Of a stretch of DNA of 64,000 bases, positions 1-64,000 are shown one piece after another (the stretch's first letter is position 1; each line of letters opens with the position of its first letter). The position numbers and the translations under genes are program-made. This stretch comes from Tetradesmus obliquus (Eukaryota; Chlorophyta; Chlorophyceae; Sphaeropleales; Scenedesmaceae): the NCBI GenBank assembly GCA_030272155.1, contig CP126192.1, positions 7,598,501 through 7,662,500 of the forward strand. Direction: 5' to 3'. A model generated the notes under the pieces. It was given only the letters and a program-made list of their open reading frames with translations. It searched no databases and had not been told where the DNA came from.

Positions 1-2368
1 GGTCCCATTCCAGTGTTGATGCTTTGTGTTGTTTGGTATCCTCTGTAGGTTATTATTAGGTCCTATGCCAGGTGTGACCCTTCCCTGGCTGTGTTTGTTT
101 GTTTGGTAGCCCCTTTTGGCTGTAGTTTAAACAGCGCATTGTTAGCATTGATGTGTGTAGAACATACTTGGCGGCTCAGGTTACTGTTACTGTTATGTGC
201 GGCGCTGCTTTTGATGACAGGCCTCAGCTCGTGCTGTGTGTGTGCGTGTGTTATTAAACGTCTGTGGCTGGTCTGTGGGTACGGTTGGGTGTGCAGCTTG
301 TCAGGCTGTGGTTGATGCTGAGCTTGTGTAGCATGATGGCACGTGTTTGGAGCTTCCGGCTGTTGCGTTGCGAGCAGGGCGGTTGCAGCTGCAGTGGTAG
401 ACGTAGCTGTTGGTACGGCTGCAGCTCCTGTGCTGCCCATACTACCCAATGCTTCGGCTGTTTTCTTTCGAACTGGTGTTTGGTCTTGCCATGTTGTCTG
501 TGGCATTGGGCGCTACACACAACAGCGCTGTTTGAAACAGGGCTCCAGGTCTTTGCCGCCATAATAGTGCCGCCTGCAGCACGTGTACATTTTTATGTGT
601 GTGGGCACTGACTTGGCATGTGGCAAAGGCCTGTTGTGCAGCTACAACACTCTTTATTTTGCAATTGGCTTCACTGCTGTTGCCTCGATCGCCTCCTGAG
701 TCTGTTTGAGACCCAAGGCGTCAGCTTCAGATGCGGCACACCTGTTGCGCATACATACACACACTTGAAGCACCATCGCCAGCTCCTTACATCCATATGC
801 ATCCCCGCTGTCTCTTTTGCACACGCGCACTTAGTGCATGTGGCAGTTCTATGCAAGGTGCGTGCAGTGCTACTGGCTTTGGGAGCTTTTGTGGGGCGGT
901 TCACTGTTGCCCACGTGGCGCACACTACGTGGTTGTTGCGGCTGAATCAATGCATGGCCAACAGTAAAGCTCGTTGGTTTTATGAATGAAAGGGCACAAC
1001 GGGGCGCCAGTGCATGTCTGTTGTGTAGCTGGCAGCTACCCCTGTTTGCTGCCCACCAATCAGACCAGTACTGCTTTTACTTGTGCGCATACTACGTCTC
1101 AGGCCGCCCCAGCTGTGCTGAGATGAGACTGCTACTAACCTAGTGTTGTGTAGGGGCCCAGGTCTGTATATGCTGGGTGGTTGTGCACTTGCCGTGCTGC
1201 GCAAAGCCCTCCTAAAGATGCTGTCCTCAGGCAGACAGCCAGGCACAGCCACTGCATCACACATGCACTGATACCATCACCTGTGTTTGGCTACTTGCAG
1301 TGCGGAGTTGACGTTATGGCCATGTTGTGGTCTTACTGTTCAGTTGCATGCATAACACACCGGTTCTTCCACCTATACATAAACCCATGCTACATAATGA
1401 CAGCAGTGCTGCCACCTTCATGGTGAGGTACTGCTGTCGAGTTTGAAGCGTTTTGAATGATGTTTCAGGCCCTGAGATGGTCTGATTGCCCGATGGTGGG
1501 CTGTGGGCTGGCAGTGGTGGGCTGCAGCTGATCAGCATATTGACTGTTTGAACAGGCGTGCTGGCAGCTGCAGCAACGTACTAAGGACTGCTTCTACACC
1601 ATACAATCCTGTCAGAGGAGCGCTGCGGTGTTGAGACAAAGAATGGTTACTGTTGAAAGCAGAAGGCGTCGTTGTTGTCGCAGACGGGCTGTACGGCGTC
1701 TGCGGAAGAGCAGGGATGTGCTGTGTTATCTGAGCATTGCTCCTTGAGCTGTTGCAACCAGGTGCATGCGTTGGTATTCTTGTTTGTTCTGGTGATGCCA
1801 TGCTGTGATAACAGGACGCTAGTATTTGTTGGCAGCTGGGCAGGCACAGAGATGGATGCATGGCAGAAAATGTGTACAGTATCAGGTTGACAAGCGTAAC
1901 AGTTGAGGTTATATTCCAAAACGTCAAGACCTATGATGGCGTGCGTATGCCGCTGCTGTCAGCACTTGTAGAACTGTCAGACGGTGTGCTGTGCTCTGTG
2001 TTGAATGGGGCAAACGCATGTTACAGCAGGCCTGTCATTGTTGCAAGAATACTTGCGAATCAGCTTCATCAGCATGAGAATATGTCGTTGCTCAAAACAC
2101 AGCGTGATGCTCCGCCTACATCAGATGACGGCCTGATGCAGGCCCGCAGCAAGGCAGCAGTACAGCTGCACTGCTTCGCGGCAGCACATGCTTAGCGCTT
2201 GGTCAACGATAGTATATACTCACACACTCAAAACTGCAGATATGCTGCGGTGTACATATGTGAGCATCTGCGCCTTCGGCCGTGATGCAATGACAGCACT
2301 CTCGCCAGCCTGGTCCCAGGTTATGACCACGCTGAGCAACGCCAACACAACGCAGTTTCACAGCAGGC
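1..2368. other. 5' end of window, no recognised gene
   Basis: No family could be recognised on either strand. Open frames here are short, overlap one another on both strands and are rich in His, Cys and Thr, as expected of chance frames in this base composition. The best candidate is a 111-codon ATG frame on + at 1860-2195 with fairly balanced amino-acid composition, but it has no recognised domain and no splice context. The last part presumably holds the promoter of the gene beginning at 2482. Confidence 0.6.
1860..2195 (+). CDS. possible small hypothetical protein, 111 aa
   Basis: ATG-to-TAG frame of 111 codons starting MAENVYSIRLTSVTVEV. Composition is mixed rather than the Ala/Ser/Cys/Leu runs given by CTG-tract frames, which is the only argument for coding. 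No signal peptide, membrane helix or family motif is visible, and a frame on the other strand overlaps its start. It may be chance or the tail of a spliced gene. Confidence 0.18.
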   Translation: MAENVYSIRLTSVTVEVIFQNVKTYDGVRMPLLSALVELSDGVLCSVLNGANACYSRPVIVARILANQLHQHENMSLLKTQRDAPPTSDDGLMQARSKAAVQLHCFAAAHA

Positions 2369-2375
2369 TATAAAG
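2369..2375 (+). promoter_or_regulatory. TATA box of first membrane-protein gene
   Basis: TATAAAG lies 107 nt before the ATG at 2482, a normal distance for a core promoter with a 5' UTR of about 70-80 nt. No similarly placed perfect box precedes the paralogue at 8631; the nearest AT-rich block there is about 8380-8405. Confidence 0.5.
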
Positions 2376-2481
2376 CTGGAGGAACATATAGTCTGTTGGT
2401 CGTGTTTTGAAAGTCACAGAATCAGCAGCAATACAGTCGGCGTCGTATACGCACGTTCAGCGTCAAAGAAGCATTACGACG

Positions 2482-5400
2482 ATGTTTGCCCTCAGCCACC
2501 GCGTTGGCCGTCCTGGGATGGTAAGCTATAGCTAATGTGTCACTGCTTAGCATATAGTATGGCCTCTCGTTCACAGCTGTACTTACCTGTGCGCAGCTGA
2601 TCAGCTCAAGTGCAGATAGCAGCCTCAATTGGGGGTTGCAACCCACCTTAGCTCCAGCTGTACTGGCAGAATTCTGCCTCTGAGCCGCTCGTTCTCAAGC
2701 TGCCACCTGCTGCTATCTCTCTACGCACAAAGCTCACTATACCCACCGCTTCCGCTGTGCTACACAACTGCATTGCAGGCTGCTGCTGCGCGCCCTGCCA
2801 GCGCTCGCAGCAGCATGCCGTTGCTGCCACTGCGCGCAGCCACCCGAGGGCCTGCTGCTCTGCGAGTAGTTGCTTTCCGTGATGATGACAAGCAGCCTTT
2901 GAAGAAGCAGCCCAGTATGAAGCGGCTAGACTCCCTCAAGATGAAGACAAATGAGGCCAAGACAGTGCAGCGCAAGAACAAGCAGCAGCTGCAGAAGACA
3001 ATCAACAAGCGTGAGCAGTGTGGCTTGCATGCTGCAAGCAACAAGGGCCCGCACTGCTGCATGTTCCAATGACAGCACCACAGGCAGCAGTAGCAGCAGC
3101 AGCATCTTCAGCTGTATTCAATGAGGCGGCCGCAGCAGTTGCTGCAGCTAACCAGCTTAGCTGCAATCGTGCCCTGCGGCAGTGCTGGCAACAGGATCAA
3201 TGGGCCTCTGACAGTATGCTGCTGCTGCTGCTGCCGCCGCCACAGGCCTGCCAGATATTGAGGCACCGGTTGCCAACAAGCCCACGGTGTACAGCATCAA
3301 CACCGCTGTGCTGGCACTGGCTGCTGGCCTGGCAGCCTCCAACCCTCAACTGGTGCGGCGCTGCGCGTGCCTGTTGGTTTGCAGCTGGCACAAACTTGCT
3401 GAGCACAGCAGCACACCTGTCAGCTGCTGCACCACAGCCGCACAGCGTCCACCCAGCAGCATGCCAGTGCGAGACCCTGCCTGCATGCTGCCCTACACAA
3501 ACACACACAGGCAGCAGGCATCCTGTTCAAGCCCTCCTTCCTGGCTGGCGGGGGTGCCACCTCATCGCTGATCCTGCCGCTGATGCTGCTGATGCTGCTG
3601 CTGCTGCTGCTGATGCTGCCGCATTGTGCAGGCCGCAGGCATCCTGTTCAAGCCCTCCTTCCTGGCTGGCGGGGGTGCTGCCTCATCGCTGATCCTGCCG
3701 CTGATGCAGATCCTGTCACTGGGCTGGTCTGCTGCTGCTGTGACAAACTTCGTACAGGGGGTGAGTGTGGTTTCAACAGTTGCATTCTTTATGTGACAGG
3801 CAGCTGTTGTAACATAGTGCATGCAGGAGAACAGCACACAGCAACTGTTGTTATAGTTGTCACGCACAGCAGCCTTGGGTGGTAGAGCTTGCCCAGCTCT
3901 GACAGTGCCTGGGCATTGTGCTGCATAATCATGCATGTAACATGTTGGACAACAATTGTAACAACTGCCGCCGAACACGCAGGATGGCGCCATCAAGGAC
4001 GACCTGGCCTCCACACTGCACAAGCGCCTCAACGCCAGCCTCTCAACCTTCAGCATCGCACAGCTGGGCCTGCTGGTGAGCGGCTGAATCCAATGTTTGG
4101 TGTTGCAGCTTTCCATTAATTATACGCTGTACTAAACAGAAAGAGCGAAAGAACAGTATGCAGATGTATTGTGCCTGCAAGCACAGTGAAGCTTGCAAGC
4201 ATGCATAAGTCGTTCAGCAGGAGGCTCGCAGATGGCACAGCAACTCCATTGCATTACATTACATTACATGCTCCACTCAACGAGGAGTGGGAACCCCAAT
4301 CAGGAGCCAACGAGAGACTCTATAAACATAAGCAGCCACCAATGTGCATTGCCACACTTTTCACTCAGCTTTGTTCTGTGCTTCGTTTTCGCAGGGCCTG
4401 CTGCTCACGCCCCTATCCGCCAGCATCCTGGTTGGTGCTCAGGGCTCCACCATTCCCAGCAGAGCACGCCATGCCATGCCATTCCGGGAATGCTTTGACG
4501 TGTGTTGTTTCTCCTTGTTGCAGGGCCTGCTGCTGACTCCGCTGTCAGCCAGCATCCTGGATGGTGCTCAGGGCTCAAGAGATCCTCACCAAAGCAGGCC
4601 TGGCAGTGCTTGGGGCTGGCGTGCTGTTCCAGCTGTGTGTGGCCGGTGTAAAACAACAAAACTTAGGAAATCTGGTCAAAACTGAAATGTATATGTGCGT
4701 TTTTAAACCTGCTGCAGGGCCTGCTGCTGACCCCGCTGTCAGCCAGCATCCTAGATGGTGCACAAGGCTCAGAGATCCTCAACCAGACTGGCGTGGCAGT
4801 GCTTGGGGCTGGCGTGCTGTTCCAGCTGTACGTGGCCGGGGTGAACTACTCACGCAACGCACCTGAGGGCTACAACCCTGTCGCAGATGCCAAGGTGGGT
4901 GGGCATGCATGTGGGCAAGCATGTGGGCAAGCATATGTGGGGTGTGCCATGCTTATGTGCTGCATTGTGGCTGGAAGCAGTACTATCGCCAATGGGGATA
5001 GGGGGAGCTCCGCGTCCAGTCAACCCCTGTTGCGGGAGGTACAGCAAACGTGCAAAAGTGGTGCGCTGCTGCTGCTGTCTGCACAGCAGTGCTGGGGTGC
5101 GGAGCACTGCCAGTGCACGGAGCATGGCTTGCAGTGCAGGGCTGATGCCAGCTCTGCTGCCAGCACAATGCTGCTCGCGTTGGCAGTCCACCATAAACAC
5201 TGGTGCTGCTGCTGCCGCTGCTGATGCCGCTGATCCTGCGTTTGCATACCTGGGTCAACGACGCCAAGAATTTTATCACTGACGCCTCCGAAGGCAGCTC
5301 TCCTTGGTTATTCATTGCGTATCATTTGTGCTGCTGCTCTTTGCTTTTTGCTGTGCAGACCCCGATCAATGACGCCAAGAACATATTTACTGGCGTCACC

Positions 5401-6843
5401 GGCGCCGGCGGCAGCTCTACCGGCTACGCCTACCTCACTGCTGCTGCTGCTGCTGCTGTTCCTTCTGCCTCTGCAGACCTGGGTCAATGACGCCAAGAAC
5501 ATCTTCACAGGCGTCACCGGAGGCAGCTCAACCGGTTACGCCTACCTCACTGCCGCACTGCTGGCGTCTGGGCTAGGCTACATTGCAGCGCCGCTGCCAA
5601 CGCTGCAGGCAGTTTTTGGAGGCAGCGTGGCATCTGCTGGGCCTGAGTCCATCGTGCTGTGGCAGCTGATCGGCGCTGGCGTGTCGATGCTGGTTGCACC
5701 ATGGGCACTCAGCCTGAAGGTATGGGCTAGCAACTTGCAGAAGTTGACCAGGCTGTTGTTTTGGCGCTGAAATGCATGGCAGGTGCCTTTTTGTTATACC
5801 AAGATGCAGATGTTATTAGCCTGCTGTTGGCTACAAGCGGTTCGCACAGCTACAGCCTGCACCCGCAAAACCTTATATGCTAGGAGGTTGTGGGGGTGTA
5901 AACTTGCTGCTGCTGCTGCTGCTGCTGCCACTGCAGGAGGCAGCTGCAGGCAACCAGCTGTCTGACGTGCGCTACAAGCTGCTCAACATCGGCCTGCTGT
6001 CTGCAGGCATTGGGCACCTCCTGGTGCTGCAGGTGGGCCTGTGATGTTATTTTTTTGTTCTGTAGTCTCAACAGGTCCTTCTGCTGCACCCCTCAGCTGC
6101 AAGTACAAGCTGTTCTAGATTGCAAGCAGCAATCTGTAGTGTAATCAGTAGTGTAGTGTGTTGTATGTGCACTCGTTGACATCGTGAATTCCTCAGGATG
6201 GGCGTAGCTGGCATTTGCTGTGAGTTGCAGCTTTTATGATATTAGCTGTTAATGCCAGTGCGCAGCGCCCTTGGCAAGCATTTGGTGTTGCAATCAGCAC
6301 CATGCTGACCCAGCGGCGCTGTGCACTGGCATCACACAGTCTGTGAGATTAGCATGCAGCTGCAGCAGGTCTTGCGAGCTTGCCTACTGCACCCACAGCA
6401 CCGTCACCTACTGTTCATCAATTTTATTGGGTCTAGTTCCCTGCTGCCTCATTTACTGCCTCAGCCAAGGCTGATTGTGTGCATTTGCATTTGCCTGGTC
6501 AACTTCTGTGTTCCTGCATTTGCTTGTCTGTTGTGTCACCTGCGTGTGCAGCCCCTGCTGGCCGATTTAGCCAAGTGCTGCCTACAGCACCCCACAGCAG
6601 CTGCCACGGCATACCTCCTGCCCCTGCATGCTGCTGCCCTGTATACTGCTGCTGTTGCCGCTGCTGCTGCTGCAAATGCACATAGCTCCTAACCATGTCT
6701 GCTGTGTGTGCCACTTGCAGCCCCTGCTGGGCGACCCAGCAAGGTCTGGCCCGCTGCTGCCCGTCATTGTGGGCGCCTGGGCGAGTGCTGCCCTGCTTGG
6801 CGGGGTGGGCCTACTGAAGAAGGCTCAGAAGCCCATCCGCTAA
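2482..6843 (+). CDS. chloroplast-targeted eight-helix membrane protein, paralogue A (412 aa)
   Basis: Nine exons: 2482-2520, 2779-3010, 3246-3352, 3632-3760, 3983-4075, 4718-4894, 5477-5719, 5937-6032, 6721-6843. All phases agree and give 412 residues. Exon 1 encodes only MFALSHRVGRPGM. It was chosen because the paralogue has the same 13-codon first exon with the same donor. Residues 1 to about 45 are rich in Ala, Arg and Ser and acid-poor, like a chloroplast transit peptide. A basic, Lys/Gln-rich stretch follows (about 50-90), then about eight hydrophobic segments (near 104-126, 145-167, 190-212, 223-243, 279-302, 316-338, 355-372, 384-404) and a basic tail, KKAQKPIR. I do not recognise the family; a plastid envelope or thylakoid protein is an inference. 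Introns 3, 5 and 6 and the 3' flank carry truncated exon copies. The tandem paralogue at 8631-14994 shares nearly all intron positions. Confidence 0.83.
3511..3600 (+). repeat. truncated copy of exon 4 (paralogue A)
   Basis: After its own acceptor at 3509-3510 it repeats the start of exon 4 (AAGILFKPSFLAGGGA), then passes at the sequence CTGATG into a CTG tract that leads to the true acceptor at 3631. The breakpoint lies where the exon's own Leu/Met codons read CTG ATG, suggesting triplet microhomology. Confidence 0.8.
4396..4650 (+). repeat. two truncated copies of exon 6 (paralogue A)
   Basis: Copies start after CAG acceptors at 4395 and 4524 and repeat the 5' part of exon 6 (GLLLTPLSASIL). 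The second reaches the region encoding VLGAGVLFQL but has one extra A relative to the intact exon (CTCAAGAGATC against CTCAGAGATC), so it would shift the frame if spliced in. The intact exon begins at 4718. Confidence 0.85.
5247..5445 (+). repeat. two truncated copies of exon 7 (paralogue A)
   Basis: The copies near 5247 and 5358 repeat the coding sequence for TWVNDAKNIFTGVTG with substitutions. The second has a good acceptor (GTGCAG at 5357) and an extra GlyAla, and runs into a CTG tract just before the intact exon at 5477. Confidence 0.85.
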
Positions 6844-7115
6844 ACCGCACTCTTCCTAGGGTTTGGGGTTTCGGGGGTGTAGGTAGGATTTAAGCCCTGC
6901 TGGTGAGCACCTGGGCCAGCGCTGCCCTGCTGGGTGGGGTGGGCCTGCTCAAGCGAGCACAGAAGACCACCCACTAAACACCCCTTCAGTGCTAAGGCTG
7001 TAGATGTTTGAAATGGGGAAGCCTGGATTCATGTCTGTTGGCAATCTGGGCAAGCACTGCCTTGCTGGGCGGTGTAGGTCTGCTCAAGCGCTCACAGAGT
7101 GCTGTGACCTTCGAA
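6549..7115 (+). repeat. last-exon copies around the stop of paralogue A
   Basis: An acceptor followed by CCCCTGCTGG at about 6549 is a short 5'-edge copy of the last exon. Beyond the stop at 6843, blocks at about 6890-6977 and 7020-7115 repeat the end of the exon (ASAALLGGVGLLK). The first ends in its own TAA; the second is more diverged. They could act as 3' UTR or as alternative last exons. Confidence 0.75.
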
Positions 7116-8630
7116 TTCCAGATGTTGAACTCAAATCAGTGCAAAAGATCGCTACTGCAGCCAGCACGAGTTGTGAGTTGGAAATACAGAGAGCAACCGG
7201 GGCCGGTTGGCTGCAGCAAGCGCGGGGCAAGATGTGAAGTAAATGGATTTAGGTTGTGTTTGTCCCCGACTCGGGAGGAGAGCAGCAGTATGAGAAAAAA
7301 ACAATGGGAGTGGTTTGCGCATGTTGTGTGGGAGAAATCTTTTGAACATTACCGTGTGAATTCTTTTTGAGTGTGTGCGGCTACTTGTAAGCAGCTTCTG
7401 CATGGTTGTCGACCTTGTGTGATGCAAATAGGATTTTTGGAGAGATGGCCTGAACTTATGTGCCAACAGCTGCGTTTACACGGTTGCTGCTGCTGTAGAA
7501 GCAGCAGCAGGCCATGCAGAACTTTCCTGCTTTTGAGAGATTGTTGCACCTGAAAAAGGTGCAAAGGCAAGTGCCAAACATGAAGAAGTGCACTGTCCTC
7601 TGGTATGATGTCGGGTGCAGCGCAGTCCTTTTACTGTGTAACAGGGCTTTGAGTCATGAACCTGCATGGGACTGGCAGCAGGGCTGCATGTGGCCATATC
7701 AGCCGCAAACAGAAGAACAATCTCCTTCACAGGCACTGCTGACAGCTACCAGTGTAGGCACACAACTCCAGGCAGCAGGGCACATTGCTTGACGATCTTG
7801 TGCAGGATCGGTTGGCAACTGTTGCAGACAGTGCATCGCTACATTGTGAAGCCACATGCTCGCCACAGCACTGACATATGCAAAGCTGAGCAAAACAGGC
7901 AACAACAGGTCAGCAGCACAGCATCTCTCTGTCAACAGTGTTGCAGAATAGCGCTATTAACAAATAAATGTTCGGCTTGCTTTGAGGGGATATGAAAGAG
8001 CATGACACAATGAAGTTGCAGGCATTGATCTGCTAGCATAATCCTTTCGCAGCACTTTTGAGCGCTCAAACAACCGGCTGACCTCTTGCTGTATACATAA
8101 CATACGTATCCTGCTGTGACGCTGCTGCTGACAGCCGGTGGCCTGCAGCGCGCTGACTCGCCTGCACAGTACACATGTTGGCACCACCGTACATCTGACA
8201 TGCAAGTGGTTGTAGTTTACCAGCTATTAGTCCCCGCTTGTTCCTCACTCGGGTTCGATTACAGCAGTGTGGATGATTCGCCGCTGTACACATGGTAAGC
8301 AGTACACACGCAAACCTCGGACAACCCAAGGTTTGCCAGCCCAACTTGCCGAAGCAGAGCCTTCCGCACTCATACGTGCATAAATTTTTTATAACTTGAT
8401 ATAATTGCTACACAAACGCTGAAGTTCGCGTCCTTCATCGGTGACCCAAACTTCAACGCTCCGATCCCAGGTTGGTCATCACGCTGAGACAATACGAGCA
8501 CTCGCCGCGAAACAGCAGCAGCATACGAAGGTCATAAGCGCAACAGCTTTCCACGGCACACCAGCACCATCAGCGCATCGTAGAACCTTTTCTAAAGCTT
8601 ATCACAACAACGATTGCAGCAGCTCCGACA
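7116..8630. other. spacer between the two paralogues
   Basis: No gene recognised. It should hold the 3' UTR of the upstream copy and the promoter of the downstream copy. Frames on both strands are short and unremarkable. An AT-rich block at about 8380-8405 (TTTTTTATAACTTGATATAA) is the best core-promoter candidate for the second copy. Confidence 0.5.
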
Positions 8631-11600
8631 ATGTTCGCCCTCAACCAGCGCATGTGCAGGCCTGGCATGGTAAGGGCTGATCTTGGTTGAAAGTTGGCAG
8701 TATGCATTAGACACACGAAGACTAATGCGATAGCGATTTTAAACAGGAAATGCACTCTGTCACCTGTCAAACAGCTGATCTGCTGGCCTGTGTATCTCTG
8801 AACAGCAAGGCTACTCATCGCACTGCTGCTGTGCAGCATTGCAGCAGAACAGACAGTACTGCAGACCCAGCTACTGATGCTGATAGACACTATGTTGTAT
8901 GAACACACCAAGCAGCAATAAAACAGGTCCCCTGAGATCTCTTGTTTCTATCAATGCGCACTTGCTGCCCAGCCCTCACCTGACACAGCGCCACCTGTCA
9001 ACTGCTGCTCATCCTGCTACCACGCAGGCTGCTGCTGCCAAGCCCCACAGCAGCACTCTGCTGCCGCTGCGCGCAACAACCCGCAGGCCTGCTGCTCTGC
9101 GTGTGGTGGCCTTCCGTGAAGATGACAGGCAGTCCCAGATCAAGCGGGGCACCCGTGATGCCAAGAACCAGGCTAGGAATGTGGCCAACCAGGGCAAGCA
9201 GCAGCTGCAGAAGGGCAAGAACAACATCAACAGGCGTAAGTGGCGGCTGCAGTTGTAGCAGTGGGGTGTTGTGTGCATCTTTGCCAGTGATATTGTGTCC
9301 GGTCATGTTCTGGCAGCAATGCAGAGCAAATTGCAGATGTGCATTGCCTGAGCCTGAGGCTTGCTGCAGACCAATGCACATGCTGCCAGTGGCACATTGC
9401 ACACCCTGATTAATTCATGTCTGATCTGGTCACAGAAAGGCCAGCCTGTCTACCAGTAGCGTATCAAGCGGCCTGTGACGAACCGAGTAGCGAACGGAGC
9501 AGACATTGCATCACATGTTGATGTTAAGCTGGATGCTGCTGCTGCTGCCTACTGCTGCTGCCTACTGCTGCTGCCATCTGTGATTGCAGGTGTCCAGAGC
9601 GCTGACATCGAGCGCCCCGTTGCCAACAACCCCAACGTGTATGGCATCAACACAGCCGTGCTGGCGCTGGCTGCAGGCTTTGCAGCAGCATCTCCTCTGT
9701 TCGTGAGTGTGACGCAACATTAATTTGATGCTCGACAACATAGCTAGTTGATGCTGCACATGCAGGGTGCGGTTGCAATCCTTGAGAGCCAGCACTGCCG
9801 CTGCGCCTGAACAGTAGCATCAATTTTTGCTGCTGCACACGCTGTTGCCTCCTGCTGCTGCTACTACTGCCTGCACTTGCCACCTCTGTACACTGCCACC
9901 ACACTTCTTCATTCCAGCCTTCTCCGCTGCTGCTGCTGCTGCTGCTGCCACAACCCTTCTTTCTATGCAGACTGCCTCCATTCTGTTCAAGCCTGAGTTC
10001 CTGGCTGCCGGTGGTGCTGGCTCTGCCCTGATTGAGCCGCTGATGCGCATCCTGTCCCTGGGATGGTCATCCGCTGCTGTCACCAACTACGTGCAGGGCG
10101 TGAGTGCCCACGGCTGACACGTGCACTGAGTGCATCAGAAGAAGTACTTCACTGTTCTGCCAGAGCACTTGCTGCTGACAGGCACTGTGTGCTAGCGGCG
10201 CCAGTGAACAAGCATTGTGCATGTACGCGGCTGAGCTGTGGATGCCTGGTTTGGACTGCCAATCTGGTGTGCATACACAACGCGAACTTGCCGTCACTCC
10301 TTCAAAAGGCTACTGTCTGCTGCTGTTGCTGCTGCAGGCTGGTGCCATTGAAGATGACCTGGACAGCCTGCTGCACAAGCGCCTCAATGCGGGCCTGTCC
10401 ACATTCTGCATTGCCCAGGCCCTGCTGCTGGTGAGCTCCTGTAGGGGATGCACACAGCAGGCACAGCTAGCTGCAGCTATGCTGTGCATAGATTGACGAC
10501 CGGTGTGAAGGTACACTTCGTACTTATCACAAGCTCAACAATTGAGGCGACTCAAATTTACACAGCAGCACAAAGGCTTGCACTGGGATGTGAAACTGCA
10601 CCAAGGCAGCGCTAGCACTACTGTGTTCATTCTGCGCTGCAGACCTTCGGCAAAGCTGATCTGTGGCTGGCGATTGAATCAGCACCATTGGCTTTTTCTC
10701 TTGCTGGATACATTCATCAAGCTGGCACTCAGAGCACTCATCAACCTGATACTTAAGTAGCCGTGAGGCAGGGCTTGCCACAGTATTGCAGACCACGATG
10801 GGTAAGGTGTTGTTCTGCACAGGTGTGCCACAACACTGTGCAGACCACATCTTACCTTCTGTGATCAGCTTTGAGCCACGCTCGCATGCTTGCGAGCAGT
10901 CGCTGCTACTGAGTAGACAACAGGCATCGTGCTGTTCATGACCTCAACTTGCAGCGATTGTCGGTTGTGCACATTGCTGTTTAAACCAATTGGGAGCTCC
11001 TGCACCCACCCCGATCACGTGTTTGACTGCAGGGTATCATGCTGATTCCTCTGTCAGAGAACGTCCTGGCGGTGCCCTGGGCACTGACGCTTAACAGCAG
11101 CCACCTAGTTAAAGTACTACGAATACATGGTTGTATGCGCTGTACTGCACTGCAGGGTATTCTGCTGACGCCTCTGTCTCAGAACATCCTGGGCGGTGCC
11201 TTGGGCACTGACGTGCTCAACACCGGTATCCTGGTGGGCCTACCTCCAAACAGTGCCCTAACTAACCCTAATTGCTGCATTACTCCTGCACCCATCCCAA
11301 CCACGTGTTTGGCTGCAGAGTATTCTGCTGACCCCCCTGTCTGACAACATTCTGGGCGGTGCTCTGGGTTCTGATGTGCTCAACATCGGAGGCCTGAGTG
11401 CGCTCTTTCCCCTGCACGCACTGCAGTGCTGAGGAGGCTTTTCAACTGCTGTTTGCCCTGCACCAACCCTGCACACTTGCTTGCCAATTGGCTTCAGGGC
11501 ATCCTGCTGACCCCCCTGTCAGAGAACATCCTGGCTGGCGCCCTAGGCACAGACGTGCTCAACACCTCCGGCCTAATCGGCCTGACAGCCGGTGTGGGCT

Positions 11601-12370
11601 TCCAGCTGTGGGTGGCAAGCGTGAACTACGCACAGAACGCACCAGAGGGCTACAATGCTGTGAAAGACGTGCGGGTGAGTAGGGTGTTGATTGGATGTCG
11701 AAGTTAGCATGTAGATTGGGCCTGACAGCCGGTGTGGGCTTCCAGCTGTGGGTGGCGAGTGTGAATTACGCAAAGAACGCACCGGAGGGCTACAACGCTG
11801 TCAAGGACGTGCGGGTGAGTAGGGTTGTGCTGGGGTTCAGGATTTGAACTTGGGTCTGACAGCCGGTGTGGGCTTCCAGCTGTGGGTGTCGAGTGCGAAC
11901 TACGCATAGAACGCACCAGAAGGCTACAACGCAGTCAAGGACGTCCGGGTGAGCAGGGTTTATTGGGAAATCAGGTTTGAATGTGGTTTTAGGTGTTTGG
12001 TGATGGGTTTGACAGCCGGCGTGGGCTTCCAGCTGTGGGCGAGTGTAAACGAACAGGCAAAGAATGCAACTGAGGATTACAACACAGTGAAGGAAGTGCG
12101 GGTGACAAAGTGATTGTTTAGCAGGCGGGTGCTACAGACACGCTTCATGATCGATGCACGAGGCAAACTCATCCTCTCCTACGCTGCCGCAACACTTGCT
12201 GCAATTCACCAGCATACCTGGGTCAGAGCGGTCACCAAAACGTGTAGCAAACTAGCCAATCAAACAACTACTGCTGCTGCAGGCTTGGATCAGTGAGGTG
12301 GTCAACACCTTCACCGGTGTCAACGGCTTCACCTCCCTGCTGTACGCAATCCCACGTCATCAATACCAAC

Positions 12371-12458
<88 letters not shown>

Positions 12459-13520
12459 CTGCTGCTGCTGTTGCTGTCTTTGAATTTTCTTACGTTTGCA
12501 GGCCTGGATCAGTGAGGTGGCCAACACCTTCACTGGTGTCAATGGCTTCACCTCACTGCTGTACGCCATCCTCACTGTGGGCTTCTTTGGGGCTGGCATC
12601 AGCTACCTGGTGGCACCAGTGCCCATGCTGCAGGTGAGGTGTGATCCACGACAGGTGTTATAACAGTTGTTACAGCTGGGTGATGCGATGTGTCGCATGT
12701 TTTTGTGGCTGGCATAAGCTGCCTGGTGGCGCCTGTGCCCATGCTGCAGGTGAGGTGTGATCCACGACAGGTGTTATAACAGTTGTTACAGCTGGGTAAT
12801 TAGATGTGTCACATGTTTTTGTGGCTGGCATCAGCTACCTGGTGGCACCTGTGCCCATGCTGCAGGTGTGGTGTGGCAATGCAGTGTCACATGGGGCGTG
12901 GGATGTCTTACTTGGAATATGGAACAGCTAGCATGGGTCATGGAACAGCTGACATAGGACATGTGATCTGACATGGGCCGTGTGAACGTAACATTACGTC
13001 GGACAGCTGGACTGAGCTCCATGACATGTGTCCATCCCCTCGGTCCTTCACTCCCTTTCTCCTCTGTCCCCCTTGTTACGCTATGCTGCAGGCGGTGTTT
13101 GGTGGCAGCGTGGCATCTGCTGGCCCCGAGTCAATCGTGCTGTGGCAGCTGATCGGCATTGGGCTGTCCACTATCGTGGCTCCTGCCTGCCTGAGCCTCA
13201 AGGTGGGTTCAGATTGCCTAGTGCCAGATGTTGCCTGTTGACAGGAAAACTTCTGGGTTGAGGCTGGCTGTGAAACGTGCCCTATGCATGCAGCGTGCGG
13301 GATGGATGGCAGAACTGCCTAGTAAAACGGGGCTGACAAGGCGCCTGATGCTTAAGCCATCGTTGTGGTGATCACCTCATGCTCCTGCTGCTGCCGCTGC
13401 GTACTGCTGCTGCCACTGCAGGAGGGTGCTGCTGAAGAGGCGCTGTCTGACGTGCGCTACAAGCTGCTCAACATCGGGCTGCTCACCGCAGGAGTGGGCC
13501 ACTGCCTGGTGCTGCAGGTG

Positions 13521-13560
<40 letters not shown>

Positions 13561-14564
13561 AGGTGAGGCTGCTGCTGCTGCTGCTGCTGCCGCCGCAGTA
13601 TGTCTGCTTTGTCCGGCCACCTGGACATGTCAGGTCAACAGGTCTTGTGCGGGGGTGTACATGCCAGGCAGTGTACAACACTGATGTTTACTGCAGGGGA
13701 GCTGCGTGGCAGCAGACTTGCATCAGAGTCCAGCTGCAAGCTGGTGGTCTTGTTCTTGAGAGCGGGAAAAGCGCATCAGCGTGGCTCCTGCACTCACAAA
13801 CAAGGTGCACCAGATTGCGCGGTGGTAGTGTGCTGCTGAACACCAGAATTGAATGTGTTGTTGAATGTGTTTTGAGGGTACTGTGGAGCGTAAAGCCCCA
13901 CCCTGGACTCTTGATACTATCATGTTAAGCAGTGCATATGCTGGTTGTGTACGTGCTGTAGTGCATCCTGCTGATTCTTAGTCGTGAGGCAGCTTTTTGC
14001 GCCTCAGCAGCCTGCCACAGCCTGGTGCTTGTGATAGTGGAGCATATCCCGGAAATGTGTGCGTCTCCTGTGCCTCCAAGGTTATTAGGCTGGCCTGTGT
14101 GGAATGAATACCTGATGGATATCTGAATAGCACAGCTCAACCTGATAACCGTGTCAGGCATTCACGCTTGCAATGATCACAGCAGCGAGATTTAGTCGTG
14201 TTGAGCATGCTGCACCTCACCCTGTTGGCACAACCCGATGCTTGTGATAGCAGAAAGAGGCCCAGAGCGATGCGTGCCTCACTTAGTCTGACAAGGTTGT
14301 CACGTTGTGCTGTGCAGTTGTGTTTTGTGATTCCAAGACTGAACAGCACAGCACAACCTGAATGACCTTGTCAGCGCATGCACGCGTGTAATGAACAACC
14401 AGCAGCGGGGTTGAGTTTTAGCTGTGTTCAGCATGCCACTGCACCTAACCCTGTTGGCATAACCTGATGCTTTTGATAGCGGAATGAGGCTCGGAGTGAT
14501 GCGTGCCTCACCTGTCTCAACCAGTGACGGCCTCATTCTGAGCACCACCCTAATGCGTGTGCTT

Positions 14565-14609
<45 letters not shown>

Positions 14610-14994
14610 CTCACTTCTCCTGCAGCCCCGTCTGGGCGCCTCGGCCGCTTCAGGTGGCGGCCTCATCCTGAGCACCATCCTGGTGGCTTAACTACTGCTG
14701 CCTCTGCTGCTGCTGTCACTGCTGCTGCTGCTGCTGCTGCTGCTGCCTAACTCTCCTGCAGCCCTGCCTGGGCGATCCCTCCACCTCAGGCGGTGGCCTC
14801 ATCCTGAGCACCATCCTGGTGGCCCTTAGTAATGCTGCCTCTGCTGCTGCTGCTGCTGCTGCTTACTTCTCCTGCAGCCCCGCCTGGGCGATCCCTCCAC
14901 CTCGGGCGGTGGCCTCATCCTGAGCACCATCCTGGTGGCGTGGGGCACTGCTGCTGTGCTGGGCGGCAAGGGCCTGCTCAAGAGCAACAAGTGA
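8631..14994 (+). CDS. chloroplast-targeted eight-helix membrane protein, paralogue B (404 aa)
   Basis: Ten exons: 8631-8669, 9028-9235, 9590-9702, 9971-10099, 10338-10430, 11498-11674, 12502-12633, 13092-13202, 13422-13517, 14878-14994. Phases agree throughout and give 404 residues. It begins MFALNQRMCRPGM, then an Ala/Ser/Arg-rich transit-like segment ending RPAALRVVAFREDD, nearly as in paralogue A. A Lys/Gln-rich linker and about eight hydrophobic segments follow; the protein ends GGKGLLKSNK. The intron positions shared with A sit at the same codons and phases. The exception is one extra intron (12634-13091) that splits what is a single exon (5477-5719) in A. Several introns hold truncated exon copies. 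The family is unrecognised; tandem duplication of one ancestral gene is clear from the sequence. Confidence 0.83.
11036..11400 (+). repeat. three 5'-edge copies of exon 6 (paralogue B)
   Basis: Acceptors at about 11035, 11155 and 11318 are each followed by a copy of the exon start (ILLTPLSENILAGALGTDVL), truncated at different points. The intact exon begins at 11498, downstream of all three. The farthest copy is the shortest and carries the deletion that turns GGALGT into a shifted frame. Confidence 0.88.
11720..12103 (+). repeat. three 3'-edge copies of exon 6 (paralogue B)
   Basis: Downstream of the intact exon (ends 11674), blocks near 11720-11813, 11857-11948 and 12009-12103 repeat its end (LTAGVGFQLWVASVNYA through NAVKDVR) with donors GTGAGTAG, GTGAGCAG and GTGACAAA. 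The second has an in-frame TAG. The third is the most diverged and has the weakest donor, so divergence rises with distance from the exon. Confidence 0.88.
12291..12356 (+). repeat. 5'-edge copy of exon 7a (paralogue B)
   Basis: After a CTGCTGCAG acceptor, the sequence for AWISEVVNTFTGVNGFTSLLY is repeated almost exactly about 210 bp before the intact exon at 12502. The two are separated by a compound CTG/ATG tract. Confidence 0.85.
12373..12475 (+). repeat. compound (CTG)n(ATG)n(CTG)n microsatellite
   Basis: About thirteen CTG units switch to about fifteen ATG (GAT) units and back to five CTG units, inside an intron about 30 bp before the acceptor of exon 7a. The block of uniform ATG units inside a CTG tract shows that one C-to-A variant spread by slippage. 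Confidence 0.9.
12713..12866 (+). repeat. two copies of the exon 7a end with donor (paralogue B)
   Basis: The segment for SYLVAPVPMLQ and its GTGAGGTGTGATCC donor, together with about 70 bp of intron, occurs three times: at the intact exon end (12601-12700), near 12713-12790, and near 12828-12866. The third copy has a changed donor (GTGTGG). Confidence 0.88.
13965..14560 (+). repeat. ~220-bp tandem repeat in last intron of paralogue B
   Basis: A unit containing GATGCTTGTGATAG, then GCGTGCCTCAC, then a motif resembling AGCACAGCNCAACCTGA recurs at about 14024, 14237 and 14465, so the spacing is about 213-228 bp. The last unit merges into a degenerate copy of the start of the last exon (GLILSTTL). 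Copies are diverged. Confidence 0.65.
14622..14830 (+). repeat. two 5'-edge copies of last exon (paralogue B)
   Basis: TCCTGCAG acceptors at about 14621 and 14757 precede copies encoding GGGLILSTILVA; both stop shortly after (TAA and TAG). CTG tracts precede each copy and the intact exon at 14878, so the repeat unit is CTG tract plus acceptor plus exon start. Confidence 0.88.
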
Positions 14995-15908
14995 AGAGTG
15001 GGAGCCCACAGGATGACTGTCAAAGTCGAGTTGGAAAAGGAGCGTCACCGCAAACAGCGCTTGTGAAGAAGCGGGAAAGACCCTCAAGGGTGGCGGGGCA
15101 GAGGTGCTTTTCTGTCAAATTTTTGGAGTTGTGCGTGCAGAAAAAAACGGCCCTGGGTTTGGCCTTGTGTGAAGTTCTTACTGTGAAGAAACAAAGGTAG
15201 ATGTTGATGAAGAGGTGGCAAGGATTGGTCAGAGAGGAGTTGCGGCGAGTTGAGGGCGGCAGACACAGTGGTTGCTGGTTGCTGTGTCGCAACACGGTGG
15301 TGAAGTTCCTCAAGGCTGGAAAACTTGGAAGCAGCTACTGCAGCACCAGCTGCTGCCAGAGCATATCAGGCTGATGGCAATGTTTGGTGTGTGCAGCTGT
15401 GGCTGCATGTACCACGCCGTGTTGGTGGTATTGTTTCCACCAGTTGACCCCACTATCAAGAAGACGTGGCAAAATACACTCTGGTGTAAGAACGGGTGAA
15501 ATTTGTACGATCGTTGTGGATACTGCCATACTATGACTTTGATAGCAACGTCAAATGTCAGCAGTAGCACAATATGCTGCACAGACATATCAGCTGTTGT
15601 CATGCTGACACGCTGGCTGCGCATGCCAGCAGCCACTGTAGCCGATCAGAGCGGACAAGAGTGACACTGCGAGCGACACTGCCTCAGAATATTGTTCTGC
15701 TGTTACCTACCATGCCTAGTCAGCACAATGAGAACTACTGAGAACAGCCATGCTCAGGCATAGCTCGCCGCTTCACTGTGGCCAGTCACAAGTCACAACG
15801 GCAGCACCCGACGTGCACGTGCACTGGCTCGCTCCCACTCTAGAGTGTGAATACGTGGAGATGACACGCACATATGACGAGCAGAACCACAGACAAAATA
15901 TAAACCAT
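14995..15908. other. convergent 3' spacer
   Basis: This lies between the stop of paralogue B (+) and the stop of the At5g58100-like gene (-). No gene is recognised. A TGTAA motif, the usual green-algal polyadenylation signal, occurs near 15485 on +, about 490 nt after the stop at 14994, and is a candidate poly(A) signal. Confidence 0.5.
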
Positions 15909-16083
15909 TCAGATGGCTTTCGCCTTCTTCTTGAAGAGCGGCAGTATCAGAACAATCGCCACCGCAAGGCCTGCTTTTGTGCTGGTGCCGTAGATTGCAG
16001 CGATCAGCAGCGGCGGCAGGCCTCCTGTCCGAACCTTGCACTTCTGCGGAGTGAGCTCCGCAATGATCTGCAGCAGCAGCAGC

Positions 16084-16145
<62 letters not shown>

Positions 16146-19100
16146 CAGTGGCGGCGGCTGAAATGAAAAGCCGTACAGCTGAACTCGGCCTTTGACACCA
16201 AGCTCGCAATTTGTTTTGACATGCAGCCAGCAAAGCGGCTGCTGGGACCATCACGAAAGCTGACCACGCTGAAGCTGTCATTTATTAGCAACAGCTGACC
16301 ACAGCACACATAGCTCATACGGCACAGCTTTTGAACACACTGCGCAGCCAAATTCCCCGCACCTTTTCGCACTGCTATTAGACGGCTTTGCCCAACGCCT
16401 CTGAGGTTGTGATCACAGCACGTCGAATGCATGGTACTATATCACCACACCAGCAGCAATCACCCACCACACCCGTCAGCCCACATGAGGCACAGTGTGT
16501 GTCACAGGTCCCTCTCACCTTTTCGCACTGCTTGTAGAAGGCCTTGCCAAGGGCTTCCGATGTTGTGATGACCTCTGCTGCCGCGTGGTACTCCAGCGTG
16601 GCGCCATGTGCCACCATGGCCCGCCACACATTGACCAGCTGCGCAAACTGCTGCAGCAGCTGCTGCAGCTCGCCCTGCGGTGCAAGCAGTGTGCATAGGC
16701 GGTGGCGGCATATTGCATTGAGTCAACCAATTGGTTAGTCAAACTTGCTGTGAATGCACACCCTAAGTAAGAAGCTTGACGTCCACGCACATGGAATCCG
16801 GGTACTCGACCCACTGAACTAGTGTTGACATTGTATGCCAGCATCGGGTGTAGCGCCTGGCGTCGGCAGACAAAACATCGCTGCTCAGACGCGCGACCGA
16901 GTCAACACGACGTCTGAATGGCATGCATGTGGCGAAACTGCTGCTGCTGTGGCTTACCCGGGTCGCCTGCAGCTTAGCGAAGGTCTTCACGTGCGGCACG
17001 TTCTCCTGCAGCAGCACGATGCCGTCATTGACCATGTCCGCGCTGCTGTCAATGGCATCGAGCACGTAGCTCCTGCAGCAGCAGCAGCACCACCACCACC
17101 ACCAGCAGCAGCAGCAGCAGTGAGGATGGCATCACTGGGGCAGAATCTTGACGGCCGACTTCAAGAATCCAAGGTGCTATGCGCTGCTTGCTGCATTAAA
17201 GCACGTTTCAACACATGCAGATGACAAACAGCAGCTGTGGCGACGCAGGTGCCTTGTGTTTGACGCAACATAAAGCAGCGGACACAATGAAACAAACCTG
17301 TGCAGCGCGTCGATGTGCATCTGGCTGTACTGCCCTCCCCAAGAGGTCCATGACAGCGGGTGCGCATTCACCGGCCACAGCCAGTCATGCAAGGTTCAAG
17401 GCTGCCAGAAATGTTGTATGCTATGCGCTGCTGGCTGCTTATGGGTGCGTTTGACCACACGCACGTGCCGCACAGCAGCTGTGACAAAACACGTGCCCAG
17501 CATACACATCATAGTATCAGCAGACACCAACAAACAAACCTGTGCAGCGCGTCGATGTGCATCTGGCTGTACTGCCCTCCCCATGAAGTCCAGGACAGCG
17601 GGTGCGCCCCAACCGACCACAGCCAGTCATGCTGCACCACTTTGCGGCCGGGGTTGTAACCAAGATGAGGAGGCAGCACACCGCCTAGGTGCTGCAGCAC
17701 TGCACTGAGGGCGTGCTTGAGAGGTGATAGGGGGCGGTGAAGGAGGATGCCATCACACATCATGCCTGTGGGGTGCTCGTCCCTGCATGGCATTTCAAAC
17801 AAGGCAGGGGAAGGCGGCAGACCGGTGTTACCAAAATAAGATAGTTTTTGGAATGACTCGATTGCACAATCAAAATGCAAGAAATGCACGCAGTCTGTGA
17901 CCACGTGGCCACACACAGCTGGACCACCAAACACAAACTCACTCTAAATTCACCGTGCGCCACTTGGGGATTGAAAATACGACCTGGGCGCCGAAACAGC
18001 CGTCAAACTCACTGGTTTGCCGCGTTCTCCACCACCAGAATCAGGTCCTCCAGCGCACGTGCGTTGTAGTGCTCGTCAATCAGCACAGGCACATCGCGGT
18101 CCAGCTCAAAAATGAAGACCGGCACGTCCAGCAGCGCGTGGGGGTCGCTGCTGGCTGCTGCTCGAGCCGTGTTGAAGGCGAAGCGCTGCTTGAGGCGTAG
18201 CGCCAGCTCGCGACTGTCCAAATACAGCGCCTCGTTTTCTACAGACACAAGGGACAAAGGCGGCACAACAAGTAAGGACGATTCGTCAATGAGCGCTGCT
18301 TGAGGCGCAGCGCGAGTTTGCGGCTGTCCAGGTAGAGTGCCTCATTTTCTGCGATTAAAAGGCCGCAGCAGACATGCAAACATTCTGATCAGCAAGATGC
18401 CACGCAGCAGGCTGCTTCAGGCGCAGCGCGAGCTTGCGGCTGTCCAGGTACAGCGCCGCATTTTCTACAGACACAAGGAGCAAAGGTGGCACAACGAGTA
18501 AGGACGATTCTGTGGTTGAGAACAACCTTGGGGATGCTTCAGGAGCAGCGCCAGCTCGCGGCTGTGCAAGTACAGCGCTCGTTCTCTGCACAGAAAGTCA
18601 AGGCAGTCAGTCAACCTTGAAAGCATATCATGCAGAGTTCAGAGGTGTGAGCAAAAGCATCATCACCCCAAAACCGCCTGCAACTGCTCACCAACTAGGT
18701 CTCACACAGCATGCGGCATCTGCATGAAGCTGGTGCGCAGGCTGTCATTGATATGACAAAACACAAGACCTGAAAACAGCCATATGCTTGACCCTACGCC
18801 ACTCACTGAATGGGTCTGACACAGCATGCGGCGCTGCAATGAAGCTGGTGCGAAGGCCTACAGCAACACCTTGCAAAACCGCTACCCAATCAACCTTAAA
18901 CCCTAGAATCTCAGCTGCTCACCGACTGGGTCCGACACGGCATGCGGCACTTGCATGAAGCTGGTGCGCAGGCTGACAGCAAAGGCAGCCGCCAGAGCAG
19001 CATCGTCCAGCAGGTTTAGGGTCAGCGTTGAGAACGAAAAGGCCTGGTGGGGCATGGCCAGCCTTGCTAGCTGCTGCTTGAAAGAGTCCAAGTCGAATTG

Positions 19101-19460
19101 CACGCCTGCACAAGAGCCACAGCAACAGTACAGAGTACAGAGAGGATGTTGAAGGTGGCGATTCAGAGGGAGAATGCTTGGTGGGGCATGGCCAGCCTTG
19201 CCAGTTGCTGCTTGAAGGAGTCCAGGTCAAACTGCACACCTGCAGCGTGGTTGGTGCCATGTGTGATATGACGTAAAAACACAAGTACAGCAATGTCCTC
19301 TCTAGCCTCACATATGTATATAAGACATGACAGGCCACGGCTGTTTCCCTGGCTAGGATGGCATCAGCCGCTGTCATGACATGGTCATTGGCTGTGGTAA
19401 GTTGTGATGTTTTGGTCGAGCAGATGCGTACAGTGTTTTGTTCACAACAGTAAGACACCA

Positions 19461-19501
<41 letters not shown>

Positions 19502-21877
19502 ACCTCTCTCCCGCCAAGGGCCAAGCTTGCGGCTGGTGTCCTGGATGGTGTAGATGGTGAAGTGCACCTTGTGCGCATACGGGCTGGCAGTATCATGCAG
19601 GTAGCCCTGCAGTTGACAGTAAATAAGCGGTACAGCAGTGCACTGCAGTTGGGCGATACAGCTGTGTACATAGTGAAGTGTAGATGGGAAGTGCACCGTG
19701 TGCACATGCAGGCTGACAGTACCGTGCAGACAACCCTGCAGTCCAAACCAGGCAGCACAAGCGGGCAGTACCATTAAGCCGTACAGTTGAGCAGTACAGT
19801 TGCGTAGACAGTGAAGTACACCTTGTCCGCGTATGGGCTCGCAGTGTCATGCCGATAGCCTTGAACTACATTAAGGCGGTACAATTGCGCAGTACAGCCA
19901 TGTACGGATCGCATCACTGCGGTGGAGTTGCGCTGACAAGGGTGCAGCAGTACAAATGGGTAATACCGTTCATTTTTTGTTGATGATCACGATTGCCTTG
20001 TTGCATGGTCGTGTCACAACGGTGTTGCGTGATATGACGCACACAGGAAACATCAACAGCGGTGCAAGACCAAGCATTTCTGCATGCACCACACAGCAAA
20101 GACCTGGACAGCGCATACTCCAGCAGCTGGAATGTGCTGTCATCCTTGAAGAGGATTACGCCCCACCTGGTGATGCCATGTTGCTGAGGGTGGCGCGATG
20201 ACATGGCGCAGGCCCCTGCTGAGGGCACTCACAGCAGTCACATGCACTGCGCATCCGCAATAAACCTGTGCGTAATCCAGCAGCTAGATTACACCCACCT
20301 GGTGGTGCCATGTGGCTGAGGGTGGTGCGATGACGTGGCGCAAGCCCCTGCTGAGGGCAGCACTGATCTCTGAAAAGAACACATCCTTTGCAGCGCTGTA
20401 GGCAACAGTCGTCTGCAGCAGGATGCACAGGCAGAGGAAGCCAAATTACGACAAACAATACCTGGGCATGTGCCGCCATGACACTCATGCAAGCCGCATT
20501 GTAGTTTGCATTGTTCGTTGCAAGCCAGCAGCAGCCCACATGCACAATTTGTTGTGCCTATGATGCTATTTGCCACCGCAATTGGACAGGGCTGCCGATG
20601 CTGCTGTGCCCAGCAGACTGTGGTACTCACGGACTCGTCGTCTGTCTCCTTTCCGAAGATGTCCCATCCGTGGTCTGGGTGCAGCCGCGCTTTTGTGTTG
20701 ATGCCCTGCAGTGTGTCAAGTAGATGTGCAGTTATGGAGGCGAAAGCACAGAGCAGATGCGCCAGCGTCATTAGGTGTTGAAGCAGAACAAGGCAACGTC
20801 TCGGGACAAGCCAAAAGCCGGCTGCAGGACAGCTTCTGCATGTCGTCAATGTTGGATGCCGTGCGTTAGTTAACAACAGACTGGCAGCAGCCTCAAGCAG
20901 CACGTAGCCTGCAGGACTGAAGGAGAAGCTGCTTGCAGCACAATGCACTTTCCTACTTTCACACTCCCAATCATACACTACTACACGCACCGTGTGCTTG
21001 GACAGCTGCTGCAGCGAGTGCTTCAGGTCCAGAACAGCTTCCTCCGCCTCAGCGCACACCACGGGCGGGTTGATGCGCCCCGCGCAGTGCACAGTGGCAA
21101 ACTCCTCATACACGTTGAGCTCAGCCTGCAGGGTTTGGGGTGCAGGGGTTGAAGGTTCAGCACACCATGGGTGACAAGGTTTACTATGTGTGTGGGCGTT
21201 AGAGTCCAGGATTCAGCAGCAGCACACATGCTCACTGTCGCCTGTGCAGCTGTGCATCTAGCCATGCTTCTGGAGCCTGCATTGCGCTGTGACGATGCCA
21301 TCATACGTGGCCCAGACACTCTGCTACTGGGCTGTTCAATGTCCGCCTGGCAACAACAAATAATCTGTTGCACTTAAGATCACGCGCAGCAGCATTGCAG
21401 TACCTGCAGCGTGGCCTCCTGGTGGCGCTTGTCCATGTCTTCCTGGCAACATATCTTTTTGGCAACAACAAATGCTATGCTGCACAAAAAGACCACAGCA
21501 GCATTGCAGTACCTGCAGCGTGGCCTCCTGGTGGCGCTTGTCCATGTCTTCCTCCTCCTCTGCTGTCAGGTGGCGCGTCGGGTTGCCGTCAGGGTCGTAG
21601 CGGTCAGCAGGCACCTCACCGGGAGCAGCGCCATGCACAACATGCTGCAAGAGTTTGCATGGCAGTGAGCAATTAGGGTTTGGGTGCATTCCAGGAAGTT
21701 AGATGCACCGAGACTGCAACACCTCTCAGCAAAACAGCTGCATCAGTCAGCCCAAAACACACAAGCACATCTTCCAGCAGCAGCAGCAGCAGCAGCAGCG
21801 CCCGGTGGCTGTGCCAGTAAATTCCCGGCATGGTGCGCATAACAGCTCCTAACACAATGCCGGTATCCAACAACTTT

Positions 21878-21923
<46 letters not shown>

Positions 21924-22232
21924 TGCTGCAGCAACCGGGCGGCAGTGACCGTCACTCACCGGCATGGTGCGCTCGTGTGCCTGCTGCTGCGCCACCGCTG
22001 CCAGCCTGTCGTTGCGCATGCTGTGCAGCTTGCTGCGCGTCTCCATTTCCTCAGCAGCCTCACCCTTAGCTAAACGCTTCTCTGCAGCAGCAGCAGCAGC
22101 AGCAAGCAGCAGCAAGCAGCAGCACAAAACCACCTCGGAAAGCTTTTGACACAGGTGTTGTTGCGCATGCTGTGCAGCTTGCTGCGCGTCTCCATCTCCT
22201 CAGCAGCGTCCCCCTTGGCCAGGCGCTTCTCT

Positions 22233-22270
<38 letters not shown>

Positions 22271-22879
22271 GGCCGTGAGTCGGTTCTCCTGGCAGTGAGG
22301 CCGATCAGAAGCCACCCACCCCGCTTGTAGCTATACACAAGCCAGCTACTGCATGCGCTACAAGGCTGCGCTGCAACTCAAAAACCATACTGGCTTGCCA
22401 CCCACCTGCTCTCTTCTCCTCCGCAATTCCAAACGCGTACGACACATCAGGCAGTATTGTGTGCACCACCACACCATCGCCTCCCAGTGCAGGTCCCCAG
22501 TCAGTCCTCCTGGCAGTGAGGGCCATCAGCAGCCTTCTGCTGTCGAGCTTAAACCCAATGCTCACGTAAAAGCACAGCAGCAAAATGCTGCAAGACAGCA
22601 ACTGCACATGCTAATGCACCCATGTGCTGTATCCAACAGCAACAGATAGCTTGCCACCCACCTGCTCGCTTTTCTTCAGCATTTCCAAATGCGTACGACA
22701 CATCAGGCAGTGTGGTGTGCACCACCACACCATCGCCTCCCAGTGCAGGTCCCCAGTCAGTCCTCCTTGCAGTCAAGTCCATTAGTAACCAGCGACTCTG
22801 GCTGACCCACAGTGGTGTGGGGCAGTCTTCGAGGGGGTGGGTGGCTTTGAACTTGGGGTTGTGCACTGCAGGCAGCAGC

Positions 22880-22922
<43 letters not shown>

Positions 22923-25900
22923 GTGAGGTCCATAAGCAGCCACCTGCTTTGACTAACCCAAAGGGGTGTGGGGCAATCTTCCAAGGGGTGGGTTGCCTTG
23001 AACTTGGGGTTGTGCACTGCAGGCAGCAGCAGCAGCGGCGGCGGCGGCAGCAGCAGCGAGATCCGTGTGCTCCACACATGCATGTTTGCTGATGAAGACG
23101 ATTGCTCTATTCAACGGATAGCTCTATTCAACGAATAGCTCTATCCAACGGACAGCTACTTCCAACCCCCAACTATGGGCCAGTCTGGTCCAGCTAGTGC
23201 CTGGCCAAATAACAGCAGTCATGGAGCACCATTGGTGTGTAAGCTGTCGTCCCACTTCTCTTCAAAGTAACAGTTCAGATGTTTGATGACATGACAAGCA
23301 ACATAACAGGATCAACAGCGAGTGACTCACAGTGCTCAGGTGGCAACTTGAGTGTGGAGGCCAGCAGCTGGCTGAGGTCATCCCGTTTCTGCAGCAGCGT
23401 GGCGGCACGCGCCAGCGCAGCAGAGCCCTTGGTGCGGGGGCCTAGCATCTTCAGCACGTGCCTGCACAAACACATGAGCCAATCATCCGACAGCAGCAGC
23501 AGCAGAAGCAGCAGCGTCAGAGGGTAGTCATAGGTAGAGCGCTGCTGAGCGGGCGATGCATTTGGCAGCACCATCATCTGGCGTACCAGGGGCAGCCGCT
23601 GCATGCCGCCATCAAACACAATAACTGTGCTGCACGGAATTTTTGAAAGGGGTAAAGGTCCTGAAGAAGCTATGTTTGCATGCCCATGTATTTGCACAGC
23701 ATACAGCTGCCACATCAGCCTGTACAATGCTCACATACATCACTGACTGATAACACATGTATAACACAAATAACATGTCACAACACCTGCCCCCACCTGT
23801 TGAAGTCCTCCAAGTCTGACAGGTACTGGTTGGCTGAGCGGGACCAGATGTACGACTGGTGCTGCAGGTCAGACACCTGCACACGGCACAGGCTGCAGCG
23901 CTCAGGGCATTCGTAACAGTTGACACAAATTGAACAATCCCAACATATTCCAGAGGCTGCCTGATGCATGCACACATAGCACGTGTTGATGTCCAAGGAT
24001 GCAGCGTGCACGGCACGTGGCACATCATCACTTTGCAAACCACATCTGATGAGTTGGTTTGTGCCAGCATGTTATAACCCACCTGGTACTTTTTGATGCT
24101 GAGGGGCCAGCCGGAGTGAGCGCTGCCGGGGTAGGCGGGAGGGGCAGGCTCGGCACCCCAGCGCACAGCAGCACCCAGCTGCAGCTCGGGCATGGCAGCC
24201 TGCAGGGATGATATAGGAGAGTCAAGAAGTTTGAAACAATGAGGGTTGCATGCTGTTGGATGTGAAGCAGCAGCACCTAGCTGCAGCTCAGGCATGGCGG
24301 CCTGCAGAGTTGACAAACACTTGCAAGCCAACGGTGTCAAGGCTGCCACAGTTGCAGCGTTAGTCTCAGGTGCAGCGCTACACGAGCTAGCTCGTGCATG
24401 TGGCAAAGCTGGACAACGCATGCATGCACAGAGCTGCAGCAGCTGGAGTTACGACCGTGTATGAACTTACGGCAGCAGTGCCAGGACTGCGGCAGAAACA
24501 TGACAGGGTGCTGCTGCTTGCAGCGTGCACTGCTGCTGCTAGCTGGTATCGAGGAAGCTTTCAGCACATGATGCCAAGGTGTCCACTCACGTTCTCATTC
24601 AGTATCCTCAGCTCATACTCGCTGAAGCCGATCCGGTAGCCATACGCAGGCAGGGATGCCGACCACTTGGGGTTCAGCACCAGCATGGTGTAAGCCCTGT
24701 TGAGACCTAAGGCCCCGATGAAGCTGTCAACAAACGGCTCCAGCTTCAGCGCGTCAACCTGCAAGTGTAACATAACACATAAGTAACACAGATTGTAACA
24801 TCAGCATGGCAACAGCCCTGTTCAGCCCTAGAGCCCCAATCGAGCTGTCAACAAACGGCTCCAGCCTCAGGCCGCCAACCTGCAAGGTGCACACAATCAA
24901 GGACCTGGTGCTGCCCCCCAGCACAAAAAAATGAATGACGCGGCATGTTCAGGGGCCACCGCACCTGCTGACATCCCTGCTACATATCAGGGTCCGCTGG
25001 GCGGCTACAATTGCATGCTCGAATGTGGCCAACGCCGCCCTTCCAAAAAGACCGCGTTGCAGCTCATACTGAGGGTGGCAAGCGTCACAGACCAGCCAAC
25101 CACGTGCAAAGCAATCAGACAAAGGGGACAAAGATGCAGCGGCCACCGCACGGCGTTGGTTGAGGCGTCCGTTGCAGCCGCACCTGCTGATCTCCCTCAA
25201 CAACAGTCCAGAGGCCTGCTGAACGCTGCGATCGCACGCTCAAAGGCGGCAAATCATACAAGCCAAACACAGCCAACTGCCCGCACCTGCTGATCCCCTT
25301 CTACATAGTCAGGGTCCATGGGCCGGCTGAACGCTGCAATCGCGCGCTCAAAAGTAGACAGCACGTCACCCTTCTGGATCACAACCACGTTGCAGCTCAT
25401 GTTGAGGTGCACGAAACTGGGCAGTGGCGAGGGGGCCACACTCTCCAGCTCTGCGGTTCCGGCGCAGTGGCCTGTGACACAACATTGCAGCGCAGTGACA
25501 TGACGGCAGCACGAAGCCCATGTTGAGATGCACGAAGCTGGGCAGTGGCGAGGGCGCTACGCTCTCCAGCTCAGCTGTGCCTGCGCAGTGGCCTGCGTGC
25601 AGAACAGCAGGGCGCAAACATGTGACAGCCAGCCGCAGCTCATGTTGAGGTGCACGAAACTGGGCAGTGGCGAAGGCGCTACACTCTCCAGCTCAGCTGT
25701 GCCCGCGCAGTGGCCTGCAACAGTGAGCAGGGGTGGCAGGATGCAGCGTGGCATTCATCAGTTACAATAGGCTTCAAGGAGTGAAGCTGAGCAGCGGGGG
25801 CAACACTCTCCAGCTTAGCTGTGCCGGCGCAGTGGCCTGCAACAGCGAGCCCGAATGGCAGGATGCAGCGAGGCATTCATCACACACAGCAGGTTTTGAC

Positions 25901-27170
25901 AGGATGACACTGAGGAGCGGGCTGGGGGCTACAATCTCCATTCAAGTTAGGTAGGTGTGCCCACGCAGTGCCTGAACAAACAGCAAGTAAGTTAGCTGTG
26001 CCGTGCAGTGGCCTGCACAAACAGCAGGAGTGGCAGCACAAAATCAGGCTTGAAAGATGAAGCTGGGCAGCGGGCTGGGGGTCACACTCTCCAGCTCAGC
26101 TGTGCCCGCGCAGTGGCCAGACATGTGCATTGCACAGCCAGAACCCAGAGCAGTCATTTTACTGAACCTGCTGTCCCATGTGAGCCTTGCTGCAGGTCCC
26201 ATGCGGCGAGCTGCAAGCAGCAGCAAGCAGCTAAATAACAGCAGAAATGCCAAAAAGAATCAAACCGCGTACAACAAACCCCAACTCTGACTGCAAGCAT
26301 CAGCGAAGCTTGCTGACAGTCCTGCGCTGCACACCGCCTACTACAAACTGAATGCAGCAGCGTAACACGACATAACCCCACGTACCGTCCAGTGAGCAGG
26401 ACAGCTCCGACAGCGCTACGCGCGTGTGTGGCAGCACATGGTCCACGTGGCTGAACCATGCATCATCACCATGTCAGCAGCAATGATAACAGCGAAAGTG
26501 CCAAAGAAATCAAACCGCGTACAACACACCCCAAGTCTGACTGCAAGCATCAGCGAAGCTTGCTGACAGTCCTGCGCTGCACACCGCCTACTACAAACTG
26601 AATGCGGCAGCGTAACATGACATGACCCCACGTACCGTCCAGAGAGCAGGACAGCTCTGACAGGGCCACGCGCGTGTGTGGCAGCACATGGTCCACATGG
26701 CTGAACCAGCTGACCAGCTCATCACTGCTCACATCAACCTGGAGCTTGCAGAGTCAAAGGGGGCAGCAGCAGCAGCAGCAGCGGCGAAGGCTTTTAACCG
26801 AGCACATGGTCGACATGACTGAACCAGCTGACCAGCTCATCACTGCTCACGTCAACCTGGAGCTTGGAGAGCAAGGGAGAAAGGCAGCAGCAAAAGCAGG
26901 AGGCAGCAGCACAGGTCCAAGATTAGTGGGGTGCTGCAGGATGCACTTTTAAACATGTCCAAACGAAGGGTCCACATGGCTGAACCAGCGTCACCAGCTC
27001 ATCGCTGCTCACATCAACCTGAAGCTTGAAGAGGCAAGGGAGGTGGCAGCAGCAGCAGCAGCGGCAGCAGCAGCAGGAAAGGCTTTGAAACGAGCACGTG
27101 GTCCCACGGCTGAACCAGCTCACAAGTTCATCGCTGCTCACGTCAACCTGGAGCTTGCAGGGTCAAAGGG

Positions 27171-27220
<50 letters not shown>

Positions 27221-28333
27221 AGGCTTTCAACTGAGCACGTGGTCCACGTGGCTGAACCTACACACCAGCGCCACAGGATCTTGAAGGTTTGCGGGGTGAT
27301 GTAGGATGCAGTTTAGCACATGGCTGAACCAGTTGCTGAGCTCGACAGCTAGCTGCATGCCTGCTGACAGCACCGCATTGCACATCACGCGGTGGGCAAC
27401 CAGCAGCCTGCTGACTCACCTTGGCGTTGCCGTCGCTTTCTGCACCTTGTGTACACGAGGTTTAGCGGCACACCCATTTGCAGCCCGACAACCAGCCACC
27501 TGCTGACTCACCTTGGCATTGCCGTCACTCTGGAACCCTATGAACACGAGGTTTAGCGGCACACCCATTTGCAGCGCAACAACCAGCCGCCTGCTGACTC
27601 ACCTTGGCGTTGCCGTCACTCTCGAACCCTATGAGCACGAGGTTTAGCGGCACACCCATTTGCAGCCCGACAACCAGCCGCCTGCTGACTCACCTTGGCG
27701 TTGCCGTCACTTTGAAACCCAATGAACACAAGGTTTAGCGGGACGCTCATGTGCAGGCCATCCACTGGGTGCAGCCCCAAGTAGGCCGCCAGGTTGGCCG
27801 AATGCAGATAGTCCTGCAGGAATACCAAAAGCAATAGGCAGCAGTCATACACCTGAGTGTCAAGCTGACGTGTAACAATGCACTGCTAGATAAGCCTGGC
27901 ATGTTGCACTGCATGCCACTACTGCTGCTGCTGCTGCTGCTGCTGCCTTTAGGGTAATGCTGCTGCCAATGCACGGCAGCAGCACGGCAGCTGCCAGGTT
28001 GTGGGTGCCGCTGCTGTTGCTGGTGCTGCTGCCCGGGGCTGCTGCTCATTGCCAGCACTCCTCAGGCAAGATATGCTGGTGTGATCAACACTGCAGCTGC
28101 AGCTGCCGCCACGGCTGCCTCTGCCACTGCTGCGCAGTGAAGAATGCGCTGTTGCTGGCGCTGCTGAGCACAGACATCCTGTGGCGTGTGTGGCTGCTGT
28201 GTCAGACAGTTTGTTCGCCCCTGCACCCGCTGTTTCCTTGCTCCTGCCGCACCTCCAAGCTGTCAAAAGCCCGCAGGTGCAGGTTTTGTATCCGATTCAG
28301 CTCGTCACTATCCCACGACAGCGCATCCTCCCC
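15909..28333 (-). CDS. At5g58100-family type I membrane protein (983 aa seen, N-terminus not found)
   Basis: Twenty-one phase-consistent exons, in sense order: 28333-28253, 27813-27694, 26738-26636, 25471-25287, 24758-24591, 24199-24083, 23876-23797, 23461-23331, 22865-22662, 22081-21960, 21644-21513, 21125-20991, 20705-20631, 20412-20299, 19606-19504, 19105-18923, 18238-18013, 17782-17540, 17072-16958, 16674-16519, 16067-15909. Together they encode 983 residues. Landmarks match the plant family around Arabidopsis At5g58100: NLVFIGFQSDGN, ELVSWFSHVDHVLPHTR, AYTMLVLNPKW, LTARRTDWGPALGGDGV, VPVFIFELDRDVPVLIDEHY, WLWSVGAHPLSWTSWGGQ, and one C-terminal transmembrane helix followed by LFKKKAKAI. 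From memory, the Arabidopsis gene is reported to affect pollen exine; the molecular role is unknown. The protein is probably secretory-pathway. The first exon with the signal peptide should lie upstream of 28333 and was not identified. Nearly every intron holds truncated exon copies. Confidence 0.9.
16077..16143 (-). repeat. CTG tract (sense) at last-intron acceptor
   Basis: Some twenty CAG units on +, read as CTG in the sense of the - gene, end directly in the CTGCAG acceptor of its last exon at 16067. A few variant units (CTA) interrupt it. Confidence 0.9.
16365..19250 (-). repeat. exon-edge copies in 3' half of the At5g58100-like gene
   Basis: Copies seen are: the end of exon 16674-16519 near 16365-16412; the end of exon 17782-17540 near 17295-17395 (sense ...WTSWGGQYSQMHIDALHR plus donor); the start of exon 18238-18013 near 18300-18350, 18410-18465 and 18535-18590, lying upstream in sense; the end of exon 19105-18923 near 18690-18745 and 18805-18865; and the start of the same exon near 19160-19243. 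Start copies are upstream and end copies downstream of the intact exon. Confidence 0.8.
19462..19500 (-). repeat. CAG tract (sense) just after a donor
   Basis: CTG units on +, so CAG in the sense of the - gene, begin immediately after the GTGAG donor of exon 19606-19504. This is one of the minority of tracts with CAG rather than CTG on the transcribed sense strand. Confidence 0.85.
19606..20230 (-). repeat. copies of the HKVHFTIYTIQDT exon and of the preceding exon end
   Basis: Blocks near 19680-19750 and 19800-19870 repeat the start of exon 19606-19504 (GYLHDTASPYAHKVHF) with frameshifts and substitutions. Near 20155-20230 the end of exon 20412-20299 (RGLRHVIAPPSATWHHQ) recurs with a GTGGGG donor, followed by an open stretch reading ILFKDDSTFQLLEYALS that is not needed for a continuous frame. 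Confidence 0.75.
21395..23020 (-). repeat. exon-edge copies around exons 9-11 of the At5g58100-like gene
   Basis: The end of exon 21644-21513 recurs near 21400-21455. The start of exon 22081-21960 (EKRLAKGDAAEEMETRSKLHSM) recurs upstream near 22150-22235, with a TAG acceptor directly after a CTG tract. The end of exon 22865-22662 recurs near 22310-22560 (ARRTDWGPALGGDGVVVHT). Its start recurs near 22925-23025 (NPKFKATHPLEDCPTPLWVS), where the copy breaks at ACTGC directly into a CTG tract. Confidence 0.88.
23101..23157. repeat. 17-bp tandem repeat
   Basis: ATAGCTCTATTCAACGG-type units are repeated three to four times with small changes, inside an intron of the - gene. The unit has no resemblance to the flanking exons. 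Confidence 0.8.
24265..26130 (-). repeat. exon-edge copies around exons 4-6 of the At5g58100-like gene
   Basis: The start of exon 25471-25287 (GHCAGTAELESVAPSPLPSF) recurs upstream near 25505-25592, 25640-25713, 25780-25838 and 26055-26122; a more decayed block lies near 25905-26000. The end of the same exon (AAFSRPMD...) recurs as fragments at 24950-25250. A partial copy of exon 24758-24591 lies near 24800-24885 and a copy of the start of exon 24199-24083 near 24265-24303. Confidence 0.8.
26390..27345 (-). repeat. array of VSSDELVSWFSHVDHV exon copies with CTG tracts
   Basis: The intact exon is 26738-26636. Upstream in sense, start copies lie near 26800-26860, 26960-27020, 27090-27155 and 27228-27255. 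Several break off at the same GTGCT point and are followed by a similar AAAGCCTT spacer and a CTG tract. Downstream near 26395-26460 there is an end copy with the same GTACGTGGGG donor. The unit is therefore CTG tract, acceptor and exon start. Confidence 0.88.
27417..27660 (-). repeat. three copies of the NLVFIGFQSDGNAK exon end
   Basis: Downstream in sense of exon 27813-27694, blocks at about 27601-27660, 27508-27570 and 27417-27480 repeat its last ~60 nt plus the GTGAGTCAGCAGG donor and intron start. Spacing is about 91-93 bp. The farthest copy has a 10-base replacement where the others read GTCACTCT. Confidence 0.9.
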
Positions 28334-29527
28334 CTGTATAAGGCAGCACAGCAACAGCAGTGCCTTTGTCACGCCATGTACATGCACATACAGCACACCT
28401 GCTGCATATATACCTTATGTACTCCGTATCATGCACATGCAGTACTCTTGCTGCTGTGTACCACCAATGTTGGAGCTGCTGCTGCTGCTTAGTCACTATG
28501 TCACGGGCTGCTGCTGCCCTGCGTTGGCACTGAAGCAGTGCAGCAGTGACGCAGCAGCTGCAGTTCGGGAGGGTGTATGCAGAAAGCAACGTGTTGCAGC
28601 TGTAGCAGCAACAGGCAGTGTGTCACCGCAACCGCTGCAAGGCGATTCAGTCCCAAAAGACTGCTGCGAGCACGCTGATGCTGTGAAAATGTAATGAACA
28701 CTGTTGTGAGCCTGTGCTACTCACTGCACCGGCAAACAGATGGGTACCATTCCCTCCTGGAGGCGGCGGGGGTGGTCGCCTGGTGGCAGGCACATCATGG
28801 GGCAGCAGTCACAGCAAACGTTCAGCCTAACCAACGCTGACATAAAGACAATTTAGCTGTGATTTCATCCAAGCATACCTCCATTTGCCTTTGCTTTCGT
28901 CCCGTGGTTTGCCTGCTTCTGCTGGCACCAGCAGCAGTACCAGCATTATGCTGCACACCAACAACACTGGCAGCTGCTGCAGCAGCTGCTGCTTGTTGCG
29001 ATCTTTCTGCATACTGAAATGTAGTCACGACCGCCTGATCATCGTGTGACTGCTGCTGCTCGTGCAATGTTCCCAATCAAGTTGGGTGGGTTGAAGCTCT
29101 GATGGGACACGGACACTGGCGTCTTCAGGAATCAAACCAAATCAATGTCGTGCGATCCGTATGCAACTTGAGTTGTTGCTGGTCGGGTAACTTTGCAACT
29201 GTCACAGCTAGGGTCTGGCAAAGTTTCAAGCATGCTTCTGTTCTTATGCAAACATAAGCATGTATTATACTCAACGTTTTCCAGAAAGAACTTTGCTTCA
29301 CGTGCAATCGTACAGCGCAAGCCCGCTCACGCTCATCCGTTTGCTCGACACTGTTTGCCTGAGCACCAGCACAACTACACGTGAACATCGTTAACCTTGT
29401 TTTGGTTCCCTCTGTCAGCTCATCCACGGCTCTGCTTGGCACACTGCTACACAAGCATCACCTGCACTGCACCTTCTGCTGACGCACCCTCAGCTTCAAC
29501 CTTAACTGTAGCAGCACAGCAAGCAGC
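28334..29527. promoter_or_regulatory. divergent spacer with missing 5' exon(s) of the - gene and VPS60 promoter
   Basis: The head-to-head arrangement of the - gene (first exon found ends at 28333) and VPS60 (+, ATG 29528) implies that both promoters lie here. A possible upstream exon on - starts after a TTTTCACAG acceptor near 28690 and reads hydrophobic sequence (LAAVAVTHCLLLLQLQ) like a signal peptide, but no ATG could be joined to it. TTATACTC near 29264 is a weak TATA candidate for VPS60. Confidence 0.35.
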
Positions 29528-32500
29528 ATGCGGCGCATCTTCGGTGCTCAGAAGAAGAAGGAGCCTGCCCCCACGCTGGAACAGGCTGGTGACAGGCTGA
29601 ACTCGCGTGGGGATAGAATAGATGAGCAGATAAACAAACTGGACCAGCAGTTGATGAAGTTCAGAGAGCAGATAAAGAAGACGCGGCCAGGACCAGCACA
29701 GGAAGCCCTGAAAAAGCGAGCTTTAACAGTGCGTAGATGGTTTTGCCATGCCACTGGTGTGCATGCATGCTTCAGTTGGGTTTGGGCAAAACTCGCTACA
29801 TAGCAGCTGAGCTGTGCTGGTACAGCAAGCAGCAGCTGTGGTGTGTGTAAGAAGCGTGCTGCATCCATTCCGCCACTTTGCTTATGTCAGCATACATGCA
29901 AGCCTTTAGCAGAAGCAACGGCTCAGTGCAGAGCAAAGCTTGCCTTAAAACACTGTCACAGGACACTAGCAGCGTCCAGCTGCATGATTGGATGTTTAGC
30001 TACTGCACGTCTGAGCTACTGACGATTGCAGTGACCAGCAGAAGCAGCAGCAGCAGTTACATGGCATACAGGCTGTCTGGGTGGCCTGAACAGCAAGGAT
30101 ATTGTCGGCAAACCATCACCTGTTGCGTTGACATCAAGCAGTGCAGTCTGCACAAGCTTGCGTGCACAGCAAGCATACACTCGTTCATGCACATGCATGC
30201 GTGTGTGCACACCCTTGCAGGCTAGCGCAGCTGCACACTACTAATGATTCACGTGCATGCATGCAGTTCATAGTAGCTTCATGTCTAACCCGCAACAGCC
30301 AGTCACCATGGCCCAGCCGCGATGTATGCAGTACATCAACAACATGCAAGCATACACTGCCCCCGTACATGCGCTTGTGGCGCAGCACCTGCAGCAGCAA
30401 TGCATACAGGAGTGTCAACACTGTGCCGCACTGTAAACTGTGCGGTGCACTTCAAGTTCAATCTGTCATGTAATTGCGTTAGTACTTCAGTTGCTGAGCC
30501 AGAAGCGCATGCAGGAGAGCCACCGGCAGACGCTGTGCCGTACAGTTCACGATGCTAACCCTTCACCTTTGATCAATACCAAAACCTGCATCGCTGCTGC
30601 AGGTGCTGCACCAGAAGTGCACGGACAAGGGCCAGCGCTAAACGCTGTACAACCAGTAGTTACATGGCACCCAGCCCTGCTGTGCACTTGCCGTGATGCT
30701 GTGTTTGTGCAGGTGCTGCGCCAGACGCATGTATGAGGGCCAGCGCGAGACGCTGAACAACCCCTCAACCTCACATGCATTCAAACCTTCACCCTGCATG
30801 CAAACCTTCACCCCTGTTGCTGCCGCAGGTGCTGCGCCAGGCGCGCATGTATGCGAGCCAGCGCGAGACGCTGTACAACCAGCAGTTCAACATGGAGGCC
30901 ACGCGTTACTCATGACAACATGTCATTCAAAACTTGTGTTGCTGTCGCAGGTGCTGCGCCAGAAGCGCATGTACGAGGGCCAGCGCGAGACGCTGTACAA
31001 TGAGCAGTTCAACATGGAAGCCACTTGTTACTTACGGCAACAACCCATCCAAAACGTGTGTCGCTGCCGCAGGTGCTGCGCCAGAAGCGCATGTACGAGG
31101 GCCAGCGCGAGACGCTGTACAACCAGCAATTCAACATGGAGGCCACGCGTTTCCAGGTGGAGAGCATCCAGGACACGGTGCAGACGGTGCAGGCGCTCAA
31201 GGCGGCCAACAGCCAGATGAAGGGCGCCATGAAGGCCAACAAGGAGCTGGACCTCAGCTTCATCGACAGCCTGCAGGTGCGTGGTGTTGTGTGACGTGGC
31301 AATGGCAGTAGTACATGTGTTGGGTGTTGTGGCGGGAAGGGGCATTGCGTGCCATTGTGCAGTGCAAACAAAGAGCTGGACCTCAGCTTCATCGACAGCC
31401 TGCAGGTGGGCGGTGTTGTGTGATGTGGCAATGGCAGTAGTACATGTGTTGGATGTTGTGGCGGGAAGGGGCGTTGCGTGCCATTGTTGGAGTGCAAACA
31501 AAGAGCTGGACCTCAGCTTCATCGACAGCCTGCAGGTGCGCGGTGTTGTGCAGCAGGTGTTGGAGTCGGAACAAGGAGCTGGACCTCAGCTTCATCAACA
31601 GCCTGCAGGTGCGTGGTGCCGGCAGCAGTACAAGTGTTGGGTTTTGTGGCGGGAGGGGCGTTGGCCTGAAGTGATTGGCTTGACGCTGTTGCAGTGTGTG
31701 CATGGGGTGCAAGACTGCCATCAAGGTAGGGCCGGGATGCTTGTAGATCCTCTCCTCTGCCTCCCCGTGCCTGCGTGGTGCCTTGCCTGATTGCTGCCTT
31801 ATTGATATTGATGAGGCCATGGGCCAGAGCTACACCTTCTTCATACACTCAAACCCCTGCTTGCTTGCTGTGTGCTGCTTATCAGGACGAGCTTGCAGAC
31901 ATGGCTGACCTCACCAATGAGATCAACGAAGCCATGGGCCAGAGCTGTGCGGATTCCCCTTGCTTGCTTGCTTGCTTCGCTGCGTTGCTTGCTTGCAGGG
32001 CGAGCTGGCAGACATGGCTAATCTGGAATGAGATCAACCAGGCCATGGGCCAGAGCTCACCAACGCACGCAACAAGGCTACAAGCCAGAGACACGCCTTC
32101 ACTCAACACAAACCCCTGCTTGCTTGCTTCCTGCTGCTTATCAGGACGAGCTTGCAGACATGGTCGACCTCACCAACGAGATCAACGAGGCCATGGGCCA
32201 GAGCTGTGCTGAATCCCCCTTGCCTGCTTCGCTGCTTCGCTTGCTTGCAGGACGAGCTGGCAGACATGGCTGATCTCAAGTGAGATCAACCATGCTATGG
32301 GCCAGAGCTCACCGACGCACGCATCACTCAACACAAACCCCTGCTTGCTCGCTGCCTGCTTATCAGGACGAGCTGGCGGACATGGCTGATCTGATCAACG
32401 AGGGCGTGGGCCAGAGCAACACCACCACCGAAGTCAACCCTTGCTTGCTGCTTGCTGCCTGCTGCTCTGCAGGATGAGCTTGCTGACATGGCTGACCTCA

Positions 32501-34249
32501 CGAATGAGATCAACGAGGCCATGGGCCAGAGCTACGCCATCCCTGACGACGTGGACGAGGCGGACCTCATGGCTGAGCTGGACGCGCTGGAGGGGGACCT
32601 GGCACTGGAAGACGCTGTGGGGGCATCGGGGCCAAGCTACCTGCAGGTGCGTGTGACGTTTTGCTGGCAGTGCAGCTGTTGCGCTGGGTGCTGCGCATAG
32701 GCCCGGTCCAGGTACCTGCATGGGGGGCCGGGCTGCTGGCCGCAGGCTCTGCTTTGGTGTGTGGCTGTGGGGCTGTGGCTTGTTGGGTGCAGCGTGTGAG
32801 GCCGACCTCATGGCTGAGCTGGACGCGCTGGAGGGGGACCTGGCGCTAGAGGATGCTGTGGGCGCATCGGGGCCAAGCTACCTGCAGGTGCGGCAGAGGC
32901 GTTCTGGTCTGGCTATGTTGTGTGGCTGTAACTTTGGGTTGCTGGGTGTGGGGCTTGACGCGCTGGAGGGAGACTTGGCGCTCGAGGATGCTGTCGGGGC
33001 ATCGGGGCCCAGCTACCTGCAGGTGCGGTGGAAGCCTCCCGGTCTGGCTAGGTTGTGTTGCTTTAAATTTGAGTTGCTGGGTGTGGGGCTTGACGCGCTG
33101 GAGGGAGACTTGGCGCTCGAGGATGCTGTGGGGGCATCAGGGCCAAGCTACCTGCAGGTGTGGCTACAAGCCTATCTTCGTGTTGTGCTGTGCAGCTGTG
33201 GCTTGCTGGGTGGGGTGCGGTGAGTTTGGGCCAGGCAGCGCGGCGCCGTCCTACCTGCAGGTGTGGTGGGCCGTTTGTTATGTTGGTGTGCAGCGTGGCT
33301 TGCTGGGTGTGTGGGATGGAAGCACCTCATGGCTGAGCTTGACGCGCTGGAGGGAGGAGACTTGGCACTAGAAGATGCCGTGGGGGCCTTGGGGGCTAGG
33401 TACCTGCAGGTAGGCTGGCGCAGCAACTCTAGTTGGGCACGCTGTGTTGCTGTGCAGCGCCACGGTGTATGCGGATGGGAGCCTAGGCGGCTGCGGTGAG
33501 GTTTTTTTTTGCGGTCCGCGGTCAGGTAGCCTGGGCTGCTGCTGCTGGTGTCTTGCTGGTGTGCTGCTGTGGCTTTTGGGGTGCGGGGCTGGGAGCGGAC
33601 CTCATGGCTGAGCTGGACGCACTGGAGGGCGACCTGGCGCTGGAAGATGCTGTGGAGGCATCGGGGCCGAGCTACCTGCAGGTGCGGCTACAAGCCTGGC
33701 CTGTATTCGTGTTGTGCTGTGCAGCTGTGGCTTGCTGGGTGGGTTGAGGTGAGTTTGGGCCAGGCGGCGCGGCGCCATCCTACCTGCAGGTGTGGCGGGC
33801 CGTTTAGTTTTGTTGGTGTGCTGCGGTGGCTTGGGGGTGGGGCGCTGGGTGTGGACCTCATGGCTGAGCTGGACGCGCTGGAGGGACACCTGGCGCTGGA
33901 GGATGCAATTGGGGCATCAAGGCTGTGGTGTGCTGCTGTGCAGCTGTGGCGTGCTGGATGCGGGGCTGTGAGTGCGGTGGTGAGGTGCGATGTGGTGCGC
34001 TGCGCAGGACGCGCTGGTGGTGCACACGTGAAGTTGACGCGTGGCAGACTTGTCTGTGCGTCAGCATTGCTATTCAAGAGCATGCATTGCTGGGTGGCAA
34101 GGTTTTCAAACATTTTTCGAGTGTGCTGCTGCTGCCGCTGCCGCTGCTGCTGCTGCTGCCTGCAGGAGCCGGAGCTGGAGCTGCCAACAGCGCCGCAGCA
34201 GGATGCAGAGGAGGAGCTGGGCCTGCCCGCAGTCGCGCAGAAAACATGA
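29528..34249 (+). CDS. VPS60: ESCRT-III subunit VPS60/CHMP5 (220 aa)
   Basis: Four exons: 29528-29728, 31073-31276, 32473-32646, 34166-34249. Phases are all 0 and give 220 residues, the usual CHMP5 length. The protein starts [20 protein letters not shown], then has [37 protein letters not shown] and the acidic [21 protein letters not shown] segment, all diagnostic of VPS60/CHMP5 rather than other SNF7-family members. The short C-terminal exon reads [20 protein letters not shown], and residues around PTAP match the family tail. In other eukaryotes this protein works with LIP5/VTA1 to regulate VPS4 during endosomal membrane scission. Introns 1-3 and the 3' flank are packed with truncated copies of the gene's own exons, so several donors and acceptors compete. 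The intact exons are the only set that gives the full protein. Confidence 0.95.
30487..31035 (+). repeat. five 5'-edge copies of VPS60 exon 2
   Basis: Copies start near 30487, 30602, 30713, 30829 and 30951, about 110-120 bp apart, each after an acceptor-like CAG. The intact exon is at 31073. Similarity to [20 protein letters not shown] rises steadily toward the intact exon: the first two have many changes and stops, the third a one-base deletion, the fifth only a few changes. Confidence 0.92.
31358..31615 (+). repeat. three 3'-edge copies of VPS60 exon 2
   Basis: The segment [13 protein letters not shown] plus donor recurs near 31365-31407, 31497-31538 and 31571-31608, downstream of the intact exon end at 31276. 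The first two share about 80 bp of intron (a GGCAATGGCAGTAGTACATGTGTTGG block) with the original. Confidence 0.92.
31884..32430 (+). repeat. five 5'-edge copies of VPS60 exon 3
   Basis: CAG acceptors near 31884, 31998, 32142, 32250 and 32364 precede copies of [20 protein letters not shown]. Two carry the same short deletion that removes the LT codons and creates a stop. The intact exon starts at 32473. CTTG-rich runs (CTTGCTTGCTTG) precede several acceptors. Confidence 0.92.
32797..33930 (+). repeat. six 3'-edge copies of VPS60 exon 3
   Basis: Copies of [27 protein letters not shown] or its end recur near 32805-32887, 32955-33022, 33092-33160, 33327-33410, 33598-33682 and 33855-33925. All but the last retain CTGCAG and a GT donor. 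The last has lost the SGPSYLQ end. Intron sequence between copies (TGTGGCTTGCTGGGTG) is repeated too. Confidence 0.92.
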
Positions 34250-34254
34250 GCAGT

Positions 34255-34720
34255 GCAGGGGCTGCTCTTGCCTACGAGCCTGCCCGCAGTGTTGCAGAAA
34301 ACTTGAGGCAGCAGGAGCTGGATCTATCAGCAGCGGCCCAGAGATCATGTCAGGGCTGGAGGAAGGCTGTACGCTGAGCGGCAGCAGCAGCGCAGCATGT
34401 GACGGCAGCACGGATGCAGAGGAGGAGCTGGGCCTGCGTGCAGTGGCGCAGGGAGCATGAGGCAGCAGGAGCTGGGCGTGCCTGTGGGCCGGCCTGCTGT
34501 TTGAGTTCAGTTATCTCTTTCGCAGAGGAGGAGCTCATAGCATAAGCAGAGGAGGAGCTGGGCGTGCCTCCATTGGCACACGAGACACAAGCAGCGCATG
34601 TGCTGGGCCTGCCTATGGGCCTGCTTGCAGTGTGAAAACCGACTTCTCGCTCATGGCATGAGCACAGGACATGCTGGGCCTGCCTGCAGCGGCACAGAAG
34701 ACATGGGCAGCTGGGCTGTT
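34255..34720 (+). repeat. decaying copies of VPS60 last exon
   Basis: Blocks after the stop at 34249 repeat GAGGAGCTGGGCCTGCC(C/T)GCAGT and the AAAACATGAG end near 34265-34310, 34420-34462, 34548-34600 and 34610-34705. Stop-like TGA/ATGAG ends recur. Copies become hard to recognise beyond about 34720. Confidence 0.75.
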
Positions 34721-36977
34721 TGACAGGCAGTGTACGGAGCAGCAGCAAGCGCAATTGCACAATCGTGCAGCATGATGGCAGCAGGCCCTTGCAAGGGCAG
34801 GCGCCTGCGTTGCTGAACTGGCTTGACACTCTGCCAGCTTGCCGCCGCGCACAGCAAGTGCCGCTTGTAATGTTAGCCTGCCAAGGCCTGGCAGCGGGAG
34901 CCAAGTAAGACTTCCAGCGCAGCTGTGCAATTACAAGTGCACCCTCGCGTAGCACCGCAGCTGCTGCAGCTGTCCTTGTCTGCCTTACTAAGGTTGGTAG
35001 CCCGAACGCATGAAATAGCGTAGGTCCGTGGCTTTTGCCTGCTGCTGATGCGCGCCCTTATGCGAATTGGGTGGATATATGAAGCATACACTGTAGAGAG
35101 TGCAAATGTTACAGCTGAGCAACTCCACCCAACTATGCAAGACCAGTCCGGCAACAACTTGGCTGCTCAGATGGCATGCCCGGCATGCACACACCACCAA
35201 CGTGTGGCACTGCTGCTGTGCAACCAGCTTCACCAGCAGTGGCCCGTGCAGGTGCACTGCAGCGGCTGCTGACGTGAATGCAGCAGGTGATTTGCACAAC
35301 CCATGCACAAAGTGTTGGCAGAATTGCTTCATCACAGGCTGGATCGCGTGTCACCGGCTTTCTACTGCCATCCAATACACACACAGTTGCTGCCAGCTTG
35401 CATGTCCGCCGGAAGCAATGCCGCTTTCAGGGCTTGGCTGCTCGCCGCATGCTTGGTGACAGCATTGTCAGCTACTGACCTACTGTATAGGAAGGTTTCA
35501 ACTAGGCAGGTAAGTACGAAGAGCACGCGCACAGAAGTGAGTACTGCAAGGTGCAGCAACCTCTCCGGCCCCAAGGTGATGGTGTCACACAATCTCAAAC
35601 TAGGAAAGCTCCAGGCTAGAGAGCCATTATAATTAGCTCTTATCCAGCATGTGCCCAGCTGAGCCCAGGAAAGAGAACACCCAGCTAAGTCACCACACCA
35701 TAAGTAACACCAGCGGTGCAGCGGCAGCACACACAGATACCACTACAGCACCAGCTGCTGGGTATCGGTACAGCTGCCACAAATAATTACCAGCTGGGAA
35801 AGAGCAACGGAAGAACCACAAGTCATGTCCGTATTGTAGCAGAGTGCAGAAAGCCACGCACACACAGCATGCCAGCTGACTGCGGATCGCTATGCTTCCA
35901 GCCACACAAACCTTGCAGCCACACAGGCAACTGCTGTGTGTTGAATTTCTGCAGCATACATGGCCCATTACAGCAGCTGGCGAATGCATGGGAGCAGCAT
36001 GCCACATGTCAACCCTACCGAGTGCAGCTACACAGCACACTCGTCGTGCCTCATGTTGCACATGCCATCATGCATGCTTGCAAGGGATATGCCAGAATTT
36101 TTGCTGCTGTCCTGTCTGCTGCTGTCCTGCCCAACAATGTGCCTATCTGCTACGCACGTCAGCATGCACTCACACAGCAAGTAAGCCACTACTCGCATGT
36201 CAGAAACATTCTAGTGTCGGCACACTAGAACAGTCTCCACAGTCTCCCCAATGCTCCTGAAGCAACAGGAAACTGCTGATAAATGCCGGACAATCCAAAT
36301 CATGCTGGCAGCACCAGAAAAGACACAGCACTTCACAGCTGTGACAGCGCGTCGGTCAGAGTGTGCTGCAAGGTGCAGCAATGCCTCCTCTGCTGCAACA
36401 TGCACCTACTGCAGTGTGACAACCAGCCGTCTGCGCAGAATGCGCATTGCGAGGCCTCCCTAAAAGTTTCAACACATGCGTTAAACGCACACAACCTCGC
36501 CCAACCACCCACTCCAGCACAGCACGCACAGCGGCGCAACGCTCTGAGAGTTGTTGCTGTGGCTACATTACTACAGGCACAACTGCCCAAATCAATCAGT
36601 TGTTGCGGCAACTAGTGCTTCCTAGCAAGCTGCAACTCCTGCAGGCGCACAAATCAATGAGCGAGGCGTGCAACATTGTGCAGCATGGTGCAACATGGTG
36701 TGCCGCATCAAGTAGGTCAAGTCCAGCATGTGTGCAACTAGTGCAACTAGCAAAACTGCCAAAGAAAACTGCTGAAGACTACGTGCCAGCATGCATGCCT
36801 TGCAGACCACGCAAAAGTGTGGCACCTGAAATGCAAGCAAACCCTGCATGCACTAGCGCCCCACGCCACAACTCCGGGGCCTACTACAACATTTCAGCTT
36901 CATTCTCGGCCAGCACAAGCACTGCACACACATTCAAGTCCTGTCATCTGGTCAACCTGTCACTTGTCACATCATTG
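34721..36977. other. convergent spacer, no recognised gene
   Basis: This is a 2.2-kb region between the VPS60 terminal copies (+) and the stop of the long - gene. Frames are short on both strands and none resembles a known family. It should contain both 3' UTRs. A TGTAA motif near 34867 on + is a candidate poly(A) signal for VPS60. Near 36966-37000 there is a three-fold 11-bp repeat (TCACATCATTG). Confidence 0.5.
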
Positions 36978-39900
36978 TCACATCATTGTCACATCATTGC
37001 CCTGCAGCTCCCGCACAGCATGCTGCACATGCGGGCTGCGTGCATCAACACCAGGCAGGGAAGCCAGCAGCTGTGACACATACACACCATTACGCAGCAG
37101 CACCCCTGCTGACAGCTTCCTTCCATACTCGCTTCCAACAACGTCACAGTCAACGCGAACTGATGCATCTGCTGCTGCTGCTGCTGCTGCTGCTGCCAAA
37201 TCTGAAGCCCGTGTGCTGTCCACAAATCCTGCTGTTGGTGCATCCCAGGTGTCTGCTGCGCCTGCGCAGGCAGCTGCCGCTCTTCCAAGTTGCACCGGCT
37301 GCTGCAGCAGCGCCTGGCGCTGTTGCTGCTGGCGTTGCACGTGCAGCGCTGCTGCAGGTGTCCCATCCTGCAGCTGCTGCTGCCAGCTGCGAGCAGGTGA
37401 CAGCTGCACACCGACTTCCTCAACTGCCGCTGCAGGAGCTGCCCAGCGCTCATCATCTGCTGCTGCCGCTGCATCACTGCTGCAGCCTCCCAAACCCTCG
37501 ACACCCACTGCCTGCATGCCCTCTGCTGCCGCTGCTTCTGCAGCTGGCAGCACAGGTGACGTTGGTGCGCACGTGCAGCAGCAGCAGTCTGCTGCTACAG
37601 GGCTGCCTGCAGTGTACCTGTGACTGCCGGGGCTCAGCAGCCTTACGCTGCTGCCGCCGGGCCTGCTGCTGCTGCTGCTAGCATATGGCTCAGCATTGTC
37701 CTGCTGCTGCTGCTGCTGCTGCTGCGCAGCCGTACGCATGATGACGCTGCTAGATGCTGCTGCTGAGGCGGGCGCTGCTGTTGCGACTTCTGCCCTGCTG
37801 CTGGCCAACACCTGGAAGCTACTGCCACATGCTGCAGGAGCAGCATCACAACATTCACTGCTGCTGGCAGCAGCGCAACCATAGCCGCTGCTGTGCTGCT
37901 GTGTATCCAAGCAGTCCTGGTCCATCCTACTCGATTCGTCAGCTGCTGCAGGCCCTCTCAAGGCAGTTACGCCTTGCAGCTGCTGATAGCTGCTGTCAAA
38001 CCCCAGCACCTCAGCCGCACTGCTAGCCTGTGGGCTACGCTCCCCGGCTGCTCTTGGCAGAAACCGCTCCAGCCGTGACGCCAGGTCACCTAGCTGCTGC
38101 AGCTGCAGGCCTTGCTCCTCGCCTGCTCCTGCACTCCTGTCAGAACTGCCTGCAAGGTGCTGCCTGTGCCTGGCACCTACTGCAGTACTGCCATATCTTC
38201 CACCACCGCTGCCCCTGCTGCTGCTTCTCCTGCTGCCGCCCTGTGGTGGGCTCCCTGCAAACGGCCCAGCAGCTGTCACCGACACCGCATTGTGTGGTGT
38301 CATGATGCTCACCAGGCCGTGTCCAATGTTGCCGTTGCCGCTGCTGCTGCTGCTGTCCCGAGCGAACTCGGCAGCGTCGCGCAGGTGCGTCGGCAGCTCA
38401 TACGAAAAGCGCCACGAGTGTTGGTCCAACCACTCGTGAACATCACTCCGCGGCCCTACATCCTCCACCTCGCACGCAGCTGCAGCAGCCTCATCGGCTG
38501 CTGCTGCTGCGCTTGCTGCTGCGTCAGCGCGGCGCACTGCGTGCACCGCTGCTGCCGCTGCCGCTAACGCGGGTGGGACCAGGGGTGTAGGGCATGTGGG
38601 GGAGGACCGCAATCCTCCCTCACCGCGGTGCTGCTGCTGGATCAACGCACTGTGGTGCGACGGCGATAATGGGCTCTCGCCGTGCGGCCCCAGCCGCGTG
38701 TCATGCAGCTGCAGCTGCTGCCGCAGCAGCTGCGGTAGGTGCTCCGGCTGCTGCTGCTGCTGTTGCCAGGGGCGGCGCGCCAGCGGCTGCGGCGGCACAG
38801 ATGCTGAAGCGCCATCCAGGCTAATGGCTGGTTCGCTGGCAGCCTCATCTACCTCGCGCTGCGCTAAAGCAACCGGCTGCACATCCTGCTGCTGCTGCTC
38901 TGTATAGTCCTGCAGCTGTTGCTGCTGCTGCGCCGCGGCAAGCGATGCTGCAACACCAAGTGTGGGTGAGGGTGATGCAGCACTCAGGCGTGAGCCAGCA
39001 GGCGACATGAAGCTTGTGCGTGCCGAACCCGGCTGCTGCAGCGCTGCGCTGCTGCTCAGGTCTGCGCTGGGACTGCTGCCGGCACTCACACCTGCAGGCG
39101 CGAGGCTCACGCCAGGCCCAAACAGGGGTGGCGGCAGCGCAGTGGGCGTGCCATGCGCTGAAGCGCTGCCAGGCTGCAACGCATAAGCCATACCTCTGCC
39201 TGGCCGCGGGCTTAGCACCATGCTGAGTGGCGAGCGCGGCGTGCGAGGGCTTGGCACAACGCTACCAGCCAGCAGTGCTGCTGCAGGGCCGTGCGATGGC
39301 GGCGGAACAATGGGTGAGGCAGTCATGCTGCTGCTACGGCTGCTGCTGGGCGGCGCGTAGGACGCCGTGCTGCTGCTGCCAGCTGCGGCGCCCATTGCTG
39401 CTGCCACGTTGTAGCGTGAGGCAGCAGGCGTGACTGGCAGGCTGCGCGTGGGCCGATCCAAGATGCTGCCGCTGCTGCCGTTGCAGATGCTGCCAGCAGC
39501 TGAGGGAGAGGCTGCAGAGCCGGCTGGCGGCGTGCCGCGCGCATTGCGCACACTGCTGGTCAGTAGCTGCTGCAGGTGCTCTGCGGTGCTGTTGAAGCTT
39601 GGTGCTACACCTTCCCCTTCAGCAGTGCCTGAGGGAGTGCTGCCTCCACTGCCTGGCAGGGGGCCGACGCACCGTGCGCGCGTTTCGCCAGTGAACACCA
39701 AGCTGGGTGGGCCGCTGCTGGGAGTGCTCAGAGACATCATGGGCCTCGGGCTGAGCATCTGGTTCATGAGCGCAGTCCTGCGCAGGTCCCCATGGTCCCT
39801 GCTGCTCCGCAGGCCGCCGCTGCGCAGCACGGCGTTCACAACCGGGCTGCTGCTGGCGCTGTTGCTGCCGCCAGTGCCGCCATCATTGCTCACGCCATCG

Positions 39901-41063
39901 ATCACATCTAGATCCAGGTCATCAACCAGCACTGGAGGTCCACTGTATGGCCTGGCCATTGCATTGGGGCTTAAAAAGCCGCTAGGGGTTACGCAGCCGC
40001 CGCCCAAGGGGCTCGCCGGCGGCTGGATCTGCAGTGCTGCAGGGCGGTTCTGCAGGCCAGACGGCGGCCGGCTTGCTGATGCATGGCCGGCGCTGCCAGG
40101 CTGCTGCTGCGGGGAGCCGCTGCCGTGGCCTTGGCTGAACCTGCTGCTGCTGCTGGTGAGGCCGGTGGTGCGTGGCGGGGTGTCGCAGCCCACCAGTAGC
40201 GGAGTGGGCCGCGGTGCGCGCACGCCAGTGGAGGCGCTGCCAGGGTGCTGCTGTGCTGCTGCTGCTGCTGTTGCACTGTCTGCTGCTGCAGTCTGCTCGA
40301 GTGTGGCGGCGCTAGCTGCTGGTGAGGGCAGCTGTACATGCTGCAGGATGCTTGGGCCGGCAGTCTGGTCCCTTGCGTCTGCTGCGAACACATTGCTGGT
40401 CTCTTGGTCGTCTTGAGTGGGGCTGGGGAGCATAGCCAGCCACCCCCTGGGGCGCTGCTGGCTGGGGCTCACGGTGCTGGTGCTGGTCTCCTGCACAGCC
40501 TGCTGCTGCTGCTGCTGCCGAGGGAATGCTGCCACTGCTGCTGCATCTGGGAGCTCCTGCAAGCCAGGCGCTGCCACTGCTCCCTGATCAGGTGCTGTGG
40601 CAGCGCCTGCTGGTGCTGGTGCTGCTGACGCTGCGCGCTTGCAGGGCGACTTTGTACGCCCTGCAGCAACAGGGAGCAGCCTGTCCCTGGTGGAAGTGCG
40701 CACGCTGCTGCCGCTGCTGCTGGCATCGACATCAGCTGCTGCTGCCTGGGCATCAGCCTGGTCCTGAAGACAGCAAACAACAGCAGCAGCGGCAAGCGAA
40801 AGGCACACGGGCAGCGAGGGGTGTGGTTAAGGAAAGTTTGTGGGATACCACACACTATGCACCATACAGCGGCATGCATGCAGGTCCCGTGACACATACA
40901 CTTGATCGCACAGGAACTGAAAGAGCGTCGAGAGCAGAAGGGATGCTGTGCACACCTTGTGGTCTTGTGCATCCACCCTCATGCTGGACCTTGCTTCATG
41001 CTGCTGGCGCTTGCTGCTGTCAGCTTCTCCATGCACCTGGCCGTCCCCGCTTGCCTGCGTCAT
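36978..41063 (-). CDS. large low-complexity Ser/Ala/Gln-rich protein (about 1297 aa)
   Basis: Two exons, 41063-40956 and 40763-36978 (phase 0), give 1297 residues from MTQASGDGQVHGEADSSKRQ to QGNDVTMM. An alternative first exon ending at 41244 (MVNIYT, donor GTGAGC) could join an acceptor at about 41056 instead. The long exon stays open for 1261 codons although CAG repeats occur in every frame, which argues for coding. Most of the chain is disordered Ser/Pro/Ala/Gln/Gly-rich sequence with poly-Gln, poly-Ala and poly-Ser runs. Short ordered-looking islands include DVHEWLDQHSWRFSYELPTH, VLVDDLDLDVIDGVS and GRKLSAGVLLRNGVYVSQLL. I recognise no domain; a regulatory or scaffold role would be a guess. 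The strand opposite carries an antisense 328-codon frame. Confidence 0.62.
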
Positions 41064-41573
41064 GAAAATCAAGCCAGCAAATGAAACGGTTCATTATCAC
41101 GTGCATAGCAACAGCCCGGGATCAAGCTGGTTGAACACGTCTACTGTAAGCCCTCGCCAACAGAGCCTTGCGGGGCTGCACGCGCCCAGTCCTCGTCAAA
41201 AAGATTATTGGTAGGCATCGTATGCCCTTTACCAGCGGCTCACCGTGTAAATGTTCACCATGCGCTGGCCTCAAAAGGCCTTTGCTTGGCCCCTCCTCAG
41301 GCTGGTGGCACAGCAAGGCCACCAGCCCGTTAGGAGCGGTACTAGGGGCTGAAGCCCACTTCGCTACAATACGTAGCTACACGGTTGCGGTGCTGCCTAC
41401 TCCATTTGTATGTGCCGCGCTGCTCGCAGGCCAAACGCCCGCGCTTGAACAAAAAGCCGAACAATCAATTTCTGCCAGATCTCAGCTGCACTGTTGACGT
41501 TGCCACGGATGTGGCCCGAGCTTTCCCGCTCTTGTATGCTTTGACTCGGAGCGCTACGTGTGCACGCCTCGCC

Positions 41574-41580
41574 CTTTATA
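41574..41580 (-). promoter_or_regulatory. TATA box candidate for the large - gene
   Basis: Read on -, the sequence is TATAAAG, about 510 nt upstream of the ATG at 41063 and about 310 nt upstream of the alternative ATG at 41261. The distance favours a 5' exon between the two, such as the one encoding MVNIYT. Confidence 0.35.
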
Positions 41581-42529
41581 CCGCAGCAAAGAGATCAGAA
41601 ACACTGCACGAGAGCCAGCATAGCTAAAAGCAAGAGTGGTGAGGAGCCAGCAGGACCTGAGACGCATGTGTTAGTGACGACTTACGGTTCCGTTGATGCA
41701 TTAGACTCACTCATCGCACACAACTTCTCCATTGAATGTAGGGTGTAAGGGAGCACCTCACGCCCTGACACGTCCTTGACTGCATACCTCGGTAGTCACC
41801 ACCGAGCACTCTGTCGTCCTGTCCTTGAAGTGCTGTCGATTGCTTTTCAGACAACACACTATGCAAAGTTTAGGCGGATTAGTACAGCGAGTTGCCTCGC
41901 CTGGCGGTTGCTGCATACACAAACAGCTAGGCTGGGGTCCTGCAGCAGCAGCAGCAGCTCAACACCGGCGGAGTGTACAATTGCACGCTAAACGGCCGCA
42001 GAAGGTTCCAACAGGTGAGAATCAATCGTTGTCCAGCCGCAGGCCACCCATGATGCAGGCACTGTGAACACTGTCCCTGCACAGCCTGTAGTAGCAGCAC
42101 CAGCAGTGCTGACATGGTCTGCGGTGCATGCCAGCATTGGCGGCGCTAAATGCACAGAACACACCATGTGTTTCCATCCACATGCTCCTGCGCATGCGTC
42201 CGAAGCAGCATAATGTTAGTGTTGTTCATTACCCAGGACCCATTGCACTGTCGTTCGCACTTCCTGGTCGCAGGCTGCATACTGCTGCACTGTCTTGAAC
42301 ATCTTAGCATCCGTACGCAGAACCTATGAGCAGTGACTTCCCACCCCCATTGCAATGGCCCTGCACCTGCCACTGCACTGACATCATGTGCGTGGCTTTC
42401 TCTCATTGCCAAGGCTGGCATGCATGTGATGTGCAACGCCAGTGTGATTGTTTGGAAGTATGTTGTATGTGCTATCCCAGTGTGTTTATTTTATCATCAC
42501 ATGGGCTATGAACAGAAGAATATGTTGTG
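41581..42529. other. divergent spacer, no recognised gene
   Basis: Between the promoter region of the large - gene and the tandem array. No family was recognised and frames are short. It may contain the promoter and a transit-peptide exon of the peptide deformylase gene, which could not be found. Confidence 0.4.
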
Positions 42530-43830
42530 TTTGGTGGTGCCTGCACAGCAGCTTTCTCATTGCAGGTGTGTCTGCTACATGGATGCTGTAAGGCCTGTAC
42601 AGGTACACACCTGCGCACGCCCTACAGCAATCATGCAACACACATTTTGCGATGCAGACAGCTGTTGTGCTGGGCCACCAGATTTATTGTAAGAGTAAGC
42701 AAAGTCGGGGTCCGTTGTCTCTGGTGTTGCTTGCACAGCAGCTTTTGTATTAGAAGTGTGTCTGCTCCATGAACACTGTAGAGTGGTCGCACAGGTTCAC
42801 ACCTGTGCAACCCCTATAGCGGTCATGCAACACACACTCTTGCAATGCAGACAGCTGCTGTGCAGGGCCACCAGTATTAGTGTATGGGTAAGCAAAGCCA
42901 TGATATGGTGTTTCTGGTGTTGCCTGCACAGCAGCTGTCTCATTGCAAGAATGCCTGCTTCATGAACAATGTTGAGGTCACGCAGATTCTCATCTGCGCA
43001 ATGCCTACAGCAATCATGCCGCACACACTCTTGCAATACAGACAGCTGCTGTGCAGGGCCACATGCTTCGTTGTTTGCGTTACCGAAGGCATGATATGTT
43101 GTCGCTGGTGTTGCCTGCACAGCAGCTGTCTCATTGGAAGTGTGTCTGCTACATGGATGCTGTAAGGCCTGTACAGGTACACACCTGCACAGTCCCTAAA
43201 GCGGTCATGCTGCACACACTCTTGCAATGCCGACATCTGCTGTGCAGGGCCTCCAGATTCATGGTATGAGGAGTTGCTAACGTCAGGTGTGGTTTCCTGA
43301 TGTTGCCTGCACTGCAGCTGTTGTATTGGAAGTGTGTCTGCTCCATGAACACTGTAGAGTGGTCGCACAGGATCACACCTGTGCAACCTTTACAGCGCTC
43401 ATGCAACACACACTTTTGCGATGCAGACAGCTGCTGTGCAGGGCCTCCAGAATCATTGTATGGGTCACCAAAGTCAGGCTGTGTTGTGTCGCCTGCACAG
43501 CAGCTTTCTCATTGCAAGTGTGTCTGCTACATGAACACTGTAGTGGCTGTCAAGGTAAATACCTTTGCAACCCCTACAGCGATTGTGCGACACACACTCT
43601 TGCAATGCAGACAGCTGCTGTGCTGGGCCACCAGATCTGTTGTCCGAGTTTCCCATGTCAGGCTTGGCTTCCTGGTGTCGCCTGCACAGCAGCCGTCTCA
43701 TTGCAAGTGTGTCTGCTTCATGTACACTTCATGTACACTGTAGTGGTCACACAGATTATCAACTGCGCAATGACTACAGCGATCACGCAAGACACACTCT
43801 TGCAATGCAGGCAGCTGCCATGCAGGCGCT
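42530..43830 (+). repeat. tandem array of seven ~190-bp units
   Basis: A conserved GCACAGCAGC (or GCACTGCAGC) core recurs at 42543, 42733, 42926, 43117, 43309, 43495 and 43684, with spacings of 190, 193, 191, 192, 186 and 189 bp. Each unit also has CTCATTGCA(A/G)GTGTGTCTGCT, a GGT(A/T)CACACCTG-like block, CATGCAACACACACTCTTGC and GCAGACAGCTGCTGTGC. Units differ at many positions. No unit matches a neighbouring exon, unlike the other repeats in this window. Frames up to 222 codons cross it but simply translate the repeat. Confidence 0.9.
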
Positions 43831-43964
43831 GCCAAATCCAACAACGCATTGCTTATTGGCACGGTGACAGAATACGACCGCATCTTTCCCAACAGACCCG
43901 CAACAATCTCTGCGAAATGATGTTGTTCCCTGCTAACTGCCGCCTCTGCTCCTGAAAATTGCGT

Positions 43965-44045
43965 TACCGCTGCTTGGCGCTGCAGTCGAGAAGCTGGAGT
44001 AGCAGGCACGGTTGCAGGTCATAAAGTACCGCATACACCCCTGTG
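43965..44045 (+). repeat. degenerate copy of the first PDF exon found
   Basis: GCGCTGCAGTCGAGAAGCTGGAG followed by a stop and then TTGCAGGTCATAAAGTACCGCA repeats the start of the exon at 44184 (VEKLEWQAPLQVIKY) with substitutions. Confidence 0.8.
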
Positions 44046-44134
44046 TCGCATTGCACCTTCGCCTCCACCCGCATCCGTTTAGCCGCCTTTGTGCCCGACT
44101 GCTGACTGCCGCTTTCGGTCCTGCCAATGGCCGC

Positions 44135-44139
<5 letters not shown>

Positions 44140-44181
<42 letters not shown>

Positions 44182-44183
44182 AG
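44140..44183 (+). repeat. CTG tract ahead of first PDF exon
   Basis: About fourteen CTG units end in CTGCAG directly before the codons for EKLEWQAP. Read through, it encodes poly-Ala; read as intron, it is the typical CTG-plus-acceptor arrangement of this window. Confidence 0.9.
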
Positions 44184-44558
44184 TTGAGAAGCTGGAGTGG
44201 CAAGCGCCGCTGCAGGTCATAAAGTACCCCGACCCTCGGCTGCGAGCACCCAATGCACGCATCGGCGTGTTTGACGACAGCCTGCGGGAGCTGGCCAAGC
44301 AGATGTTTGAGGTCATGTACCAGTGAGTGTGCTCAAAGCACAGCTTTGTCATTAGCATCAGCAGCAGCACCACAGCAGCAGCAGCAATATGAGGCAGGTG
44401 TTTGAGGTCATGTACCAGTGAGTGCCCCAATACACAGCACACAGCACAGAACAAGCACCAGCAGCAGGCAGCAGCCTCAGCATGAGCAGTATGTAGAGGT
44501 CAACAGGAATGAGCAAATGGCACTAGTGAGTGCGCACACAGCACAAAACCACCACCAC

Positions 44559-44590
<32 letters not shown>

Positions 44591-45399
44591 GCATCTTGAG
44601 GCAGATGGTTGAGGTCATTTACCAGTGAGTGCCCGAGTACACAGCACACAGCACATAACAAGCACCACCACCAGCAGCTGCAGTAGCAGCCGCAGCATCA
44701 GCAGCATGCAGAGGTCAACAAGAATCAGCATTTGTTCGAGGTCATGTACCAGCAGCAGCAGCAGCAGCAGCGGCAGCAGCGTTGTGAGGTCACTCACTTG
44801 ACAGTATGCTTGCTTATGGGCAGGGATATCGTTGGGGCTGGCAGCACCCTGTAATGCAGTATTGATCGATGTTGCCACATGGCACATGGCCACATGGCCA
44901 CACGAAAGTCACAAGCTGACCAGCCAACTTGCCAAATGACGTGCAGGGATGACGGCGTGGGGCTGGCAGCGCCGTAAGTAGGTGTCAACGTGCGGCTGAT
45001 GGTCTTCAACGAGACAGCAGAGCAGCTGCAGGATCCACTGACAGTCATTTTGCCTAATGAATGCTTGCAGGGATGATGGCGTGCGGCTGGCAGCGCCGCA
45101 AGTAGGTGCCAATGTGCGGCTGATGGTCATCAACGAGACAGGCCAACTACAGGATTCACTGACTGTTATGTTGCCTACTGAATTGCTTGCAGGGATGACG
45201 GCGTGGGGCTGGCAGCGCCCCAAGTAGGTGTCAATGTGCGGCTGATGGTGTTCAACGAAACAGCGACGCCGGGCTCGCCAGAAGAAACCGTGCTGGTCAA
45301 CCCTGTCATTATCGAGAAGGGGCGAGCCACAGATGTGGACGTGGAGGGCTGCCTGTCATTCCCCAAGATATACGCTGACGTGGAGGTGAGCGCATTTCA

Positions 45400-45459
<60 letters not shown>

Positions 45460-46048
45460 GTGGTGGTTGGGAGAGCGCTGTGGTGCAGGTTTATGAGCTG
45501 CCCAGTCAATACACGTATTGCCAGTCCCGCAGACATAGGTGTGTAGGGCTGCTTGTCATTCTCCAAGATCTCCGCTGATGTGGAGGTGAGCAAATTGCAT
45601 TGCTGCTGCTGCTGGTTGTTGTTGAAAAGGTCAAGTTTCCAGCGTATGACCTGTCCTGCCTGTTGAGTAAAAACACTCGGTGAGAAGCTGCCTGTTCAGG
45701 TTTGATGCCAGCTGATTAGGGGCTCGTTAACAGCCAGCGCCTTGCGCCCAGATGCTCGACAGCTTGCTCAATTGCCAAACCTGTTGTTCATGGTTTGCAT
45801 GCTGATCCAGCTGCTGCTGCTGCTGCTGCTGCCACAGCGGGCCACCAAGATCGAGGTGCAGTACCAGGACCTGGACGGCACCAAGCAGCAAATGCAGCTG
45901 CGGGACTTTGTGGCGCGCGTGTTCCAGCACGAATACGACCACCTGCAGGTGAGGGCTCAGCATATGTTTGGGGCTTTAGCTGCAGCAGCAATGTCCAGCA
46001 CGAGTACGACCACCTGCAGGTGAGGTGGCAGCAGATGTTATGCGGCTT

Positions 46049-46085
<37 letters not shown>

Positions 46086-46218
46086 GTCCAGCACGAATAC
46101 GACCACCTGCAGGTGAGGGTGCAGTAGATGTTATGCGGCTGTAGCAGCAGCAGCAGCAGCAGTGTCCAGCACGAGTACGACCACCTGCAGGTGAGGGCTC
46201 AGCAAGTGTTGGCAGCTC

Positions 46219-46256
<38 letters not shown>

Positions 46257-46671
46257 GCCTAGCATGAACACGACCACCTGCAGGTGAGGCAGCAATCAGT
46301 TTGTTGGTCAGCAGTGTTTGCTGGTGTATAGAGTAGCTGCTGCTGCTACAACATTCTGCAGGCACCAGTACGCCCACCTCAATACATGTGAAGCACTGCA
46401 GTAGGCAGAGGCCGTCTACCTGAGGAGCGGCTGAATCAGTGTCAATGCAAGCCGCTGATTAACGCCGCTGCTGCTCTTGCTGCTGCTGCTGCTGCCGCAG
46501 GGTGTGCTGTACCACGACCGGATGAAAGCAGCAGAGCTAGAAAAGGTGCGGCCGGAGCTGCTGGCCCTTGAAGAGGCTTTCATCGCAGCACACCCGGACG
46601 TGGCTATTCAGCGCGTGCCGCCGCCAGCAGCAGCAAAAGCGAAGGGCTTTGGAAGCATAGCCAAGCGATGA
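44184..46671 (+). CDS. PDF1B: peptide deformylase, organellar (PDF1B-type)
   Basis: Exons 44184-44322, 45193-45385, 45838-45948 and 46501-46671 join in phase and give about 204 residues of mature enzyme. The enzyme removes the N-formyl group from nascent organelle-encoded proteins. All three metal/active-site motifs are present: GVGLAAPQVG (motif 1), EGCLSFP (motif 2, Cys ligand) and QHEYDH (motif 3, two His ligands and the catalytic Glu). The EGCLSFPKIYADVER form is the bacterial/PDF1B type, not PDF1A. The N-terminal part VIKYPDPRLR and the C-terminal GVLYHDRM also match. The transit peptide is not settled: the frame upstream of 44184 is open through a CTG (poly-Ala) tract from about 44012 and could be part of it, or the CTGCAG at 44178-44183 may be an acceptor. 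The C-terminus extends past the usual end (AKGFGSIAKR). Each intron contains truncated exon copies. Confidence 0.93.
44390..45160 (+). repeat. PDF exon-edge copies in first intron
   Basis: Three copies of the first exon's end (VFEVMYQ plus GTGAGTG-type donor) lie near 44393-44425, 44598-44632 and 44735-44752, some followed by CAG/CAC tracts. Two copies of the second exon's start (DDGVGLAAPQVGVNVRLMV) follow near 44944-45018 and 45069-45145. In the first of these the Gln codon of APQVG is a TAA stop. The second keeps an open frame but reads GVRLAAPQ. Confidence 0.9.
45400..45610 (+). repeat. CTG tract and copy of PDF exon 2 end
   Basis: About eighteen CTG units (45402-45456) follow the exon 2 donor. 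A copy of the exon's end, with GTGTAGGGCTGC in place of GTGGAGGGCTGC and a GTGAGC donor, lies at 45540-45590 and is again followed by CTG units. Confidence 0.88.
45985..46385 (+). repeat. four or five copies of the HEYDHLQ exon end
   Basis: TGTCCAGCACGA(G/A)TACGACCACCTGCAG plus GTGAGG recurs near 45989-46025, 46086-46122 and 46164-46198, then in mutated forms near 46256-46290 (His and Tyr codons changed) and near 46365. CAG tracts separate the copies. The repeated segment encodes the zinc-binding HEYDH motif. Confidence 0.9.
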
Positions 46672-46744
46672 GCTACTGCTCTTTGATTTGAAGCTGGCCA
46701 GCAGCAGCAGCAGCAGCAGCCGCACGCCGTGAGGCGCTGCCATT

Positions 46745-46924
46745 TTGTATTCGCTCGGAGCTGGTGGCCCTTGAAGAGGCCTTCATTGCAGCACACCCGG
46801 ATGTGGCCATTCAGCGCGTGCCGCCACCAGCAGCAGCCAAGGCAAAGGGCTTCGGCAGTGTGGCCAAGCGATGAGTTAATTTTACTTTATTTGACAGCTT
46901 GGATGCAGCCTCGGCGCTGGTACC

Positions 46925-46958
<34 letters not shown>

Positions 46959-47546
46959 GGAGTATGTGTGGCAGCAGCTGTGTGTTTTCTGCAGCCATGA
47001 GCTGGCGCTGGTGGCCCTTGAAGAGGCCTTTATTGCAGCACATCCAGATGTGGCCATTCAGCGCGTGCCGCCGCCAGCAGCAGCCAAGGCAAAAGGCTTT
47101 GGCAGTGTGGCCAAGCGATGAGCTAGTTGAGTTCACTGTGCTGGGTTTCAGCAGCAGTGTGTGAGGCAGCAGCTATTTTTCGATGTGATGCCCGGAGCTG
47201 GTTGCCCTTGAAGAGGCGTTCATAGCAGCACACCCGGATGTGGCCTTTCAGCGCGTGCCGCCGCCAGCAGCTGCAAAAGTAAAGGGCTCCGGCAGTGTGG
47301 CCAAGCGATAAGGGGCTCGGCTCGGCAGCAGCAACAGCAGCAGCAGGTTTGTTGGTGTGTGTGGGCTGTCAAACAAAGTGTTCACAAAACGGGTCACCCT
47401 TGCTGGTTTGTTTGAGAGGGATTGGCCGGAGCTGGGGGCTTTTGAAGTGGCCTGCATTGCAGCAACCCGGATGTGGCTCTTCAGCGGCTGCCACCGGCGC
47501 CAGCAGCCAAGGCACACGGCTTCGGCAGCGTTGCTCAAGCGATGAG
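46745..47546 (+). repeat. four copies of PDF last exon beyond the stop
   Basis: Blocks at about 46757-46874, 47005-47121, 47190-47311 and 47427-47546 repeat the end of the last exon (ELVALEEAFIAAHPDVAIQR... through SVAKR and its stop). The first three keep the reading frame and stop; the fourth has lost it in places. Spacing falls between about 180 and 250 bp. Shared changes such as SVAKR in place of the true SIAKR suggest the copies descend from one another. Confidence 0.92.
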
Positions 47547-48783
47547 GCGGCTGCAGCTTTTTGTCAGCAGCAGCTGCAGCAGCAGTGTCTCAACCTCCTG
47601 CTTTGTCCAGCCGCCTTTTTATTTATGGCACGTGTGATGCCGCTGAAAAATGGGTCCTTTTGGTATCCTGCTGCATCATCTTTGCGCATTGTAACCATAT
47701 CATTATCATGCAACCTTAGCAATTGCGGATGTTGGTTACAGATCAGATGCAGGTAGGTGCACATGCCTGTGAGCGTATTGCACAGTTGCCATGACATGGC
47801 TGGCTAACCAACAGCAAAAACCAGAAATCTGGCTTCGCGGTTGACGTTGCTGTGCTCATCATCATGATGCCTGACGGCAACCACTTGACTATAGCAATGT
47901 CACCATCCGCTGCGCTGTGCATGCATCCATTGGACCTCAAGGCAGAATTCATGGACGTGTCCATGCGTGGGGCATGCTATACCAAATGATCCTAAGGCCC
48001 ACACAAGCGCAGCTGAGTTGCTCAGCACCAGCCAGCCCCGACAACAACCGAGCACTGACAACGGATGCTAGTGCTGCAAACCTACAGCAATGTAAGGTGT
48101 GCCAATCATTAACGAACATGAAGTAGTGAGGTGTGCCGGCACACTGCACGGCACATGCTGCAAGGCAACGACCAGTGCCCATCAAATGCTGAAAGTGCTG
48201 CGAGCACCCCGCAGCTGTCTCAGCTGGAGCCAGCTGGGTCCAAGGCTGTGCTCCGTTGTGCTGGCTGCCCTCCTGGCTGTCTTCCACTCTGCACAGCAAC
48301 GACACAAGAGCTTGTAAGCGCATGATCATCAACTGAGATGACCCTGAACATATGTAAGCCCTTTGCAGTGCTGTACTGCAGGGATACAAGCATCGCATTG
48401 CAAGGCAACCTGCAGGTGCACGCAGCGCTGTGCGCATTCGCACAGCAGAATACCGCCTGTATGCATGTGTTTGGAGCTCTTTCATGAAAAGGTGAATGCT
48501 GCTGAACATGGGTGCTACTCAATCAAGCAGCCGGCACTTGCCGGCAGACCGGCTTGCACACCTTGCAATCTTGCCAGGTGTGTCACTCCTTGCATGTCGC
48601 CTGCAGCTGCAGCTGCCGTTGCTGCTGCTGCCGCCTGCCTGCCAGACTCGGGGGAGACGCCAACGTGCCCCTGAGCTTTCAGCAGCACCCCCAGACGTTC
48701 AGATCTGCGCTGCTGACACATGCTGCTGCGCGCCGGCCACCTCTGCCCAACGAAGGTGCCCCCTTCAAACAAGTTGACGCCGC
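47547..48783. other. convergent spacer, no recognised gene
   Basis: This holds the 3' flanks of the PDF (+) and TPR-SGNH (-) genes. No coding exon was recognised on either strand. A TGTAA motif near 47688 on + is a candidate poly(A) signal. Confidence 0.5.
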
Positions 48784-51760
48784 TCAGCCGTCAACACCAG
48801 CAGCTGCATTACGTGGAGCAGCATTCAGCGCCGCCCCAAGGTGCACCAGGTACCGTGGGTGCAGGTGCGTGCCATCAAGCACCAGCTGCTGCTGCAGGCT
48901 GCCGCTATCCTCAATTACCTGCTGCTGCTGCTGCTGCTGCCGCTGCTGCTGCTGCTGCTTCTGCTGCTGCAGGCTGCTGCCAGTGTCTGTCAACAGCTGC
49001 TGCGCAAAGTCCAGGAATTCCAGCTGCCCTATCAACTCTGGCTGTGCCTGCAGCACTGATGATAGGCGCTGCTGTAGAGCCGCATTGAACAGGCTGAAAA
49101 TGTGCCGGGTCTCGTTCAAAATTGGTGGCACCGGGTGCACATAGACCCGCAGCTTGTGCTGCTGCACGAGTTGCAGCAGTAGCGTGATGTAGAAATCCAC
49201 TGTAGCAGCGACTGCCTCCTGTAGTGAGCCATACTGCAGTGCACAAAATAACACGAAAAGGCAGCAGCAGCGAGTTGTGATGATCAACTTTTGATCAGCT
49301 GTTCTGCCAGATCGGCGCAAGTTGAGCTACATTGAAGAAACTGACAAGTCTCGTCCAGGACTGGTGGCACCGGGTGTACATAGACCCGCAGCTGGTGCAG
49401 CTGCACCAGTTGCAGCAGCAGCGCGATGTAGACATCTACTGTAGCGGCTGCTGCCTCCTCCAGGGACTCATACTGCAGTGCAAAACATGACGCAAAAAGA
49501 CAGCAGCAGCGTGTTGTAATGATAAGCTCTAGATCAGCTATGCTGCCAGATTGGTGCGTTGAGTTGCATTGAAAAGTCTGGCAATCTGGCGAGTCTCGTC
49601 CAGGACTGGTGGCACCGGGTGTACGTAGACCCGCAGCTGGTGCTGCTGCACGAGTTGCAGCAGCAGCGTAATGTATACATCTACTGTGGCGGCTGCTGCC
49701 TCCTCCAAAGACTCATGCTGCAGTGCACACGGGACAAAAAAGCCGGCAGCAGCGTGTCAGTTCGACTCTGGGTCCGCCACGGTTGGCAACAAATGGGACA
49801 ATAGTCTTCCCCTCCGCCATGTTTGCCCACTAGTTACTGCTTTGCGCCCAGAGGAGCATGTCTTCCGCAACAAAAGTGCCTCCCACCTTGAGCTTCTCCA
49901 CAGCAGTTGCCAGCCCCTCCCTGCAGTCAATCTCCCCCAGCAGCAGCACCAGCTCACAGCCGGGCGCCAGCCTCAACACAGTAGCCCAGAACTGCCGCGC
50001 TTGGCAGCAGCAGCTACCAAGCCGCATGTGCCACAACTTGAGGCTAGCCATAGCTAGCCTCCCGCCGCCGATACCGAACAAACACCACCACCAGGGCATA
50101 CACCACCCACCTTCATTTTTTCAACTGCACTTGGCAGTCCCTCCCTGCAGTCAATTTCTCCCAGCAGCAGCACCACCTCTGAGCCAGGTGCCAGCAGCGA
50201 CACAGCAGCCCAAAACTGCTGCGCTTGGCAGCAGCAGCCACCAGGCCGCAGGTGCCACACCTTGAGGCCGGTGACCAGCAGCGGAGTCAGCAGGCGAAGC
50301 TGGCCACCAACATTAATGCTGCGCCAGGCACCTGCAGAAAAGCAAGTAGAGGAAGACATCGTTCAGCGACCTGAAGCAGCAAAGGTCTTTGCTAGAGCAA
50401 CACCTTCAGGCCAGTGACCAGCAGCGGCTGCAGCAGGCGGCGCTGGCCAGCAATTGATGTGGCGCCAGGCACCTACAGAAATGGCAAACAACACTGAATA
50501 GTATCTTGAAAAGTGAGCATTGGAGTCAGCAAGCGCTGGTGGCCGTCAACAGCAATGCGCCGCCAAGCACCTGCAAAAGCAAGAAGAGGGACACATCATG
50601 CAATGACCTGAAGCAGCAAAGGCATTTGCTGTAGCAGCAGCTTCAAGCCAGTGACGAGCCGCGGAGTCAGCAGGTGGCGCTGGCCACAAACCGTAATGCT
50701 GCGCCAGGCACCTGCAACAGCAGATAGACAGCCTCTCTTTATGCTGATGAAGGGCATCGTCAGCCACCAAGTGGTGCCACAGTTTGGGGGCGGTAACCAG
50801 CAGCGGAGTCAGCAAGCGCTGGCTGCCGGCAACAGCAATTATGTGCCAGGCACCTGCAGCAGCATATGGCGGCGGTGGCAGCCAGCGAGGTTGGTGTCAC
50901 GCCTGCGAGATTGGTGTCACGCCTGCAGGCACCTGCCAAAGCATGCAGAAAGACACATTGAGCCAGGGCACTATAGGTGTGGTTGATGAGGTGGCACATG
51001 CGCTCTGCTGTACACCAGCATTACATTTAGGTCGCCGAGTGCGTGGGACTATTAGCCATTTCGTATGAGCAGCAGACGTACCTGACAGGCAGTGCGAGTC
51101 CCCACAGAGGTACAATGGAGCTGCAGCAGCAGCAGCAGCAGCAGCAGCAGCTCCATTTGCAACCCCTTGCACTGCTGTACATGTCCCTCCTGCTGCTGCA
51201 TCTGCTGCTGCTGCTGCACTGCTTCCTCCCTCAGCTGCTGCTGTTGCTTTTGCCATTGCTGCAGCAGCAGGCAGCGCATCAGGCGGGCAGTCCCACAGCA
51301 GCTGCTTCACAAAGGCAGCATATGCCGCCTCATTCCTTATCGCAGTCTCATGCAGAGGCACCTGGCTTGCTCTGCGGGCTCCATCGCACAACTGCAGCAG
51401 CTGCGCTGCAGCAGTCAGCGCCCCACCAGCATACAGAATTTTAGCAGCAGTAAATAGCAGCGCTAGGCTGTCCAGATCATCTGCCTCACAGAGGTAGCTT
51501 TTGCTGCTGTTGCTGCTGCTGCTGCCGCTCGGTGCCGGGCTGGCCGCTCCACTGCCGGCCACAGGTCCTGCAGATGCAGTTACTGCTGCTGGGATCTCCC
51601 TGCCTGTCCTGCTGCTGCTGCTGCTGCTGCTGCTGCACCAGCCAGCAACCGCTGCAGCATTGCCCACACAGCTGCAGCTGGCGGCTGAGGGGTTGCTTGA
51701 AGCTTCCACCTGCCTTGCTTCCAATGTAGAGCCAGGTGCCCAGGGGCGTGCGGCCAGCCA

Positions 51761-51796
<36 letters not shown>

Positions 51797-53517
51797 CGCG
51801 TTGGGTTGCTGATACAGCTCATGCAGCAGTGGCATTTGTGTAACGGCCTGCAAGTTCAGCAGCAGCAGAGGCAGGTGCAGCACAGCATCAGTAGCAGCAG
51901 CTTTGAGGCGTTGAAGCAAGCACATTCACACCATGAGCGCTGAGACAAACAACAGCCACGAGCCTGCGAACAGAGCACCCAAGCATAACGGCATCACTGC
52001 TATCACCTTAAAGAAAGTAGTCTGTCAAGCAGAACCCTTACATGCCTTTGAAGGCTGCTGGGCACATCATCAAGCTCACCTTCAACTGCAGCGGCCCTGC
52101 GCGCTTCGACGCACACGCTGCACAGTACCCCAGCACCACTTGCACTGCTGCATGATCTTAACCCAAACTCCGATGCATGCACCAGTCCCAGGGCATAGCA
52201 TAGTGTAGTAGCAGCAACTTCCAGACGGTAAAGCAAGCGCAACTATCGCACAAATTATGAGAACGGAAAAAAGCCACAAGCCTGCCAACAGAGCACGCCA
52301 AAGCAAAGCAGCATCACTGCTGGCTCACCTTCAAATGCAGTGGCCCCACCCGCTTTGATCCGCACGCTGCACAGTACCCCACAGGCTGTCACGCCACAGC
52401 CCTTGAGACACACGCATATGCGAATGTGGCTGTTGTTTGAGAATAGAAGCGCAGCCGCCGGCTCACCTTCAATTGCAGCGGCCCCACCCGCTTAGGCCCG
52501 CACGCTGCACAGAACGCCAGCACCACCCGCAGCACCCCCGCATAATCATATCCCAGCTCCAGACAATGCGCCAGGCCCAGAGCATAGCGGCTGCTGTCTG
52601 GCTGCAACTGTACTGCCTTTTGGAAGAGCTGTACTGCCTGTTGTACCGCCCCACTGTCCTTGAGGACGGTTGCTAAGAATGCGAATGCTGCTGGGGTGCC
52701 GGGAGAGGAGCCGACATCTGCCAGCATCTGCTGCATGCCTGCAGGATCCTGCATGCATACGTACAGTAAGCACACATACAGCAAGCACTCATACAGCAAG
52801 CACACATGCAGCAAACAAGATGCACGTAACCACGAGCGTTGGGTGATGGCGACATCTGCCAGCAGCTGCTGCATGCCTGCAGGATCCTGCAAGCACACAT
52901 ACAGCAAACAACATGCAAGTAGTCACGGGCAATGAGCGATGGCGACATCAGAGAGCAGCTGCTGCATGCCCGCAGGATCCTGCAAGCACAATACAGCAAA
53001 CAACATGCACGTAATCATGGGCGTTGGGTGACGGCAACATCTGACAGCAGCTGCTGCATGCCTGCAGGATCTTGCAGGATCCCAAACATAGCAGATAGCA
53101 AATAGCTCTTTACAGGAACACGTGGTAGCATCACACACCAAGCTTGCAGGCAGCTCTAGAGCGCAGATCAGTGCAATGTAAAAGGGACCTTGAAGGTGCA
53201 CGCGAGCAAGTGGCTGTCGTTGCGTTCATATATGCCTGCGACAACCTGCCCTTTTGTGGTGCTTGCAGGTGCGGGAAGAGTGCAGAGGGAGGGCCACATG
53301 TGTGATCCATCAAACATGTGAAGCAACACGGTTCATTGCACTTCGCACTTTCCTCGCACCTGCACTGCACGAGCCAGCAGCTGCCGGCCCTGCTTATCCC
53401 CAGGCACCTTCGCCAGCAGCCGTACCGCCACCTTCACCACCTCACCCCACAGCTGCCTGTCTGCTGCAATGACAGCGTACTGCCGCAGAGCAGTGGCAGG
53501 CACGCTGCTGCTGCTGC

Positions 53518-53550
<33 letters not shown>

Positions 53551-55074
53551 CAAGCACTTTCATCAGCAGGTGTGTGGCGGCTTCTGCATAAGCGCCTCCT
53601 CTGGGGTATAGGGCTGCAGCGCAGCAGGCCTGCAGCTCTAGCTGCTGCTCGGTGTCCTGCATTGATAGATAGACCAGGGCGGCAAGCGGGTTTGTGCTGT
53701 GTGGACCACACCAGGTGCAGACCACAATTGGGGATCGACAGGATGTGGGATGGCACAGCAGCCCTGCAGCTCCAGCTGCTGCTCAGTGTCCTGCAGATTT
53801 TCGGAAACAAGGGCAGCAAGCGGGGCTGCGCTGTGAGGACTGCACCAGGTTCAGATCACTTTAGGTGAATGACAGGACGTGGGTTGGCGCAGCAGGCCTG
53901 CAGCTCCAGCTGCTGCTCAGTGTGCTGCAATTACAGCATGGTAATACACTGTGGTAAAGACAGCAAGCAGGGTGTGTCTTTTGCCAGGAGGCCGTCATGC
54001 ACCTTGATTAAGACAGAACAAGGAGCATCCTGGCTGGCATGGCAGGCCTGCAGATCCAGCTGCTGCTCGGTGTCCTGCAGGGAAGTGCAACACAACATTG
54101 TTGCTGTGAAGACGGCATGATCTTCAAGGTGCGCGAGAAAATAAGGCAATGTTCTGGCTGGCCGTGGCGGTACAGCAAGCCTGCAGCTCCAGCTGCTGCT
54201 CAGGGTCCTGCAAGATAAGGCCGGCAAGGGGGCTGGGTGTGCAAGGACAGAGGGCTTTTCAAAGAGTCTGCTGCTGCTCCTGCCGGTAAACAGCAGCAGC
54301 ATGATGCAAAGCGTACTCGACTCCTCTCATCCCAGACACACCTGCTCGCCACAGCAATCCATTCCTGCCTGACAGGACTCCAGAGCCGCCTCATATTGCC
54401 CAGCTGCAACCCGGCACTCGAAATGTGCATTCTACAAAAAAACAATGTATCTGGACACGCACCTGCTCACCACAACAGTCCATTGCCGCCTGAAAGGACT
54501 GCAGAGCCCCCTCATACTGCCCAGCCGCCAACTGGCACTCCCCTAGCTGCCGCAGCAGCTGCACGCCTTCCTGACTATGCATTTCCTCTGTCCTACAAAC
54601 CGTAACAGCAGCTTGCAGGACTTGTGCAGCTGCTTGGGGCTGCCCTGCTGCTGCCAGCACTTGTGCAAGCGTTAGTGATGCTGCCAGGTGGCCCGGATGG
54701 GATCGCAGCAGTGTGGAGCAGGCTTGCGCTGCTGTTCGGAGCTGACACTGGGATGCTGCGTGCTGCGCTGCTGCGAGCAAGGCTGCGAATGCTGCCGGAT
54801 CTGTTGCTGTGTCTGCTGTTGTCTGGACGGTTGCTGCTGGGAAGACTGTTGCTGCTGCTGCTGCTGCTGCTGTCAAGGCTGATGCTGTTTGCGCTGTTTT
54901 TGTTGCATTTGGTGCAGGCAATGTTGTGCTGCTTGTTATTGTTTGCTGGCCCAGGGTCATGTTGCGCATGGCGTCATCTACTGCAGCTGCTGCACTGGCA
55001 GTGGTTGATGGCGGGGCCGGTGCTGCATCATCGGCTAGCAGTTGCTGCGCTGCAGCCAGCTGCTGCTGCAGCAT
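48784..55074 (-). CDS. TPR repeat protein fused to an SGNH/GDSL-type hydrolase domain (875 aa)
   Basis: Exons in sense order: 55074-54463, 53656-53360, 52748-52467, 51847-51082, 50331-50111, 49233-48784. All phases agree (875 residues). The start ATG at 55074 is the first usable one in the exon; more 5' exons are possible. Residues about 70-400 contain TPR-like helical hairpins, for example AAQACSTLLRSHPGHLAASL, GECQLAAGQYEGALQSFQAA and ALGLAHCLELGYDYAGVLR. A Ser/Ala-rich linker follows. The C-terminal domain has the SGNH signature: CGDSHCL (about 646-651, nucleophile Ser), LLGEIDCRE (about 709-716) and DGTHLHPRY (about 846-854, Asp and His). A Gln-rich insert from CAG repeats sits before the last motif. 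The substrate cannot be inferred. Introns contain many exon-edge copies, including a second version of the GEIDCR exon. Confidence 0.82.
48915..48985 (-). repeat. coding CAG repeat (poly-Gln insert)
   Basis: CTG units on + are CAG in the sense of the - gene and encode a Gln-rich stretch (QQQKQQQQQRQQQQQQQ) between the SGNH core and the DGTHLHP motif. This is a coding tract, so its sense orientation (CAG) is opposite to that of most intronic tracts. Confidence 0.85.
49335..49740 (-). repeat. two copies of the last-exon start (TPR-SGNH gene)
   Basis: Sense copies of SLQEAVAATVDFYITLLLQLVQ and VYVHPVPPILNETR lie near 49470-49350 and 49715-49592, upstream of the intact exon (starts 49233). Each has a CTGCAG acceptor. 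The copies keep the HPVPPVL-like core but read DETR where the true exon reads NETR. Confidence 0.88.
49840..50065 (-). repeat. second version of the GEIDCR exon
   Basis: A diverged copy of exon 50331-50111 lies downstream, reading LKLWHMRLGSCCCQARQFWATVLRLAP in part, then LVLLLGEIDCREGLATAVEKLK. It is open across the catalytic-block motif but lacks the 5' part (AWRSINVGGQ) and reads through the donor position with GTGGGAGG. It may be a decaying 3'-edge copy or an alternative exon. Confidence 0.8.
50400..50870 (-). repeat. four copies of the AWRSINVGGQLRLLTPLL exon start
   Basis: Upstream in sense of the intact exon (50331), copies with CAG acceptors lie near 50470-50405, 50573-50515, 50712-50640 and 50852-50780. 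Each repeats the start coding for GAWR(S/R)I and (L/Q)LTPLLV and breaks off in the LKVWH region. Spacing is about 100-140 bp. Confidence 0.88.
52735..53085 (-). repeat. copies of the DPAGMQQMLADV exon start
   Basis: The sense sequence TGCAG, then GATCCTGCAGGCATGCAGCAG, then CTGGCAGATGTCGCCATC recurs near 52890-52845, 52982-52935 and 53075-53030, upstream of the intact exon at 52748. Between copies are ACATACAGCAAGCA repeats, which also form a short tandem run at 52755-52815. Confidence 0.88.
53745..54215 (-). repeat. four copies of the DTEQQLELQ exon start
   Basis: Acceptor plus GAC AC(C/T) GAGCAGCAGCTGGAGCTGCAGGC recurs near 53795-53750, 53930-53890, 54080-54030 and 54210-54165, upstream in sense of the intact exon at 53656. 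The following 70-100 bp (AAGGTGCGCG, GCTTGCTG) is also shared. Confidence 0.88.
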
Positions 55075-55710
55075 GCCTGCAGCTGCTGCCAGAATCAACT
55101 ATCCTCTCCCAGACGCGGGGGTACACGAGGTTGTTGCTTCTGCTGTTCTGTGATGTAGCTGCTACTGGCCATTACAGGCCCGTACAAGTCGAGGGCTGCT
55201 CTTTGCTCATCTCACAACACAGCAGCAGCAACGCACAGGTGATTGCTGTGCTACGTTGCATATCTGGCAGCAATGCGTGTAATAAATTGCACTTGATTGA
55301 ATTATGGGATCTGTGTAGTGAACGTGCGCATCTGCAGTACCACTGTAATGCTGCACTTACAGCATGCTGCAGATGGTTGCTGCAGCTGCTGTTATGTAGG
55401 CATAGCTATGCATAACATCGCGACTTGTCCCGTGAAGCTGGTGCATCAACATGCAGTGATGAGCTGTGAAATGTGCACGCTGGGGACAGTGAAGCGCAGC
55501 GGTTGTGCAAAGCCCTGTCATGTCAGCAACACACCTGCGCCCAGAGCACTGGTGAATGAACAATCACCGTCTGTGCTGGGCTGGTGTATAGGATGTGATT
55601 CTTCTGTGGGTGTTTTGAAGCACAGTTTTGGAGTAATCACACGCAGTTGGACGTAGGAACACGGACACACGGAGGCACTCACCACAGCAGCAGCGGCACT
55701 AGGCAGCAGC
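55075..55710. promoter_or_regulatory. divergent promoter region (TPR-SGNH and SMAP1)
   Basis: 636 bp separate the two start codons, which point away from each other, so both promoters should lie here. No clear TATA box was found. Frames in the region are short. Extra 5' exons of the - gene cannot be excluded. Confidence 0.45.
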
Positions 55711-55911
55711 ATGAAGCCCGTGCCTGGAGCTCTGGCCGCAGCTGCTGCCGCAGCAGCTGCAGGAGAGGAGTATATGATGTACGATGATGGCGAGCGGGAG
55801 CTGCTGGAGGGCATCGAAGGCACCAGCGTGCAGGAGAAGCTCGTGGACTCGGACTTCTTCAACCGCTTTGAAGACGATTTCGATGAGGATGATATGGCGC
55901 TGCCAAAGTGA
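55711..55911 (+). CDS. SMAP1: small acidic protein, SMAP1 homologue (66 aa)
   Basis: Single exon of 66 codons, ATG after GGCAGCAGC, TGA at 55909. The N-terminal third is MKPVPG then an Ala run; the rest is acidic. The C-terminus, VDSDFFNRFEDDFDEDDMAL, matches the conserved Phe/Asp-rich end of plant and animal small acidic protein 1 (ADADFFNKFDDDFDDTD-like), and the total length (about 60 residues) fits. In Arabidopsis, SMAP1 is needed for the normal response to the synthetic auxin 2,4-D, acting in the AXR1/RUB pathway; its biochemical role is not settled. The poly-Ala run derives from GCA/GCT triplets, in line with the CAG expansion seen throughout. No intron is needed. Confidence 0.85.
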   Translation: MKPVPGALAAAAAAAAAGEEYMMYDDGERELLEGIEGTSVQEKLVDSDFFNRFEDDFDEDDMALPK

Positions 55912-56696
55912 AGTTTCGGATTAGACCCTTGTTTATAGCGTGTGGGCAGGGCAGCTGGTCCGTCTGTTTGCAGTGTGAGTCCAGCTTCTGCTGCTGTGGG
56001 GCATGGCCTGCAGGCCTGCACTGGTGCAGCATGCAGGCACCACAGTAAACGCCCATGCACGTTGTTTGGTATAACCAGAAAGGCTTCAACTACAGCCAGG
56101 TGATGCATGATGCAGTGCACAGCAGAACACATCATCATCAGCACACCGGGCCACCGTGCCGCAGCAGCAGCACACCAGACGCTGCCAGAGCTTGCGCTCG
56201 GCAGCTGGACCACTGCTGCTTGAATGTGCAGCCGTGCGCGCTAGCTGGTGATGCTTTTGAAGCTGTTGTGTAGCTCTGATCATGCAGTGTCGCTGCCTGA
56301 GGCTGCACAGCGGTATGTTTTGATACACTCACAGCCTGCTCAGCTCATGTGTTGCAGCACCTTCTTGCCATGGTGCTGCTGTTGAACCAGCCAAGGGTGT
56401 TGCTGACCTGATGCCTCAATTATTTTCAAAGCAGTCAGTACAACGTGCAATGCATGAGGACGGCCATGCATGAGTATGATACATCACTTTTCATGGTGTC
56501 TTGTTGGCTGGCACATGTACAGTGCTGCGTATGTTTGTGGCCAATGTTTTGCCACAGCGGCGTGCCCCGCGCTGTGCTAAGCTTTTCACCAGTGCCTACG
56601 CAGCCAGGGTGGTTGTGTTTGCAGATTTGCTGCGCGGGTCACTGTTGTGCATGGCCGGCTGGCATGCAGCCGTGCAAGTCTGCTGTTATGTATCAC

Positions 56697-56743
<47 letters not shown>

Positions 56744-57717
56744 GAGAGACCTGTTGCTTTGACTTGTGGCGGGGTCCGTGGCGCTTTTTGTTGTGCTTTG
56801 AGCAAGGCATTGTGTGCGCTATTGCCTGGTGACTTGATGTCAGAGATAGGTGAAGCTGGTCACTTGTAAGGCAGCACAGCTGCCTGCTCTCTTCAAGTTC
56901 TCAGCCCACTTTTTGTACCCCGCAGTGGCAGCTTGGCAAGCTACAGCACTTTGGCGTAGTATGGTATGAAAAGGGTGAGGTTCAGTGGGGCTGGCACCGC
57001 ACGCATGCAAGAAAGTGTCTGTAGCTGTGGTCACTTGTTCCGTCTGTTTCTACAAAGCATCAGCACAGTGGTTTGATGAGCCCTTGCATGCCGGGCATGT
57101 TATATGTAGCTGCTTTACCATCACTATCTGGCAGCACTGGTGGTGGTTGGCGACGGCTGTGTCACTTTCCAGTTGTTAGTGACAAGCTGATGAGTGACAG
57201 CAACAGTCACTGGTGCAGCGCTGCACAGGTGCAACATGTACCCACGTATTTGAATAATCTTGAAAGTTTTGTATGAGGAGTTCTGCGTTTGGTTAGCCAC
57301 CGCAGTAAGCAGGTTCAGGGTACTTACTTGCCAGCTGTGTTGAGTGGCACATAGACAGCAGTAGCAGCAGCAAAATGTGATGTCGGTTGGCGCCAGCAGA
57401 CGTGTGACACAAATTATAAGACAGTTATCAGTCACACCAATACGAACGGTAGCTGGGTCACCGCTAGTGAGAGACTCAGCAGCACCTGTGAGGAGCCTTT
57501 TGACAGCACTGGCATCACGTGGCAGAGAGAACGGCACAGTCACAATGCGAGGCAACGCACTGTTCCGTTATTAAGACTACAAACGACACAACAAATAGAA
57601 CTGTATTAAACAGGTTTATCAGCGGTCACGCATCGCTCGATAAAGAACTTTCATCACTTGCTTCAATGCCCTGCACTTGCTAGCTCAAGACAGCTGTTGA
57701 GCACACTGCATTGAGAC
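55912..57717. other. spacer between SMAP1 and coiled-coil gene
   Basis: No recognised + gene. A CAG tract of about sixteen units lies at 56697-56744. On -, a 143-codon open stretch (57555-57124) is listed separately. The 3' UTR of SMAP1 and the promoter of the gene at 57718 must be here. Confidence 0.45.
57124..57555 (-). CDS. possible small protein or exon, unrecognised
   Basis: Open for 143 codons on - but with no ATG at its start, so it would need an upstream exon joined at the AACAG acceptor near 57565. The first part, LPRIVTVPFSLPRDASAVKR through VRIGVTDNCLIICVTRLL, has balanced composition and ends at a good donor (CAA then GTAAGT). It faintly recalls Pcc1/LAGE3-type small subunits (strand-helix-strand with a VPF start), but the diagnostic C-terminal helix is missing, so no assignment is made. 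Confidence 0.22.
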   Translation of the reverse strand: MPRIVTVPFSLPRDASAVKRLLTGAAESLTSGDPATVRIGVTDNCLIICVTRLLAPTDITFCCCYCCLCATQHSWQVSTLNLLTAVANQTQNSSYKTFKIIQIRGYMLHLCSAAPVTVAVTHQLVTNNWKVTQPSPTTTSAAR

Positions 57718-59407
57718 ATGGGCTGTGATGATGACACTCGCATAGCCGAACTACGTTCCGACATCATACCGCGAAAGGACGCAGCAGTGCAGCAGATACT
57801 GTCACAATGGCAGCAGCAAGAGCAGCAGCAGCAGCAGGACACTAGCCAAAACTTGCTGGAGCTCTTGACGTACATGCAGCAGGAGCTGGCAGCACTCCAA
57901 CAGGAGCTCTGCAGTTTAGAAGCACGCAAGCTACAGGAGCAGCAGCAGGATGAGGCAGGTCAGTTCTGTGAAGTTTGCATGTGTCAACAAGCATGCGCAT
58001 CTGCACCAAGAACATGCAGTATCCTTGCAGCACAGTTTGCTGTGTTGAACAACGTAGCGATTGTAAACGTCAGCTTTGGTAGCTGCAGTGCTGCTGAATC
58101 TCCGCTTTCAGCTGTCCAGCATGGGCCTGCATGACTCAGCAGCAGCGAACCTACACTAGGTACCTGATTCTGACATGCCCTGCTTGTGTGTTCCTGCCCC
58201 CCTCACTTTGGACCACAGCAGATGCTGTCACTGCACAGGGTGAGAAGCTGGCTCCAGCAGTGCTGCCATCATTAACCCTGCATGCCTGTGGCAGCACTGA
58301 CGAAGCACGCAGCACACTTGCATGGTGTAGCTGCATGTACAATTGCAAGCAGCAGCTGAGCAGCAAGGCCACCGCCATGCTGCTCCTGCAAGTGTGCAGG
58401 GTGACTGAATACCTTACAGCCCGCTGCTGCCGTTGTGCAGGCAGTTCACGCTTCATCAGGTGTTCTAGAATGTGTTCACATTGCATTGTGTCTTCCAGCT
58501 CACTGATGCACTAGAAGATGGCCGTGTGATGCAACTTACCCGCCAAGCCCTGCCACATCGTCACTGACTGTGCTTCCTGCCGCAGGCCAGCCAAAAGGCG
58601 AGCAGCAGCCAGCAGTAATACACCTGCAAATCCTGCACCGGCGTCATCGCATTCGCCACAGCAAGCCTATCAGCAGCCCCGACGGCAGCAGCAGCAGCAG
58701 CAGCAGTATTAAGACCATTGAGACTAGCAGCAGCCAGCTAGATCTGGCACGGCTCGAGGAGCAGCATGCAGTAAAGATTCTGAAGCTGCTGACAACGCAC
58801 GACTGTGAAGTTCCTGGCGAAGATCAGTATGAAGAGGCGGTGATGCAGCTGCTGACGCTGGAGCCTGGAGGCCATGTGTGGCTCATAGCGCAGAGCACAG
58901 GTGCGGGGCTCGGCATGAGGACTGAATGCTGTTGCAGCACGCGTCGCGTGCGTGTGTGGGTTAGGGCAATGGGGACCATGGAAGCTGTGTGCTGGCACAT
59001 GTGTGGCTCGAGGCACAAAGCACAGATGCGGCAACAGCAGCCCATGTCACGAGCAAGCCAGGAGCTGCTCATTATTTACTGCAAGCACCACCCATGCCCT
59101 TCTGCTGCTGCTCCCGCTGCTGCTGCTGCTGCTGCCGTGCCTGCCCGCAGCCGCCAGCGCAATCAAGGCAGCCGCAGTCAGCTCCGCGTGCTTCCTGTTA
59201 CAAGTCGAGGCAGCCCTCATTGCCTTAGCAGTAATCAAGCAGCAGCTGCGCAACGTGGCCCTCACAAGGGGCCTGCGGCTGGTGGCTAACAATTGGGCGA
59301 GGCTTGGCGGCTGGGGTGTGCGGCTGCTGTGGGGGCAGAAGCCGCCGCCGCTGATGCAGCCGCTGCTGGAGCTGGGGTCCATGGCTCAGCGAGAGATGGA
59401 GCAGTAG
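57718..59407 (+). CDS. unrecognised coiled-coil protein (about 276 aa)
   Basis: Exons 57718-57958, 58222-58239 (micro-exon, may be skipped), 58586-58900 and 59151-59407. All junctions are phase 1 and the frame closes at TAG 59405. It starts MGCDDDTRIAELRSDIIPRK; residues about 5-80 are Gln/Leu/Glu-rich heptads (LLELLTYMQQELAALQQEL), a likely coiled coil. The middle has a Ser run then LARLEEQHAVKILKLLTTHD and YEEAVMQLLTLEPGGHVWL. The last exon reads VIKQQLRNVALTRGLRLVAN, then a Trp/Gly/Pro-rich stretch, and ends LELGSMAQREMEQ. I do not recognise the family. Because the micro-exon and its flanks preserve phase, transcripts with and without it would both be in frame. The 3' flank holds a long array of last-exon copies. 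Confidence 0.6.
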
Positions 59408-59879
59408 TTGTGAAACACAGTGGAGCAGTGAACCCATGCCACCTCCCAGCAGCCAGGGCATGTTGCTTGCAGCCAATCTCCAAGAACCATGTGGTGTAGG
59501 TTCAGACTTTTTGTATTCTGGCCCTCACTTGGGGCCTCAGGCTGGTAGCTAACAACTGGGCGAGGCTTGGCGGCTGGGGTGTGCGGCTGCTGTGGGGGCA
59601 GAAGCTGCCACCGCTGATGCAGCCGCTGCTGGAGCTGGGGTCCATGGCGCAGCGGGAGATGGAGCAGTAGTTCTGGAACGCAGTGAATCAGTGATCCCAT
59701 GCCACCTCCGAGCAGCGAGGGCATGTTGCTTGCAGCCAATCTCCAAGAACCATGTGGTGTAGGTTCAGACTTTTTTGTATTCTGGCCCTCACTTGGGGCC
59801 TCAGGCTGGTAGCTAGCAATTGGGCGAGGCTTGGCGGCTGGGGTGTGCGGCTGCTGTGGGGGCAGAAGCCGCCACCGCT

Positions 59880-60982
59880 GATGCAGCCGCTGCTGGAACT
59901 GGGGTCGATGGCGCAGCGAGAGATGGAGCAGTAGATGTGGACACCCTTGTTCATGCCACCATACGCACAGAGCGTAATGGCTTGAGGCTCTTGTGCAGCA
60001 GCTGCTGGAGCTGCGGTTGCTCCCGCAGAACGGGATGCAGCAGCAATGCTGTGAATGTGGCCTCAGGCTGTTAGCCAACAACTGGGCGAAGCTGGGTGGC
60101 TGCTGTGGGGGCAGAAGCCGCCACCGCTGATGCAGCCGCTGCTGGAGCTGGGGTCGATGGCTCAGCGAGAGATGGAGCAATAGTAGGGGGGGGGGGGGAT
60201 GCAGCCAACCAGTGGCAGCGGTGATGACAACCAGTGGCAGCGGCGGCCGCCCGCCTTGTTGCTGATGCAGCCGGTGCTGGAGCTGGGGTCCATGGCGCAG
60301 CGAGAGATGCAGCAGCAGTAATGTGGACGGATTCCTGCAAAGACAATACGGACAGAAGAGCACAGGCTCGAGCTTCCTGTGCATGCGCAGCTGCGCAGCA
60401 GCACGCTGGGGTGTGCGGCTGATGTGCGGGCAGAAGCCGCCACCGCTGATGCAGCCGCTGCTGGAGCTGGGGTCGATGGCGCAGCGAGAGATGGAGCAAT
60501 AACTGTATAACGCAGTGAAAACAGTGGGCCCATGCCCATTTTCATGTTCAGATCAGCGAGAGAGGCCATGTTGCTTGCAGGCGAACTCAAAGCACCAGTG
60601 TTGTGTGGGTCCAGGCTTCTGTGTCTTGGCGGTAGTTCAGCAAGGATCAGCAGCTGCTGTGGCAGCAGAAGCCGCCACCGCTGATGCAGCCGCTGCTGGA
60701 ACTGGGGTCGATGGCGCAGCGAGAGATGGAGCAGTAGATGTGGACACCCTTGTTCATGCCACCATACGCACAGAGCGTAATGGCTTGAGGCTCTTGTGCA
60801 GCAGCTGCTGGAGCTGCGGTTGCTCCCGCAGAACGGGATGCAGCAGCAATGCTGTGAATGTGGCCTCAGGCTGTTAGCCAACAACTGGGCGAAGCTGGGT
60901 GGCTGCTGTGGGGGCAGAAGCCGCCACCGCTGATGCAGCCGCTGCTGGAGCTGGGGTCGATGGCTCAGCGAGAGATGGAGCG
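59880..60982 (+). repeat. segmental duplication, offset about 801 bp
   Basis: 59880-60175 recurs at 60681-60976 with almost no differences, including the GTGGACACCCTTGTTCATGC block and the GAACGGGATGCAGCAGCAATG block. The copies diverge right after the GAGATGGAGC end. Confidence 0.9.
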
Positions 60983-61800
60983 GAACGCAGTGGATCAGTG
61001 AACCCATGTCACCTCCCAGCAGCGAAGGCATGTTGCTTGCAGCCAATCTCCAAGAACCATGTGGTGTAATATCATACTTTTGCAACGTGGCCCTCACAAG
61101 GGGCCTGCGGCTGGTGGCTAACAATTGGGCGAGGCTAGGTGGCCGGGGTGTGCGGCTGCTGTGGGGCCAGAAGCCGCCACCGCTGATGCAGCCGCTGCTG
61201 GAGCTGGGGTCGATGGCTCAGCGAGAGATGGAGCAATAGTAGGGGGGGGGGGGGGGGGGATGCAGCCAACCAGTGGCAGCGGTGATGACAACCAGTGGCA
61301 GCGGCGGCCGCCCGCCTTGTTGCTGATGCAGCCGGTGCTGGAGCTGGGGTCCATGGCGCAGCGAGAGATGCAGCAGCAGTAATGTGGACGGATTCCTGCA
61401 AAGACAATACGGACAGAAGAGCACAGGCTCGAGCTTCCTGTGCATGCGCAGCTGCGCAGCAGCACGCTGGGGTGTGCGGCTGATGTGCGGGCAGAAGCCG
61501 CCACCGCTGATGCAGCCGCTGCTGGAGCTGGGGTCGATGGCGCAGCGAGAGATGGAGCAATAACTGTATAACGCAGTGAAAACAGTGGGCCCATGCCCAT
61601 TTTCATGTTCAGATCAGCGAGAGAGGCCATGTTGCTTGCAGGCGAACTCAAAGCACCAGTGTTGTGTGGGTCCAGGCTTCTGTGTCTTGGCGGTAGTTCA
61701 GCAAGGATCAGCAGCTGCTGTGGCAGCAGAAGCCGCCACCGCTGATGCAGCCGCTGCTGGAGCTGGGGTCAATGGCTCAACGAGAGATGGAGCAATAACT
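60184..61800 (+). repeat. segmental duplication, offset about 1061 bp, with poly-G
   Basis: 60199-60745 recurs at about 61260-61790 almost without change (GATGCAGCCAACCAGTGGCAG, GAAAACAGTGGGCCCATGCC and others). Each copy is preceded by TAGTA and a G run, of 13 in the first (60186-60198) and 18 in the second (61242-61259). The very low divergence of hundreds of bases contrasts with the unequal G runs. Confidence 0.9.
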
Positions 61801-61960
61801 TATTGAAGGGGTAAGTACAGCCGACCAGTAGCAGCGGCGACGGCCGTTGTTGCTTGCAAGTCAGTTGCGCCGCCTACGCTGGTGCAGCCACTGCGCAGCT
61901 GCTGATGCAGCCGCTGCTGGAGCTGGGGTTGATGGCGCAGTGAGAGATGAAGCAGCAGCA

Positions 61961-62937
61961 GTGATGTGATGGCATGCATTCAGTTATGCAGGGGAGAGCA
62001 TAAGCTTGAGCAGGCTTGTGAGGCTTAGGGCTTATAAGTAGCGAGCGTAGATCTACGCTCTCTAGACTACGCGTGGCGGCGGCCAGTCCAAGATTGCAAT
62101 CCAACCAGACGGCTGAAATTGTGTGGCAGCGCGGTCACTACTTTTGGTAATCTTGATTGATAAGAGAGCTCCTCGTCTGATAGCCATTGACATCATGCTG
62201 CAAGTTTTATCGTGAAACGGCAAGTATTAGATGATCGCTATCTGGCAGCTACAGACGACATAAACCGAGATTGAGCCTACAAAGGTGGGTTTGAGGGGCC
62301 ACACGTCAACATCATCACCATGTTTCAGAGCCATCCGTAGCATTGACACAAGAACATGAAATGCTGCCGTCGTGCTGCTGCCCTTATTCTAAATGGCTGC
62401 CGGCTGCAGCCGCTGCACCGTGCTACACCAGGAAGGCCACAACTGCTGGCCACAACTCAGCCAGCTGAAAATCACCACGTGTGTATGGTACGCTGCGCCA
62501 CAACAGCAAGGCTCTGGGCACGTACATGCTGGTGAGCCGTATGGCTCATGCATGATTATAATACACATCTGGTGTTACCTGTGCTGCAGGACGCCTAAGG
62601 CCAAAACACACAAGCCGACTTGGAGTTCTGCCCAGTGCATGCATCGATGCATGTGCAACGTTTTGACATGCAAGAATATCGGCACAACCCAGTTTGGCCG
62701 GCAGTAAGTGCCACAGCTGCTGCAGATCACATACTATGCAGAACAGTATGTCATCAGTCATGCATCGGGTGCCATGCGGCGATGACATGCGTGCAGGCAG
62801 CAGTTCTGGCATTGCAGCCCTGTACCACAGTGCAATGTGCTAACCCCGTTGCGCGCTGCTGCTGACGCAGGCAATCACATGCAACCCTTATGCTGTCGAA
62901 TCACAAGCCGCACAGGCTGTGAACAGCAGCCCAGCTC
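61961..62937. other. convergent spacer, no recognised gene
   Basis: Between the last-exon array (+) and the stop of the SWEET gene (-). Frames are short, and no family or repeat was recognised. It should contain the 3' UTR of the SWEET gene. Confidence 0.45.
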
Positions 62938-64000
62938 TCAACTGCCCTCCTGATCACGACCCAGCTTCGCCATTTCCGATCCCGGCGCACCAGCAGCTGC
63001 TGCTCCCGCTGCGGCTTCCACATCTGCTGCTGCTGCCTTGCCGCCTTCAACACCCTTCTCCTGCTGCCCCACCACCACCAGATCAATGCCCTGCACCTTG
63101 CAATCCGGGGTTCCACTATCCGCCGGACTGTCCATGCTGCCTCCTATCCGCGCTGCTGCAACCGGCAGCACATCATCATCAGGCCCTGCAGCAGCACCTA
63201 GCTCTGCTGCGCTGCTGCGCCGCATACTGCCGAGCCTGCCGCCGCTAGCTATCCTGAGGAAGCTCCCCACAACGCCGCTGCGCCAGCGCATCTGCGAGAC
63301 GTCAAAGAAGCCTCCAGCTGTCGCCGGCGATTCAAATCCGCGCGCGCCGGTCTCCGGGTGCCGCACGGACTGCAGGCGCAGCACGCCCCAGTTTGCTGCG
63401 GGGTTGACCTGTCCTGCAAGCCTGCTGCGGCCCTTTGCAGGAAAGGCGAAGCAGAAGACTACGCATATCACGTTGAAGGCTGCTCCCACGCCGTTTGGCA
63501 CGCCAACAAACCAGTCCTTCAAGGCCTGAAAGTAACAGCAGCAGCGCGCATAGACAGGAGACAGCGGCAGTGGTGAGGGTGAGGCGCCAGAGCAGATAAG
63601 GGGCCGGCAGCCTACTGCTATGATGGCATGATGCTGGACAGCCGTGCCTGCGTGTACAGCCCACTTGGAGCGCCAGGAGCCTTCGGGCAGGGGGGGGGGG
63701 GGGGGGGGGCTTCTGGACCAGCATTGCTTGCAGGTGAACGGTTGCATTTACCATGTCTAAACCTGTCATATTACTACATACTACGCACACAGCAATCAGG
63801 GCCGACTGGCTTGCTGTAGTGTACGAAATTTAGAAACGAGTCCTGCAAGCCATTGATACGGAACTGTTACCACCAGAAGCAGAATGTAACTGCATATAGA
63901 AGGACAGAGCTGCATGCTAGAGTAGTAGGGGCAGCAGCAGCAACCTTCGCACCATGCCGTATGCGAACCAGAGGGTGCCGTTGATGACGTTCATGCAGCA
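62938..64000 (-). CDS. SWEET: SWEET/MtN3 sugar transporter, C-terminal part (5' end beyond window)
   Basis: Two exons are seen: 64000-63953 (incomplete at the window edge, donor GTGCGA) and 63525-62938. The first encodes MNVINGTLWFAYGM and the second begins ALKDWFVGVPNGVGAAFNV, then a hydrophobic helix ending in FCFAFP. This pair is the typical end of the second MtN3/saliva triple-helix bundle of SWEET uniporters (WxxYG..., then a PNG(V/I)G motif before the last helix). The tail after the last helix is long, about 165 residues, rich in Ala, Gly, Ser and Val, and ends AKLGRDQEGS; many SWEETs have shorter tails. Frames agree across the intron, which holds a run of 20 G on + (63690-63709). Confidence 0.85.
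63690..63709 (+). repeat. poly-G run (20 nt) in SWEET intron
   Basis: Uninterrupted run of 20 G on + (C on the transcribed sense). This is the longest homopolymer in the window; two others (13 and 18 G) lie in the coiled-coil gene's 3' array. Confidence 0.9.

Follow-up and report, generated by a model that had tools for sequence, protein, structure and literature searches.

How introns grow is an old question, to which the usual answer is transposons. The locus considered here, a 64,000-nucleotide stretch of the genome of the green alga Tetradesmus obliquus (hereafter the window), poses it in a particular form: what places truncated exon starts upstream of the intact exon and truncated exon ends downstream of it, and does the pattern extend to the rest of the genome? 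The initial annotation held that such copies surround most multi-exon genes of the window, and that simple tandem duplication whose breakpoints fall one inside the exon and the other inside the intron, followed by selection for one complete exon, would produce their polarity. The accessible text of the published genome account gives 108 Mb, 57% GC, 15.7% coding sequence and a mean intron of 462 bp, the longest among the five algae tabulated there, and exon-edge arrays are not described in that text (PMC5966456). The assembly used here amounts to 104.7 Mb, with approximately 56% GC in the window, and a mean predicted intron of 485 bp and about 18% coding sequence in our genome sample. A literature search, largely of freely readable papers, found no description of exon-edge arrays.

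The pattern can be followed exon by exon in two tandem paralogous genes, listed here with their copies.

2482..6843, plus strand: gene 1, matching gene 2 exon by exon at the protein level; joined frame of 1239 bases, open
2482-2520, 2779-3010, 3246-3352, 3632-3760, 3983-4075, 4718-4894, 5477-5719, 5937-6032, 6721-6843, plus strand: gene 1 exons
3511..3612, plus strand: 5'-edge copy upstream of exon 3632-3760 (87% identity, exon part 1-109 of 129)
4395..4447, plus strand: 5'-edge copy upstream of exon 4718-4894 (83%, exon part 1-53 of 177)
4524..4652, plus strand: 5'-edge copy upstream of exon 4718-4894 (88%, exon part 1-128 of 177)
5248-5300 and 5366-5452, plus strand: two 5'-edge copies upstream of exon 5477-5719 (81% and 83%)
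6903..6977, plus strand: 3'-edge copy of the last exon 6721-6843, past the stop codon (80%, exon part 49-123 of 123)
8631..14994, plus strand: gene 2, matching gene 1 at the protein level; open joined frame of 1215 bases
8631-8669, 9028-9235, 9590-9702, 9971-10099, 10338-10430, 11498-11674, 12502-12633, 13092-13202, 13422-13517, 14878-14994, plus strand: gene 2 exons
11033-11089, 11156-11224 and 11322-11385, plus strand: three 5'-edge copies upstream of exon 11498-11674 (83, 83 and 80%)
11719-11814, 11853-11948 and 12010-12101, plus strand: three 3'-edge copies downstream of exon 11498-11674 (92, 88 and 76%)
12283..12352, plus strand: 5'-edge copy upstream of exon 12502-12633 (91%)
12702..12865, plus strand: two 3'-edge copies downstream of exon 12502-12633, in 116-bp steps (90 and 96%)
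14626..14823, plus strand: two 5'-edge copies upstream of the last exon 14878-14994 (82 and 97%; outside the filtered set)

Exon 11498-11674, singled out initially as the clearest example, has exactly the three upstream and three downstream copies claimed for it; GT is kept in all three of the latter, and the full GTGAG in two. An additional protein match lies past the last exon of gene 1, at 7017-7097. The other genes with copies are as follows.

29528..34249, plus strand: VPS60-type Snf7 gene, exons 29528-29728, 31073-31276, 32473-32646 and 34166-34249; joined frame open
30492..31024, plus strand: five 5'-edge copies upstream of exon 31073-31276 (84-95%)
31364..31608, plus strand: three 3'-edge copies downstream of exon 31073-31276 (95-97%)
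31886..32424, plus strand: five 5'-edge copies upstream of exon 32473-32646 (75-93%)
32798..33918, plus strand: five 3'-edge copies and one internal match downstream of exon 32473-32646 (84-93%)
34278..34705, plus strand: three 3'-edge copies of the last exon, past the stop codon (80-88%)
44184..46671, plus strand: peptide deformylase gene from exon 44184 on, exons 44184-44322, 45193-45385, 45838-45948 and 46501-46671; frame open
43984..44030, plus strand: 5'-edge copy upstream of exon 44184-44322 (87%)
44394..44750, plus strand: three short 3'-edge copies downstream of exon 44184-44322 (88-96% over 23-24 bp, below the strict filter length)
44947..45141, plus strand: two 5'-edge copies upstream of exon 45193-45385, in steps of 124 and 122 bp (93 and 90%)
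45541..45585, plus strand: 3'-edge copy downstream of exon 45193-45385 (87%)
45994..46283, plus strand: four short 3'-edge copies downstream of exon 45838-45948, between CAG tracts (91-100% over 23-26 bp, below the strict filter length)
46756..47545, plus strand: four 3'-edge copies of the last exon, past the stop codon (78-88%)
15909..25450, minus strand: predicted gene with edge copies of the same polarity at exons 16519, 18013, 18923, 21960, 24591 and 25287

The first three exons of the Snf7 gene, named VPS60 in the initial annotation, match Pfam Snf7 at profile positions 2-49 (below the cut-off), 46-109 and 111-157, and deformylase exons 44184, 45193 and 45838 match Pep_deformylase at positions 2-39 (just below the cut-off), 42-105 and 105-142; neither last exon (34166-34249, 46501-46671) has a Pfam match, and a PDB search with VPS60 exon 31073-31276 gave no match, unlike Pfam. 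In both genes the copies lie on the expected sides of their exons, as the initial annotation had said, and its copies of last exons beyond the stop codon were found again in gene 1 and in the Snf7 and deformylase genes, three of the four.

Counting was based on 27 exons in the four genes, whose joined frames are all open: 19 were defined by aligning the two paralogues, six with the Snf7 and peptide deformylase profiles of Pfam (two of them just below the cut-off), and two last exons (34166 and 46501) from the open reading frame alone. After filtering, which dropped the two exons shorter than 50 bp, the remaining 25 gave 20 5'-edge copies upstream, 20 3'-edge copies downstream, none on the wrong side and one inverted; without the two exons lacking homology backing, the first three counts become 20, 13 and 0. 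Unfiltered matches to all 27 exons (E 1e-3) comprised 24 5'-edge upstream and 29 3'-edge downstream, besides four internal, two inverted and one 5'-edge downstream, the last belonging to the final VPS60 exon and overlapping a 3' copy. Filtering lost true short copies, for example around deformylase exon 45838-45948, and two deformylase exon ends were one base off (44321, 45839) in polarity and splice-dinucleotide scoring. The 17 other predicted window exons gave 7, 9 and 0, with five of the nine downstream copies coming from the doubtful exon 59232. The exon-edge polarity is confirmed as real in the window.

Does it hold elsewhere in the genome? In a systematic sample of twenty 10-kb stretches on 8 of the 17 contigs, 131 predicted exons gave 13 5'-edge copies upstream, 33 3'-edge copies downstream and a single wrong-side match, which comes, like two of the 33, from a doubtful exon (L024 6357); the polarity recurs beyond the window. 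Exons were predicted with a custom-written gene finder, which in its final form missed the window gene at 48.9-55 kb and so left it outside the counts, most sample exons being without homology backing, and six of the eight sample exons among ten checked against Pfam matched a family at E 0.01. Copies within another predicted exon were dropped (six in the sample). An unfiltered scan of 148 predicted exons (17 in the window) returned 36 5'-edge matches upstream and none downstream, 63 3'-edge matches downstream and eight upstream (from three exons), 69 internal, three full and 66 inverted matches outside exons; it was replaced by the filtered scan because its control gave 618 chance matches in 444 trials. 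Comparing exons with the flanks of a different exon yielded two same-strand edge matches in 865 trials. The array at 59232, in a doubtful gene, was left out of spacing, divergence and codon counts; L024 6357 was left out of the intron-half homology, identity-versus-distance and private-change counts, and kept in those of polarity, splice dinucleotides, spacing and codons. Cold and hot loci were compared by a permutation test, in place of a Fisher test whose loci had been picked afterwards. A genome search for the Arf family, with 33 matches shown, was left unused.

Exons with copies make up 19 of 42 in the window and 21 of 131 in the sample, where edge copies occur in 7 of the 20 stretches, on 7 contigs, beside exons of EFTUD2/Snu114, glutamate-cysteine ligase and Tra1/TRRAP, among others. 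Most sampled exons have no copies and array-bearing loci are patchy, so that "most multi-exon genes" stands for the window and is limited to it.

The copies have the same orientation as their source exon and lie adjacent to it at the same locus, as in local tandem duplication. Genome DNA searches with three copy-bearing exons, in which the best candidates were scored, reported copies solely at the home locus (four of the five upstream copies of VPS60 exon 31073-31276 and three of the four of the last deformylase exon). Spacings within arrays are at most 175 bp in 67 of 97 cases (median 122), and the smallest spacing falls at 115-124 bp in 17 of 51 arrays, where broad units, when simulated, give 3% (p=5e-15). 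At identities of at least 80%, the sample holds 16 edge and 4 intron-only events, where simulation expects 40% edge (p=3e-4), and the window 8 and 6; this exon-edge excess is only suggestive, because the simulated introns were random sequence. CTG/CAG repeats were rejected as breakpoint anchors, since they show no enrichment: 34 of 66 inner breakpoints have them, where chance predicts 29.6 (s.d. 3.9). Introns with edge copies are longer: in the sample, 19 of 141 introns have such copies and a median length of 692 bp, as against 345 bp for the others (p=3e-5), and among the 23 introns of the four genes the 11 with copies have a median of 827 bp and the others one of 263 bp (p=0.003).

Edge copies and intron growth are very probably explained by local tandem duplication with a step of about 120 bp (mostly 100-156), together with the retention of one complete frame. 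A duplicated stretch spanning the 5' edge of an exon would leave a truncated exon start upstream of the intact exon, and one reaching across its 3' edge or the coding end a truncated exon end downstream; the intact exon would lie at the inner end because only alleles with one complete reading frame survive. The extra copy would then become intron or 3' flank and decay, arrays would enlarge through further repetition of the unit, and introns would lengthen as tandem copies are added to them. The mutational route may have been the fill-in of staggered nicks or double-strand breaks with end joining, or replication slippage; selection would have purged the other outcomes of duplication, and splicing presumably ignores the decoy sites. 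Simulated tandem duplication with retention of the coding sequence gave 23, 25 and 0 copies, plus four internal matches and one full match, which illustrates the polarity and does not test it, because the model itself fixes on which side the intact exon lies. No dedicated machinery has to be invoked for the polarity, which is expected from short-range tandem duplication as long as one full coding sequence is spared; the narrow step of about 120 bp and the exon-edge excess go beyond what such duplication predicts. A bolder proposal, put forward tentatively, is that this lineage has a duplication process specific to its genome, its step fixed at about 120 bp; the process would prefer exon edges, act as the main route of intron growth and leave, next to each exon affected, a fossil record of earlier exon sequence. 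The geometry, and the divergence pattern below, support the duplication and selection first proposed for the window.

Are the copies functional, as alternative exon starts and ends or as selected splice decoys? This is very improbable. Splice dinucleotides are often kept (acceptor AG in 33 of 40, donor GT in 41 of 62, the latter including 14 donorless last-exon copies), and differences from the intact exon favour third codon positions (66/41/222 at the three positions in the four-gene set, 99/82/220 in predicted exons). However, the bias is strongest in changes common to copies, whether to some of them (4/0/26 and 3/3/18) or to all (2/1/23 and 5/2/14), as would be expected of snapshots of a constrained exon lineage; changes private to younger copies (11/18/27, p=0.02) also lean to the third position, more than pure neutral decay would give, a point against the main explanation. 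The copies carry 23 frameshift gaps and, in 8 of 74 ungapped cases, in-frame stops, and those past stop codons have no splice role. Exon and intron halves are equally diverged between copies (0.111 and 0.124, n=14, p=0.50), and the copies therefore look like mostly neutral fossils, while between intact unit and copy the values are 0.100 and 0.181 (n=15, p=0.002), a pattern expected if constraint acts on the intact exon alone. Divergence, stops and frameshifts led us to reject the copies as coding exons.

Rather unlikely is partially tandem insertion, a variant overlapping with local tandem duplication, in which template switching or end-joining repair would copy an edge segment and place it some 60-110 bp away, the intervening intron not being duplicated, before arrays amplify. 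The accessible part of one account speaks of tandem or partially tandem duplications for insertions in rice (PMC7407515), and in the young arrays L010 2546 (at 100% identity), L019 3690 and window 12502 the outermost copy matches almost solely up to the exon edge, which counts against simple tandem duplication, as it is not predicted there. Yet intron halves are recognisably homologous (z>3, gapped alignment) in 29 of 63 adjacent unit pairs spaced at most 170 bp apart, including the single-filtered-copy arrays L016 9664 and window 21960, and this weakens edge-only copying as a general rule, which strict extension had suggested. In the other 34 pairs, some with exon parts 90-100% identical, no such homology is recognisable, the intron half having either eroded or never been duplicated; one of these spacers (VPS60 exon 31073) has an internal deletion, judged by eye. 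In copies past stop codons, too, similarity fades close to the coding end, which favours a more rapid loss of similarity in non-coding sequence over breakpoints located at splice sites. Short-repeat arrays are prone to misassembly, but an artefact is hardly credible with filtered copies differing from their exon by up to 27%, occurring on 7 contigs and showing a polarity far from random. Divergence was initially called graded: copies do differ in its level, but it does not rise with distance, the nearest copy being closer in 13 arrays and the farthest in 10, with 2 ties, and an outward age gradient was rejected; this also counts against the main explanation. The narrow unit length would suit a mobile element or a dispersed minisatellite carrying exon pieces, an extremely improbable source given that every unit resembles its adjoining exon, that the filtered matches to 173 exons include one inverted copy, and that the three genome searches reported nothing elsewhere among their best candidates, whereas an introner would place one sequence in many genes.

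Vaughn and Bennetzen are said to have found, in rice in 2014, a size bias at 31 bp. In the accessible part of the rice account cited above (PMC7407515), which covers their work, the short insertions of the 10-1000 bp class are described as tandem or partially tandem duplications and attributed to nicks, double-strand breaks and end joining. Like these, the copies in T. obliquus are local direct duplications; unlike them, they have a step of about 120 bp, recur in arrays and were studied at exon edges, the same part of the rice account being silent on exon fragments. Intron gain through exonic tandem duplication, as the accessible text of two papers presents it, likewise duplicates part of an exon in tandem and hides the extra copy by splicing (PMC2891723, PMC4974935), but there a new intron arises within an exon, whereas in T. 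obliquus growth affects 3' flanks and introns already present, and an existing exon edge is part of what is duplicated. The scored copies lie outside existing exon edges, unlike a new intron bounded by a duplicated AGGT within one exon, and full copies, with both splice sites, come solely from the doubtful L024 6357 (three in the sample, none in the four-gene set or the other window exons). Intron growth by exon-edge tandem duplication of about 120 bp is best read as a variant of short tandem duplication.

Since the neighbouring exon that gave rise to a unit is known in every case, growth can be measured step by step for direction and source, and each step can be given an estimated age. Gene annotation is at risk in such genomes, because real exons are adjoined by decoys that keep their splice dinucleotides. 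A duplication length this narrow suggests a specific step of repair or replication, and beside the exon the fossils provide a nearly neutral clock.

The polarity of exon fragments was assessed in 27 exons, defined independently of repeats, from two tandem paralogues (gene 1, 2482..6843; gene 2, 8631..14994), a VPS60-type Snf7 gene (29528..34249) and a peptide deformylase gene (44184..46671) of the window (G000:C2:7598501-7662500, in an assembly of 104.66 Mb and 17 contigs with TTTAGGG telomere repeats). Nineteen exons derive from alignment of the two paralogues, and six from Pfam matches whose profile positions continue from exon to exon (2-49, 46-109 and 111-157 for Snf7; 2-39, 42-105 and 105-142 for peptide deformylase), two of the six lying just below the Pfam cut-off. 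The two remaining exons, 34166-34249 and 46501-46671, each the last of its gene, were placed from their open frame. Joined reading frames are open in all four genes. Further exons were predicted with a purpose-written exon-chaining gene finder, and a genome sample of twenty 10-kb stretches, drawn from 8 of the 17 contigs at round-number coordinates, provided 131 predicted exons.

When all matches at E 1e-3 are considered, the 27 exons have 24 5'-edge copies (truncated exon starts) upstream and 29 3'-edge copies (truncated ends) downstream, together with 4 internal and 2 inverted matches, and the lone 5'-edge match downstream overlaps a 3' copy. Following filters on length, identity and complexity, 20 upstream 5', 20 downstream 3' and no wrong-side copies remain in 25 exons of the four genes, 12 of them with copies (20, 13 and 0 without two unbacked exons). 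Another 17 predicted exons of the window, 7 of them with copies, give 7, 9 and 0, with 5 of the 9 downstream copies coming from the doubtful exon 59232; the corresponding counts are 13, 33 and 1 for the 131 sampled exons, of which the 21 with copies include exons of EFTUD2/Snu114, glutamate-cysteine ligase and Tra1/TRRAP. The strict polarity proposed in the initial annotation is thus borne out, the sole wrong-side case (sampled stretch L024, exon start 6357) being a short exon prediction similar to the end of the adjoining exon's array. Searching the same exons against other exons' flanks gave 2 same-strand edge matches in 865 trials, and an unfiltered scan of 148 predicted exons (131 sampled, 17 from the window), in which chance matches are common, gave 36 5' and 63 3' copies on the right side and 8 on the wrong side, from three exons. 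As also proposed, copies of last exons lie beyond the stop codon in gene 1, the VPS60-type gene and the deformylase gene, so splicing plays no role there.

Other features of the window are:
59232-61970: array of long, highly similar repeats (2.7 kb), unit ~263 bp, higher-order period ~1.1 kb
42520-43826: tandem array, unit 191 bp, higher-order period 383 bp
39340-39429, + strand: tRNA-Ser (gct), ARAGORN

The first array overlies a weakly supported terminal exon. The tRNA-Ser lies within a 1282-aa open frame on the - strand (36978-40826), and may be spurious, since no Rfam entry reaches gathering score in the window.

Were a stretch straddling an exon edge duplicated head to tail, only one complete exon would be possible, and by geometry it would end up at the inner end of the array. 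The proposal that tandem duplication with exon retention gives the polarity therefore holds as geometry, and is illustrated by a simulation (units of ~124 bp placed at random, coding-breaking ones rejected, detection as for real data) that yielded 23 upstream 5', 25 downstream 3', 4 internal, 1 full and 0 wrong-side copies, edge copies occurring in 36 of 140 exons and 14 of 40 genes; the simulated side follows from the model itself, and so is no test of it. Tandem duplication of exon parts is a known source of new introns, according to PMC3443670 and PMC2891723, and PMC7407515 reports short tandem duplications among rice insertions; no account of intact exons flanked by arrays of their edges, nor of a ~120-bp step, was noticed in the literature searched.

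Where do duplications fall? The sample holds 26 events at ≥80% identity: 16 at exon edges, 4 confined to introns, 3 that span a predicted exon entirely and 3 that only touch one. The 16 against 4 is a suggestive excess over the edge share of 40% of edge plus intron events simulated with the same detection (p=3e-4); the window has 8 edge and 6 intron-only events out of 16. Low-complexity tiles make up 139/330 at edges and 771/2654 in introns, which shows no bias of the complexity filter towards edges. Copies are unevenly spread, occurring in 7 of 20 stretches (permutation p=0.0002), and are absent from 5 loci with ≥8 exons (p=0.003). Six stretches (L009, L012, L013, L014, L026, L028) lack any local direct repeats, while local direct duplication reaches 37% in others and 59% in satellite-like L025, where a 274-bp-period tandem array (L025:1-3954) occupies much of the sequence and raises the duplicated fraction of the sample (13.5%). 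Copies also appear local: in genome DNA searches exon 31073-31276, one from the sampled stretch with the Tra1 gene and the last deformylase exon have 7, 4 and 3 copies at their home locus, truncated starts lying upstream and truncated ends downstream, and no match elsewhere among the best candidates, which alone were scored.

Successive copies are spaced by at most 175 bp in 67 of 97 cases (median of these 122, quartiles 115.5-137). The smallest spacing per array falls at 115-124 bp in 17 of 51 arrays, versus 3% in simulations with broad units of 30-600 bp and identical detection (p=5e-15), and below 100 bp in 6% versus 29%. Direct repeats off exons are more broadly distributed (38 pairs, from 85 bp up), the output of Tandem Repeats Finder has a trough from 30 to 90 bp, and inner breakpoints show no enrichment in CTG/CAG words.

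Intron halves are still alignable in 29 of 63 adjacent unit pairs and unalignable in 34. Among alignable pairs, to which these divergences are limited, intact exons differ from copies by 0.100 in exon halves versus 0.181 in intron halves (n=15, p=0.002), and copies from one another by 0.111 versus 0.124 (n=14, p=0.50), which fits a constrained exon and a free copy. Exon-copy differences favour third codon positions (66/41/222 and 99/82/220), most strongly among changes common to several copies, as if copies preserved states of the exon from different times; changes private to younger copies still lean to third positions (11/18/27, p=0.02). In one paralogous exon pair (53 bases), copies are closer to their own gene's exon than to the other gene's, and thus arose or were homogenised after gene duplication. 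The graded divergence initially described does not extend to a regular fall in identity with distance (13 versus 10 arrays, 2 ties). The outermost copy of several young arrays matches little past the exon edge. For this, and for the 34 unalignable pairs, there are two readings: either non-coding halves erode by deletion, one such deletion being seen by eye in a VPS60 spacer, or some founding events copy little past the edge.

Introns with copies are longer than those without: 19 of 141 sampled introns have copies and reach a median of 692 bp versus 345 bp, and in the four window genes the 11 of 23 with copies reach 827 bp versus 263 bp; local duplications hold 16% and 45% of intron bases, respectively. 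This is an association, as long introns also offer more room, and cause and effect are not separated. Intron 12634-13091 of gene 2 (between exons 12502-12633 and 13092-13202), which carries two 3'-edge copies, is absent from gene 1, whose counterpart exon 5477-5719 is continuous; the difference points to gain or loss of an intron between the tandem paralogues.
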